A stretch of DNA of 64,000 nucleotides, taken from assembly GCA_023078555.1 (NCBI GenBank), contig CM041204.1:3626430-3690429 (forward strand). The letters run 5' to 3'. The stretch is from Ulva prolifera (taxonomy: Eukaryota > Chlorophyta > Ulvophyceae > Ulvales > Ulvaceae). Below the pieces are notes generated by a model, which did not search any database, had not been told where the DNA came from, and saw only the letters and a list, made by a program, of their open reading frames with translations. Below, piece by piece: positions 1 to 64,000 of the stretch. The position numbers and the translations under genes are program-made. The first letter of the stretch is position 1. Each line of letters begins with the position of its first letter.

Positions 1-70
1 ACCAGACAGCGCCGCGGCCCGTGCACACCACCCTCGTCCAAACCACCGCTGCACGAATCGCTGGTACGAA

Positions 71-529
71 GTGGTGAATTTGTGGGGGATGTTGTCGGCT
101 CTTGATTCCCTGCTGCCGCACATGCACACAGCTCAACACAGGTCATTGAGACAGGCTGCGGTGGCGACCCTGTCGGGTTCACTTCATGCAGCACGAACTG
201 CATGCAGCTTCAGTCATAGCACTTGTGCAGAGAAGGTTTTTTCAGCTTGGAGACAGCAGACACCCCCGACCACCTTTGGAAGATCACTCAAGCTGGCCTG
301 CGAGGGCTCCCTTCACGGAGCCATTGACCGTGCCTCTCACGTCCATGGGCTCCCGGGATCGACAGTGGGGACGCCACTTGAGCATCTGTTCCAACTGTTC
401 CACGAACACCTGTGTTCACTGGCAGCTGCGGCTGCTGAGCCAGTCCGATTGAGAGGTCAAGACAAACCGTCCCAGGCTCACAGGACACGCCAGCGGGCGA
501 GGCAAGTGATTCGAAGCTCGGCACACTGA
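71..529 (+). CDS. Hypothetical helical-repeat-like frame, copy A
   Basis: This is a 152-codon open frame that I do not recognise. Its N-terminal third is Leu/Ala-rich and amphipathic (for example SALDSLLPHMHTAQ), the style of an alpha-helical ARM/HEAT-like repeat. The frame immediately upstream in the array (14065-14262 for the next copy) also looks coding, with EFVGDVVG running into this region, so it may be one exon of a larger plus-strand gene crossing the unit boundary. The frame is conserved in copies B and D and deleted from copy C. The reverse strand is open too, so coding status is uncertain. Confidence 0.3.
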   Translation: MVNLWGMLSALDSLLPHMHTAQHRSLRQAAVATLSGSLHAARTACSFSHSTCAEKVFSAWRQQTPPTTFGRSLKLACEGSLHGAIDRASHVHGLPGSTVGTPLEHLFQLFHEHLCSLAAAAAEPVRLRGQDKPSQAHRTRQRARQVIRSSAH

Positions 530-1980
530 CCAGGACGTCTTGATTGCTCCACAGCGTGCGCCAGAGCCTGGAGCACGCTATGGAGCACTCTGTGGGGACT
601 CTGGCAGCAACGACAGCCGAGAGTCTGCGAAGCCTTGGAAGCCGTCAAATGTGGTATACATGCAGTGCATCCGAGCCTCGAAACACAATCTAATCGGCAT
701 CTACATGCACCGCTCTGCGTGGTGCATCACCCTATGTATGGCTCGTGCTGCTCACTGACGAACGTGCTGAGAGACGCAGTCCGCGGCTCAATCTCACTCT
801 CCTGCGCTGCGACCTGATGCGAGAGACAAAAGCATAGCGACACCCATGTCCTGGCTGTGTCGTGTATCCGGTAGCCGTGCCATGTATGCGCTTCGTCGGA
901 CAGCAGGGCTGTGTCGGCATACCGGAGCGACTCCGAGACGGCAGCAAGGAAACATATGCCTACGTGCTATTCGATGTCTGATCAATCGATCCGAAAGGCT
1001 GCATGCGAGCGTGAGGCGCAGCGATCTGCACATACGCACCTGTCGAAGCAGGTATCCACGTGAGCAGAGTGCATGAGCTCAGGATCCAGTCCACCCAAGC
1101 CACTGGCACTGCTGCGTGGCCTTGAGAAAGTGAGCAAGCCATGCGCGACATTGCAGCACGTTGCTGCTTCCCGAATCACATAAAGCGCACGTCGTGAGCA
1201 TGTGAGGCACAGGTGGAATAATTCGTGGCCGAGGTAGCGGGGAGACTGCTCGAGGCCAGTCCCTTTTGATCTGGGGAGGACTCTGCTGCTGTTCACCAAC
1301 GCCGTCGTGAAGCTTGCAGACTGCACTTGAATCAGGTTTGCAGCCGTCATTATGAGTGCAGGGTATGTGTGCTGTGGGCTTCCCGTTGACGTTGCAGAGA
1401 AGTACTGTCTCGATGGCAGGCTCGCCTCCCGCATCCGCTTGGCCTTGCTTGTTTACGAGCGGCGATTTCTGCAGGGCTTCGATAGCATACATTTCCAGCT
1501 GTCTCAGGGGTGTGGAAGTCACACGCTGGGCGCTGCAGATGGACGCTGTCTGGAGCGTTGCAGCGACGGAGGTCTGTAGCCCAGGCGCACGATGGCTATC
1601 AACTGTCTGAGCGCTGTGAAGGCTGCCATTGGACAGGCGAGGGCGTTGGAAGTTGTCTGAAGGATCTTGGTTGACCCTGGGCCTGGTGCGAATCCCGATA
1701 CCAACGCAGAGACCGGCTTGGAGCGGCGATGGTAACAGAGCAGCCGCGTAGCTGCTGCTGAATGGAAGATGGTAACACACACACACACACACATTGGTGT
1801 AATTGGGCTGCTTGTGGTGCTGCAGCGCCTCGACGGTGCAGGCCGCAGGGCGTTGTTGACCACTTGCCAACTCTGCCAGGTACAGCCCCGGAAAATAGGT
1901 GATATCTGGGGTCGCAGCCCTGGACGCACTGCAGATGCAGCGCTCCACTCCCGAATCCTGGACCAGCCCTCTGGCAGCAG
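530..1980 (+). other. Host interval with two candidate exons
   Basis: No continuous gene is visible. Two short segments look like plus-strand exons. About 555-653 is preceded by an acceptor-like CTCCACAG and followed by GTATAC, and reads as a helical peptide starting SVRQSLEHAMEHSVG. About 974-1051 reads MSDQSIRKAACEREAQ and ends in CAG followed by GTATCC. A long minus-strand frame at 1079-2107 runs through the (CA)n tract, and its composition changes between copies as the tract length changes, so I do not call it a gene. The remainder shows nothing recognisable. Confidence 0.25.
1775..1793. repeat. (CA)n microsatellite, copy A
   Basis: A 19-nt AC/CA tract. Copies B and C have 17 nt and copy D has 29 nt at the equivalent place, so it is length-polymorphic within the array. 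Confidence 0.9.
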
Positions 1981-2624
1981 ATGCACAACGCTGCCAAGTC
2001 GTGTGGTGCATTTGACTGGATGTTAGTTTGGACTGAGATGTGTATTGTGGCTTGTCGTGGCGTGGACAGCTATGGATCCGAGCCATGGACATGCCTTCAA
2101 TGTTCATGTGGCTGGCACTGTGGAATCAGGGCCCGAGAGGCCTGGTACTCTGAGGACGATTGGCACATGCATGCAGGAGGTGCCAAAGGGCGCCTGCGAT
2201 GTGTGAGGGCCCAGCTGCCACCGGAAGCATGCCACACAGCAACACCCCCTCAACCGTCCATCAATCCTCCCCAGGCATCACCGCTGCTTCAGCCACCACC
2301 AGTCCCTCAGCCACCACCGCCTGCCCTCGGCCACCCACGATCATCTGGATCCCCCCCGAAGACGCCGGAGGCTGGCCCAAACCGCTGCTCGCTCTGGCGC
2401 CAGCGACCAAGGGTGGCACGGTGTCTCGCGGGAGCAGCTCTATCTCAGATGTCCCGGACTATCTGAAGCCACAGGCAGGCGACAACGCAGAGGACATCGA
2501 TGACTTGGGGTTTTATTTGGAGCAGGACGTGGAAACGGGGGTGACACCGCACGCAGCAGCAGGTGCGCCGCAGTCCTCAAAGCAGCAGAAGTTGCAGAGT
2601 GTCTCACATACTGCCCGCATCTGA
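1981..2624 (+). CDS. Cys/His- and Pro-rich frames, possible 5' exons of the exonuclease gene, copy A
   Basis: Two overlapping plus-strand frames (1981-2466 and 2160-2624) look coding in sequence. The first holds a Cys/His cluster: WTCLQC, CGWHC, DWHMHAGG and RLRC, about residues 36-75. This could bind zinc, though it matches no family I can name. Pro/Gln-rich runs follow. The second frame ends in an acidic, structured-looking stretch (DIDDLGFYLEQDVETG). They are in different frames from each other and from the exonuclease domain downstream. If they belong to one gene it must be spliced; a donor-like GTGAGG follows the RLRC segment near 2199. The function is unknown and the link to the exonuclease is an inference from adjacency and shared strand. 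Confidence 0.35.
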
Positions 2625-2809
2625 GCTGCGCATGCTTGCAGGGCCTGATTGCAGCATCTTCCGCTTGGCCGAGCTCAGGATTCCCCCGACCACGAAAGCG
2701 TGCGCCCCCACCCTGTTCCCATCGCACAGATCGGCTGTGAACACATGCTGCAAGCGCTCGCCGCTGACGCCCCAAAGACGCATGCAGGGCATTCTCGTAC
2801 AAGAGGAGC

Positions 2810-3882
2810 TTGCTCCGCGACATCCAGAAGCGCGCAATGCGTGCGCATCGCACCGCGCGAAACGGCCAGCGAGGGCAGAGCCCGGTCATCCCGTACCGGC
2901 GCTACACAGGGTACATCGTCGTGCCCAGATTCGAGGCGCATGCCGCCCGGATGATAGCGCTGATACGGCAGTGGGGGCGCAAGCATCGCACATGCATCCT
3001 CGGAGTGGACGTCGAGTTTGGGCGGCCGCAGCCCGGCCGGCCTGACCCCGCCGCAGTGGTGCAGTTTGCGCTGGATGAGTTTGTCGTGATCATCCCCCTA
3101 GTGGTCCTCACCCGGCCTGCGAAGGGTGAGCCAATCCGGCAGCGCGCCCTCACGGTGCGGCCCCCACCCCCATTGTGGCCTGCAACGCTCACCGCTGCCT
3201 GCTGCGTGTGCGGTGCTAGCTGCGCCCAAGGTCTGCGCAATCCCGGTGAGCTGATGGGTGATACGTGGGGGCTGCTGCAGCTTCTGGCGGAGCTTCTCGC
3301 CGACGAGAACATCCTCAAGTGCGGCGTCGGCATCCGGAAGGACATGATCGGCCTGTGGCAGTTCTTTGCCTCGCTCGGCCTCGAGTTTGATGCCCGGTGT
3401 GACCCCAGCTGCTGCCTTGCCTGCGTCACCGCGTCACGAGGCTGGCGGCCCTCTTGGACCCCGTGGCCACACCCTCCCATGTGTATGAGACCGCCGCAGC
3501 CTGTATGCAGCGGCCTCGTTGATCTGGGCCGCGGGGAGGACGGAGCCAGCTTGCAAGCCCTGTCAGCTTGGCACCTCGGGTACACCATCGCCAAGGCCCG
3601 ACGCCCACAGACCAGCTGGACACGGCTACCTTACAGCACCAGCCAGATTGGATACGCGGCAGATGATGCATGGGTGTCGCTGGAGCTGGGGCGGGCTTGG
3701 CAGGTACTGAACGCGCCCGGCCGCTTGATCGGCCGCATCGGCGACAGCCGGCCACGCCAGGCGCGCCGCACAGATGCCTCCAGCTGCTACGGCGGCACCG
3801 GGTAGGCCCGTGTACAGCCGACTCACGACGGCAGCGGCCAGTGAGCGCCCGTCGCTCAGCAGTGTTGGGTTGGCGGGCCTGA
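2810..3882 (+). CDS. DEDDy 3'-5' exonuclease domain protein, copy A
   Basis: This is a WRN/RNase D-type 3'-5' exonuclease domain, expected to remove nucleotides from 3' ends using two metal ions. Counting from the Met at 2810, motif I is GVDVEF with D67 and E69. Motif II is GVGIRKD with D178. Motif III is YAADD with Y282-x3-D286, the DEDDy signature. Two introns are likely. Removing 3397-3510 (GTGTGA to TATGCAG, 114 nt) joins FDAR to GLVDLG, the usual family continuity. Removing 3704-3783 (GTACTG to CTCCAG) continues to a TGA at 3880-3882. Unspliced, copy A would stop at 3805 and the other copies about 24 bp earlier in register. The base responsible is synonymous (CGG/AGG, Arg) in the spliced frame, which favours splicing. 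The true start codon may lie further upstream. All catalytic residues are present. Confidence 0.72.
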
Positions 3883-4748
3883 TCACATGGGACCATTCCA
3901 ACTGTATGGCTCTGGTTTCTGGATCATAGCCCTGAAAACTCTGCAGGGCGACCCATCCCTGCTGGAGAGGCTGAGCATGGTGGTGGTGGCGGTTGCCGGT
4001 TGTTCCCCGCGCCGCGTGTGGCGCAACCCTGCAAGGGCGAGGTTGGCTGCAAGCTCTTGGTTGTGCGATCTGTGGTGGTGAACGCGCGAGGCGTGATGGG
4101 CGTGAGTACGTGTGGCACCTGGTGGCAGTACCTGGAAGCCCAAATGATAGTCAGTGCATGCCAACAGGGCTGGCTGTGGTTCTCTCTCTGTTAATAGCGG
4201 CCGCTCACATGAACCATGCACAATGTGTCGGAGCTCGGGTGCCCTTGAATCCACAATGCCATGACGATCGCTGCAGGGTCAGCGATGACCCTGCAGCGGG
4301 GTGACCACAGTACCCAACACAGCTTCCAAAGCGTCTGCCCTGTGCAAGCCGCCCACATGGATGCCGCACAGCAGTATGTCTGCAGAATCCAGTTGTCCAG
4401 TGTGCTTCGTGCTCGACGTGCCCTGACGTCCTGCCCACCCCTTCAGCCAGGACGACGAGTATGCAGCCCAGAGAGTGCCGACCAGATGCAGCTGTCGTCC
4501 ATGCTATTCACAGGATCAGGCCCCACTTGTGCACTCCAATTTAGATTTACTTTACTTTACTCCAGATCGATCCACACTCGACAGATACACTAGTGCCAGC
4601 ATGAACGTGTGGGACAGGCAGTGCAGCCTCGACATCTGCAGCCCACATCCAACACCAGCGTTCGTCATCATGAGAGCAAGTGGCGGTCCTTGCAGGTTGA
4701 CGTTGGAGCTGCTCAGCTCAGTTTGCAGCGGATTGTGCATGTGGGGCG
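3883..4748 (+). other. Host interval without a confident gene, copy A
   Basis: Only short, mutually overlapping frames on both strands occur here, such as a 123-codon minus frame (3883-4254) and a 64-codon plus frame (3887-4081). None carries a recognisable domain. A small TTTAC pentanucleotide run lies near 4549-4561. Further exons are possible but I cannot place them. Confidence 0.3.
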
Positions 4749-5060
4749 ATGAGACCGAGCACGGCACAACCCAAGACAGGAGCGCAGACAACCGTACAGG
4801 CACTGCTGCCAATTCTGACAGCGAGTCAAGCCGTGGTGCAGGTGCAGGGCATGCAGATGCTGCTGCAGTGCAGAGCATACTCCAATTCGGGCACGGACCA
4901 CGAGTGCCCGGAGCAACACGGCATTGTCGCGACGGACCACACAATAATACCCAAGCTTACTGGCCTGCTACAGTCATACTCGACGTCTTGCGCAGAGGAC
5001 ACGACGCGGCAAATTCGCTCAACGCTTGCGTGTCCGCCTGGCATCAGAACCTATGCATGA
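4749..5060 (+). CDS. Small ARM-repeat-like frame, copy A
   Basis: A 103-codon frame whose middle reads like one armadillo-type helical repeat: VQALLPILTASQAVVQVQGM, then HGIVATDHTIIPKLTGLLQS. An acceptor-like GAGCGCAG precedes ACAACCGTACAGG near 4790, so the real exon may begin there rather than at the first Met. The frame ends with TGA at 5058-5060. It is conserved in all four copies. It could be the last exon of the same plus-strand gene as the helical frame at 71-529, but the exons between are not established. Assignment to the ARM fold rests on pattern only. Confidence 0.35.
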   Translation: MRPSTAQPKTGAQTTVQALLPILTASQAVVQVQGMQMLLQCRAYSNSGTDHECPEQHGIVATDHTIIPKLTGLLQSYSTSCAEDTTRQIRSTLACPPGIRTYA

Positions 5061-6141
5061 ATGCGCCAGCAGCAGTGTGTACTCTTCACTCAAACGAAAG
5101 CATCTAGACTCTACAGGTGTATAGAGCGTAGGTGCTGTTGGCCGACTGTGCTAATACAAATCGTGTTCTTGTGTCACGAAGGCCGCAACATCGTCAGGCA
5201 CACCGAGTCCTCCCAGTGGATTGGCGCCGCGGGACGTACAACCGTACGCGGCGAACAAAGTTAAGAGATCGACACTGGCAGGCTCCTTGGGTGCCCCCCC
5301 TTTTTTGGTCCCTCACATGTTGCCATTAGTGCTAGCGAGTGCCGAGGTACGCGAGCACCTGTGAGGGCAAGGCGCGGTCACCACCACAGCAAGAACAGAG
5401 AACGGATTTCATTAGTAAGCCTCTAGTCGAGGCCGAATCGAGATGCGCTGGAGCGCCGCTGCTAAGAGGCCGCTGGCCGGCGAGCAGTGAAACGGGCGAC
5501 AGCAAGATGAACAGCCGCCAGTGCCACGAACGTGCTCAAACTGAACCGATATGAGACATTGAAGTTTGCGGATTCAGAAGGTGAGAAGGACAGGCATGGC
5601 TGCATGGCCGTTGCCAGCGGGGGTCGCGAGAAACACCTGGATGCCCTGCGCAAGCCATAGAGCGTCGATAGCAGTGATAATCTGCTCGACCATGGAGGTC
5701 AGCGACGGCCTGCTTGCGCTTTCAGGTCGCCTGACTGCTCGCGACCGCTGCGCTGCTGCGGGCTGCACGCGCAGCTGTCCGCGCGTCTCTGGTGGCGACT
5801 CTAGCTATTCAACACTCTATAGGTTTACCTACGGACACGCACGACGCGTTTGCAACATGCTGCCAACAGAATCCATGCCGCCGATACAGACCACAGCGAC
5901 GGTTCCGAATCAAAATGAAACACGATCGATGGCAAGGCGACCGCGATCTGGCACCACACACGCACAAATTCACTCGAATACAGATCTTGCCGCAATGGAA
6001 GGCGCCTGCACAAGTATGCCCACTGCGTTTGTGCTGGGATCGAAAGCATCGAAGCAGGTGGCTCGAGCGGTGGCTCTGGTCACCAAAGCCACCGTGGTCA
6101 GCGGCTGCCAAGTCAGCACATGTGTCATGCATATCAACCGC
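5061..6141 (+). other. Host interval ending at the LINE-A insertion, copy A
   Basis: It contains a C7T6 homopolymer junction near 5297-5309. A 194-codon plus frame (5566-6150) stops only after entering the LINE-A 3' tail, so if it is coding it is truncated by the insertion. The opposite strand has a competing 64-codon frame (5574-5768) with an equally protein-like sequence. A one-base difference in a G run near 5620 (G5 in A and C, G4 in B and D) shifts both frames between copies, so I do not call a gene. Confidence 0.3.
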
Positions 6142-9100
6142 TGTATGTAGTTACACAGGACAGAGGCCGGGCAGCGAGCCGTTGCCAGGAATACACACGC
6201 AAATCCACTCACGCAGTCATGGCACTAGGCCGGGCACGAGCATGCCGTACCACAGCTCGGCCGGTGATGCCAGCCAAAGATTGAAGCCCCGCACGGAGCA
6301 CAAGAGCATTCCCCTTGCACAACGCCACACTCAACCGGCGCAGAGCATTCGTCACAAACAAAGCACGGTTCACCTTGCCACACCGAGACGCAAGCTCCGC
6401 CAGCCGATTCAAGTGATTCATGGCAGGCCGTCCCAATCGACCATGCGTCTCATGCGACAACGGCACAAAACTATACGCATCAGGGTCGTACAAACGATAA
6501 GCAGTGCGTTTCTGTACGTCCAGCGTCTCCGCAGCACCCCCGTCCTCGCGGGCCGCACGGCCGCAATAGGAACCAGCACAGGGGTTCACAACCGACACAT
6601 CTCCTATGCACAAAGGGTCACCCGGCGGCATAAACATGATGTCCCCCAGTTTCTCCTGGGCCACTGCCCTGAACACCTGCGCCAGCGCCGTTGCCTGCGC
6701 GGCAGCGGCCTGCTCCCCAGGCCCCGCCGGATCCTGGCCACCCGGCGCCGCTAGCGCCGCCAGGGCCGCAGCCTGCGCTGCGTCTGGCGCGTGGCGCCCC
6801 GGCTGGGCGCTGTGTCCGGCATCGGCGTCGGCGGCCGGAGCAGTCACAGGTGCCGGCGCCGCGTCCGCACGCGCAACCGGCGGCGGCGGCGGGGCTGAAG
6901 GCATCGGCTCCGCGGGCAAGGTCGCCCCGCGCGAAGGGCCCGCGATCTGGGAGGCGGGCTGGGGCGGAGCAGGGGGCGGACACGGCTGGCCAGCCTGGAT
7001 CTACCTCGGAGCGGCCGCGAGCCGCGCGCGGACGAACGGCGCTGTGCGCGGGATGCGCGTGGATGCGACACATGCGTGGGACCCGATCTCGCGCCATTGT
7101 TTTTCAACAATATTGTGGCGCAAAGTCCAGGTCCCCGCATTTTGTGTGTGCAATTCATCGCGTGGTCGAAATCATGCGGCTGTATAAATGTGCCACATCC
7201 GCAGCGCGAGCCGACTGCATTGGGAGGGGCTGGGGACACGCCCAGGAGATACCTGATGCACAGCATGATCTCAATGTCGGTCATGTGCAGCGCCTGGGAG
7301 AGCGGCAGGGTGCTCAGCCAAAGGGTGGCTGCACGGCAAGCACAGCTGCGAAGCCGTGCCAAGTTGCATGCAGCCTCGAGCGTGGTGTCATCATGGCTGC
7401 CAAGCAGAGCCGCCCGGCGGCGCAGGGCAACCACCTTGGTGATACGCTGCTGCATACCAGGTAACACCTTGGCGATGGTGTCGCCGCTCGCCGGCCCGGG
7501 CAGCTCCGGATGGAGCTGCTGAGCGACGTTGAGGGCCTGCCAGGTTTCCTGCAAGTGTTGCCCGTGCGGCCTCCGGAACGGCTGCGTGCGCTCGGGGCCT
7601 CCTGCGAATGCCTTGTGGCTCACCGCAGCTGCAGCGAGGTACGCTCCGTCCGCGACCTCCGGCGGCGTGGACATGACGCCCGGGCCTCCGAGGCGCGCTG
7701 GAAGGACGGCTTGTGCGGCCGCACGAGGGTCGTCCCGCGGGACGCGCATGATTACATTCACCGCAGCCAGGACAGACGCCTCCGTCCGGCGCATGTGATC
7801 GGAAATGTGCGCCCACGGCACCGCCCTGGCGTAGTGCAGCATACGGCGTTGGCAGGACATCGTGAGCAGCAAGAACTGGTCTTGTGCTTTCAGGGGCAGG
7901 CTCATCATCTTCTCGATGGTGGCGCACACCTTGTCGGCCGTCGCTTCCGCGTGCGCCGACTCGAACGCCGGGGTACCGATGGGCGTGCCGGTGATGGCGG
8001 TGCCCTCCGTGGCATGCGTAATGCCGAGCGCGGCCGCGACGGCGCCCGCATGCTGGGGGTCGCGCGAGTAGGCCGTGCACTTGTGCAGCTGGGGCTCCAG
8101 CCCGAGGGGCTCTGCTGCCGAGACCAGCGCACGGAATGCGGCGGCGGCGTCCACGCGCTGCCCGGCGATGGTGCAGTCGTCATGATACGCCATGAGGGCA
8201 GCCGTGACCTCCCTCTCGGGTGGCTGGTGCTGGGCCTGCACTGCCTGGAGGGGGCCCTGGAGCGCCAGGGCGAAGAGCAGCGGGCTGATGGGGTCGCCTT
8301 GACGCACGCCGCGCTGCGACATGATCGCAGCGGTGCCGGGCGGTGCGCCGTCGATGTAGAGATTTGGGGGGAACCTGTAAAACATGGTGGCGAAGGGCAG
8401 CAGCGCAGGCTTGTGAGACGCAACGGCCTCCAAGATGGCTGCACGGGACATCATGTTGAATGCATTCTTCCAGTCAAGCTGCACAAGCACGACATCGTCC
8501 CACGCTTGCAGCTCGGCGCGCACAGCATGGCCCAGGTTCTGCGCGCCTCCTGGCACCCCGACCCCCACCTGCAGCGGCGCGAGGGAGGCACCTAGGCCAC
8601 TGCACAGGGTCATGGCGCACAGGCTTACCAGGCGCTGCCACGTCTCTGCAATGGCGATAGGCCGGACGCCTCCCGGGGGCTTCTCCTGCGGGAGGAGGCG
8701 GCAGTCCAGCAAGCGCGGGAGGTGTGGCAGCCGGCTGGCGAGCTCGAGGCCGCGTTCACGAAGCGGTGAATCTCCGTGAACGCGGCCGTGGAGGCCGTGC
8801 CAGCAGCCCGGATGTGCTCATACGTCCACCCCGACAGGCCTGGGCCGCTGCCCTTCGGCAGCTTGTCGAGCAGGGCGAGGAGCGTCGCCTCGTCGATTTG
8901 CAGCGGGGGCGCGGGCTCGGCGGGCTGGGTGTCGGGAGGGAGCTCTTCTGCGGGATGCAGGTGCCGCAGCTCCTCATGCACTTCCGGGGTGTACCTGGCG
9001 ATGGGCGGCGCCTCCACTTTCTCCGCGCCTTTGCGGACATTACCGTCGCACAGTGACCTGTGGACGGAGCCCGCTAGGCGGCGATCCTGGTTCCGACGCA

Positions 9101-9554
9101 TGCTGCGCTTCTGGCTCGGAGTCGGCTCCGCCAGCCTGGGCTCCTCGCCGTCCATGAACAGCGTGATGCATGTGCGAGCGCGGCGCGCCGTGCCGTCCCC
9201 TCCCTTCAGCGACAGAACCTTACCAGGGAAGTCGAGGAAGCGGCCCAGGGCCACTCGTGCTCCGTCGATGTTGGACGCGTCGCTGGCATCTTTGAAATCT
9301 CCGAGGAGCTCGGCCGTTGCGTCGCCGAAATCCTTATGGACGCTGTCCGGGACCCTCGGGGAGGGCCTTGGCTAAGCGCTGTGGTGGGCGGCGGCGGGGG
9401 CTTCGGTGAAGTGGCGGGGTGGCTGATGGGGGTGCGACTGGGCGGGCTGGGCAGGCTGCGGCTGGGCGGGCTGCGGCTGGGCGGGCTGGGCTGGGGCGGG
9501 CTGTCGGGCTGGCTGTGCGGCGGCCAGCACGCAGTGACCTGACTTCAAGCTCCT
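6142..9554 (-). mobile_element. LINE-A copy 1 (RLE non-LTR element), 5'-truncated, unit A
   Basis: The element is on the minus strand; its 3' end is at 6142 with a short CATACA tail and its TTTGTAAC signal mutated to CTGTGTAAC. The 5' end stops at 9554, inside the codons just after the zinc-finger region of the full-length element, so the N-terminal zinc fingers and 5'UTR are missing. The left flank is host sequence ending ATATCAACCGC and the right flank is the host sliver at 9555. No target-site duplication is visible, which is common for RLE elements. Confidence 0.85.
6209..9538 (-). pseudogene. LINE-A polyprotein remnant (RT and RLE), broken, unit A
   Basis: The frame is broken in three places relative to the intact protein encoded at 44213-47773. 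A TAG replaces Gln near 9373-9375, where unit B keeps CAG. A 5-nt insertion near 8739 shifts frame before the RT (209-codon piece 8625-9254). An extra TT near 7141 shifts frame after the Cys/His knuckle, so the 622-codon RT piece (6844-8712) runs out of frame and the RLE sits in a separate 236-codon frame (6209-6919). The RT motifs LDWKNAF, GVRQGDPISPLLF and YHDD are present, as is the RLE core GDIMFMPPGDPLCIGDV. The extra TT and the 5-nt insertion recur in unit B, so they predate the amplification. Confidence 0.85.
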
Positions 9555-9714
9555 AGGTGCAGCGAGTCAGCAACATGACAGGCATACAATACAAGCACTT
9601 CACACACATATGCATGGGGGAAACGGGCGACGTGGAGTCCAAACCTCGCAGCACAATGCTCTGACACACCGACATATGCGGACCGCACCGGTACGCGTGC
9701 GGCAGACACACCAG
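9555..9714. other. Host sliver between two LINE-A copies, unit A
   Basis: 160 bp of non-LINE sequence between the truncated 5' end of one LINE-A and the 3' tail of the next. It contains several CATATG/CATACA-like words. It is present in unit B (23693-23852) and absent from units C and D. Confidence 0.7.
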
Positions 9715-10804
9715 TATGTATGTAGGTACAAAGGACAGAGGCCGAGCAGCGAGCCGTTGCCAGGAATACACACGCAAATCCACTCACGCAGTCATGGCAC
9801 TAGGCCGGGCACGAGCACGTACCACAGCTCGGCCGGTGATGCCAGCCAAAGATTGAAGCCCCGCACGGAGCACAAGAGCATTCCCCTTGCACAACGCCAC
9901 ACTCAACCGGCGCAGAGCATTCGTCACAAACAAAGCACGGTTCACCTTACCACACCGAGACGCAACCTCCGCCAGCCGATTCAAGTGATTCATGGCAGGC
10001 CGCCCCAAGCGACCATGCGTCTCATGCGACAACGGCACGAAACTATACGCATCAGGGTCGTACAAACGATAAGCAGTGCGTTTCTGCACGTCCCGCGTCT
10101 CCGCAGCACCCCCGTCCTCGCGGGCCGCACGGCCGCAATAGGAACCAGCACAGGGGTTCACAACCGACACATCTCCTATGCACAAAGGGTCGCCCGGCGG
10201 CATAAACATGATGTCCCCCAGTTTCTCCTGGGCCACTGCCCTGAACACCTCATCCAGCGCCGTTGCCAGCGCGGCAGCGGCCTGCTCTCCAGGCCCCGCT
10301 GGATCCTGACCACCCGTCGCCGCCGCCGCCGCCAGGGCCGCAGCCTGCGCTGGCGCGTGGCGCCCCATCTGGGCGCTGTGTCCAGCATCGGCGTCGGCGG
10401 CCGGAGCAGGCGTAGGTGCCGGCGCCTCGTCCGCGCGCGCGGTTGGCGGCGGCGGCGGGGCTGCAGGCATCGGCGCCGCGGGCAAGGCCGCCCCACGCGA
10501 AGGGCCCGCGACCTGGGAGGCGGGCTGGGGCGGAGCAGGGGGGGGCGGGCCCAACGGGCCAGCATGGATCTGCCTCGATGCGGCCGCGAGCCGCGCGCGG
10601 ACGAACGGCGCTGTGCGCGGGATGCGCGTGGATGCCACACACGCGTGGGACCCGATCTCGCGCCATTGTTTTTCAACGATATTGTGGCGCGAAGTCCAGG
10701 TCCCCGCATTGTGTGTGCAATTCATCGCGTGGTCGAGATCATGCGGCTGTATGAGAGTGCCACATTCGCAGCGCGAGCCGACCGCATTGGGAGGGGCTGG
10801 GGAC
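9715..10804 (-). mobile_element. LINE-A copy 2, 5'-truncated, unit A
   Basis: A minus-strand fragment covering the Cys/His knuckle, Pro-rich linker and complete RLE in one open frame (RLE part 9784-10710). The 3' end has (TATG)n on the plus strand, and the TGTAAC signal is mutated to TGTACC. The 5' truncation at about 10804 coincides with GGGGACAT, whose CAT overlaps the start of a (CATA)n tract. A small deletion in the Ala-rich linker (DAAQ region, near 10345) distinguishes it from the unit B copy. Confidence 0.82.
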
Positions 10805-10819
10805 ATACATACATACATG
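10804..10819. repeat. Inverted tetranucleotide junction, unit A
   Basis: CATA repeats run directly into CATG and then the TAG of the next LINE-A tail. The repeat polarity therefore inverts at the junction between one element's truncated 5' end and the next element's 3' end. Confidence 0.75.
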
Positions 10820-10952
10820 TAGTTACAAAGGACAGAGGCCGGGCAGCGAGCCGTTGCCAGGAATACACACGCAAATCCACTCACGCAGTCATGGCACTAG
10901 GCCGGGCACGAGCACGTACCACAGCTCGGCCGGTGATGCCAGCCAAAGATTG
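10817..10952 (-). mobile_element. LINE-A 3' stub, unit A
   Basis: About 135 bp of LINE-A 3' end: the last ~28 codons, the stop and the 3'UTR with TTTGTAACTA. It is truncated at AAAGATTG where it meets the (TATG)n tail of LINE-B. Confidence 0.8.
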
Positions 10953-12345
10953 TATGTATGTATGCACGATTACATAGCCGTATCCATTTGGACATTGGCA
11001 ACTCCGAAATCCGGGACCGAAAGAGGCATCCAAGCAACATGCTGCCGCAAACTCTGACTTGCGCCACAGAATGCAACAACACGAGCCAATTCACCTAGAG
11101 GGGACGGGCGATTTGCAACACCCGACACCCCAGCATCACCACCAACACCATCAACACCGACAATAAGAACAACCGCTACATCAGACCACGAAACACCAGA
11201 GGCACTGTCATAAGGACCTGGCCGTGCGAGCAACTGCTGCACCAAAACTGCAACGGCGGAGACATGCCGATCACGATGTGCCACTGGGACAGGTGGCAGA
11301 ACTGCCCCGATGGGTGCACGTGCGATGTAGGATGTGAAGACATCAGCAGCACGTGAATATTCCAAATGCTTTTCACTACGGTGCCTACACAAGAAAGGAG
11401 ACAGACCAGAACGAGCAGACATTAGCACACGCACAAGACCGGGCTCAACGGAGTCCATAAACGGGGCTAGTGACCCTAGTTCGTGTGTTATCACACCACG
11501 CAACCACTCTCCAGTGACCTTATTGTCGCGACCACGCTTCTCAAATCGTTGTTCAAGGTATGCCAACCACATGACAGCCACGACCTTCTCACAGGTAAGA
11601 TTTGAGTACGTGATTGTGAGAGGGCTTTGTTTGGACGGCTGATCATGCATGCCGAGACGTTTGGACACCCTGGGTGGCCCACGTCGGCGGCGATGCTCAG
11701 GCTCGGGTGGAGCCTGCAAGGCAAGTCTGATGTGTGCATATCGTTTCAGTTCTGCCGCAATGGCCGTGATGCGGGAATGAAAGTCCCCGCCCACCCCCGG
11801 CCCCCGTTGAGAGTGACCCCGAATCGCGGTGGATTCCACCGCAACCGGGAATCGCTCCGCCCCCATGTGTGTCAGCTTTGCGTACCAGCAAAGTTTAGCT
11901 GCCTTGATCATTGAGCTCACAGGCAGGAGGCCCGTGTCGGAAAAAAGAATCTCCTCCCTGCAATCGAACTGGTGCAGACCAAACACCATGAGGATTGGCT
12001 TTTTACAGATGGTATCAAGTTTGTCGAGTTCAGTTTTTGGGCCAATCCAGACCTCAGCCCCATACAAAGCAGGAGTATATATGAACGCATAAACAAGGCG
12101 GAGCCGGGCGGTCACCGGGAGGTAGTGGCAACGCAGCACTGGCCGCCACGCGCCAAGTGCCTTGTTCATCTTTGCGCGTACATGATGCATATGTTCAGAC
12201 CAAGAGCCATTTGACTGGAAGAAAACACCCAAGTATTTGTAGGTGTGAACAGTCTCCGACTGCGACCCCCGCAGCTGGACGACAACTGGTGCGCCGCCCT
12301 GCGGCTGATTGAACACCATAGTTTTAGACTTCAACACATTTGGTA
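10953..12345 (-). mobile_element. LINE-B (second non-LTR family), 5'-truncated, unit A
   Basis: The minus-strand 3' tail is TCGTG followed by (CATA)3. The body encodes a LINE RT thumb/C-terminal region. Its stop codon lies inside ATGTAATCGTG, so TGTAA overlaps the stop and the tail starts 5 nt later. The 5' limit is approximate: similarity to known RTs fades upstream of WRSLPNVLKSKTMVF. Confidence 0.72.
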
Positions 12346-12763
12346 AGGAGCGCCATTGAAACAACCAAACAATGCTGCCAGTAGGCAGCATTGTTGGACT
12401 TGTTCGACACACCACGAGTGAAGCGGCACTGCCCCTGGCAAAGCACACAGCACGCACCTGAGGCTCAGTGGATGCACACGTGCCCGAGTCCGGCAAACAG
12501 GCCCGCTGCCGGACGCTTGCCCAGCACAAGAACGTCTGAGTCGACCCGCAAGCGGCGCAGCTTCGGCAGAGCTTACAGCGCCTTGGTGACGGCGCGCGAG
12601 CTCTGCCGCATCGGCGCACGTAAGGGCGCTGCCGCTGATGTCGAGGCCGCGCAACGCTGCGGCAGACGGGCCCGCCGCAGCACCCGAGCATGGCGGGCGC
12701 CCTGGATTGGGAGGAGCTTGTCACCTGCACCTTCACATCCACCTTCAAATCCACCGCCGCCAC
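10970..12763 (-). pseudogene. LINE-B RT C-terminal frame, unit A
   Basis: A 597-codon open frame. From about residue 145 it reads like the end of the palm and the thumb of a non-LTR RT: NVLKSKTMVF, YKYLGVFF, LRLVYAFIYTPALYGAEVW, LDKLDTICKK. The expected catalytic (F/Y)ADD before it is not found; the corresponding stretch reads GSAASLVVCRTSPTML. I see no endonuclease and no Cys/His knuckle. The first ~130 codons are Cys/Arg-rich and resemble no LINE domain; they probably belong to flanking host DNA that happens to be open. Unit A differs from the other copies by substitutions such as KKPILMVF for KKAIRMVF. Confidence 0.65.
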
Positions 12764-14157
12764 CTCGCCCGCATCCCGCCTTCCCCGTCCCGCCTCCGCC
12801 TAGTGTGTCCAGCACGGCGCACGATGGCAGGCACCCCGGCCCAGCATGCGCAGCACGCAGCGCAGTATCCACCGCCGGCCCGAAACATGCCTCTGCCTCG
12901 ACTGCACGGCGAGCCTGACAGCTCAGACGGAATGATCGCTGCTTCGCAAGCCGCGCGCGATCATGATCAACGCCCGCTGCCAATGTACGTACGCGGCGCG
13001 TGCTGGGCGATGTGCTTCCCAGCAGCGCAGCATGCCCAGGAGGTGTCCGCGGCAGCCGGCGGCCGCCCTGGCCCTCGGCGCCGCGGCTCATCACAGCGTG
13101 CCAGCACCCGCCAGCCGCCGCCCGGAGGCCTCCTCACATTCCCGCCCCAGCGCGGCTGCAGACCCGCAAGGCAGTAAGCATGAGCTCTGGGACGACCGCC
13201 CGCGGCAGTGCCGACCGCCCCGTGTGCCAGAGCAGAGCACGCAGCACGGCGGGGGGCTGCACAAGCGTGACCGGCCGCGACCAGCCGCAGCAGCTTCATC
13301 AGTGACGCGCCGCCACGCCTGTCCACGTATGGCTCGGGGTCGGCCGGCAGCAGGGAAGATGGAGCGGCAGCAACGGTCTGTCTGGACGCTGAGCGTCCTG
13401 GACCATCGGGCGGGCGGGCAGCTCCAACTCGCAGGCCCATTCCATGGCCCGGCAAGGCGCGCCGCAGAGGCTTGGAAACACTGCGGCGTCTGGCCGAGGA
13501 CGAGAAGCACATCGGCAGCATGCGCAGCAGTGGCCACACCTTGAAACGCTTGCCGCAGCCCGCGGCAGTAGGCCTGTGTCGTCCGTCCAAGCATCTAGTC
13601 CGACCACGCAATCGCCCTGCAAATCATGTGGCAATTGACATGGTCGGTCGCAGCGTGGCAGATGCATGTCCAGGACCACTCGTTCGAGGTCGTTCCAGTA
13701 GTCATCGCCCGACTGGCTCGAGATGTCGGCGGGCCACACGTGACCAGCGCAGCCGCTTTGGTAACAGGGCTGCCGCATGCAAACCCGCTTGGCAAACCCG
13801 CTTGGCGCAGGCAGAGAACGACGCGGGTACTACACGAGAGCGGCGCGCTGCAGCCCCACGGCACTGAGGCGTGCCTGTGGCATTAAGCAGGGGAGTCTCA
13901 GTTGTGACAAGGTGATACAGGGAGCACACCTCGAGTGCCCTACTGGTAGGCTTGTGTGGGTGGCAGCGATCGAAGGAAGAGTGCCCCACCGGCCACAAGC
14001 GCTCGGCTGAATCAGACTCCAGGTCACCTGAGCCACTTCATCAGCGAGACATCTGGCTGCCTGCATGACCTTGTCTTATGACCCACGAATCTCAGATGCA
14101 GCGGTAGCAAGCCTGCCTTGTTTTTTGTTGGCACAGGTGGAGCTCCTCAAGGGGATG
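12346..14157. other. Right host block, unit A
   Basis: About 1.8 kb, very GC-rich, open in many frames on both strands, with no recognised domain. Plus-strand candidates are a 37-codon start MAGALDWEELVTCTF (about 12690), a Pro/Gln-rich frame from MAGTPAQHAQ to about 13177, a frame with TLRRLAEDEKHIGSMRSS (13472-13867) and one with WQMHVQDHSFEVVPVVIARL (13626-13886). The last two read like genuine protein and could be exons of a gene continuing past 14157. The minus strand has equally long frames (12967-13611, 13299-13778), so I do not assign a gene. Confidence 0.35.
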
Positions 14158-14262
14158 ACCAGACAGCGCCGCGGCCCGTGCACACCACCCTCGTCCAAAC
14201 CACCGCTGCACGAATCGCTGGTACGAAGTGGTGAATTTGTGGGGGATGTTGTCGGCTCTTGA
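14065..14262 (+). CDS. Possible exon across the A/B unit boundary
   Basis: A 65-codon frame starting MTLSYDPRISDAAVASLPCF and ending EFVGDVVGS, of convincing protein composition. It crosses the arbitrary A/B boundary. The same frame is at 51332-51529 across the C/D boundary. It may be an internal exon of a plus-strand gene that continues with the helical frame at 14228. No domain is recognised. Confidence 0.3.
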   Translation: MTLSYDPRISDAAVASLPCFLLAQVELLKGMTRQRRGPCTPPSSKPPLHESLVRSGEFVGDVVGS

Positions 14263-14686
14263 TTCCCTGCTGCCGCACATGCACACAGCTCAACACAGGT
14301 CATTGAGACAGGCTGCGGTGGCGACCCTGTCGGGTTCACTTCATGCAGCACGAACTGCATGCAGCTTCAGTCATAGCACTTGTGCAGAGAAGGTTTTTTC
14401 AGCTTGGAGACAGCAGACACCCCCGACCACCTTTGGAAGATCACTCAAGCTGGCCTGCGAGGGCTCCCTTCACGGAGCCATTGACCGTGCCTCTCACGTC
14501 CATGGGCTCCCGGGATCGACAGTGGGGACGCCACTTGAGCATCTGTTCCAACTGTTCCACGAACACCTGTGTTCACTGGCAGCTGCGGCTGCTGAGCCAG
14601 TCCGATTGAGAGGTCAAGACAAACCGTCCCAGGCTCACAGGACACGCCAGCGGGCGAGGCAAGTGATTCGAAGCTCGGCACACTGA
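14228..14686 (+). CDS. Hypothetical helical-repeat-like frame, copy B
   Basis: Encodes the same 152-residue product as the frame at 71-529 in copy A. See that entry for the reasoning. Conservation between copies reflects recent amplification, so it is not independent evidence for coding. Confidence 0.3.
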   Translation: MVNLWGMLSALDSLLPHMHTAQHRSLRQAAVATLSGSLHAARTACSFSHSTCAEKVFSAWRQQTPPTTFGRSLKLACEGSLHGAIDRASHVHGLPGSTVGTPLEHLFQLFHEHLCSLAAAAAEPVRLRGQDKPSQAHRTRQRARQVIRSSAH

Positions 14687-16135
14687 CCAGGACGTCTTGA
14701 TTGCTCCACAGCGTGCGCCAGAGCCTGGAGCACGCTATGGAGCACTCTGTGGGGACTCTGGCAGCAACGACAGCCGAGAGTCTGCGAAGCCTTGGAAGCC
14801 GTCAAATGTGGTATACATGCAGTGCATCCGAGCCTCGAAACACAATCTAATCGGCATCTACATGCACCGCTCTGCGTGGTGCATCACCCTATGTATGGCT
14901 CGTGCTGCTCACTGACGAACGTGCTGAGAGACGCAGTCCGCGGCTCAATCTCACTCTCCTGCGCTGCGACCTGATGCGAGAGACAAAAGCATAGCGACAC
15001 CCATGTCCTGGCTGTGTCGTGTATCCGGTAGCCGTGCCATGTATGCGCTTCGTCGGACAGCAGGGCTGTGTCGGCATACCGGAGCGACTCCGAGACGGCA
15101 GCAAGGAAACATATGCCTACGTGCTATTCGATGTCTGATCAATCGATCCGAAAGGCTGCATGCGAGCGTGAGGCGCAGCGATCTGCACATACGCACCTGT
15201 CGAAGCAGGTATCCACGTGAGCAGAGTGCATGAGCTCAGGATCCAGTCCACCCAAGCCACTGGCACTGCTGCGTGGCCTTGAGAAAGTGAGCAAGCCATG
15301 CGCGACATTGCAGCACGTTGCTGCTTCCCGAATCACATAAAGCGCACGTCGTGAGCATGTGAGGCACAGGTGGAATAATTCGTGGCCGAGGTAGCGGGGA
15401 GACTGCTCGAGGCCAGTCCCTTTTGATCTGGGGAGGACTCTGCTGCTGTTCACCAACGCCGTCGTGAAGCTTGCAGACTGCACTTGAATCAGGTTTGCAG
15501 CCGTCATTATGAGTGCAGGGTATGTGTGCTGTGGGCTTCCCGTTGACGTTGCAGAGAAGTACTGTCTCGATGGCAGGCTCGCCTCCCGCATCCGCTTGGC
15601 CTTGCTTGTTTACGAGCGGCGATTTCTGCAGGGCTTCGATAGCATACATTTCCAGCTGTCTCAGGGGTGTGGAAGTCACACGCTGGGCGCTGCAGATGGA
15701 CGCTGTCTGGAGCGTTGCAGCGACGGAGGTCTGTAGCCCAGGCGCACGATGGCTATCAACTGTCTGAGCGCTGTGAAGGCTGCCATTGGACAGGCGAGGG
15801 CGTTGGAAGTTGTCTGAAGGATCTTGGTTGACCCTGGGCCTGGTGCGAATCCCGATACCAACGCAGAGACCGGCTTGGAGCGGCGATGGTAACAGAGCAG
15901 CCGCGTAGCTGCTGCTGAATGGAAGATGGTAACACACACACACACACATTGGTGTAATTGGGCTGCTTGTGGTGCTGCAGCGCCTCGACGGTGCAGGCCG
16001 CAGGGCGTTGTTGACCACTTGCCAACTCTGCCAGGTACAGCCCCGGAAAATAGGTGATATCTGGGGTCGCAGCCCTGGACGCACTGCAGATGCAGCGCTC
16101 CACTCCCGAATCCTGGACCAGCCCTCTGGCAGCAG
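14687..16135 (+). other. Host interval with candidate exons, copy B
   Basis: Equivalent of 530-1980 in copy A, with the same two exon-like segments near 14712-14810 and 15131-15208. The minus-strand frame here is split into 301- and 168-codon pieces because the (CA)n tract is 2 nt shorter, which argues against it being a gene. Confidence 0.25.
15932..15948. repeat. (CA)n microsatellite, copy B
   Basis: A 17-nt AC tract, 2 nt shorter than in copy A. Confidence 0.9.
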
Positions 16136-16779
16136 ATGCACAACGCTGCCAAGTCGTGTGGTGCATTTGACTGGATGTTAGTTTGGACTGAGATGTGTAT
16201 TGTGGCTTGTCGTGGCGTGGACAGCTATGGATCCGAGCCATGGACATGCCTTCAATGTTCATGTGGCTGGCACTGTGGAATCAGGGCCCGAGAGGCCTGG
16301 TACTCTGAGGACGATTGGCACATGCATGCAGGAGGTGCCAAAGGGCGCCTGCGATGTGTGAGGGCCCAGCTGCCACCGGAAGCATGCCACACAGCAACAC
16401 CCCCTCAACCGTCCATCAATCCTCCCCAGGCATCACCGCTGCTTCAGCCACCACCAGTCCCTCAGCCACCACCGCCTGCCCTCGGCCACCCACGATCATC
16501 TGGATCCCCCCCGAAGACGCCGGAGGCTGGCCCAAACCGCTGCTCGCTCTGGCGCCAGCGACCAAGGGTGGCACGGTGTCTCGCGGGAGCAGCTCTATCT
16601 CAGATGTCCCGGACTATCTGAAGCCACAGGCAGGCGACAACGCAGAGGACATCGATGACTTGGGGTTTTATTTGGAGCAGGACGTGGAAACGGGGGTGAC
16701 ACCGCACGCAGCAGCAGGTGCGCCGCAGTCCTCAAAGCAGCAGAAGTTGCAGAGTGTCTCACATACTGCCCGCATCTGA
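16136..16779 (+). CDS. Cys/His- and Pro-rich frames upstream of the exonuclease, copy B
   Basis: Same two frames as in copy A (16136-16621 and 16315-16779), with no change in the Cys/His cluster. They are possible 5' exons of the exonuclease gene. Confidence 0.35.
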
Positions 16780-16964
16780 GCTGCGCATGCTTGCAGGGCC
16801 TGATTGCAGCATCTTCCGCTTGGCCGAGCTCAGGATTCCCCCGACCACGAAAGCGTGCGCCCCCACCCTGTTCCCATCGCACAGATCGGCTGTGAACACA
16901 TGCTGCAAGCGCTCGCCGCTGACGCCCCAAAGACGCATGCAGGGCATTCTCGTACAAGAGGAGC

Positions 16965-18037
16965 TTGCTCCGCGACATCCAGAAGCGCGCAATGCGTGCG
17001 CATCGCACCGCGCGAAACGGCCAGCGAGGGCAGAGCCCGGTCATCCCGTACCGGCGCTACACAGGGTACATCGTCGTGCCCAGATTCGAGGCGCATGCCG
17101 CCCGGATGATAGCGCTGATACGGCAGTGGGGGCGCAAGCATCGCACATGCATCCTCGGAGTGGACGTCGAGTTTGGGCGGCCGCAGCCCGGCCGGCCTGA
17201 CCCCGCCGCAGTGGTGCAGTTTGCGCTGGATGAGTTTGTCGTGATCATCCCCCTAGTGGTCCTCACCCGGCCTGCGAAGGGTGAGCCAATCCGGCAGCGC
17301 GCCCTCACGGTGCGGCCCCCACCCCCATTGTGGCCTGCAACGCTCACCGCTGCCTGCTGCGTGTACGGTGCTAGCTGCGCCCAAGGTCTGCGCAATCCCG
17401 GTGACCTGATGGGTGATACGTGGGGGCTGCTGCAGCTTCTGGCGGAGCTTCTCGCCGACGAGAACATCCTCAAGTGCGGCGTCGGCATCCGGAAGGACAT
17501 GATCGGCCTGTGGCAGTTCTTTGCCTCGCTCGGCCTCGAGTTTGATGCCCGGTGTGACCCCAGCTGCTGCCTTGCCTGCGTCACCGCGTCACGAGGCTGG
17601 CGGCCCTCTTGGACCCCGTGGCCACACCCTCCCATGTGTATGAGACCGCCGCAGCCTGTATGCAGCGGCCTCGTTGATCTGGGCCGCGGGGAGGACGGAG
17701 CCAGCTTGCAAGCCCTGTCAGCTTGGCACCTCGGGTACACCATCGCCAAGGCCCGACGCCCACAGACCAGCTGGACACGGCTACCTTACAGCACCAGCCA
17801 GATTGGATACGCGGCAGATGATGCATGGGTGTCGCTGGAGCTGGGGCGGGCTTGGCAGGTACTGAACGCGCCCGGCCGCTTGATCGGCCGCATCGGCGAC
17901 AGCCGGCCACGCCAGGCGCGCCGCACAGATGCCTCCAGCTGCTAAGGCGGCACCGGGTAGGCCCGTGTACAGCCGACTCACGACGGCAGCGGCCAGTGAG
18001 CGCCCGTCGCTCAGCAGTGTTGGGTTGGCGGGCCTGA
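16965..18037 (+). CDS. DEDDy 3'-5' exonuclease domain protein, copy B
   Basis: All DEDDy residues are present. Differences from copy A include TAC for TGC in the CCVCGAS stretch (now CCVYGAS) and GACCTG for GAGCTG. Without splicing the frame would stop at 17943-17945 (TAA). With the proposed last intron removed it continues to TGA at 18035-18037 and reads LLRRHR as in copy A. The middle intron equivalent is 17552-17665. Confidence 0.7.
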
Positions 18038-18834
18038 TCACATGGGACCATTCCAACTGTATGGCTCTGGTTTCTGGATCATAGCCCTGAAAACTCTGCA
18101 GGGCGACCCATCCCTGCTGGAGAGGCTGAGCATGGTGGTGGTGGCGGTTGCCGGTTGTTCCCCGCGCCGCGTGTGGCGCAACCCTGCAAGGGCGAGGTTG
18201 GCTGCAAGCTCTTGGTTGTGCGATCTGTGGTGGTGAACGCGCGAGGCGTGATGGGCGTGAGTACGTGTGGCACCTGGTGGCAGTACCTGGAAGCCCAAAT
18301 GATAGTCAGTGCATGCCAACAGGGCTGGCTGTGGTTCTCTCTCTGTTAATAGCGGCCGCTCACATGAACCATGCACAATGTGTCGGAGCTCGGGTGCCCT
18401 TGAATCCACAATGCCATGACGATCGCTGCAGGGTCAGCGATGACCCTGCAGCGGGGTGACCACAGTACCCAACACAGCTTCCAAAGCGTCTGCCCTGTGC
18501 AAGCCGCCCACATGGATGCCGCACAGCAGTATGTCTGCAGAATCCAGTTGTCCAGTGTGCTTCGTGCTCGACGTGCCCTGACGTCCTGCCCACCCCTTCA
18601 GCCAGGACGGCGAGTATGCAGCCCAGAGAGTGCCGACCAGATGCAGCTGTCGTCCATGCTATTCACAGGATCAGGCCCCACTTGTGCACTCCAATTTAGA
18701 TTTACTTTACTTTACTCCAGATCGATCCACACTCGACAGATACACTAGTGCCAGCATGAACGTGTGGGACAGGCAGTGCAGCCTCGACATCTGCAGCCCA
18801 CATCCAACACCAGCGTTCGTCATCATGAGAGCAA
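18038..18834 (+). other. Host interval without a confident gene, copy B
   Basis: Equivalent of 3883-4748 in copy A, with short overlapping frames only. A 6-nt deletion near 18853 (ACGTTG lost from a GTTGACGTTGG context) distinguishes this copy and opens the frame further upstream. Confidence 0.3.
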
Positions 18835-19209
18835 GTGGCGGTCCTTGCAGGTTGGAGCTGCTCAGCTCAGTTTGCAGCGGATTGTGCATGTGGGGCGATG
18901 AGACCGAGCACGGCACAACCCAAGACAGGAGCGCAGACAACCGTACAGGCACTGCTGCCAATTCTGACAGCGAGTCAAGCCGTGGTGCAGGTGCAGGGCA
19001 TGCAGATGCTGCTGCAGTGCAGAGCATACTCCAATTCGGGCACGGACCACGAGTGCCCGGAGCAACACGGCATTGTCGCGACGGACCACACAATAATACC
19101 AAAGCTTACTGGCCTGCTACAGTCATACTCGACGTCTTGCGCAGAGGACACGACGCGGCAAATTCGCTCAACGCTTGCGTGTCCGCCTGGCATCAGAACC
19201 TATGCATGA
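18835..19209 (+). CDS. Small ARM-repeat-like frame, copy B
   Basis: Same C-terminal 103 residues as the frame at 4749-5060. The open frame begins 21 codons earlier here because the 6-nt deletion removes an upstream stop. The earlier Met may therefore be fortuitous. Confidence 0.35.
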   Translation: MAVLAGWSCSAQFAADCACGAMRPSTAQPKTGAQTTVQALLPILTASQAVVQVQGMQMLLQCRAYSNSGTDHECPEQHGIVATDHTIIPKLTGLLQSYSTSCAEDTTRQIRSTLACPPGIRTYA

Positions 19210-20289
19210 ATGCGCCAGCAGCAGTGTGTACTCTTCACTCAAACGAAAGCATCTAGACTCTACAGGTGTATAGAGCGTAGGTACTGTTGGCCGACTGTGC
19301 TAATACAAATCGTGTTCTTGTGTCACGAAGGCCGCAACATCGTCAGGCACACCGAGTCCTCCCAGTGGATTGGCGCCGCGGGACGTACAACCGTACGCGG
19401 CGAACAAAGTTAAGAGATCGACACTGGCAGGCTCCTTGGGTGCCCCCCCTTTTTTGGTCCCTCACATGTTGCCATTAGTGCTAGCGAGTGCCGAGGTACG
19501 CGAGCACCTGTGAGGGCAAGGCGCGGTCACCACCACAGCAAGAACAGAGAACGGATTTCATTAGTAAGCCTCTAGTCGAGGCCGAATCGAGATGCGCTGG
19601 AGCGCCGCTGCTAAGAGGCCGCTGGCCGGCGAGCAGTGAAACGGGCGACAGCAAGATGAACAGCCGCCAGTGCCACGAACGTGCTCAAACTGAACCGATA
19701 TGAGACATTGAAGTTTGCGGATTCAGAAGGTGAGAAGGACAGGCATGGCTGCATGGCCGTTGCCAGCGGGGTCGCGAGAAACACCTGGATGCCCTGCGCA
19801 AGCCATAGAGCGTCGATAGCAGTGATGATCTACTCGACCATGGAGGTCAGCGACGGCCTGCTTGCGCTTTCAGGTCGCCTGACTGCTCGCGACCGCTGCG
19901 CTGCTGCGGGCTGCACGCGCAGCTGTCCGCGCGTCTCTGGTGGCGACTCTAGCTATTCAACACTCTATAGGTTTACCTACGGACACGCACGACGCGTTTG
20001 CAACATGCTGCCAACAGAATCCATGCCGCCGATACAGACCACAGCGACGGTTCCGAATCAAAATGAAACACGATCGATGGCAAGGCGACCGCGATCTGGC
20101 ACCACACACGCACAAATTCACTCGAATACAGATCTTGCCGCAATGGAAGGCGCCTGCAGAAGTATGCCCACTGCGTTTGTGCTGGGATCGAAAGCATCGA
20201 AGCAGGTGGCTCGAGCGGTGGCTCTGGTCACCAAAGCCACCGTGGTCAGCGGCTGCCAAGTCAGCACATGTGTCATGCATATCAACCGC
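19210..20289 (+). other. Host interval ending at the LINE-A insertion, copy B
   Basis: Equivalent of 5061-6141. A plus frame (19681-20298, 205 codons) again runs into the LINE-A tail. It is fused in a different frame upstream because of the G-run difference near 19767. No domain is recognised. Confidence 0.3.
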
Positions 20290-23200
20290 TGTATGTAGTT
20301 ACAAAGGACAGAGGCCGGGCAGCGAGCCGTTGCCAGGAATACACACGCAAATCCACTCACGCAGTCATGGCACTAGGCCGGGCACGAGCATGCCGTACCA
20401 CAGCTCGGCCGGTGATGCCAGCCAAAGATTGAAGCCCCGCACGGAGCACAAGAGCATTCCCCTTGCACAACGCCACACTCAACCGGCGCAGAGCATTCGT
20501 CACAAACAAAGCACGGTTCACCTTGCCACACCGAGACGCAAGCTCCGCCAGCCGATTCAAGTGATTCATGGCAGGCCGTCCCAATCGACCATGCGTCTCA
20601 TGCGACAACGGCACAAAACTATACGCATCAGGGTCGTACAAACGATAAGCAGTGCGTTTCTGTACGTCCCGCGTCTCCGCAGCACCCCCGTCCTCGCGGG
20701 CCGCACGGCCGCAATAGGAACCAGCACAGGGGTTCACAACCGACACATCTCCTATGCACAAAGGGTCACCCGGCGGCATAAACATGATGTCCCCCAGTTT
20801 CTCCTGGGCCACTGCCCTGAACACCTGCGCCAGCGCCGTTGCCTGCGCGGCAGCGGCCCGCTCCCCAGGCCCCGCCGGATCCTGGCCACCCGGCGCCGCT
20901 GCCGCCGCCAGGGCCGCAGCCTGCGCTGCGTCTGGCGCGTGGCGCCCCGGCTGGGCGCTGTGTCCGGCATCGGCGTCGGCGGCCGGAGCAGTCACAGGTG
21001 CCGGCGCCGCGTCCGCACGCGCAACCGGCGGCGGCGGCGGGGCTGAAGGCATCGGCTCCGCGGGCAAGGTCGCCCCGCGCGAAGGGCCCGCGATCTGGGA
21101 GGCGGGCTGGGGCGGAGCAGGGGGCGGACACGGCTGGCCAGCCTGGATCTACCTCGGAGCGGCCGCGAGCCGCGCGCGGACGAACGGCGCTGTGCGCGGG
21201 ATGCGCGTGGATGCGACACATGCGTGGGACCCGATCTCACGCCATTGTTTTTCAACAATATTGTGGCGCAAAGTCCAGGTCCCCGCATTTTGTGTGTGCA
21301 ATTCATCGCGTGGTCGAAATCATGCGGCTGTATAAATGTGCCACATCCGCAGCGCGAGCCGACTGCATTGGGAGGGGCTGGGGACACGCCCAGGAGATAC
21401 CTGATGCACAGCATGAACTCAATGTCGGTCATGTGCAGCGCCTGGGAGAGCGGCAGGGTGCTCAGCCAAAGGGTGGCTGCACGGCAAGCACAGCTGCGAA
21501 GCCGTGCCAAGTTGCATGCAGCCTCGAGCGTGGTGTCATCATGGCTGCCAAACAGAGCCGCCCGGCGGCGCAGGGCAACCACCTTGGTGATACGCTGCTG
21601 CATACCAGGTAACACCTTGGCGATGGTGTCGCCGCTCGCCGGCCCGGGCAGCTCCGGATGGAGCTGCTGAGCGACGTTGAGGGCCTGCCAGGTTTCCTGC
21701 AAGTGTTGCCCGTGCGGCCTCCGGAACGGCTGCGTGCGCTCGGGGCCTCCTGCGAATGCCTTGTGGCTCACCGCAGCTGCAGCGAGGTACGCTCCGTCCG
21801 CGACCTCCGGCGGCGTGGACATGACGCCCGGGCCTCCGAGGCGCGCTGGAAGGACGGCTTGTGCGGCCGCACGAGGGTCGTCCCGCGGGACGCGCATGAT
21901 TACATTCACCGCAGCCAGGACAGACGCCTCCGTCCGGCGCATGTGATCGGAAATGTGCGCCCACGGCACCGCCCTGGCGTAGTGCAGCATACGGCGTTGG
22001 CAGGACATCGTGAGCAGCAAGAACTGGTCTTGTGCTTTCAGGGGCAGGCTCATCATCTTCTCGATGGTGGCGCACACCTTGTCGGCCGTCGCTTCCGCGT
22101 GCGCCGACTCGAACGCCGGGGTACCGATGGGCGTGCCGGTGATGGCGGTGCCCTCCGTGGCATGCGTAATGCCGAGCGCGGCCGCGACGGCGCCCGCATG
22201 CTGGGGGTCGCGCGAGTAGGCCGTGCACTTGTGCAGCTGGGGCTTCAGCCCGAGGGGCTCTGCTGCCGAGACCAGCGCACGGAATGCGGCGGCGGCGTCC
22301 ACGCGCTGCCCGGCGATGGTGCAGTCGTCATGATACGCCATGAGGGCAGCCGTGACCTCCCTCTCGGGTGGCTGTTGCTGGGCCTGCACTGCCTGGAGGG
22401 GGCCCTGGAGCGCCAGGGCGAAGAGCAGCGGGCTGATGGGGTCGCCTTGACGCACGCCGCGCTGCGACATGATCGCAGCGGTGCCGGGCGGTGCGCCGTC
22501 GATGTAGAGATTTGGGGGGAACCTGTAAAACATGGTGGCGAAGGGCAGCAGCGCAGGCTTGTGAGACGCAACGGCCTCCAAGATGGCTGCACGGGACATC
22601 ATGTTGAATGCATTCTTCCAGTCAAGCTGCACAAGCACGACATCGTCCCACGCTTGCAGCTCGGCGCGCACAGCATGGCCCAGGTTCTGCGCGCCTCCTG
22701 GCACCCCGACCCCCACCTGCAGCGGCGCGAGGGAGGCACCTAGGCCACTGCACAGGGTCATGGCGCACAGGCTTACCAGGCGCTGCCACGTCTCTGCAAT
22801 GGCGATAGGCCGGACGCCTCCCGGGGGCTTCTCCTGCGGGAGGAGGCGGCAGTCCAGCAAGCGCGGAAGGTGTGGCAGCCGGCCGGCGAGCTCGAGGCCG
22901 CGTTCACGAAGCGGTGAATCTCCGTGAACGCGGCCGTGGAGGCCGTGCCAGCAGCCCGGATGTGCTCATACGTCCACCCCGACAGGCCTGGGCCGCTGCC
23001 CTTCGGCAGCTTGTCGAGCAGGGCGAGGAGCGTCGCCTCGTCGATTTGCAGCGGGGGCGCGGGCTCGGCGGGCTGGGTGTCGGGAGGGAGCGCTTCTGCG
23101 GGATGCAGGTGCCGCAGCTCCTCATGCACTTCCGGGCGATGGGCGGCGCCTCCACTTTCTCCGCGCCTTTGCGGACATTACCATCGCACAGTGACCTGTG

Positions 23201-23692
23201 GACGGAGCCCGCTAGGCGGCGATCCTGGTTCCGACGCATGCTGCGCTTCTGGCTCGGAGTCGGCTCCGCCAGCCTGGGCTCCTCGCCGTCCATGAACAGC
23301 GTGATGCATGTGCGAGCGCGGCGCGCCGTGCCGTCCCCTCCCTTCAGCGACAGAACCTTACCAGGGAAGTCGAGGAAGCGGCCCAGGGCCACTCGTGCTC
23401 CGTCGATGTTGGACGCGTCGCTGGCATCGTTGAAATCTCCGAGGAGCTCGGCCGTTGCGTCGCCGAAATCCTTATGGACGCTGTCCGGGACCCTCGGGGA
23501 GGGCCTTGGCTGAGCGCTGTGGTGGGCGGCGGCGGGGGCTTCGGTGAAGTGGCGGGGTGGCTGATGGGGGTGCGACTGGGCGGGCTGGGCAGGCTGCGGC
23601 TGGGCGGGCTGCGGCTGGGCGGGCTGGGCTGGGGCGGGCTGTCGGGCTGGCTGTGCGGCGGCCAGCACGCAGTGACCTGACTTCAAGCTCCT
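20290..23692 (-). mobile_element. LINE-A copy 1, 5'-truncated, unit B
   Basis: Same insertion point and same 5' truncation as the unit A copy, so it is inherited through amplification. The TTTGTAACTA signal is intact. Three frames remain: RT 20992-22860, RLE 20357-21067 and an N-terminal piece 22904-23686. It shares the TT and 5-nt frameshifts with unit A. It keeps the CAG codon that is TAG in unit A, but has its own 11-nt deletion near 23137. Confidence 0.85.
20357..23686 (-). pseudogene. LINE-A polyprotein remnant, unit B
   Basis: Frameshifted at about 22887 (5-nt insertion), 21289 (extra TT) and 23137 (11-nt deletion). RT and RLE motifs are all still readable, but no continuous protein can be made without reading-frame changes. 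Confidence 0.85.
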
Positions 23693-23852
23693 AGGTGCAG
23701 CGAGTCAGCAACATGACAGGCATACAATACAAGCACTTCACACACATATGCATGGGGGAAACGGGCGACGTGGAGTCCAAACCTCGCAGCACAATGCTCT
23801 GACACACCGACATATGCGGACCGCACCGGTACGCGTGCGGCAGACACACCAG
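23693..23852. other. Host sliver between LINE-A copies, unit B
   Basis: Matches 9555-9714 of unit A base for base as far as I can follow. No gene is seen. Confidence 0.7.
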
Positions 23853-24950
23853 TATGTATGTAGGTACAAAGGACAGAGGCCGAGCAGCGAGCCGTTGCCA
23901 GGAATACACACGCAAATCCACTCACGCAGTCATGGCACTAGGCCGGGCACGAGCACGTACCACAGCTCGGCCGGTGATGCCAGCCAAAGATTGAAGCCCC
24001 GCACGGAGCACAAGAGCATTCCCCTTGCACAACGCCACACTCAACCGGCGCAGAGCATTCGTCACAAACAAAGCACGGTTCACCTTACCACACCGAGACG
24101 CAACCTCCGCCAGCCGATTCAAGTGATTCATGGCAGGCCGCCCCAAGCGACCATGCGTCTCATGCGACAACGGCACGAAACTATACGCATCAGGGTCGTA
24201 CAAACGATAAGCAGTGCGTTTCTGCACGTCCCGCGTCTCCGCAGCACCCCCGTCCTCGCGGGCCGCACGGCCGCAATAGGAACCAGCACAGGGGTTCACA
24301 ACCGACATATCTCCTATGCACAAAGGGTCGCCCGGCGGCATAAACATGATGTCCCCCAGTTTCTCCTGGGCCACTGCCCTGAACACCTCATCCAGCGCCG
24401 TTGCCTGCGCGGCAGCGGCCTGCTCTCCAGGCCCCGCTGGATCCTGACCACCCGGCGCCGCCGCCGCCGCCAGGGCCGCAGCCTGTGCTGCGTCTGGCGC
24501 GTGGCGCCCCATCTGGGCGCTGTGTCCAGCATTGGCGTCGGCGGCCGGAGCAGGCGTAGGTGCCGGCGCCTCGTCCGCGCGCGCGGTTGGCGGCGGCGGC
24601 GGGGCTGCAGGCATCGGCGCCGCGGGCAAGGCCGCCCCACGCGAAGGGCCCGCGACCTGGGAGGCGGGCTGGGGCGGAGCAGGGGGGGGCGGGCCCAACG
24701 GGCCAGCATGGATCTGCCTCGATGCGGCCGCGAGCCGCGCGCGGACGAACGGCGCTGTGCGCGGGATGCGCGTGGATGCCACACACGCGTGGGACCCGAT
24801 CTCGCGCCATTGTTTTTCAACGATATTGTGGCGCGAAGTCCAGGTCCCCGCATTGTGTGTGCAATTCATCGCGTGGTCGAGATCATGCGGCTGTATGAGA
24901 GTGCCACATTCGCAGCGCGAGCCGACCGCATTGGGAGGGGCTGGGGACAT
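23853..24950 (-). mobile_element. LINE-A copy 2, 5'-truncated, unit B
   Basis: Knuckle, linker and RLE in one 368-codon frame extending to 25028 (RLE portion 23922-24860). It retains DAAQ in the Ala-rich linker, which unit A has lost. The tail signal is mutated to TGTACC as in unit A. Confidence 0.82.
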
Positions 24951-24960
24951 ACATACATAC

Positions 24961-25053
24961 ATGTATGTAGTTACAAAGGACAGAGGCCGGGCAGCGAGCC
25001 GTTGCCAGGAATACACACGCAAATCCACTCACGCAGTCATGGCACTAGGCCGG
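24961..25053 (-). mobile_element. LINE-A 3' stub 1, unit B
   Basis: About 93 bp of LINE-A 3' end, truncated at CTAGGCCGG just upstream of the last codons. It is absent from unit A. It is flanked on both sides by (CATA)n/(TATG)n junctions with inverted polarity. Confidence 0.8.
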
Positions 25054-25064
25054 CACATACATAC

Positions 25065-25208
25065 ATGTATGTATGTAGTTACAAAGGACAGAGGCCGGGC
25101 AGCGAGCCGTTGCCAGGAATACACACGCAAATCCACTCACGCAGTCATGGCACTAGGCCGGGCACGAGCACGTACCACAGCTCGGCCGGTGATGCCAGCC
25201 AAAGATTG
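25065..25208 (-). mobile_element. LINE-A 3' stub 2, unit B
   Basis: Equivalent of the unit A stub at 10817-10952, with a longer (TATG)n tail. It is truncated at the same AAAGATTG next to LINE-B. Confidence 0.8.
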
Positions 25209-26601
25209 TATGTATGTATGCACGATTACATAGCCGTATCCATTTGGACATTGGCAACTCCGAAATCCGGGACCGAAAGAGGCATCCAAGCAACATGCTG
25301 CCGCAAACTCTGACTTGCGCCACAGAATGCAACAACACTAGCCAATTCACCTAGAGGGGACGGGCGATTTGCAACACCCGACACCCCAGCATCACCACCA
25401 ACACCATCAACACCGACAATAAGAACAACCGCTACATCAGACCACGAAACACCAGAGGCACTGTCATAAGGACCTGGCCGTGCAAGCAACTGCCGCATCA
25501 AAACTGCAACGGCGGAGACATGCCGATCACGATGTGCCACTGGGACAGGTGGCAGAACTGCCCCGATGGGTGCACGTGCGATGTAGGATGTGAAGACATC
25601 AGCAGCACGTGAATATTCCAAATGCTTTTCACTACGGTGCCTACACAAGAAAGGAGACAGACCAGAACGAGCAGACATTAGCACACGCACAAGACCGGGC
25701 TCAACGGAGTCCATAAACGGGGCTAGTGACCCTAGTTCGTGTGTTATCACACCACGCAACCACTCTCCAGTGACCTTATTGTCGCGACCACGCTTCTCAA
25801 ATCGTTGTTCAAGGTATGCCAACCACATGACAGCCACGACCTTCTCACGGGTAAGATTTGAGTACGTGATTGTGAGAGGGCTTTGTTTGGACGGCTGATC
25901 ATGCATGCCGAGACGTTTGGACACCCTGGGTGGCCCACGTCGGCGGCGATGCTCAGGCTCGGGTGGAGCCTGTAAGGCAAGTCTGATGTGTGCATATCGT
26001 TTCAGTTCTGCCGCAATGGCCGTGATGCGGGCATGAAAGTCCCCGCCCACCCCCGGCCCCCGTTGAGAGTGACCCCGAATCGCGGTGGATTCCACCGCAA
26101 CCGGGAATCGCTCCGCCCCCATGTGTGTCAGCTTTGCGTACCAGCAAAGTTTAGCTGCCTTGATCATTGAGCTCACAGGCAGGAGGCCCGTGTCGGAGAA
26201 AAGAATCTCCTCCCTGCAATCGAACTGGTGCAGACCAAACACCATGCGGATTGCCTTTTTACAGATGGTATCAAGTTTGTCGAGTTCAGTTTTTGGGCCA
26301 ATCCAGACCTCAGCCCCATACAAAGCAGGAGTATATATGAACGCATAAACAAGGCGGAGCCGGGCGGTCACCGGGAGGTAGTGGCAACGCAGCACTGGCC
26401 GCCACGCGCCAAGTGCCTTGTTCATCTTTGCGCGTACATGATGCATATGTTCAGACCAAGAGCCATTTGACTGGAAGAAAACACCCAAGTATTTGTAGGT
26501 GTGAACAGTCTCCAACTGCGACCCCCGCAGCTGGAAGACAACTGGTGCGCCGCCCTGCGGCTGATTGAACACCATAGTTTTAGACTTCAACACATTTGGT
26601 A
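25209..26601 (-). mobile_element. LINE-B, 5'-truncated, unit B
   Basis: Same tail and same approximate 5' limit as in unit A. The frame 25226-27019 is a 597-codon remnant with KKAIRMVF and LETVHTYKYLG, closer to the copies at 48237 and 63503 than to unit A. The catalytic ADD is again not found. Confidence 0.72.
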
Positions 26602-28218
26602 AGGAGCGCCATTGAAACAACCAAACAATGCTGCCAGTAGGCAGCATTGTTGGACTTGTTCGACACACCACGAGTGAAGCGGCACTGCCCCTGGCAAAGC
26701 ACACAGCACGCACCTGAGGCTCAGTGGATGCACACGTGCCCGAGTCCGGCAAACAGGCCCGCTGCCGGACGCTTGCCCAGCACAAGAACGACTGAGTCGA
26801 CCCGCAAGCGGCGCAGCTTCGGCAGAGCTTACAGCGCCTTGGTGACGGCGCGCGAGCTCTGCCGCATCGGCGCACGTAAGGGCGCTGCCGCTGATGTCGA
26901 GGCCGCGCAACGCTGCGGCAGACGGGCCCGCCGCAGCACCCGAGCATGGCGGGCGCCCTGGATTGGGAGGAGCTTGTCACCTGCACCTTCACATCCACCT
27001 TCAAATCCACCGCCGCCACCTCGCCCGCATCCCGCCTTCCCCGTCCCGCCTCCGCCTAGTGTGTCCAGCACGGCGCACGATGGCAGGCACCCCGGCCCAG
27101 CATGCGCAGCACGCAGCGCAGTATCCACCGCCGGCCCGAAACATGCCTCTGCCTCGACTGCACGGCGAGCCTGACAGCTCAGACGGAATGATCGCTGCTT
27201 CGCAAGCCGCGCGCGATCATGATCAACGCCCGCTGCCAATGTACGTATGCGGCGCGTGCTGGGCGATGTGCTTCCCAGCAGCGCAGCATGCCCAGGAGGT
27301 GTCCGCGGCAGCCGGCGGCCGCCCTGGCCCTCGGCGCCGCGGCTCATCACAGCGTGCCAGCACCCGCCAGCCGCCGCCCGGAGGCCTCCTCACATTCCCG
27401 CCCCAGCGCGGCTGCAGACCCGCAAGGCAGTAAGCATGAGCTCTGGGACGACCGCCCGCGGCAGTGCCGACCGCCCCGTGTGCCAGAGCAGAGCACGCAG
27501 CACGGCGGGGGGCTGCACAAGCGTGACCGGCCGCGACCAGCCGCAGCAGCTTCATCAGTGACGCGCCGCCACGCCTGTCCACGTATGGCTCGGGGTCGAC
27601 CGGCAGCAGGGAAGATGGAGCGGCAGCAACGGTCTGTCTGGACGCTGAGCGTCCTGGACCATCGGGCGGGCGGGCAGCTCCAACTCGCAGGCCCATTCCA
27701 TGGCCCGGCAAGGCGCGCCGCAGAGGCTTGGAAACACTGCGGCGTCTGGCCGAGGACGAGAAGCACATCGGCAGCATGCGCAGCAGTGGCCACACCTTGA
27801 AACGCTTGCCGCAGCCCGCGGCAGTAGGCCTGTGTCGTCCGTCCAAGCATCTAGTCCGACCACGCAATCGCCCTGCAAATCATGTGGCAATTGACATGGT
27901 CGGTCGCAGCGTGGCAGATGCATGTCCAGGACCACTCGTTCGAGGTCGTTCCAGTAGTCATCGCCCGACTGGCTCGAGATGTCGGCGGGCCACACCAGCG
28001 CAGCCGCTTTGGTAACAGGGCTGCCGCATGCAAACCCGCTTGGCAAACCCGCTTGGCGCAGGCAGAGAACGACGCGGGTACTACACGAGAGCGGCGCGCT
28101 GCAGCCCCACGGCACTGAGGCGTGCCTGTGGCATTAAGCAGGGGAGTCTCAGTTGTGACAAGGTGATACAGGGAGCACACCTCGAGTGCCCTACTGGTAG
28201 GTTTGTGTGGGTGGCAGC
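26602..28218. other. Right host block, unit B (right end deleted)
   Basis: Equivalent of 12346-13967. A 5-nt deletion near 27996 (GTGAC lost) alters all reading frames across it relative to units A and D. This weighs against the frames at that point being constrained, at least in this copy. Confidence 0.35.
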
Positions 28219-28379
28219 CTGTGAAGGCTGCCATTGGACAGGCGAGGGCGTTGGAAGTTGTCTGAAGGATCTTGGTTGACCCTGGGCCTGGTGCGAATCC
28301 CGATACCAACGCAGAGACCGGCTTGGAGCGGCGATGGTAACAGAGCAGCCGCGTAGCTGCTGCTGAATGGAAGATGGTA

Positions 28380-28396
28380 ACACACACACACACACA
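28380..28396. repeat. (CA)n microsatellite, copy C
   Basis: A 17-nt AC tract, the same length as copy B. Confidence 0.9.
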
Positions 28397-28583
28397 TTGG
28401 TGTAATTGGGCTGCTTGTGGTGCTGCAGCGCCTCGACGGTGCAGGCCGCAGGGCGTTGTTGACCACTTGCCAACTCTGCCAGGTACAGCCCCGGAAAATA
28501 GGTGATATCTGGGGTCGCAGCCCTGGACGCACTGCAGATGCAGCGCTCCACTCCCGAATCCTGGACCAGCCCTCTGGCAGCAG

Positions 28584-29227
28584 ATGCACAACGCTGCCAA
28601 GTCGTGTGGTGCATTTGACTGGATGTTAGTTTGGACTGAGATGTGTATTGTGGCTTGTCGTGGCGTGGACAGCTATGGATCCGAGCCATGGACATGCCTT
28701 CAATGTTCATGTGGCTGGCACTGTGGAATCAGGGCCCGAGAGGCCTGGTACTCTGAGGACGATTGGCACATGCATGCAGGAGGTGCCAAAGGGCGCCTGC
28801 GATGTGTGAGGGCCCAGCTGCCACCGGAAGCATGCCACACAGCAACACCCCCTCAACCGTCCATCAATCCTCCCCAGGCATCACCGCTGCTTCAGCCACC
28901 ACCAGTCCCTCAGCCACCACCGCCTGCCCTCGGCCACCCACGATCATCTGGATCCCCCCCGAAGACGCCGGAGGCTGGCCCAAACCGCTGCTCGCTCTGG
29001 CGCCAGCGACCAAGGGTGGCACGGTGTCTCGCGGGAGCAGCTCTATCTCAGATGTCCCGGACTATCTGAAGCCACAGGCAGGCGACAACGCAGAGGACAT
29101 CGATGACTTGGGGTTTTATTTGGAGCAGGACGTGGAAACGGGGGTGACACCGCACGCAGCAGCAGGTGCGCCGCAGTCCTCAAAGCAGCAGAAGTTGCAG
29201 AGTGTCTCACATACTGCCCGCATCTGA
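28584..29227 (+). CDS. Cys/His- and Pro-rich frames upstream of the exonuclease, copy C
   Basis: Same frames as copies A and B (28584-29069 and 28763-29227). Here the upstream sequence has been replaced by the B/C join. If the gene's first exons lie further upstream, this copy is decapitated. Confidence 0.33.
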
Positions 29228-29412
29228 GCTGCGCATGCTTGCAGGGCCTGATTGCAGCATCTTCCGCTTGGCCGAGCTCAGGATTCCCCCGACCACGAAA
29301 GCGTGCGCCCCCACCCTGTTCCCATCGCACAGATCGGCTGTGAACACATGCTGCAAGCGCTCGCCGCTGACGCCCCAAAGACGCATGCAGGGCATTCTCG
29401 TACAAGAGGAGC

Positions 29413-30485
29413 TTGCTCCGCGACATCCAGAAGCGCGCAATGCGTGCGCATCGCACCGCGCGAAACGGCCAGCGAGGGCAGAGCCCGGTCATCCCGTACC
29501 GGCGCTACACAGGGTACATCGTCGTGCCCAGATTCGAGGCGCATGCCGCCCGGATGATAGCGCTGATACGGCAGTGGGGGCGCAAGCATCGCACATGCAT
29601 CCTCGGAGTGGACGTCGAGTTTGGGCGGCCGCAGCCCGGCCGGCCTGACCCCGCCGCAGTGGTGCAGTTTGCGCTGGATGAGTTTGTCGTGATCATCCCC
29701 CTAGTGGTCCTCACCCGGCCTGCGAAGGGTGAGCCAATCCGGCAGCGCGCCCTCACGGTGCGGCCCCCACCCCCATTGTGGCCTGCAACGCTCTCCGCTG
29801 CCTGCTGCGTGTGCGGTGCTAGCTGCGCCCAAGGTCTGCGCAATCCCGGTGACCTGATGGGTGATACGTGGGGGCTGCTGCAGCTTCTGGCGGAGCTTCT
29901 CGCCGACGAGAACATCCTCAAGTGCGGCGTCGGCATCCGGAAGGACATGATCGGCCTGTGGCAGTTCTTTGCCTCGCTCGGCCTCGAGTTTGATGCCCGG
30001 TGTGACCCCAGCTGCTGCCTTGCCTGCGTCACCGCGTCACGAGGCTGGCGGCCCTCTTGGACCCCGTGGCCACACCCTCCCATGTGTATGAGACCGCCGC
30101 AGCCTGAATGCAGCGGCCTCGTTGATCTGGGCCGCGGGGAGGACGGAGCCAGCTTGCAAGCCCTGTCAGCTTGGCACCTCGGGTACACCATCGCCAAGGC
30201 CCGACGCCCACAGACCAGCTGGACACGGCTACCTTACAGCACCAGCCAGATTGGATACGCGGCAGATGATGCATGGGTGTCGCTGGAGCTGGGGCGGGCT
30301 TGGCAGGTACTGAACGCGCCCGGCCGCTTGATCGGCCGCATCGGCGACAGCCGGCCACGCCAGGCGCGCCGCACAGATGCCTCCAGCTGCTAAGGCGGCA
30401 CCGGGTAGGCCCGTGTACAGCCGACTCACGACGGCAGCGGCCAGTGAGCGCCCGTCGCTCAGCAGTGTTGGGTTGGCGGGCCTGA
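29413..30485 (+). CDS. DEDDy 3'-5' exonuclease domain protein, copy C
   Basis: Catalytic D/E, D, Y and D are all conserved. Substitutions against copy A include Ser for Thr in ATLSAACC, plus GAA for GTA near 30107, which lies inside the proposed middle intron (30000-30113). The proposed last intron again converts a TAA stop into the LLRRHR reading and gives a TGA end at 30485. Confidence 0.7.
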
Positions 30486-31351
30486 TCACATGGGACCATT
30501 CCAACTGTATGGCTCTGGTTTCTGGATCATAGCCCTGAAAACTCTGCAGGGCGACCCATCCCTGCTGGAGAGGCTGAGCATGGTGGTGGTGGCGGTTGCC
30601 GGTTGTTCCCCGCGCCGCGTGTGGCGCAACCCTGCAAGGGCGAGGTTGGCTGCAAGCTCTTGGTTGTGCGATCTGTGGTGGTGAACGCGCGAGGCGTGAT
30701 GGGCGTGAGTAGGTGTGGCACCTGGTGGCAGTACCTGGAAGCCCAAATGATAGTCAGTGCATGCCAACAGGGCTGGCTGTGGTTCTCTCTCTGTTAATAG
30801 CGGCCGCTCACATGAACCATGCACAATGTGTCGGAGCTCGGGTGCCCTTGAATCCACAATGCCATGACGATCGCTGCAGGGTCAGCGATGACCCTGCAGC
30901 GGGGTGACCACAGTACCCAACACAGCTTCCAAAGCGTCTGCCCTGTGCAAGCCGCCCACATGGATGCCGCACAGCAGTATGTCTGCAGAATCCAGTTGTC
31001 CAGTGTGCTTCGTGCTCGACGTGCCCTGACGTCCTGCCCACCCCTTCAGCCAGGACGACGAGTATGCAGCCCAGAGAGTGCCGACCAGATGCAGCTGTCG
31101 TCCATGCTATTCACAGGATCAGGCCCCACTTGTGCACTCCAATTTAGATTTACTTTACTTTACTCCAGATCGATCCACACTCGACAGATACACTAGTGCC
31201 AGCATGAACGTGTGGGACAGGCAGTGCAGCCTCGACATCTGCAGCCCACATCCAACACCAGCGTTCGTCATCATGAGAGCAAGTGGCGGTCCTTGCAGGT
31301 TGACGTTGGAGCTGCTCAGCTCAGTTTGCAGCGGATTGTGCATGTGGGGCG
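30486..31351 (+). other. Host interval without a confident gene, copy C
   Basis: Equivalent of 3883-4748. A GTACGT to GTAGGT change near 30711 breaks one of the short plus frames seen in the other copies. Nothing is recognised. Confidence 0.3.
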
Positions 31352-31663
31352 ATGAGACCGAGCACGGCACAACCCAAGACAGGAGCGCAGACAACCGTAC
31401 AGGCACTGCTGCCAATTCTGACAGCGAGTCAAGCCGTGGTGCAGGTGCAGGGCATGCAGATGCTGCTGCAGTGCAGAGCATACTCCAATTCGGGCACGGA
31501 CCACGAGTGCCCGGAGCAACACGGCATTGTCGCGACGGACCACACAATAATACCCAAGCTTACTGGCCTGCTACAGTCATACTCGACGTCTTGCGCAGAG
31601 GACACGACGCGGCAAATTCGCTCAACGCTTGCGTGTCCGCCTGGCATCAGAACCTATGCATGA
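31352..31663 (+). CDS. Small ARM-repeat-like frame, copy C
   Basis: Encodes the same 103 residues as copy A at 4749-5060. Confidence 0.35.
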   Translation: MRPSTAQPKTGAQTTVQALLPILTASQAVVQVQGMQMLLQCRAYSNSGTDHECPEQHGIVATDHTIIPKLTGLLQSYSTSCAEDTTRQIRSTLACPPGIRTYA

Positions 31664-32744
31664 ATGCGCCAGCAGCAGTGTGTACTCTTCACTCAAACGA
31701 AAGCATCTAGACTCTACAGGTGTATAGAGCGTAGGTACTGTTGGCCGACTGTGCTAATACAAATCGTGTTCTTGTGTCACGAAGGCCGCAACATCGTCAG
31801 GCACACCGAGTCCTCCCAGTGGATTGGCGCCGCGGGACATACAACCGTACGCGGCGAACAAAGTTAAGAGATCGACACTGGCAGGCTCCTTGGGTGCCCC
31901 CCCTTTTTTGGTCCCTCACATGTTGCCATTAGTGCTAGCGAGTGCCGAGGTACGCGAGCACCTGTGAGGGCAAGGCGCGGTCACCACCACAGCAAGAACA
32001 GAGAACGGATTTCATTAGTAAGCCTCTAGTCGAGGCCGAATCGAGATGCGCTGGAGCGCCGCTGCTAAGAGGCCGCTGGCCGGCGAGCAGTGAAACGGGC
32101 GACAGCAAGATGAACAGCCGCCAGTGCCACGAACGTGCTCAAACTGAACCGATATGAGACATTGAAGTTTGCGGATTCAGAAGGTGAGAAGGACAGGCAT
32201 GGCTGCATGGCCGTTGCCAGCGGGGGTCGCGAGAAACACCTGGATGCCCTGCGCAAGCCATAGAGCGTCGATAGCAGTGATGATCTGCTCGACCATGGAG
32301 GTCAGCGACGGCCTGCTTGCGCTTTCAGGTCGCCTGACTGCTCGCGACCGCTGCGCTGCTGCGGGCTGCACGCGCAGCTGTCCGCGCGTCTCTGGTGGCG
32401 ACTCTAGCTATTCAACACTCTATAGGTTTACCTACGGACACGCACGACGCGTTTGCAACATGCTGCCAACAGAATCCATGCCGCCGATACAGACCACAGC
32501 GACGGTTCCGAATCAAAATGAAACACGATCGATGGCAAGGCGACCGCGATCTGGCACCACACACGCACAAATTCACTCGAATACAGATCTTGCCGCAATG
32601 GAAGGCGCCTGCACAAGTATGCCCACTGCGTTTGTGCTGGGATCGAAAGCATCGAAGCAGGTGGCTCAAGCGGTGGCTCTGGTCACCAAAGCCACCGTGG
32701 TCAGCGGCTGCCAAGTCAGCACATGTGTCATGCATATCAACCGC
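31664..32744 (+). other. Host interval ending at LINE-A, copy C
   Basis: Equivalent of 5061-6141, with the G5 run as in copy A. The plus frame 32169-32753 runs into the LINE-A tail. No domain is recognised. Confidence 0.3.
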
Positions 32745-33119
32745 TGTATGTAGTTACAAAGGACAGAGGCCGGGCAGCGAGCCGTTGCCAGGAATACACA
32801 CGCAAATCCACTCACGCAGTCATGGCACTAGGCCGGGCACGAGCATGCCGTACCACAGCTCGGCCGGTGATGCCAGCCAAAGATTGAAGCCCCGCACGGA
32901 GCACAAGAGCATTCCCCTTGCACAACGCCACACTCAACCGGCGCAGAGCATTCGTCACAAACAAAGCACGGTTCACCTTGCCACACCGAGACGCAAGCTC
33001 CGCCAGCCGATTCAAGTGATTCATGGCAGGCCGTCCCAATCGACCATGCGTCTCATGCGACAACGGCACAAAACTATACGCATCAGGGTCGTACAAACGA
33101 TAAGCAGTGCGTTTCTGCA
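32745..33119 (-). mobile_element. LINE-A copy 1 fragment, unit C
   Basis: Same 3' insertion point as copy 1 in the other units, but only ~375 bp remain. It breaks at TTTCTGCAC, immediately before the tail of the next LINE-A. Its body is copy-1 type (GGCCGTCCCAATCG), while its last bases are copy-2 type (CTGCAC). This suggests exchange or conversion near the break. Confidence 0.8.
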
Positions 33120-33186
33120 CAATGTATGTAGTTACAAAGGACAGAGGCCGGGCAGCGAGCCGTTGCTAGGAATACACACGCAAATC

Positions 33187-33369
33187 CACTCACGCAATCA
33201 TGGCACTAGGCCGGGCACGAGCACGTACCACAGCGCGGCCGGTGATGCCAGCCAAAGATTGAAGCCCCGCACGGAGCACAAGAGCATTCCCCTTGCACAA
33301 TGCCACACTCAACCGGCGCAGAGCATTCGTCACAAACAAAGCACGGTTCACCTTACCACACCGAGACGC
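33187..33369 (-). pseudogene. LINE-A RLE C-terminus, separated by copia
   Basis: The last ~61 codons of the LINE-A protein (ASRCGKVNRALFVTNALRRL to the stop), severed from the rest of the frame by the copia element at 33370. Confidence 0.85.
33365..33369. repeat. Target-site duplication, left copy (GACGC)
   Basis: Matches 40229-40233. Five bp is the usual copia value, and the host sequence is restored by joining here. Confidence 0.93.
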
Positions 33370-33763
33370 TGTTATAAGCAAGGACCTATGCGCAGCATTC
33401 ATCAAGCTAGCTAGTGGGCTGCAGAGCCGTTACCTGTGGAGCACTCAGGTCGTACGTTGGCAATGCACAGATCAGGGGAAGTACTGTAATGCAGCGAGGC
33501 AATACAGGAACCACGTAAGACTGTAAGAGAATGGTTACAGTAGACTTGGAGGCACATGACTATATGCCACCGATCAGTCAAGTCTACAGCGGTCATAATC
33601 ACAGTGACCGCACACAATCCTAACATGGATTGTGCTGGATTATGCACATGCATATGATCATGCATATGTCCTAACATAACAGGAGTTGGGCCCGTGGCCA
33701 CCACACTCATGTGCGTACTTGCACGTCATGCATTGTGTCCCAGGATGGACCTCATTTATGACA
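33370..33763 (-). repeat. Copia 3' LTR
   Basis: 394 bp, 3' in element sense. It holds a perfect 9-bp inverted repeat, GTAGACTTG (33540-33548) and CAAGTCTAC (33579-33587), enclosing a TATA-like CATATAG in element sense. A TGTAA word (33535-33539 on the minus strand) could serve as the poly(A) signal if the host is a chlorophyte. Confidence 0.93.
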
Positions 33764-33770
33764 CTCCCCT
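33764..33770 (-). promoter_or_regulatory. Polypurine tract overlapping the gag-pol stop codon
   Basis: In element sense the 3' LTR is preceded by AGGGGAG. The A and G of the TAG stop codon (33769-33771) are the first two bases of this tract, so coding ends only 5 nt before the LTR. Confidence 0.8.
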
Positions 33771-36700
33771 AGAGACTAATCTGGACTGGCATCAGATGAA
33801 GTCTCTTCCGAACATCCTTCAATGCAGAACCTGGTAACACCTTCGTGAAGACATCAGCAAGCTGGTCTTTGGTCCCTACCCATTGCACTTGAATCTCGTC
33901 TGCCTCTACAAATTCACGGACCCTTAGGTGCCGCACTCGAATGTGTTTAGACCTATCACTAGAGATTGGGTTGTTGGCTAGGATATTCGCACTTTTATTG
34001 TCTCCCCAAAGCACAGGTTTTTCTGGACGAAGATGCAGGTCTAACAACAATTGTTTAGCCCACATCAACTCGTTTGCTGCACTACTCATAGCGATCAGCT
34101 CAGCCTCAGTTGTATCACCAGCAGTGATAGGCTGTCGCTTCGACCTCCAAAATACTGTGTTGCCATAGACCCTTAGGACTAGGCCACTCACACTTTTCAG
34201 GCCTTTGTCATTCGCGAAATCAGCATCCGAATAGCCTTCCAGCAAACAGCTCTTTGATGAGCCCTCAAACACTAGACCTAGTTCCTTCGTGGACTGCAGG
34301 TATCTCAGTATATGTTGCACCGCTGGCCAATGCTCCTTTAAACTACACCCCATATGTTTGGCCAAAACATTGCAGGCATAAGAAATATCAGGCCGCGTAA
34401 CTACAGCAATATATTGGATGCCTCCTACAGCACTCATGAATCTAGCGTGCTCAGCCTGGTCTGCTACCTCAAGTTCGGGATGATCCTTCGCACTCCTCAA
34501 CTGTTGCCTTGGCACCAGCGGAGTCGGACTAGGTCTGCAATCTGCCATGCTGAATTTCTCTAGCAGGTTCACTACTTTCTGCTGCTGAGATAGAGAGATG
34601 ATCTTCTGCTTCCTATCCCTGGTGATTGAGGCACCTAGTGCCCACGACAAGTCACCAAGGTCTCTACCTTCAAATGCTTTGAGAATCTGATCGATCAACT
34701 CCTTCAGGCCCGTAGACCGTCCAAAGATAAACAGATCATCGACCCACAGAAATATGAAACACCTACCAGTTTTTCTAACATACAGTGCTGGGTCTGAATG
34801 TGATCCCACAAAACCCATTTCACCTAGCAAACGTGCAAGGGCCTTGTGCCATTCACGTGCAGCCTGCTTCAATCCATACAAAGTCTTAAGCAATTTCCAC
34901 ACACGATTTGTACCGTCATTCAGGATAGGAGGCTGTTCAACGTAGACAGTCTCATTCATTACCCCATTTAGAAAGGCACACTGGATATCGACATGCTTCA
35001 TTTCTAAGTCCTCTACTGCAGCGATCGAAAGCAATGCACGCAAAGTAGCATAGCTCCCTACTGGAGCCCACGTTTCAAAGAAATCAATTCCCTCTTCCTG
35101 GGTAAAACCCCTAGCTACATACTGCGCCTTGTAACGCTGGATCTCCCCTGTGGGTCCCCTCTTTATCTTATAGACCCACTTACCAGAAATGGCCTTGGCC
35201 CCTACTGGCAGCTCAACGAGCTCATAAGTTCCATGCTCGCTCAACGAAGTCACCTCCTCCTTCATAGCACCATGCCACTTCTCGGCATCTTCTCCAGCTA
35301 AGGCCTGTTTCCAAGGCGGGCTATCAGGATCAAAAGGCTTCCTCTTCTTAATGGCTGCAACCCGACGGGATGAACGTCGCTGGGCTGACTTACCGCCATC
35401 AAGCTCCCCATGCTTGGTCACCTCTGCACCAGCCACCGCACTGTCAGCCGTAGCCAACATGCCTGATGTTTCGGCTACCTTTGGTGCTACTGTCTGCTCA
35501 CTCACTGTGCTATGCTCTATATCAACACTAGCTTCTATGACAGCAACATCTGCATGTGGAATCAAGCGCTTGCGTACAAGCGGGTTCCATTTGTGTCTAA
35601 CTGGGGCCGACTGCGCTTCCTGCCCTTGGGCATCAGCAGCAGTGTCATGCAAATCAAAACTAACTTCTTTAGCAGGATGCATAGACTCCCCAGCGACAGG
35701 TGAGTTTGGGGCCGGACTTACCTCTCCCCTGGAGATAAATCCACCCAGATGCTCGCGCATGTAGTCCATCCCATGGTCCAAGCTGCGAGCCGTAGCCCGA
35801 TCGCCTGAAGCCCTGGGGATGGGTCCCCCAATATCCCCCATGGCCCCTCGCGGCGGGCCAGCTGATCCCGCCGCGGCAGAGCTGGGTTGATGTTGTATCT
35901 CCATGTCGCGGACACTCACCTCATCTACTCTGCCAGAGTCGCCGGCGAGAGATCTCCCCGGAGATGTGAAGCTCTTCGCCCTCTGGCTGTTGTGTGCGGC
36001 CGATGGCGACATGTCGATGTTGGAGTGCTCAAGCTCCCGAAAGCGGTCGACGTTGGAGTGATTGTTGACGCGCTCGATGTTCTCACCTGGCTGAAGGTGC
36101 AAATCAACAGCACCTTGGCGTAGCTCCTGACTACGCACTACCGCATGGACGTTCTCAACTACCTCTGGAGTTGTCTGTCTAGTCTTCCGCTGTAGCTCCC
36201 CTGAACCGAGGTCATCCCCCAGCTCCGGAACTACATGCTCAAACTCTGCGGCCAGGCTATCGTCGATGTACTCCGAATCATGCAGGTCAACAAGATTCTT
36301 GCCTATGGCCATCCCGTCAAAATCATACTCAGCAGCGCCGTGCACTTGCATGTACTGCTTGCGAGCAGCAACTGCATCGACATCTGACAACGGGGGCGCG
36401 TACACCTTTTCCGCCATCTTGGGCTGGAATTCTAGTTTCTCAACTTCACTCCTAGTCGCTTTCGGCATGAGCCCTATCTCCACGCTATCGAATTTCTTGA
36501 TGTACTCACGCAACATCGCGGCGCTATACACCATCTGCCGCACTTCAATCACTTTGCCGCCCCCCGGTACGGATTGGTAAACCCTGTTCATGTGTGGGCC
36601 TTGACCCGGACCTACCCACACAACGTTTGCTCCCCTAGCGTCTAGTCTGCGTAGATGCTGACCATTCTGATAGAAATACACTGGCAAACCCCATGGACGC

Positions 36701-39561
36701 ATCTGCTCTACAAGCAGTTTGAATCGTTCAAGATTCAATGATCTCCCATAGAAGACCATATACGGGACCACAAGTCGGAAATTAGTGTTTTCCCAGAGTC
36801 TATTGCACCGCTCACTTTCGCCACGCTTTGCCTGTGCCGTGATCTCTTCTTCTGTCATAAGCTTATCACCTTTAGCTGGAGCAGGCTTGTTACTCACACC
36901 TTTCGATTTCACTGCGAGCACTCTATTTCTATTAGCTCTGCTAAGATTTTCAATCGCATTGGACAAATTCTTCTGTATGAACTTTTTCTTTTCACGAGTC
37001 ATCAAAGCAGTGCTAGGCACAAGATTAGTGCAATGGTTGACACACATCGCCCCCTCAGGCCATAGCCGGCGGGGTAGATCGGTTGGGAGAATTGCAGCAC
37101 GCATTTTATCAGAGGTGACACCACACGTACGCTCTGCTATACCATTTCCCTCATGATGTCCAGGAGCACATGTTTCCCACGATATTCCGTTCTCCGAGAA
37201 GTAATCTTGGATATTGTGACCCTCAAACTCTCCGCCACGATCTCCGTGTACACCCATAACTCTAGGTGTGATCTTAATGCCCTCATCATCAACGAACTCA
37301 TGCGGAAGAACACTAGTCCGTATGTGCTCAATGATTTCAACTAGCAGCTGTGGCACTCTAGACTTCGCATCCATTGGACAAGCAAAACTGTAACGTGAAT
37401 GCTCATCGACGACTATGAGAATGTACCGTGCTTTTCCTACCCCTACAGGCAAGATGGGACCCATAACATCAACATGCAGCCATGCACCAGACCATTGGGC
37501 CTCATCATGTTCTACATTTGTGCCATGCTGATTACTAGAGCCGGAATCATGGGAGGCTAGGCGACAACCGTGGCAGCGACCTAGATTCTCCTTCACCACA
37601 TCAGATTTTATTCCTAGACCCTTATACACCTCAGCTTTGGACATCATTTGCAGAATGGATGTGCCCGTTTGTAGACTCAAATGTGTCAGAAATGTCGTGT
37701 TCAGCTTGGCAGCACCCGGAACATGTTGTGCCTTGCCAGTCAATGCAGCTATTCTGCAGAGATCGGCCTCGTCACTCTCGAGCTTTGCCACGGCATTGCT
37801 CGAGGACCATGCAGTAGGACTATTGACTTGCTCACCCCTTAGGATGGGCTTGCCCTTATCCGTCTCAATGAAAAGAACAGGACGATTCTTCGCGTCTGTG
37901 GACTGGTTAATCCTGCCCTCCTTGTGGCCTAGGGCCTGGTCAGAGAAACCTGGGAGGATGACTATATCACCTCCCTCCGTGACAGCACGCGTTTGCAGGA
38001 AAATATTCTCATGCTTCAACTCCTCCGTAGACAAGATGTTGAAGGGGCATGCAGGGACATACAGACAGCTCGGGATCTCTAGGACTAATTCCTTCACATC
38101 ACCACCCGTAGTCACATACGAACCTACTTTGAAACAAATTGTTCCTTCGCCCACGACAGGAATGTCCTCGTCACCGACAGGCTGGATGCACGGGATTCTC
38201 GATTTCCGCATGCAGACGAATAGCTCAGGATTACGGATCACATGAGCTTGAGATCCACTGTCTATGAGAAAATTGCACAGCTCGCCCAGGCGGGCAACAT
38301 CAACCATGCTGAATCCGTCACCTGGAAACTCCAGTGCAGCGACGGATGGGCCTCTGCCCCGTCCGCGTCCGCGTCCGCATCCTCGTCCGCGGCCGGTGTT
38401 GTTGCCGCGAGGCTGAGCTGCCTGCTCAGAGAGGAACTTTCTGACCTCCGGATGGATGTCCGGGCAGTCCTTCTGAAGATGGCCTGTCTTCTTGCACACG
38501 TAGCATGTGCGGGTCTCATTGGCAGCGACGGCAGCAACTGCAGGGCGCTGTGGCTGTTGTGGGTTCCTACCTCTAGGGCCATGATCACGCCCTGCCCCTT
38601 GGGGAGGTCCACAGGCATCTAATGCCCGTGCGTGATTCGTGATGGCAGCTATCTGAGTGAGGAAATCACGACCTCCTTGCTCACTACGCAATGATACAAA
38701 TTCCCTACCGAGAGGCTCGAACAGCTTGTTGCTAACCTGGTACTGAGCAGGTTGAGCACCCAAAGCAGTCAGCTGATTGACTAAGGACATAATATATGTG
38801 CAGTATTCTTCTACCTGCGTGGCTCTATGACCTTTGAGTACAGCACGTGAGAACCTATCCCACAGGGATCTGATCTCAGCCTCTTTGCTTGGCATATACT
38901 TGGCACGCAGTGCACTCCATACATCCTTAAGGGAGACAAACACACGGACATATTCTAAGTCCTGTGCTGGCAGTGCAAAGCATACAACTGCCATTACCTT
39001 GTCATGAGTTGCAGTCTCAGGACCAGTAGGCAATTCTGTCAGAAGGTGATGAAGGCCATGGCCTTTGAGCCAGAGCTCAACACGAAACTCAAACGTTGAG
39101 AATCGTTCACCTTTACTAAAATCCCACTGTGGGGACTTCCCTTTGTCAATCGCGGGCTCACGGAAGTTCATAGATCTCATTGCGTCAACTATGGCATTAG
39201 CATCAACTAAGTTCGCATTCAGATGACTATTACCTGAGTCATCAGCTTCAGCCTGGGCCGTAGCACGCAGAGCTTCCGCCTCAGCCTCGGCAGCTTCACG
39301 AGCCTGTTCCGCGCGCGCTAGAGCAGCACGAACATTGCTTGCTTCAACCCGAGCTTGCTCCGCCGTAGCGTTAGCAGCTTCAAGCTGAGAGGCAGCTTGT
39401 GCAGCTTGTGCACGTCTAGTACCAGCGGCTGGCCCATCAGCACGGCTAGTAGTGGGTACGCCACCAGGTGCATCGCCCGAAGCGTGCAAGAGAGCAGCTT
39501 GCCTCTCAGCTTCGGCCGTAGCCTCAGCTTCAAGAGCAGCTTCCTCTTCTGGTGATGACAT
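33769..39561 (-). CDS. Copia gag-pol polyprotein (1930 aa)
   Basis: One frame encodes the capsid and all enzymes needed to copy and integrate the element. Residues ~8-115 are Ala/Glu-rich coiled coil, then a Gag domain (~130-330). A zinc knuckle CYVCKKTGHLQKDC follows (C353, C356, H361, C366). The protease has LIDSGS with D434. The integrase has an HHCC-type region ending CHGC, then D698, D774 and E810 with exact D-x35-E spacing. A long variable linker (~1000-1400) precedes the RT with D1525 and the WVDD box (D1608, D1609), where most copia RTs have YVDD. RNase H begins at SDADF (D1779) and includes TEAELIAM and DNKSANIL. No stop or frameshift is visible. Gag is not separated from Pol by a recoding site, so the Gag:Pol ratio must be set some other way. 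Confidence 0.96.
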   Translation of the reverse strand: MSSPEEEAALEAEATAEAERQAALLHASGDAPGGVPTTSRADGPAAGTRRAQAAQAASQLEAANATAEQARVEASNVRAALARAEQAREAAEAEAEALRATAQAEADDSGNSHLNANLVDANAIVDAMRSMNFREPAIDKGKSPQWDFSKGERFSTFEFRVELWLKGHGLHHLLTELPTGPETATHDKVMAVVCFALPAQDLEYVRVFVSLKDVWSALRAKYMPSKEAEIRSLWDRFSRAVLKGHRATQVEEYCTYIMSLVNQLTALGAQPAQYQVSNKLFEPLGREFVSLRSEQGGRDFLTQIAAITNHARALDACGPPQGAGRDHGPRGRNPQQPQRPAVAAVAANETRTCYVCKKTGHLQKDCPDIHPEVRKFLSEQAAQPRGNNTGRGRGCGRGRGRGRGPSVAALEFPGDGFSMVDVARLGELCNFLIDSGSQAHVIRNPELFVCMRKSRIPCIQPVGDEDIPVVGEGTICFKVGSYVTTGGDVKELVLEIPSCLYVPACPFNILSTEELKHENIFLQTRAVTEGGDIVILPGFSDQALGHKEGRINQSTDAKNRPVLFIETDKGKPILRGEQVNSPTAWSSSNAVAKLESDEADLCRIAALTGKAQHVPGAAKLNTTFLTHLSLQTGTSILQMMSKAEVYKGLGIKSDVVKENLGRCHGCRLASHDSGSSNQHGTNVEHDEAQWSGAWLHVDVMGPILPVGVGKARYILIVVDEHSRYSFACPMDAKSRVPQLLVEIIEHIRTSVLPHEFVDDEGIKITPRVMGVHGDRGGEFEGHNIQDYFSENGISWETCAPGHHEGNGIAERTCGVTSDKMRAAILPTDLPRRLWPEGAMCVNHCTNLVPSTALMTREKKKFIQKNLSNAIENLSRANRNRVLAVKSKGVSNKPAPAKGDKLMTEEEITAQAKRGESERCNRLWENTNFRLVVPYMVFYGRSLNLERFKLLVEQMRPWGLPVYFYQNGQHLRRLDARGANVVWVGPGQGPHMNRVYQSVPGGGKVIEVRQMVYSAAMLREYIKKFDSVEIGLMPKATRSEVEKLEFQPKMAEKVYAPPLSDVDAVAARKQYMQVHGAAEYDFDGMAIGKNLVDLHDSEYIDDSLAAEFEHVVPELGDDLGSGELQRKTRQTTPEVVENVHAVVRSQELRQGAVDLHLQPGENIERVNNHSNVDRFRELEHSNIDMSPSAAHNSQRAKSFTSPGRSLAGDSGRVDEVSVRDMEIQHQPSSAAAGSAGPPRGAMGDIGGPIPRASGDRATARSLDHGMDYMREHLGGFISRGEVSPAPNSPVAGESMHPAKEVSFDLHDTAADAQGQEAQSAPVRHKWNPLVRKRLIPHADVAVIEASVDIEHSTVSEQTVAPKVAETSGMLATADSAVAGAEVTKHGELDGGKSAQRRSSRRVAAIKKRKPFDPDSPPWKQALAGEDAEKWHGAMKEEVTSLSEHGTYELVELPVGAKAISGKWVYKIKRGPTGEIQRYKAQYVARGFTQEEGIDFFETWAPVGSYATLRALLSIAAVEDLEMKHVDIQCAFLNGVMNETVYVEQPPILNDGTNRVWKLLKTLYGLKQAAREWHKALARLLGEMGFVGSHSDPALYVRKTGRCFIFLWVDDLFIFGRSTGLKELIDQILKAFEGRDLGDLSWALGASITRDRKQKIISLSQQQKVVNLLEKFSMADCRPSPTPLVPRQQLRSAKDHPELEVADQAEHARFMSAVGGIQYIAVVTRPDISYACNVLAKHMGCSLKEHWPAVQHILRYLQSTKELGLVFEGSSKSCLLEGYSDADFANDKGLKSVSGLVLRVYGNTVFWRSKRQPITAGDTTEAELIAMSSAANELMWAKQLLLDLHLRPEKPVLWGDNKSANILANNPISSDRSKHIRVRHLRVREFVEADEIQVQWVGTKDQLADVFTKVLPGSALKDVRKRLHLMPVQISL

Positions 39562-39823
39562 GGTCTACCTGCAGCGAGCGATCTCTTCTCTCGCGCGGGC
39601 AGCTTCGGGCAGCTTCGTCGGCCGGCCCGTGGACCGTCACGACTAATCTAATGTAAACCGCAGCCACACAGCTCGCAATCAAACATGCGAATTACTACTG
39701 TTGACTATCATGCGGTTGATCTGGTCATATGACTACGCACTAAAGCAGCGCAGATGCCCTTGGGCATGCGCGGTCATATGACACACCACTATTACGCACA
39801 ACGAATGCAACCGCGCAAACGTT
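39562..39823 (-). other. Copia untranslated leader
   Basis: The ~260-nt leader between the primer-binding site and the start codon. It has two copies of the 10-bp palindrome GTCATATGAC (39724-39733 and 39773-39782) and a hairpin ATGCCC-TT-GGGCAT between them. These could be RNA dimerisation or packaging elements, by analogy with other LTR elements. Confidence 0.6.
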
Positions 39824-39834
39824 CACCGATACCA
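39824..39834 (-). promoter_or_regulatory. Copia primer-binding site
   Basis: Directly abuts the 5' LTR. In element sense it reads TGGTATCGGTG. TGGTATC is the start of the initiator-Met-tRNA-type PBS common in copia elements; the following bases depend on the host tRNA, which is not in this window. Confidence 0.75.
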
Positions 39835-40228
39835 TGTTATAAGCAAGGACCTATGCGCAGCATTCATCAAGCTAGCTAGTGGGCTGCAGAGCCGTTACCT
39901 GTGGAGCACTCAGGTCGTACGTCGGCAATGCACAGATCAGGGGAAGTACTGTAATGCAGTGAGGCAATACAGGAACCACGTAAGACTGTAAGAGAATGGT
40001 TACAGTAGACTTGGAGGCACATGACTATATGCCACCGATCAGTCAAGTCTACAGCGGTCATAATCACAGTGACCGCACACAATCCTAACATGGATTGTGC
40101 TGGATTATGCACATGCATATGATCATGCATATGTCCTAACATAACAGGAGTTGGGCCCGTGGCCACCACACTCATGTGCGTACTTGCACGTCATGCATTG
40201 TGTCCCAGGATGGACCTCATTTATGACA
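39835..40228 (-). repeat. Copia 5' LTR
   Basis: 394 bp, 5' in element sense. Differs from the 3' LTR at two positions (C against T at 39922/33457 and T against C at 39960/33495). It carries the same 9-bp inverted repeat at 40005-40013 and 40044-40052. Confidence 0.94.
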
Positions 40229-40233
40229 GACGC
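40229..40233. repeat. Target-site duplication, right copy (GACGC)
   Basis: Matches 33365-33369. LINE-A coding sequence resumes here. Confidence 0.93.
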
Positions 40234-43200
40234 AACCTCCGCCAGCCGATTCAAGTGATGCATGGCAGGCCGCCCCAAGCGACCATGCGTCTCATGCGAC
40301 AACGGCACGAAACTATACGCATCAGGGTCGTACAAACGATAAGCAGTGCGTTTCTGCACGTCCCGCGTCTCCGCAGCACCCCCGTCCTCGCGGGCCGCAC
40401 GGCCGCAATAGGAACCAGCACAGGGGTTCACAACCGACACATCTCCTATGCACAAAGGGTCGCCCGGCGGCATAAACATGATGTCCCCCAGTTTCTCCTG
40501 GGCCACTGCCCTGAACACCTCATCCAGCGCCGTTGCCTGCGCGGCAGCGGCCTGCTCCCCAGGCCCCGCTGGATCCTGACCACCCGGCGCCGCCGCCGCC
40601 GCCAGGGCCGCAGCCTGCGCTGCGTCTGGCGCGTGGCGCCCCATCTGGGCGCTGTGTCCAGCATCGGCGTCGGCGGCCGGAGCAGGCGTAGGTGCCGGCG
40701 CCTCGTCCGCGCGCGCGGTCGGCGGCGGCGGCGGGGCTGCAGGCATCGGCGCCGCGGGCAAGGCTGCCCCACGCGAAGGGCCCGCGACCTGGGAGGCGGG
40801 CTGGGGCGGAGCAGGGGGGGGCGGGCCCAACGGGCCAGCATGGATCTGCCTCGATGCGGCCGCGAGCCGCGCGCGGACGAACGGCGCTGTGCGCGGGATG
40901 CGCGTGGATGCCACACACGCGTGGGACCCGATCTCGCGCCATTGTTTTTCAACGATATTGTGGCGCGAAGTCCAGGTCCCGGCATTGTGTGTGCAATTCA
41001 TTGCGTGATCGAGATCATGCGGCTGTATGAGAGTGCCACATTCGCAGCGCGAGCCGACCGCATTGGGAGGGGCTGGGGACATGCCCAGGAGATACCTGAT
41101 GCACAGCATGAACTCAATGTCAGTCATGCGCAGCGCCTGGGAGAGCGGCAGGGTGCTCAACCAAAGGGTGGCTGCACGGCAAGCACAGCTGCGAAGCCGT
41201 GCCAAGTTGCATGCACCCTCGAGCGTGGCGACGTCATGGCTGCCAAGCAGAGCTGCCCGGCGGCGCAGGGCAACCAACTTTGTGATACGCTGCTGCATAC
41301 CAGGTAACACCTTGGCGATGGTGTCGCCGCTCGCCGGCCCGGGCAGCTCCGGATGGAGCTGCTGAGCGACGTTGAGGGCCTGCCAGGTTTCCTGCAATTG
41401 TTGCCCGTGCGGCCCCCGGTACGGCTGCATGCACTCGGGGCCTCCTGCGAACGCCTTTTGGCTCACCGCCGCTGCAGCGAGGTACGCTCCGTCCGCGACC
41501 TCCTGCGGCGTGGACGTGACGCCCAGGCCTCCGAGGCGCGCTGGAAGGACGGCTTGTGCGGCCGCACGAGTGTCGTCCCGCGGGACGCACATGATTTCAT
41601 TCACCGCAGCCAGGACGGACGCCTCCGTCCGGCGCATGTGATCGGAAATGTGCGCCCACGGCACCGCCCTGGCGTAGTGCAGCATACGGCGTTGGCAGGA
41701 CATCGTGAGCAGCAAGAACTGGTCTTGCGCTTTCAGGGGCAAGCGCATCATCTTTTCGATGGTGGCGCACACCTTGTCGGCCGTCGCTTCCGCGTGCGCC
41801 GACTCGAACGCCGGGGTGCCGATGGGCGTGCCGGTGATGACGGTGCCCTCCGTGGCATGCGTTATGCCGAGCGCGGCCGCGACGGATCCCGCATGCTGGG
41901 GGTCGCGCGAGTAGGCCGTGCACTTGTGCAGCTGGGGCTCCAGCCCGAGGGGCTCTGCTGCCGAGACCAGCGCACGGAATGCGGCAGCGGCGTCCACGCG
42001 CTGCCCGGCGATGGTGCAGTCGTCATGATACGCCATGAGGGCGGCCGTGACCTCCCTCCCGGGCGGCTGGTGCTGGGCCTGCACTGCCTGGAGGGGGCCC
42101 TGGAGGGCCAGGGCGAAGAGCAACGGGCTGATGGGGTCGCCTTGACGCACGCCGCGCTGCGACGTGATTGCAGCGGTGCCGGGCGGTGCGCCTTCGATGT
42201 AGAGATTTGCGGGGAACCTGTAAAGCATGGTGGCGAAGGGCAGCAGCGCAGGCTTGTGAGACGCAACGGCCTCCAAGATGGCTGCACGGGACATCATGTT
42301 GAATGCATTCTTCCAGTCCAGCTGCACAAGCACGACATCGTCCCACGCTTGCAGCACGGCGCGCGCAGCATGGCCCAGGTTCTGCGCGCCCCCTGGCACC
42401 CCGACCCCCACCTGCAGCGGCGCGAGGGAGGCACCCAGGCCACTGCACAGGGTCATGGCGCACAGGCTTACCAGGCGCTGCCACGTCTCTGCAATGGCGA
42501 TAGGGCGGACGCCTCCCTGTGGCTTCTCCTGCGGGAGGAGGCGGCAGTCCAGCAAGCGCGGGAGGTGTGGCAGCCGGCCGGCGAGGGCCGCGTTCACGAA
42601 GCGGTGAATCTCCGTGAATGCGGCCGTGGAGGCCGTGCCAGCAGCCCGGATGTGCTCATACGTCCACCCCGACAGGCCTGGGCCGCTGCCCTTAGGCAGC
42701 TTGTCGAGCAGTGCGCGGAGCGTCGCCTCGTCGATTTGCAGCGGGGGCGCGGGCTCGGCGGGCTGGGTGTCGGGGGGGAGCGCTTCTGCGGGATGCAGGT
42801 GCCGCAGCGCCTCATGCACTTCCGGGGTGTACCTGGCGATGGGCGGCGCCTCCACTTTCTCTGCGCCTTTGCGGACATTACCGTCGCTCAGTGACCTGTG
42901 GACGGAGCCCGCCAGGCGGCGATCCTGGTTCTGATTCATTCTGCGCTTCTGGCTCGGAGTGGGCTCCGCCAGCCTGGGCTCCTCGCCGTCCATGAACAGC
43001 GTGATGCATGTACGAGCGCGGCGCGCCGTGCCGTCCCCTCCCTTCAGCGACAGAACCTTACCAGGGAAGTCGAGGACGCGGCCCAGGGCCAGTCGTGCTC
43101 CGTCGATGTTTGACGCGTCGCTGGCATCGTTGAAATCTCTGAGGAGCTCGGCCGTTGCGTCGCCGAACTCCGGATGGACGGTGTCCGGGACTTTCGGGGA

Positions 43201-43614
43201 GGGCCTGGGCTGGGCGGTGTTGTGGGCGGCGGCGGGGGCTTCGGTGAAGTGACGGGGTGGCTGATGGGGGTGCGGCTGGGCAGGCTGGGCAGGCTGCGGC
43301 TGGGCGGGCTGCGGCTGGGCGGGCTGGGCTGGGGCGGGTTGGGCTGGGGCGGGCTGTCGGGCCGGATGTGTGGCGGGCAGCACGCAGTGACCTGACCTCA
43401 AGCTCCTGTTCTGACCTCCCACACATTTATGCGCCTTAGGGGTCTTGGTGGAGCCGAATATGCCACAGTGAGAGCAGTACGCGGCATTGAGTTCGTGCAG
43501 CTTCGCAGTAGGCAGCCTCGGCCCGTCGCGATGGATTCCTCGGATGTGGGTGAACAGACTTGAATGGGAGGAGAGACTAGCGCTGCATCCGTCATATGGA
43601 CACTGAAAGCTCAT
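40234..43614 (-). pseudogene. LINE-A protein, N-terminal 95%, truncated by copia
   Basis: It keeps the start MSFQCPYDGC, both zinc fingers, RT with YHDD, the CECG...H...C knuckle and most of the RLE. It is cut after the RLE helix NHLNRLAEVAS, where copia enters; the frame then reads into the LTR. Apart from the insertion I see no disabling mutation. It differs from the intact neighbour at scattered residues, for example ALRHLH for TLRHLH and VNEIMCVP for VNEIMRVP. Confidence 0.88.
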
Positions 43615-44140
43615 ACGCAGGGACTCGTTCCGCTGAAAGCGGACACACTAACAGTGCAGTCTAACGGGCCATTGAACCGGCCAGACGGCACAAAACTAAA
43701 ACAACAAACACACAACACTTTAACGAATCAAATCTGCAGATCACCTGCGGCTAGTCCGCAGGATTGCCAGTGGGACTGCCGGACAACGGCACGCGGGCAG
43801 CCAGCGGCCCGCGCCGACATGACGGCTGCACAGCCAAGCGGGTCACCAGGAAGGCCAGGCGAAACATAGAACAGACATCTAGGTGTTCCAAATGGGCAAG
43901 GCTGCAGGCCACTGGCGGTCAGTCCGCTGGCATTCTAGTGGGGCTGCAGAACGACGGAACACTGGCAGCTGGCGCGCGTATTCGTTGCAGCTGCACGACA
44001 GCGGACGACAGAACACAACTAAGGGCCTATTCGTTTTATTTTTGCTGCCTCCCGCAGCCGGGTTCTTTTGGCATGCGTCTACATCGGGACCACGACACAG
44101 CACAGACGACAGACGTACGATAAAGATACGGCCGAGGTGT
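43615..44140 (-). promoter_or_regulatory. LINE-A 5'UTR/promoter region (copia-bearing copy)
   Basis: About 525 bp upstream of the LINE-A start codon. It includes an imperfect tandem duplication with a period of about 168 bp (AGTCCGC at 43753 and 43921) and several short hairpins, such as CTGCGG-CTAGT-CCGCAG. In LINEs the promoter lies inside the 5'UTR; monomer-like repeats there recall mouse L1 promoters. Confidence 0.6.
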
Positions 44141-44212
44141 ATGTCTGTATGTAGTTACAAAGGACAGAGGCCGGGCAGCGAGCCGTTGCCAGGAATACAC
44201 ACGCAAATCCAC

Positions 44213-47200
44213 TCACGCAGTCATGGCACTAGGCCGGGCACGAGCACGTACCACAGCTCGGCCGGTGATGCCAGCCAAAGATTGAAGCCCCGCACGGAGC
44301 ACAAGAGCATTCCCCTTGCACAACGCCACACTCAACCGGCGCAGAGCATTCGTCACAAACAAAGCACGGTTCACCTTACCACACCGAGACGCAACCTCCG
44401 CCAGCCGATTCAAGTGATTCATGGCAGGCCGCCCCAAGCGACCATGCGTCTCATGCGACAACGGCACGAAACTATACGCATCAGGGTCGTACAAACGATA
44501 AGCAGTGCGTTTCTGCACGTCCCGCGTCTCCGCAGCACCCCCGTCCTCGCGGGCCGCACGGCCGCAATAGGAACCAGCACAGGGGTTCACAACCGACACA
44601 TCTCCTATGCACAAAGGGTCGCCCGGCGGCATAAACATGATGTCCCCCAGTTTCTCCTGGGCCACTGCCCTGAACACCTCATCCAGCGCCGTTGCCTGCG
44701 CGGCAGCGGCCTGCTCCCCAGGCCCCGCTGGACCCTGACCACCCGGCGCCGCCGCCGCCGCCAGGGCCGCAGCCTGCGCTGCGTCTGGCGCGTGGCGCCC
44801 CATGTGGGCGCTGTGTCCAGCATCGGCGTCGGCGGCCGGAGCAGGCGTAGGTGCCGGCGCCTCGTCCGCGCGCGCGGTCGGCGGCGGCGGCGGGGCTGCA
44901 GGCATCGGCGCCGCGGGCAAGGCTGCCCCACGCGAAGGGCCCGCGACCTGGGAGGCGGGCTGGGGCGGAGCAGGGGGGGGCGGGCCCAACGGGCCAGCAT
45001 GGATCTGCCTCGATGCGGCCGCGAGCTGCGCGCGGACGAACGGCGCTGTGCGCGGGATGCGCGTGGATGCCACACACGCGTGGGACCCGATCTCGCGCCA
45101 TTGTTTTTCAACGATATTGTGGCGCGAAGTCCAGGTCCCCGCATTGTGTGTGCAATTCATCGCGTGATCGAGATCATGCGGCTGTATGAGAGTGCCACAT
45201 TCGCAGCGCGAGCCGACCGCATTGGGAGGGGCTGGGGACATGCCCAGGAGATACCTGATGCACAGCATGAACTCAATGTCAGTCATGCGCAGCGCCTGGG
45301 AGAGCGGCAGGGTGCTCAACCAAAGGGTGGCTGCACGGCAAGCACAGCTGCGAAGCCGTGCCAAGTTGCATGCACCCTCGAGCGTGGCGACGTCATGGCT
45401 GGCAAGCAGAGCTGCCCGGCGGCGCAGGGCAACCAACTTTGTGATACGCTGCTGCATACCAGGTAACACCTTGGCGATGGTGTCGCCGCTCGCCGGCCCG
45501 GGCAGCTCCGGATGGAGCTGCTGAGCGACGTTGAGGGCCTGCCAGGTTTCCTGCAATTGTTGCCCGTGCGGCCCCCGGTACGGCTGCATGCACTCGGGGC
45601 CTCCTGCGAACGCCTTTTGGCTCACCGCCGCTGCAGCGAGGTACGCTCCGTCCGCGACCTCCTGCGGCGTGGACGTGACGCCCAGGCCTCCGAGGCGCGC
45701 TGGAAGGACGGCTTGTGCGGCCGCACGAGTGTCGTCCCGCGGGACGCGCATGATTTCATTCACCGCAGCCAGGACGGACGCCTCCGTCCGGCGCATGTGA
45801 TCGGAAATGTGCGCCCACGGCACCGCCCTGGCGTAGTGCAGCATACGGCGTTGGCAGGACATCGTGAGCAGCAAGAACTGGTCTTGCGCTTTCAGGGGCA
45901 AGCGCATCATCTTTTCGATGGTGGCGCACACCTTGTCGGCCGTCGCTTCCGCGTGCGCCGACTCGAACGCCGGGGTGCCGATGGGCGTGCCGGTGATGAC
46001 GGTGCCCTCCGTGGCATGCGTTATGCCGAGCGCGGCCGCGACGGATCCCGCATGCTGGGGGTCGCGCGAGTAGGCCGTGCACTTGTGCAGCTGGGGCTCC
46101 AGCCCGAGGGGCTCTGCTGCCGAGACCAGCGCACGGAATGCGGCGGCGGCGTCCACGCGCTGCCCGGCGATGGTGCAGTCGTCATGATACGCCATGAGGG
46201 CGGCCGTGACCTCCCTCCCGGGCGGCTGGTGCTGGGCCTGCACTGCCTGGAGGGGGCCCTGGAGGGCCAGGGCGAAGAGCAGCGGGCTGATGGGGTCGCC
46301 TTGACGCACGCCGCGCTGCGACGTGATTGCAGCGGTGCCGGGCGGTGCGCCTTCGATGTAGAGATTTGCGGGGAACCTGTAAAGCATGGTGGCGAAGGGC
46401 AGCAGCGCAGGCTTGTGAGACGCAACGGCCTCCAAGATGGCTGCACGGGACATCATGTTGAATGCATTCTTCCAGTCCAGCTGCACAAGCACGACATCGT
46501 CCCACGCTTGCAGCACGGCGCGCGCAGCATGGCCCAGGTTCTGCGCGCCCCCTGGCACCCCGACCCCCACCTGCAGCGGCGCGAGGGAGGCACCCAGGCC
46601 ACTGCACAGGGTCATGGCGCACAGGCTTACCAGGCGCTGCCACGTCTCTGCAATGGCGATAGGGCGGACGCCTCCCTGTGGCTTCTCCTGCGGGAGGAGG
46701 CGGCAGTCCAGCAAGCGCGGGAGGTGTGGCAGCCGGCCGGCGAGGGCCGCGTTCACGAAGCGGTGAATCTCCGTGAATGCGGCCGTGGAGGCCGTGCCAG
46801 CAGCCCGGATGTGCTCATACGTCCACCCCGACAGGCCTGGGCCGCTGCCCTTCGGCAGCTTGTCGAGCAGTGCGCGGAGCGTCGCCTCGTCGATTTGCAG
46901 CGGGGGCGCGGGCTCGGCGGGCTGGGTGTCGGGGGGGAGCGCTTCTGCGGGATGCAGGTGCCGCAGCGTCTCATGCACTTCCGGGGTGTACCTGGCGATG
47001 GGCGGCGCCTCCACTTTCTCCGCGCCTTTGCGGACATTACCGTCGCTCAGTGACCTGTGGACGGAGCCCGCCAGGCGGCGATCCTGGTTCTGATTCATTC
47101 TGCGCTTCTGGCTCGGAGTGGGCTCCGCCAGCCTGGGCTCCTCGCCGTCCATGAACAGCGTGATGCATGTACGAGCGCGGCGCGCCGTGCCGTCCCCTCC

Positions 47201-47773
47201 CTTCAGCGACAGAACCTTACCAGGGAAGTCGAGGACGCGGCCCAGGGCCAGTCGTGCTCCGTCGATGTTTGACGCGTCGCTGGCATCGTTGAAATCTCTG
47301 AGGAGCTCGGCCGTTGCGTCGCCGAACTCCGGATGGACGGTGTCCGGGACCTTCGGGGAGGGCCTGGGCTGGGCGGTGTTGTGGGCGGCGGCGGGGGCTT
47401 CGGTGAAGTGACGGGGTGGCTGATGGGGGTGCGGCTGGGCAGGCTGGGCAGGCTGCGGCTGGGCGGGCTGCGGCTGGGCGGGCTGGGCTGGGGCGGGTTG
47501 GGCTGGGGCGGGCTGTCGGGCCGGATGTGTGGCGGGCAGCACGCAGTGACCTGACCGCAAGCTCCTGTTCTGACCTCCCACACATTTATGCGCCTTAGGG
47601 GTCTTGGTGGAGCCGAATATGCCACAGTGAGAGCAGTACGCGGCATTGAGTTCGTGCAGCTTCGCAGTGGGCAGTCTCGGCCCGTCGCGATGGATTCCTC
47701 GGATGTGGGTGAACAGACTTGAATGGGAGGAGAGACTAGCGCTGCATCCGTCATATGGACACTGAAAGCTCAT
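44213..47773 (-). CDS. LINE-A protein: zinc fingers, RT and restriction-like endonuclease (1186 aa)
   Basis: Expected to nick target DNA and reverse-transcribe the element RNA from the nick (target-primed reverse transcription). N-terminal C2H2 finger: C5, C10, H23, H28. Second Cys/His site: C47, C50, H62, C64. A PAQP-rich linker spans ~78-120. RT spans ~305-620 with motif A LDWKNAF (D433), GVRQGDPISPLLFALAL and catalytic YHDD (D531, D532). The usual first two residues FA are replaced by YH. A knuckle CECG...H...C follows (C857, C859, H870, C874), then a Pro/Ala linker. The RLE core is D1044-x13-D1058 (GDI...GDVSVV), with K1088 and E1108 (HETHGRLG). The element encodes no apurinic-type endonuclease. 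The order matches R2/NeSL/CRE-like RLE elements, which often have sequence-specific targets. The start is the first Met, directly before the finger. Confidence 0.93.
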   Translation of the reverse strand: MSFQCPYDGCSASLSSHSSLFTHIRGIHRDGPRLPTAKLHELNAAYCSHCGIFGSTKTPKAHKCVGGQNRSLRSGHCVLPATHPARQPAPAQPAPAQPAQPQPAQPQPAQPAQPHPHQPPRHFTEAPAAAHNTAQPRPSPKVPDTVHPEFGDATAELLRDFNDASDASNIDGARLALGRVLDFPGKVLSLKGGDGTARRARTCITLFMDGEEPRLAEPTPSQKRRMNQNQDRRLAGSVHRSLSDGNVRKGAEKVEAPPIARYTPEVHETLRHLHPAEALPPDTQPAEPAPPLQIDEATLRALLDKLPKGSGPGLSGWTYEHIRAAGTASTAAFTEIHRFVNAALAGRLPHLPRLLDCRLLPQEKPQGGVRPIAIAETWQRLVSLCAMTLCSGLGASLAPLQVGVGVPGGAQNLGHAARAVLQAWDDVVLVQLDWKNAFNMMSRAAILEAVASHKPALLPFATMLYRFPANLYIEGAPPGTAAITSQRGVRQGDPISPLLFALALQGPLQAVQAQHQPPGREVTAALMAYHDDCTIAGQRVDAAAAFRALVSAAEPLGLEPQLHKCTAYSRDPQHAGSVAAALGITHATEGTVITGTPIGTPAFESAHAEATADKVCATIEKMMRLPLKAQDQFLLLTMSCQRRMLHYARAVPWAHISDHMRRTEASVLAAVNEIMRVPRDDTRAAAQAVLPARLGGLGVTSTPQEVADGAYLAAAAVSQKAFAGGPECMQPYRGPHGQQLQETWQALNVAQQLHPELPGPASGDTIAKVLPGMQQRITKLVALRRRAALLASHDVATLEGACNLARLRSCACRAATLWLSTLPLSQALRMTDIEFMLCIRYLLGMSPAPPNAVGSRCECGTLIQPHDLDHAMNCTHNAGTWTSRHNIVEKQWREIGSHACVASTRIPRTAPFVRAQLAAASRQIHAGPLGPPPPAPPQPASQVAGPSRGAALPAAPMPAAPPPPPTARADEAPAPTPAPAADADAGHSAHMGRHAPDAAQAAALAAAAAPGGQGPAGPGEQAAAAQATALDEVFRAVAQEKLGDIMFMPPGDPLCIGDVSVVNPCAGSYCGRAAREDGGAAETRDVQKRTAYRLYDPDAYSFVPLSHETHGRLGRPAMNHLNRLAEVASRCGKVNRALFVTNALRRLSVALCKGNALVLRAGLQSLAGITGRAVVRARARPSAMTA

Positions 47774-48197
47774 ACGCAGGGACTCGTTCCGCTGAAAGCG
47801 GACACACTAACGGTGCAGTCTAACGGGCCATTGAACCGGCCAGACGGCACAAAACTAAAACAACAAACACACAACACTTTTAACGAATCAAATCTGCAGA
47901 TCACCTGCGGCTAGTCCGCAGGATTGCCAGTGGGACTGCCGGACAACGGCACGCGGGCAGCCAGCGGCCCGCGCCGACATGACGGCTGCACAGCCAAGCG
48001 GGTCACCAGGAAGGCCAGGCGAAACATAGAACAGACATCTAGGTGTTCCAAATGGGCAAGGCTGCAGGCCACTGGCGGTCAGTCCGCTGGCATTCTAGTG
48101 GGGCTGCAGAACGACGGAACACTGGCAGCTGGCGCGCGTATTCGTTGCAGCTGCACGACAGCGGACGACAGAACACAACTAAGGGCCTATTCGTTTT
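47774..48197 (-). promoter_or_regulatory. LINE-A 5'UTR of the intact copy
   Basis: Contains both ~168-bp-period repeat blocks (AGTCCGC at 47913 and 48081) but lacks the outermost ~100 bp present at 44040-44140. If the promoter needs that part, this copy could be silent despite its intact protein. Confidence 0.6.
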
Positions 48198-48231
48198 CAT
48201 ACATACATATGTCTGTATGTATGTATGTATG
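48198..48231. repeat. (CATA)/(TATG) junction between LINE-A and LINE-B, unit C
   Basis: Plus strand: CATACATACATATG, then TCTG, then (TATG)n. It shares the unusual TATGTCTGTATG word with the LINE-A/LINE-A junctions at 44139 and 61743. Confidence 0.85.
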
Positions 48232-49612
48232 CACGATTACATAGCCGTATCCATTTGGACATTGGCAACTCCGAAATCCGGGACCGAAAGAGGCATCCAA
48301 GCAACATGCTGCCGCAAACTCTGACTTGCGCCACAGAATGCAACAACACGAGCCAATTCACCTAGAGGGGACGGGCGATTTGCAACACCCGACACCCCAG
48401 CATCACCACCAACACCATCAACACCGACAATAAGAACAACCGCTACATCAGACCACGAAACACCAGAGGCACTGTCATAAGGACCTGGCCGTGCGAGCAA
48501 CTGCCGCACCAAAACTGCAACGGCGGAGACATGCCGATCACGATGTGCCACTGGGACAGGTGGCAGAACTGCCCCGATGGGTGCACGTGCGATGTAGGAT
48601 GTGAAGACATCAGCAGCACGTGAATATTCCAAATGCTTTTCACTACGGTGCCTACACAAGAAAGGAGACAGACCAGAACGAGCAGACATTAGCACACGCA
48701 CAAGACCGGGCTCAACGGAGTCCAGAAACGGGGCTAGTGACCCTAGTTCGTGTGTTATCACACCACGCAACCACTCTCCAGTGACCTTATTGTCGCGACC
48801 ACGCTTCTCAAATCGTTGTTCAAGGTATGCCAACCACATGACAGCCACGACCTTCTCACGGGTAAGATTTGAGTACGTGATTGTGAGAGGGCTTTGTTTG
48901 GACGGCTGATCATGCATGCCGAGACGTTTGGACACCCTGGGTGGCCCACGTCGGCGGCGATGCTCAGGCTCGGGTGGAGCCTGTAAGGCAAGTCTGATGT
49001 GTGCATATCGTTTCAGTTCTGCCGCAATGGCCGTGATGCGGGAATGAAAGTCCCCGCCCACCCCCGGCCCCCGTTGAGAGTGACCCCGAATCGCGGTGGA
49101 TTCCACCGCAACCGGGAATCGCTCCGCCCCCATGTGTGTCAGCTTTGCGTACCAGCAAAGTTTAGCTGCCTTGATCATTGAGCTCACAGGCAGGAGGCCC
49201 GTGTCGGAAAAAAGAATCTCCTCCCTGCAATCGAACTGGTGCAGACCAAACACCATGCGGATTGCCTTTTTACAGATGGTATCAAGTTTGTCGAGTTCAG
49301 TTTTTGGGCCAATCCAGACCTCAGCCCCATACAAAGCAGGAGTATATATGAACGCATAAACAAGGCGGAGCCGGGCGGTCACCGGGAGGTAGTGGCAACG
49401 CAGCACTGGCCGCCACGCGCCAAGTGCCTTGTTCATCTTTGCGCGTACATGATGCATATGTTCAGACCAAGAGCCATTTGACTGGAAGAAAACACCCAAG
49501 TATTTGTAGGTGTGAACAGTCTCCAACTGCGACCCCCGCAGCTGGAAGACAACTGGTGCGCCGCCCTGCGGCTGATTGAACACCATAGTTTTAGACTTCA
49601 ACACATTTGGTA
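48212..49612 (-). mobile_element. LINE-B, 5'-truncated, unit C
   Basis: As in unit B: a 597-codon remnant frame 48237-50030 with the RT thumb and C-terminus. Private change FLDSVEP for FMDSVEP. The (CATA)n tail is one repeat longer than in units A and B. Confidence 0.72.
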
Positions 49613-51424
49613 AGGAGCGCCATTGAAACAACCAAACAATGCTGCCAGTAGGCAGCATTGTTGGACTTGTTCGACACACCACGAGTGAAGCGGCACTGCC
49701 CCTGGCAAAGCACACAGCACGCACCTGAGGCTCAGTGGATGCACACGTGCCCGAGTCCGGCAAACAGGCCCGCTGCCGGACGCTTGCCCAGCACAAGAAC
49801 GTCTGAGTCGACCCGCAAGCGGCGCAGCTTCGGCAGAGCTTACAGCGCCTTGGTGACGGCGCGCGAGCTCTGCCGCATCGGCGCACGTAAGGGCGCTGCC
49901 GCTGATGTCGAGGCCGCGCAACGCTGCGGCAGACGGGCCCGCCGCAGCACCCGAGCATGGCGGGCGCCCTGGATTGGGAGGAGCTTGTCACCTGCACCTT
50001 CACATCCACCTTCAAATCCACCGCCGCCACCTCGCCCGCATCCCGCCTTCCCCGTCCCGCCTCCGCCTAGTGTGTCCAGCACGGCGCACGATGGCAGGCA
50101 CCCCGGCCCAGCATGCGCAGCACGCAGCGCAGTATCCACCGCCGGCCCGAAACATGCCTCTGCCTCGACTGCACGGCGAGCCTGACAGCTCAGACGGAAT
50201 GATCGCTGCTTCGCAAGCCGCGCGCGATCATGATCAACGCCCGCTGCCAATGTACGTACGCGGCGCGTGCTGGGCGATGTGCTTCCCAGCAGCGCAGCAT
50301 GCCCAGGAGGTGTCCGCGGCAGCCGGCGGCCGCCCTGGCCCTCGGCGCCGCGGCTCATCACAGCGTGCCAGCACCCGCCAGCCGCCGCCCGGAGGCCTCC
50401 TCACATTCCCGCCCCAGCGCGGCTGCAGACCCGCAAGGCAGCAAGCATGAGCTCTGGGACGACCGCCCGCGGCAGTGCCGACCGCCCCGTGTGCCAGAGC
50501 AGAGGACGCAGCACGGCGGGGGGCTGCACAAGCGTGACCGGCCGCGACCAGCCGCAGCAGCTTCATCAGTGACGCGCCGCCACGCCTGTCCACGTATGGC
50601 TCGGGGTCGGCCGGCAGCAGGGAAGATGGAGCGGCAGCAACGGTCTGTCTGGACGCTGAGCGTCCTGGACCATCGGGCGGGCGGGCAGCTCCAACTCGCA
50701 GGCCCATTCCATGGCCCGGCAAGGCGCGCCGCAGAGGCTTGGAAACACTGCGGCGTCTGGCCGAGGACGAGAAGCACATCGGCAGCATGCACAGCAGTGG
50801 CCACACCTTGAAACGCTTGCCGCAGCCCGCGGCAGTAGGCCTGTGTCGTCCGTCCAAGCATCTAGTCCGACCACGCAATCGCCCTGCAAATCATGTGGCA
50901 ATTGACATGGTCGGTCGCAGCGTGGCAGATGCATGTCCAGGACCACTCGTTCGAGGTCGTTCCAGTAGTCATCGCCCGACTGGCTCGAGATGTCGGCGGG
51001 CCACACGTGACCAGCGCAGCCGCTTTGGTAACAGGGCTGCCGCATGCAAACCCGCTTGGCAAACCCGCTTGGCGCAGGCAGAGAACGACGCGGGTACTAC
51101 ACGAGAGCGGCGCGCTGCAGCCCCACGGCACTGAGGCGTGCCTGTGGCATTAAGCAGGGGAGTCTCAGTTGTGACAAGGTGATACAGGGAGCACACCTCG
51201 AGTGCCCTACTGGTAGGCTTGTGTGGGTGGCAGCGATCGAAGGAAGAGTGCCCCACCGGCCACAAGCGCTCGGCTGAATCAGACTCCAGGTCACCTGAGC
51301 CACTTCATCAGCGAGACATCTGGCTGCCTGCATGACCTTGTCTTATGACCCACGAATCTCAGATGCAGCGGTAGCAAGCCTGCCTTGTTTTTTGTTGGCA
51401 CAGGTGGAGCTCCTCAAGGGGATG
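49613..51424. other. Right host block, unit C
   Basis: Complete equivalent of 12346-14157, including the GTGAC missing in unit B. A TAA to CAA change near 50442 extends one plus frame by two codons. No confident gene. The possible exon MTLSYDPRIS is at 51332-51529 across the C/D boundary. Confidence 0.35.
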
Positions 51425-51494
51425 ACCAGACAGCGCCGCGGCCCGTGCACACCACCCTCGTCCAAACCACCGCTGCACGAATCGCTGGTACGAA

Positions 51495-51953
51495 GTGGTG
51501 AATTTGTGGGGGATGTTGTCGGCTCTTGATTCCCTGCTGCCGCACATGCACACAGCTCAACACAGGTCATTGAGACAGGCTGCGGTGGCGACCCTGTCGG
51601 GTTCACTTCATGCAGCACGAACTGCATGCAGCTTCAGTCATAGCACTTGTGCAGAGAAGGTTTTTTCAGCTTGGAGACAGCAGACACCCCCGACCACCTT
51701 TGGAAGATCACTCAAGCTGGCCTGCGAGGGCTCCCTTCACGGAGCCATTGACCGTGCCTCTCACGTCCATGGGCTCCCGGGATCGACAGTGGGGACGCCA
51801 CTTGAGCATCTGTTCCAACTGTTCCACGAACACCTGTGTTCACTGGCAGCTGCGGCTGCTGAGCCAGTCCGATTGAGAGGTCAAGACAAACCGTCCCAGG
51901 CTCACAGGACACGCCAGCGGGCGAGGCAAGTGATTCGAAGCTCGGCACACTGA
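51495..51953 (+). CDS. Hypothetical helical-repeat-like frame, copy D
   Basis: Same 152 residues as 71-529. Confidence 0.3.
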   Translation: MVNLWGMLSALDSLLPHMHTAQHRSLRQAAVATLSGSLHAARTACSFSHSTCAEKVFSAWRQQTPPTTFGRSLKLACEGSLHGAIDRASHVHGLPGSTVGTPLEHLFQLFHEHLCSLAAAAAEPVRLRGQDKPSQAHRTRQRARQVIRSSAH

Positions 51954-53145
51954 CCAGGACGTCTTGATTGCTCCACAGCGTGCGCCAGAGCCTGGAGCAC
52001 GCTATGGAGCACTCTGTGGGGACTCTGGCAGCAACGACAGCCGAGAGTCTGCGAAGCCTTGGAAGCCGTCAAATGTGGTATACATGCAGTGCATCCGAGC
52101 CTCGAAACACAATCTAATCGGCATCTACATGCACCGCTCTGCGTGGTGCATCACCCTATGTATGGCTCGTGCTGCTCACTGACGAACGTGCTGAGAGACG
52201 CAGTCCGCGGCTCAATCTCACTCTCCTGCGCTGCGACCTGATGCGAGAAACAAAAGCATAGCGACACCCATGTCCTGGCTGTGTCGTGTATCCGGTAGCC
52301 GTGCCATGTATGCGCTTCGTCGGACAGCAGGGCTGTGTCGGCATACCGGAGCGACTCCGAGACGGCAGCAAGGAAACATATGCCTACGTGCTATTCGATG
52401 TCTGATCAATCGATCCGAAAGGCTGCATGCGAGCGTGAGGCGCAGCGATCTGCACATACGCACCTGTCGAAGCAGGTATCCACGTGAGCAGAGTGCATGA
52501 GCTCAGGATCCAGTCCACCCAAGCCACTGGCACTGCTGCGTGGCCTTGAGAAAGTGAGCAAGCCATGCGCGACATTGCAGCACGTTGCTGCTTCCCGAAT
52601 CACATAAAGCGCACGTCGTGAGCATGTGAGGCACAGGTGGAATAATTCGTGGCCGAGGTAGCGGGGAGACTGCTCGAGGCCAGTCCCTTTTGATCTGGGG
52701 AGGACTCTGCTGCTGTTCACCAACGCCGTCGTGAAGCTTGCAGACTGCACTTGAATCAGGTTTGCAGCCGTCTGTATGAGTGCAGGGTATGTGTGCTGTG
52801 GGCTTCCCGTTGACGTTGCAGAGAAGTACTGTCTCGATGGCAGGCTCGCCTCCCGCATCCGCTTGGCCTTGCTTGTTTACGAGCGGCGATTTCTGCAGGG
52901 CTTCGATAGCATACATTTCCAGCTGTCTCAGGGGTGTGGAAGTCACACGCTGGGCGCTGCAGATGGACGCTGTCTGGAGCGTTGCAGCGACGGAGGTCTG
53001 TAGCCCAGGCGCACGATGGCTATCAACTGTCTGAGCGCTGTGAAGGCTGCCATTGGACAGGCGAGGGCGTTGGAAGTTGTCTGAAGGATCTTGGTTGACC
53101 CTGGGCCTGGTGCGAATCCCGATACCAACGCAGAGACCGGCTTGG

Positions 53146-53180
53146 ATCCATGATCCATGATGAGACCGGCTTGGATCCGG
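53146..53180. repeat. 35-bp insertion/partial duplication, copy D
   Basis: GAGACCGGCTTGGA is duplicated around a GATCCATGATCCATGATG filler. It is absent from copies A-C. Confidence 0.85.
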
Positions 53181-53230
53181 AGCGGCGATGGTAACAGAGC
53201 AGCCGCGTAGCTGCTGCTGAATGGAAGATG

Positions 53231-53233
<3 letters not shown>

Positions 53234-53262
<29 letters not shown>
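53234..53262. repeat. (CA)n microsatellite, copy D
   Basis: 29 nt, against 17-19 nt in the other copies. Confidence 0.9.
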
Positions 53263-53449
53263 TTGGTGTAATTGGGCTGCTTGTGGTGCTGCAGCGCCTC
53301 GACGGTGCAGGCCGCAGGGCGTTGTTGACCACTTGCCAACTCTGCCAGGTACAGCCCCGGAAAATAGGTGATATCTGGGGTCGCAGCCCTGGACGCACTG
53401 CAGATGCAGCGCTCCACTCCCGAATCCTGGACCAGCCCTCTGGCAGCAG

Positions 53450-54093
53450 ATGCACAACGCTGCCAAGTCGTGTGGTGCATTTGACTGGATGTTAGTTTGG
53501 ACTGAGATGTGTATTGTGGCTTGTCGTGGCGTGGACAGCTATGGATCCGAGCCATGGACATGCCTTCAATGTTCATGTGGCTGGCACTGTGGAATCAGGG
53601 CCCGAGAGGCCTGGTACTCTGAGGACGATTGGCACATGCATGCAGGAGGTGCCAAAGGGCGCCTGCGATGTGTGAGGGCCCAGCTGCCACCGGAAGCATG
53701 CCACACAGCAACACCCCCTCAACCGTCCATCAATCCTCCCCAGGCATCACCGCTGCTTCAGCCACCACCAGTCCCTCAGCCACCACCGCCTGCCCTCGGC
53801 CACCCACGATCATCTGGATCCCCCCCGAAGACGCCGGAGGCTGGCCCAAACCGCTGCTCGCTCTGGCGCCAGCGACCAAGGGTGGCACGGTGTCTCGCGG
53901 GAGCAGCTCTATCTCAGATGTCCCGGACTATCTGAAGCCACAGGCAGGCGACAACGCAGAGGACATCGATGACTTGGGGTTTTATTTGGAGCAGGACGTG
54001 GAAACGGGGGTGACACCGCACGCAGCAGCAGGTGCGCCGCAGTCCTCAAAGCAGCAGAAGTTGCAGAGTGTCTCACATACTGCCCGCATCTGA
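53450..54093 (+). CDS. Cys/His- and Pro-rich frames upstream of the exonuclease, copy D
   Basis: Frames 53450-53935 and 53629-54093, identical in product to copy A. Confidence 0.35.
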
Positions 54094-54278
54094 GCTGCGC
54101 ATGCTTGCAGGGCCTGATTGCAGCATCTTCCGCTTGGCCGAGCTCAGGATTCCCCCGACCACGAAAGCGTGCGCCCCCACCCTGTTCCCATCGCACAGAT
54201 CGGCTGTGAACACATGCTGCAAGCGCTCGCCGCTGACGCCCCAAAGACGCATGCAGGGCATTCTCGTACAAGAGGAGC

Positions 54279-55351
54279 TTGCTCCGCGACATCCAGAAGC
54301 GCGCAATGCGTGCGCATCGCACCGCGCGAAACGGCCAGCGAGGGCAGAGCCCGGTCATCCCGTACCGGCGCTACACAGGGTACATCGTCGTGCCCAGATT
54401 CGAGGCGCATGCCGCCCGGATGATAGCGCTGATACGGCAGTGGGGGCGCAAGCATCGCACATGCATCCTCGGAGTGGACGTCGAGTTTGGGCGGCCGCAG
54501 CCCGGCCGGCCTGACCCCGCCGCAGTGGTGCAGTTTGCACTGGATGAGTTTGTCGTGATCATCCCCCTAGTGGTCCTCACCCGGCCTGCGAAGGGTGAGC
54601 CAATCCGGCAGCGCGCCCTCACGGTGCGGCCCCCACCCCCATTGTGGCCTGCAACGCTCACCGCTGCCTGCTGCGTGTGCGGTGCTAGCTGCGCCCAAGG
54701 TCTGCGCAATCCCGGTGACCTGATGGGTGATACGTGGGGGCTGCTGCAGCTTCTGGCGGAGCTTCTCGCCGACGAGAACATCCTCAAGTGCGGCGTCGGC
54801 ATCCGGAAGGACATGATCGGCCTGTGGCAGTTCTTTGCCTCGCTCGGCCTCGAGTTTGATGCCCGGTGTGACCCCAGCTGCTGCCTTGCCTGCGTCACCG
54901 CGTCACGAGGCTGGCGGCCCTCTTGGACCCCGTGGCCACACCCTCCCATGTGTATGAGACCGCCGCAGCCTGTATGCAGCGGCCTCGTTGATCTGGGCCG
55001 CGGGGAGGACGGAGCCAGCTTGCAAGCCCTGTCAGCTTGGCACCTCGGGTACACCATCGCCAAGGCCCGACGCCCACAGACCAGCTGGACACGGCTACCT
55101 TACAGCACCAGCCAGATTGGATACGCGGCAGATGATGCATGGGTGTCGCTGGAGCTGGGGCGGGCTTGGCAGGTACTGAACGCGCCCGGCCGCTTGATCG
55201 GCCGCATCGGCGACAGCCGGCCACGCCAGGCGCGCCGCACAGATGCCTCCAGCTGCTAAGGCGGCACCGGGTAGGCCCGTGTACAGCCGACTCACGACGG
55301 CAGCGGCCAGTGAGCGCCCGTCGCTCAGCAGTGTTGGGTTGGCGGGCCTGA
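54279..55351 (+). CDS. DEDDy 3'-5' exonuclease domain protein, copy D
   Basis: All catalytic residues are present; a silent GCG to GCA change lies near 54538. The unspliced stop is at 55257-55259. The spliced reading continues LLRRHR to TGA at 55351. The middle intron equivalent is 54866-54979. Confidence 0.7.
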
Positions 55352-56217
55352 TCACATGGGACCATTCCAACTGTATGGCTCTGGTTTCTGGATCATAGCC
55401 CTGAAAACTCTGCAGGGCGACCCATCCCTGCTGGAGAGGCTGAGCATGGTGGTGGTGGCGGTTGCCGGTTGTTCCCCGCGCCGCGTGTGGCGCAACCCTG
55501 CAAGGGCGAGGTTGGCTGCAAGCTCTTGGTTGTGCGATCTGTGGTGGTGAACGCGCGAGGCGTGATGGGCGTGAGTACGTGTGGCACCTGGTGGCAGTAC
55601 CTGGAAGCCCAAATGATAGTCAGTGCATGCCAACAGGGCTGGCTGTGGTTCTCTCTCTGTTAATAGCGGCCGCTCACATGAACCATGCACAATGTGTCGG
55701 AGCTCGGGTGCCCTTGAATCCACAATGCCATGACGATCGCTGCAGGGTCAGCGATGACCCTGCAGCGGGGTGACCACAGTACCCAACACAGCTTCCAAAG
55801 CGTCTGCCCTGTGCAAGCCGCCCACATGGATGCCGCACAGCAGTATGTCTGCAGAATCCAGTTGTCCAGTGTGCTTCGTGCTCGACGTGCCCTGACGTCC
55901 TGCCCACCCCTTCAGCCAGGACGACGAGTATGCAGCCCAGAGAGTGCCGACCAGATGCAGCTGTCGTCCATGCTATTCACAGGATCAGGCCCCACTTGTG
56001 CACTCCAATTTAGATTTACTTTACTTTACTCCAGATCGATCCACACTCGACAGATACACTAGTGCCAGCATGAACGTGTGGGACAGGCAGTGCAGCCTCG
56101 ACATCTGCAGCCCACATCCAGCACCAGCGTTCGTCATCATGAGAGCAAGTGGCGGTCCTTGCAGGTTGACGTTGGAGCTGCTCAGCTCAGTTTGCAGCGG
56201 ATTGTGCATGTGGGGCG
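55352..56217 (+). other. Host interval without a confident gene, copy D
   Basis: Equivalent of 3883-4748. Only short overlapping frames. Confidence 0.3.
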
Positions 56218-56529
56218 ATGAGACCGAGCACGGCACAACCCAAGACAGGAGCGCAGACAACCGTACAGGCACTGCTGCCAATTCTGACAGCGAGTCAAGC
56301 CGTGGTGCAGGTGCAGGGCATGCAGATGCTGCTGCAGTGCAGAGCATACTCCAATTCGGGCACGGACCACGAGTGCCCGGAGCAACACGGCATTGTCGCG
56401 ACGGACCACACAATAATACCCAAGCTTACTGGCCTGCTACAGTCATACTCGACGTCTTGCGCAGAGGACACGACGCGGCAAATTCGCTCAACGCTTGCGT
56501 GTCCGCCTGGCATCAGAACCTATGCATGA
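56218..56529 (+). CDS. Small ARM-repeat-like frame, copy D
   Basis: Same 103 residues as 4749-5060. Confidence 0.35.
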   Translation: MRPSTAQPKTGAQTTVQALLPILTASQAVVQVQGMQMLLQCRAYSNSGTDHECPEQHGIVATDHTIIPKLTGLLQSYSTSCAEDTTRQIRSTLACPPGIRTYA

Positions 56530-57588
56530 ATGCGCCAGCAGCAGTGTGTACTCTTCACTCAAACGAAAGCATCTAGACTCTACAGGTGTATAGAGCGTAG
56601 GTACTGTTGGCCGACTGTGCTAATACAAATCGTGTTCTTGTGTCACGAAGGCCGCAACATCGTCAGGCACACCGAGTCCTCCCAGTGGATTGGCGCCGCG
56701 GGACGTACAACCGTACGCGGCGAACAAAGTTAAGAGATCGACACTGGCAGGCTCCTTGGGTGCCCCCCCTTTTTTGGTCCCTCACATGTTGCCATTAGTG
56801 CTAGCGAGTGCCGAGGTACGCGAGCACCTGTGAGGGCAAGGCGCGGTCACCACCACAGCAAGAACAGAGAACAGATTTCATTAGTAAGCCTCTAGTCGAG
56901 GCCGAATCGAGATGCGCTGGAGCGCCGCTGCTAAGAGGCCGCTGGCCGGCGAGCAGTGAAACGGGCGACAGCAAGATGAACAGCCGCCAGTGCCACGAAC
57001 GTGCTCAAACTGAACCGATATGAGACATTGAAGTTTGCGGATTCAGAAGGTGAGAAGGACAGGCATGGCTGCATGGCCGTTGCCAGCGGGGTCGCGAGAA
57101 ACACCTGGATGCCCTGCGCAAGCCATAAAGCGTCGATAGCAGTGATGATCTGCTCGACCATGGAGGTCAGCGACGGCCTGCTTGCGCTTTCAGGTCGCCT
57201 GACTGCTCGCGACCGCTGCGCTGCTGCGGGCTGCACGCGCAGCTGTCCGCGCGTCTCTGGTGGCGACTCTAGCTATTCAACACTCTATAGGTTTACCTAC
57301 GGACACGCACGACGCGTTTGCAACATGCTGCCAACAGAATCCATGCCGCCGATACAGACCACAGCGACGGTTCCGAATCAAAATGAAACACGATCGATGG
57401 CAAGGCGACCGCGATCTGGCACCACACACGCACAAATTCACTCGAATACAGATCTTGCCGCAATGGAAGGCGCCTGCAGAAGTATGCCCACTGCGTTTGT
57501 GCAGGTGGCTCGAGCGGTGGCTCTGGTCACCAAAGCCACCGTGGTCAGCGGCTGCCAAGTCAGCACATGTGTCATGCATATCAACCGC
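56530..57588 (+). other. Host interval ending at LINE-A, copy D
   Basis: Equivalent of 5061-6141, with the G4 run as in copy B and a private 21-bp in-frame deletion near 57501 (LGSKASK-type residues lost from the plus frame). The plus frame 57001-57597 ends in the LINE-A tail. Confidence 0.3.
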
Positions 57589-57655
57589 TGTATGTAGTTA
57601 CAAAGGACAGAGGCCGGGCAGCGAGCCGTTGCCAGGAATACACACGCAAATCCAC

Positions 57656-60600
57656 TCACGCAGTCATGGCACTAGGCCGGGCACGAGCATGCCGTACCAC
57701 AGCTCGGCCGGTGATGCCAGCCAAAGATTGAAGCCCCGCACGGAGCACAAGAGCATTCCCCTTGCACAACGCCACACTCAACCGGCGCAGAGCATTCGTC
57801 ACAAACAAAGCACGGTTCACCTTGCCACACCGAGACGCAAGCTCCGCCAGCCGATTCAAGTGATTCATGGCAGGCCGTCCCAATCGACCATGCGTCTCAT
57901 GCGACAACGGCACAAAACTATACGCATCAGGGTCGTACAAACGATAAGCAGTGCGTTTCTGTACGTCCCGCGTCTCCGCAGCACCCCCGTCCTCGCGGGC
58001 CGCACGGCCGCAATAGGAACCAGCACAGGGGTTCACAACCGACACATCTCCTATGCACAAAGGGTCACCCGGCGGCATAAACATGATGTCCCCCAGTTTC
58101 TCCTGGGCCACTGCCCTGAACACCTGCGCCAGCGCCGTTGCCTGCGCGGCAGCGGCCTGCTCCCCAGGCCCCGCCGGATCCTGGCCACCCGGCGCCGCTG
58201 CCGCCGCCAGGGCCGCAGCCTGCGCTGCGTCTGGCGCGTGGCGCCCCGGCTGGGCGCTGTGTCCGGCATCGGCGTCGGCGGCCGGAGCAGTCACAGGTGC
58301 CGGCGCCGCGTCCGCACGCGCAACCGGCGGCGGCGGCGGGGCTGCAGGCATCGGCTCCGCGGGCAAGGTCGCCCCGCGCGAAGGGCCCGCGATCTGGGAG
58401 GCGGGCTGGGGCGGAGCAGGGGGCGGACACGGCTGGCCAGCCTGGATCTACCTCGGAGCGGCCGCGAGCCGCGCGCGGACGAACGGCGCTGTGCGCGGGA
58501 TGCGCGTGGATGCGACACATGCGTGGGACCCGATCTCGCGCCATTGTTTTTCAACAATATTGTGGCGCAAAGTCCAGGTCCCCGCATTTTGTGTGTGCAA
58601 TTCATCGCGTGGTCGAAATCATGCGGCTGTATAAATGTGCCACATCCGCAGCGCGAGCCGACTGCATTGGGAGGGGCTGGGGACACGCCCAGGAGATACC
58701 TGATGCACAGCATGAACTCAATGTCGGTCATGTGCAGCGCCTGGGAGAGCGGTAGGGTGCTCAGCCAAAGGGTGGCTGCACGGCAAGCACAGCTGCGAAG
58801 CCGTGCCAAGTTGCATGCAGCCTCGAGCGTGGTGTCATCATGGCTGCCAAGCAGAGCCGCCCGGCGGCGCAGGGCAACCACCTTGGTGATACGCTGCTGC
58901 ATACCAGGTAACACCTTGGCGATGGTGTCGCCGCTCGCCGGCCCGGGCAGCTCCGGATGGAGCTGCTGAGCGACGTTGAGGGCCTGCCAGGTTTCCTGCA
59001 AGTGTTGCCCGTGCGGCCTCCGGAACGGCTGCGTGCGCTCGGGGCCTCCTGCAAATGCCTTGTGGCTCACCGCAGCTGCAGCGAGGTACGCTCCGTCCGC
59101 GACCTCCGGCGGCGTGGACATGACGCCCGGGCCTCCGAGGCGCGCTGGAAGGACGGCTTGTGCGGCCGCACGAGGGTCGTCCCGCGGGACGCGCATGATT
59201 ACATTCACCGCAGCCAGGACAGACGCCTCCGTCCGGCGCATGTGATCGGAAATGTGCGCCCACGGCACCGCCCTGGCGTAGTGCAGCATACGGCGTTGGC
59301 AGGACATCGTGAGCAGCAAGAACTGGTCTTGTGCTTTCAGGGGCAGGCTCATCATCTTCTCGATGGTGGCGCACACCTTGTCGGCCGTCGCTTCCGCGTG
59401 CGCCGACTCGAACGCCGGGGTGCCGATGGGCGTGCCGGTGATGACGGTGCCCTCCGTGGCATGCGTTATGCCGAGCGCGGCCGCGACGGATCCCGCATGC
59501 TGGGGGTCGCGCGAGTAGGCCGTGCACTTGTGCAGCTGGGGCTCCAGCCCGAGGGGCTCTGCTGCCGAGACCAGCGCACGGAATGCGGCGGCGGCGTCCA
59601 CGCGCTGCCCGGCGATGGTGCAGTCGTCATGATACGCCATGAGGGCGGCCGTGACCTCCCTCCCGGGCGGCTGGTGCTGGGCCTGCACTGCCTGGAGGGG
59701 GCCCTGGAGGGCCAGGGCGAAGAGCAACGGGCTGATGGGGTCGCCTTGACGCACGCCGCGCTGCGACGTGATTGCAGCGGTGCCGGGCGGTGCGCCTTCG
59801 ATGTAGAGATTTGCGGGGAACCTGTAAAGCATGGTGGCGAAGGGCAGCAGCGCAGGCTTGTGAGACGCAACGGCCTCCAAGATGGCTGCACGGGACATCA
59901 TGTTGAATGCATTCTTCCAGTCCAGCTGCACAAGCACGACATCGTCCCACGCTTGCAGCACGGCGCGCGCAGCATGGCCCAGGTTCTGCGCGCCCCCTGG
60001 CACCCCGACCCCCACCTGCAGCGGCGCGAGGGAGGCACCCAGGCCACTGCACAGGGTCATGGCGCACAGGCTTACCAGGCGCTGCCACGTCTCTGCAATG
60101 GCGATAGGGCGGACGCCTCCCTGTGGCTTCTCCTGCGGGAGGAGGCGGCAGTCCAGCAAGCGCGGGAGGTGTGGCAGCCGGCCGGCGAGGGCCGCGTTCA
60201 CGAAGCGGTGAATCTCCGTGAATGCGGCCGTGGAGGCCGTGCCAGCAGCCCGGATGTGCTCATACGTCCACCCCGACAGGCCTGGGCCGCTGCCCTTCGG
60301 CAGCTTGTCGAGCAGTGCGCGGAGCGTCGCCTCGTCGATTTGCAGCGGGGGCGCGGGCTCGGCGGGCTGGGTGTCGGGGGGGAGGGCTTCTGCGGGATGC
60401 AGGTGCCGCAGCGTCTCATGCACTTCCGGGGTGTACCTGGCGATGGGCGGCGCCTCCACTTTCTCCGCGCCTTTGCGGACATTACCGTCGCTCAGTGACC
60501 TGTGGACGGAGCCCGCCAGGCGGCGATCCTGGTTCTGATTCATTCTGCGCTTCTGGCTCGGAGTGGGCTCCGCCAGCCTGGGCTCCTCGCCGTCCATGAA

Positions 60601-61218
60601 CAGCGTGATGCATGTACGAGCGCGGCGCGCCGTGCCGTCCCCTCCCTTCAGCGACAGAACCTTACCAGGGAAGTCGAGGACGCGGCCCAGGGCCAGTCGT
60701 GCTCCGTCGATGTTTGACGCGTCGCTGGCATCGTTGAAATCTCTGAGGAGCTCGGCCGTTGCGTCGCCGAACTCCGGATGGACGGTGTCCGGGACCTTCG
60801 GGGAGGGCCTGGGCTGGGCGGTGTTGTGGGCGGCGGCGGGGGCTTCGGTGAAGTGACGGGGTGGCTGATGGGGGTGCGGCTGGGCAGGCTGGGCAGGCTG
60901 CGGCTGGGCGGGCTGCGGCTGGGCGGGCTGGGCTGGGGCGGGTTGGGCTGGGGCGGGCTGTCGGGCCGGATGTGTGGCGGGCAGCACGCAGTGACCTGAC
61001 CTCAAGCTCCTGTTCTGACCTCCCACACATTTATGCGCCTTAGGGGTCTTGGTGGAGCCGAATATGCCACAGTGAGAGCAGTACGCGGCATTGAGTTCGT
61101 GCAGCTTCGCAGTGGGCAGCCTCGGCCCGTCGCGATGGATTCCTCGGATGTGGGTGAACAGACTTGAATGGGAGGAGAGACTAGCGCTGCATCCGTCATA
61201 TGGACACTGAAAGCTCAT
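57656..61218 (-). pseudogene. LINE-A protein, frameshifted before RLE, unit D
   Basis: A 975-codon frame (58291-61218) has both zinc fingers, RT with YHDD and the first part of the knuckle. It leaves frame at CTHKMRGPG because of the extra TT. The RLE is intact in a separate 236-codon frame (57656-58366). It might express an RT without its own endonuclease. Confidence 0.88.
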
Positions 61219-61742
61219 ACGCAGGGACTCGTTCCGCTGAAAGCGGACACACTAACGGTGCAGTCTAACGGGCCATTGAACCGGCCAGACGGCACAAAAC
61301 TAAAACAACAAACACACAACACTTTTAACGAATCAAATCTGCAGATCACCTGCGGCTAGTCCGCAGGATTGCCAGTGGGACTGCCGGACAACGGCACGCG
61401 GGCAGCCAGCGGCCCGCGCCGACATGACGGCTGCACAGCCAAGCGGGTCACCAGGAAGGCCAGGCGAAACATAGAACAGACATCTAGGTGTTCCAAATGG
61501 GCAAGGCTGCAGGCCACTGGCGGTCAGTCCGCTGGCATTCTAGTGGGGCTGCAGAACGACGGAACACTGGCAGCTGGCGCGCGTATTCGTTGCAGCTGCA
61601 CGACAGCGGACGACAGAACACAACTAAGGGCCTATTCGTTTTATTTTTGCTGCCTCCCGCAGCCGGGTTCTTTTGGCATGCGTCTACATCGGGACCACGA
61701 CACAGCACAGACGACAGACGTACGATAAAGATACGGCCGAGG
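61219..61742 (-). promoter_or_regulatory. LINE-A 5'UTR, unit D
   Basis: Matches 43615-44140 closely, including the ~168-bp-period repeat and the terminal CGGCCGAGGTG. Confidence 0.6.
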
Positions 61743-63479
61743 TGTATGTCTGTATGTAGTTACAAAGGACAGAGGCCGGGCAGCGAGCCGTTGCCAGGAA
61801 TACACACGCAAATCCACTCACGCAGTCATGGCACTAGGCCGGGCACGAGCACGTACCACAGCTCGGCCGGTGATGCCAGCCAAAGATTGAAGCCCCGCAC
61901 GGAGCACAAGAGCATTCCCCTTGCACAACGCCACACTCAACCGGCGCAGAGCATTCGTCACAAACAAAGCACGGTTCACCTTACCACACCGAGACGCAAC
62001 CTCCGCCAGCCGATTCAAGTGATTCATGGCAGGCCGCCCCAAGCGACCATGCGTCTCATGCGACAACGGCACGAAACTATACGCATCAGGGTCGTACAAA
62101 CGATAAGCAGTGCGTTTCTGCACGTCCCGCGTCTCCGCAGCACCCCCGTCCTCGCGGGCCGCACGGCCGCAATAGGAACCAGCACAGGGGTTCACAACCG
62201 ACACATCTCCTATGCACAAAGGGTCGCCCGGCGGCATAAACATGATGTCCCCCAGTTTCTCCTGGGCCACTGCCCTGAACACCTCATCCAGCGCCGTTGC
62301 CTGCGCGGCAGCGGCCTGCTCCCCAGGCCCCGCTGGATCCTGACCACCCGGCGCCGCCGCCGCCGCCAGGGCCGCAGCCTGCGCTGCGTCTGGCGCGTGG
62401 CGCCCCATCTGGGCGCTGTGTCCAGCATCGGCGTCGGCGGCCGGAGCAGGCGTAGGTGCCGGCGCCTCGTCCGCGCGCGCGGTCGGCGGCGGCGGCGGGG
62501 CTGCAGGCATCGGCGCCGCGGGCAAGGCTGCCCCACGCGAAGGGCCCGCGACCTGGGAGGCGGGCTGGGGCGGAGCAGGGGGGGGCGGGCCCAACGGGCC
62601 AGCATGGATCTGCCTCGATGCGGCCGCGAGCCGCGCGCGGACGAACGGCGCTGTGCGCGGGATGCGCGTGGATGCCACACACGCGTGGGACCCGATCTCG
62701 CGCCATTGTTTTTCAACGATATTGTGGCGCGAAGTCCAGGTCCCCGCATTGTGTGTGCAATTCATCGCGTGATCGAGATCATGCGGCTGTATGAGAGTGC
62801 CACATTCGCAGCGCGAGCCGACCGCATTGGGAGGGGCTGGGGACATGCCCAGGAGATACCTGATGCACAGCATGAACTCAATGTCAGTCATGCGCAGCGC
62901 CTGGGAGAGCGGCAGGGTGCTCAACCAAAGGGTGGCTGCACGGCAAGCACAGCTGCGAAGCCGTGCCAAGTTGCATGCACCCTCGAGCGTGGCGACGTCA
63001 TGGCTGGCAAGCAGAGCTGCCCGGCGGCGCAGGGCAACCAATTTTGTGATACGCTGCTGCATACCAGGTAACACCTTGGCGATGGTGTCGCCGCTCGCCG
63101 GCCCGGGCAGCTCCGGATGGAGCTGCTGAGCGACGTTGAGGGCCTGCCAGGTTTCCTGCAATTGTTGCCCGTGCGGCCCCCGGTACGGCTGCATGCACTC
63201 GGGGCCTCCTGCGAACGCCTTTTGGCTCACCGCCGCTGCAGCGAGGTACGCTCCGTCCGCGACCTCCTGCGGCGTGGACGTGACGCCCAGGCCTCCGAGG
63301 CGCGCTGGAAGGACGGCTTGTGCGGCCGCACGAGTGTCGTCCCGCGGGACGCGCATGATTTCATTCACCGCAGCCAGGACGGACGCCTCCGTCCGGCGCA
63401 TGTGATCGGAAATGTGCGCCCACGGCACCGCCCTGGCGTAGTGCAGCATACGGCGTTGGCAGGATACGGCGTTGGCAGG
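61743..63479 (-). mobile_element. LINE-A copy 2, 5'-truncated in the RT C-terminal part, unit D
   Basis: A continuous frame (61818 to about 63470) covers the end of the RT domain, knuckle, linker and complete RLE without the TT frameshift. At the truncated end a 16-bp block (ATACGGCGTTGGCAGG) is directly duplicated before the (TATG)n tail of LINE-B. Variants are a mixture of the two unit C elements. Confidence 0.85.
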
Positions 63480-64000
63480 TGTATGTATGTATGTATGCAC
63501 GATTACATAGCCGTATCCATTTGGACATTGGCAACTCCGAAATCCGGGACCGAAAGAGGCATCCAAGCAACATGCTGCCGCAAACTCTGACTTGCGCCAC
63601 AGAATGCAACAACACGAGCCAATTCACCTAGAGGGGACGGGCGATTTGCAACACCCGACACCCCAGCATCACCACCAACACCATCAACACCGACAATAAG
63701 AACAACCGCTACATCAGACCACGAAACACCAGAGGCACTGTCATAAGGACCTGGCCGTGCGAGCAACTGCCGCACCAAAACTGCAACGGCGGAGACATGC
63801 CGATCACGATGTGCCACTGGGACAGGTGGCAGAACTGCCCCGATGGGTGCACGTGCGATGTAGGATGTGAAGACATCAGCAGCACGTGAATATTCCAAAT
63901 GCTTTTCACTACGGTGCCTACACAAGAAAGGAGACAGACCAGAACGAGCAGACATTAGCACACGCACAAGACCGGGCTCAACGGAGTCCAGAAACGGGGC
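63480..64000 (-). mobile_element. LINE-B, 3' end only (cut by window), unit D
   Basis: The (TATG)4 tail, then the stop at 63503-63505 and the C-terminal ~165 codons of the LINE-B frame. The frame is still open at the window end and should continue to the right. Confidence 0.75.

Follow-up and report, generated by a model that had tools for sequence, protein, structure and literature searches.

Structure of the locus

The window analysed here, a stretch of 64,000 nucleotides of Ulva prolifera DNA, contains a segmental unit of about 14.1 kb (positions 1-14157, no strand assigned) whose second copy occupies 14158-28218; further, interrupted copies follow later in the window. A self-comparison of the window revealed that 1-10905 is duplicated at 14158-25053 (99.5% identity), 10951-23692 at 48218-61011 (98.5%) and 40228-44037 at 44387-48197 (99.5%). 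The spacing of the unit is visible in LINE-A ends at C9 3607906, 3621989, 3636146 and 3650284. One LHC exon, found by PDB comparison, puts the host in the green lineage; its best single-domain match is 7dz7_V, a Chlamydomonas entry, and its best whole-chain score was obtained with 9vfj_2, a multi-domain chain.

The LINE-A and LINE-B copies of the window described in this section lie on the minus strand. A nearly full-length LINE-A (44145-48197), which lacks about 107 bp of its 5' end, contains an open reading frame of 1197 residues (44213-47806) with reverse transcriptase and RLE-like motifs. The 3' copy of its target site duplication (TSD), TACATACAGACATA, is at 44140-44153 and the 5' copy at 48208-48221, within the CATA tail of a LINE-B and next to additional inverted letters at 48198-48207 (TGTATGTATG on the minus strand). 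Its 3' end adjoins the 5' end of a second LINE-A of nearly full length (40228-44144), the 3' remainder of which (33123-33369) is found on the far side of a nested Copia LTR retrotransposon (33359-40228, minus strand; 405-bp LTRs, open reading frame 33769-39564), a bystander. The 3' end of this remainder adjoins a broken LINE-A (32745-33120). The latter is one of the copies, together with 20290-23692 and 57589-61642, of the LINE-A of the segmental unit (6142-9554), whose 3' end reads ..CTACATACA followed by unit sequence and whose 5' end lies away from CATA. Of the 5'-truncated LINE-A copies, that at 9717-10805 is duplicated at 23855-24949 and that at 61750-63464 lies behind a LINE-B tail and has, through duplication, the same 3' flank as at 44145. 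A third, of 136 bp (10817-10952; relatives at 24962-25053 and 25070-25208), lies between a LINE-B tail and LINE-A 9717-10805, and a (CATA)n run occupies this LINE-A/LINE-A junction (10804-10815, plus strand; also 24948-24959). The LINE-B itself is represented by a 5'-truncated 3' part of about 1.4 kb (10965-12367; copies near 25221-26623, 48232-49634 and 63498-64000), the 5' limit of which was set at the point where longer C1 copies diverge from the window copy. Its (CATA)n tail is at 10953-10964 and also at 25209-25220, 48216-48231 and 63482-63497. The window contains 9 CATA 12-mers, compared with 0.00 in shuffled sequences, and their presence is thus not due to chance.

A preliminary description of the window listed eight junctions at which truncated LINE-A 5' ends were said to abut the (CATA)n tail of an upstream LINE. 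Minus-strand LINE-A or LINE-B 3' ends do lie there, with CATACA-type letters in between, but because the window carries segmental duplications the eight junctions are not independent. Junction 24961 is a copy of 10817 and junction 61743 a copy of 44139; junction 25065 lies inside a local 108-bp tandem duplication, which may instead represent a short insertion with a 19-bp TSD. By our own count, about five independent events underlie the eight junctions, and the ~14.1-kb duplication rules out treating them as independent. Nor is the abutting element truncated in every case, since at 44139 it is a nearly full-length LINE-A. At 33121 just CATACATT separates the two LINE-A pieces, and at 63480 about 15 non-CATA letters separate the CATA run from LINE-A. 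All 12 of the LINE-A 3' ends inspected in the window read ..CTACAT, but the ends at 6142, 20290, 32745 and 57589, which are copies of one event, have one CATACA followed by GCGGTTG, for which "(CATA)n tail" is a generous label. The pattern at the junctions is genuine and is also found elsewhere in the genome, but the window, much of which consists of copies of one ~14.1-kb segmental duplication, overstates it.

Properties of the elements

The single reading frame of LINE-A contains a reverse transcriptase domain (RVT_1, E 8.3e-11), the closest solved relatives of which are R2 proteins (E 7.6e-6). An N-terminal zinc finger (zf-C2H2) was recorded only at E 0.52, below the cut-off. According to passages of PMC5678591, RLE LINEs have a CX2-3CX7-8HX4C knuckle ahead of the RLE, and the RLE is marked by RH at the first helix, a PD-(D/E)XK-type core and KX2KY. 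The canonical knuckle was not found in LINE-A, where a similar C-x-C-x10-H-x3-C occurs instead (C49, C51, H62 and C66 in alignment A1). RLE-like motifs were read by eye as RH at 76-77, GD236..D250 in place of PD..D, and K280..Y284. From these motifs LINE-A looks like an RLE-type element with an atypical zinc-knuckle spacing. R2-like insertion into 28S rDNA was not seen among the sampled LINE-A sites, which are of the CATACA type and lie on several chromosomes; the rDNA itself was not located. LINE-A is a high-copy element, with 492 exact 26-mer 3' ends genome-wide, so that the junction pattern could be examined beyond the window.

LINE-B is APE-type by its predicted domain order, an EEP endonuclease followed by reverse transcriptase, as seen in longer relatives outside the window; in one of these (L044) a single reading frame contains Exo_endo_phos (E 3.2e-15) and RVT_1 (E 2.9e-24). 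LINE-B was rejected as a second CATA-targeting element: among the 11 truncated 5' ends for which the flank could be read, 1 lies at CATA, although some of these matches are short or diverged, which leaves their true end in doubt.

A non-autonomous element of ~0.9 kb has its 3' end in common with LINE-A, and its last ~70 bp are 89-94% alike across 11 copies. At loci chosen around LINE-A-type ends, all six copies that reach its 5' end lie behind a LINE-A-type tail. The element joins LINE-A stacks and presumably depends on the LINE-A protein. A conserved 3' RNA fold common to the two elements was not supported (z +1.16 and -1.19).

Insertion sites of LINE-A

Insertion sites were compiled from 48 genomic stretches, which yielded 96 LINE-A copies whose 5' flank could be read. 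The upstream neighbour was the tail of LINE-A or a derived element in 44 copies, a LINE-B-type tail in 26, another CATACA run in 14 and none of these in 12. The LINE-B-type test is loose: a LINE-B alignment just upstream confirmed 17 of the 26, whereas in the remaining 9 the resemblance is limited to the tail motif. Thus 84 of 96 copies begin behind a LINE tail or other CATACA run, and the preference for CATA repeats suggested by the preliminary description is borne out; insertions mostly outside CATA, which would have contradicted it, were not observed in this sample of the genome. With the window's 12 copies left out the count is 75 of 84, and random 70-mers from the same stretches passed in 149 of 5000 cases (3%). 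Since the stretches were centred on LINE-A ends, additional LINE-A ends within them are enriched for stacking, a bias that is partly avoided by counting only exact-match C1 ends. The sampled stretches covered 57 of the 85 exact C1 LINE-A 3' ends; 44 of 48 lie behind a tail or run (22 LINE-A or non-autonomous, 11 LINE-B-type, 11 other; 4 none), and 6 further exact C1 ends, outside the 48, belong to the ~0.9-kb element.

The 12 copies without CATACA on the 5' side include several that we read as split alignments, fragments or rearranged window copies, which does not explain C9:3257655 (100% identity). Single CATACA 6-mers are frequent, with 134 occurrences in 155,481 unmasked bases; the signal must therefore comprise more than this 6-mer. 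A reversed-pattern control was uninformative because the CATA pattern read backwards is again a CATA repeat.

Orientation is strongly biased: in the 25 bp immediately before the LINE-A 5' end, CATACA was found in 67 of 96 copies and, on the opposite strand, in 7. Stacks are also found far from the window. The 85 exact C1 ends form 23 neighbouring pairs at a distance of at most 500 bp, 22 of them on the same strand, compared with 0.3 pairs expected from random placement and a maximum of 3 in 1000 trials. A single centromere-like cluster can be dismissed, as the 85 ends fill 23 of 26 half-megabase bins on C1. Of the 15 exact LINE-B tails on C1, nine have an exact LINE-A 3' end of the same orientation no more than 4.5 kb downstream (random expectation 0.14), and none of the 15 has a LINE-A 3' end in any of the three other arrangements (upstream or opposite).

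Origin of the CATA letters

TSDs that join CATAC or ACATA to at least 3 letters outside the repeat were found in 20 of 96 copies, compared with 1.9 in mispaired flanks and a maximum of 7 in 300 shuffles; in this set C1:5360341 looks false, C9:3688180 is a window duplicate, and a tandem duplication is possible for the TSDs of C9:3651391 and C1:5289787. A looser test was weak (46 of 96 versus 23.0 mispaired). These TSDs, which link the motif to unique letters, show that the motif was there before insertion. TSD length is about 10-24 bp.

The CATA tail had been taken to be LINE-A's own, with each insertion making a new target. Among 15 copies that depart from CATACA at the 3' end, 7 carry a mirroring change in the 5' flank, and the tail is at least partly target sequence. 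The new target may thus be supplied by the TSD, with no need for an encoded tail. At C5:3541711 there are more TACA units on the 3' side than in the target, which indicates that an encoded tail or slippage contributes as well.

A model of LINE-A integration and its alternatives

LINE-A, a single-ORF element with RLE motifs, probably uses target-primed reverse transcription to enter CATAC/ACATA motifs and strongly prefers (CATA)n runs, which at the loci sampled are mostly LINE-B tails and earlier LINE-A ends. In the proposed sequence of events, the motif's left edge would be the cleavage site on the strand that reads TGTATG, whose 3' end would prime copying of an RNA ending in ..GTAACTA(CATACA). 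The second strand would be cut about 10-24 bp downstream. Specificity may lie in the RLE, in a DNA-binding finger or in RNA-primer pairing. The sequences themselves show that the TSD spans the motif, so that the new copy is flanked by the target on both sides, and that further LINE-A copies and the ~0.9-kb relative lie at these places in head-to-tail stacks, mostly in the same orientation.

A less likely alternative is that the endonuclease does not recognise the site and that the preference arises when the RNA 3' end (..CTACATACA) pairs with TGTATG primer strands exposed by nicks or breaks; CATA runs would be favoured because they can pair in several registers. CATACA is indeed common to the LINE-A 3' end and the target, the extra TACA units at C5:3541711 suggest slippage, runs seem to be used far more than single CATACA sites, and minimal sites such as TTACATAAGGAG keep partial pairing. 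However, TSDs of ~10-24 bp suggest staggered enzymatic cuts and, in the 7 mirrored variants, the letters after ..CTA match the target and not the usual CATACA.

That LINE-A recognises LINE tails as such, through chromatin or protein, is improbable. It would suit the 61 of 96 copies behind a LINE-A or non-autonomous tail or an alignment-confirmed LINE-B tail, but LINE-A also lies downstream of 9 of the 14 CATACATACATACA runs on C1 outside exact LINE-A and LINE-B tails, some of which may be diverged tails, and insertions without an aligned LINE still occur at CATAC or ACATA.

We consider it very improbable that the stacks arose in one event by reverse transcriptase jumping end-to-end between RNA templates. 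Many junctions are head-to-tail with zero or few intervening letters, and PMC2718515 mentions, with references, that the R2 reverse transcriptase can jump in this way. By contrast, the inner stack members C1:11178623 and C1:4131616 have their own TSDs, which extend into the start of the downstream member, a separate TSD inside a LINE-B tail belongs to C9:3670575, and 6 of the 15 exact C1 LINE-B tails lack an exact LINE-A 3' end in the 4.5 kb behind them.

Least probable of all is unequal crossing-over or segmental duplication between CATA repeats, which accounts for much of the window (several copies of the ~14.1-kb unit, the 108-bp tandem duplication) and fits the near-identical short units C1:5289787 and 5289856, but elsewhere stacked copies vary in truncation point and flanks, neighbours in some stacks have distinct TSDs, and insertions occur at CATACA sites without an aligned LINE.

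A broader interpretation, held with about even confidence, is a two-tier economy. The APE-type LINE-B would scatter (CATA)n tails, and the unrelated LINE-A would have specialised on these as its main niche, duplicating its landing pad and founding self-extending stacks that its non-autonomous derivative also uses. LINE-A would then live as a hyperparasite on the 3' tail of another LINE. Site-specific LINEs often exhaust their site; by contrast, the TSD of LINE-A spans the target, so that insertion doubles it, and a different class of LINE supplies, with its tails, a large share of the available targets. Nature thus provides a setting in which the contributions of endonuclease specificity and RNA-primer pairing to target choice could be told apart, and the growth of nested LINE islands can be modelled simply. 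Proteins that integrate at short, simple targets are of technical interest as well.

Comparison with known systems

Dong targets TAA repeats, and the Waldo elements of insects target ACAY repeats. Waldo resembles LINE-A in its ACAT-type target repeat and differs in being of the R1 clade and APE-type and in occurring in insects. Some HERO families are RLE LINEs that target microsatellites, as stated in part of PMC4640811. LINE-A shares with such elements a simple-repeat target and, judging from its motifs, probably the RLE type, a comparison by features and not by clade. In a search limited largely to open-access papers, no report was found of an RLE LINE that uses CATA repeats or the tail of another LINE.

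Green-algal L1-clade LINEs with (CATA)n 3' repeats are tabulated in PMC3747384, which in the same part lists Zepp as an L1-clade LINE with poly(A). LINE-B resembles the former in its EEP endonuclease, reverse transcriptase and (CATA)n tail, by these features alone. Zepp and Zepp-like elements, as described in sections of PMC3446292 and PMC8226300, resemble LINE-A in occurring in green algae, in nesting into existing copies and in their arrays of mostly 5'-truncated elements. They differ in that Zepp has poly(A) and forms one cluster per chromosome, whereas LINE-A ends in CATACA and is dispersed over C1.

In tandem arrays of Drosophila R1, later elements are thought to enter the TSD beside earlier ones (a passage of PMC2718515). 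As proposed for LINE-A, insertion duplicates the target, and a target-spanning TSD gives rise to head-to-tail arrays. R1 is APE-type, according to part of PMC4640811, and occupies an rDNA site, whereas LINE-A, a dispersed element with RLE motifs, inserts at a short repeat that is largely supplied by LINE tails. The landing rule of LINE-A is a variant of known rules.

The elements

LINE-A, a probable RLE-type retrotransposon about 4.16 kb long, is represented in the window by a copy at 44145-48197 with an open 1197-aa ORF that contains a reverse transcriptase (RT). Inspection by eye against the description in PMC5678591 revealed RLE-like motifs in this ORF (RH, GD..D, and K..Y at KX2KY spacing), although the spacing of its cysteine-histidine knuckle differs from the one published there. 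R2 proteins are the closest solved relatives. LINE-B, present in the window as its last ~1.4 kb alone, is APE-type, because longer copies on contig C1 encode an EEP endonuclease and an RT within one open frame. L1-clade LINEs with (CATA)n ends have already been recorded from green algae (PMC3747384). The start of contig C3 (1-120 of retrieved stretch L005) is near a LINE-B-type 3' end that carries a long CATA tail. A non-autonomous element of ~0.9 kb, with 28 exact copies of a 26-mer near its 3' end, resembles LINE-A over about the last 70 bp only. In the retrieved stretches, all six copies that reach its 5' end follow a LINE-A-type tail, in a sample biased by the selection of stretches around LINE-A-type ends. 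In its full-length copies (L061 1577-2483, L060 5588-6491 and others), ~10-25 unexplained letters separate the CATA run from the 5' end.

Insertion of LINE-A at CATA runs

The genome analysed (88.9 Mb, 44 contigs; window at C9:3626430-3690429) contains 492 exact 26-mer matches to the LINE-A 3' end and 1186 first-look candidates. The first 100 of the 492 exact places were listed, 85 on C1 and then into C2. On C1, 23 neighbouring pairs of exact ends lie at most 500 bp apart, against 0.3 by chance; 22 are same-strand, in a head-to-tail arrangement. Merging the 30 best-scoring loci, 30 C1 regions and the window gave 48 stretches (307,714 bases) with 119 LINE-A-type 3' ends, of which 12 were left out owing to a short 5' flank. 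The remaining 107 comprise 11 ends of the ~0.9-kb element and 96 of LINE-A.

The 5' flank is a LINE-A-type tail in 44 of these 96 copies, a LINE-B-type tail in 26, another CATACA run in 14 and none of these in 12. The LINE-B-type test tolerates five edits; a LINE-B alignment lies directly upstream in 17 of the 26, and nine share the motif alone. Window copies, many of them duplicates, account for 12 of the 96 (5, 4, 0 and 3 across the classes); without them, 75 of 84 copies pass. Of random 70-mers drawn from the same stretches, 149 of 5000 pass. In this sample, the preference for CATA targets proposed in the preliminary description extends beyond the window. The exact C1 ends, taken once per place, fall into the four classes as 22, 11, 11 and 4 (n = 48), with six more from the ~0.9-kb element. 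CATACA lies within 25 bp upstream of LINE-A in 67 of the 96 copies and on the other strand in seven; therefore, insertion orientation is strongly biased.

For nine of the 15 exact LINE-B tails on C1, the 4.5 kb that follow contain an exact same-strand LINE-A 3' end (random, 0.14); none of the 15 has an opposite-strand end in that interval, or an end on either strand upstream. Among LINE-B truncated 5' ends with a readable flank, 1 of 11 is at CATA. The 37 distinct CATACATACATACA runs on C1, labelled by exact match and nearness, comprise 12 LINE-A ends, 11 LINE-B tails and 14 that are neither, some perhaps diverged tails. As LINE-A follows 6, 6 and 9 of these, respectively, the CATA run itself seems to matter, rather than its being a LINE. 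Single copies of the CATACA 6-mer are frequent, at 134 per 155,481 unmasked bases, which scales to an estimated total of roughly 77,000 for the genome, extrapolated from these LINE-rich neighbourhoods. First-look places number about 1,500 (1186 LINE-A, 287 LINE-B). With 61 well-identified tail insertions versus 23 others, rough arithmetic on these totals gives a roughly hundredfold preference.

Duplication in the window

Comparison of the window with itself showed that much of it consists of several partly broken copies of a ~14.1-kb unit. The eight junctions cited for self-nesting do show the abutments, but they are not independent: since the unit is duplicated, we count ~5 events. Junction 24961 repeats 10817, 61743 repeats 44139, and 25065 sits inside a 108-bp tandem duplication. 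The segmental tandem array, with LINE-A, LINE-B and unit sequence, covers about 3.54-3.69 Mb of C9; the unit includes a weak 3'-5' exonuclease-like ORF (2768-3802, 24.6 bits). A Copia LTR element with an open polyprotein frame is nested in LINE-A at 33359-40228, its 405-bp LTRs 98.8% identical. The chlorophyll a/b binding family has 38 matches in the genome, one of which, taken as an exon, resembles solved green-lineage light-harvesting proteins; this places the genome in the green lineage.

Target-site duplication and renewal of the target

Target-site duplications (TSDs) that take in three or more letters from outside the repeat were found in 20 of the 96 copies; mispaired flanks gave 1.9, with a maximum of 7 in 300 shuffles. 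One of the 20 is a window duplicate, C1:5360341 looks false, and C9:3651391 and C1:5289787 could be tandem duplications. When the unique-letter rule was dropped, the test became weak (46 vs 23.0). CATAC or ACATA is present in every one of the 20 stricter TSDs except the false one, which shows that the motif was in place before LINE-A inserted. Five of them are at sites where no LINE aligns upstream (e.g. TACATACCAACACCCGCCCGGC, TACATAAGGAG, CATACAGTGCC); of the five, three pass as LINE-B-type under the loose tail test. The LINE-A copy at 44145-48197 is flanked on both sides by TACATACAGACATA, inside a LINE-B tail. At C1:11178623 and C1:4131616 the TSD includes the opening letters of the following LINE-A, so these copies entered an existing stack. 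At 48198-48207, 10804-10816 and copies of these, the LINE-A 5' end is separated from its target by inverted (TATG)n letters, which look like the product of a cDNA end that doubled back on itself or used the opposite strand as template.

Where non-CATACA letters follow the terminal CTA, the same odd letters recur in the 5' flank in 7 of 15 copies; six more copies, in which the anchor is absent, were excluded. In the seven mirrored copies the letters after CTA are target sequence. The target is recreated by the TSD, so LINE-A does not require a CATA tail of its own for this. It had been proposed that LINE-A makes new targets by itself ending in CATA; the target is indeed recreated, but the TSD suffices. 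At C5:3541711, four extra TACA units on the 3' side relative to the target suggest slippage or an encoded tail as well. With these corrections on duplication and the origin of the target, the initial interpretation stands in outline.

Comparison with known systems

RLE LINEs with specific targets, as well as microsatellite targets, are already known (PMC4640811), as are nested LINE clusters in green algae (PMC3446292, PMC8226300). The combination of a target-specific RLE LINE, a microsatellite target, nested clusters and TSD-driven arrays was not found in the literature searched; each component is known separately. TSD-driven arrays are likewise known: in R1 tandem arrays, new elements are thought to enter the TSD of earlier ones (PMC2718515), a mode of stacking that fits the renewal of the LINE-A target.
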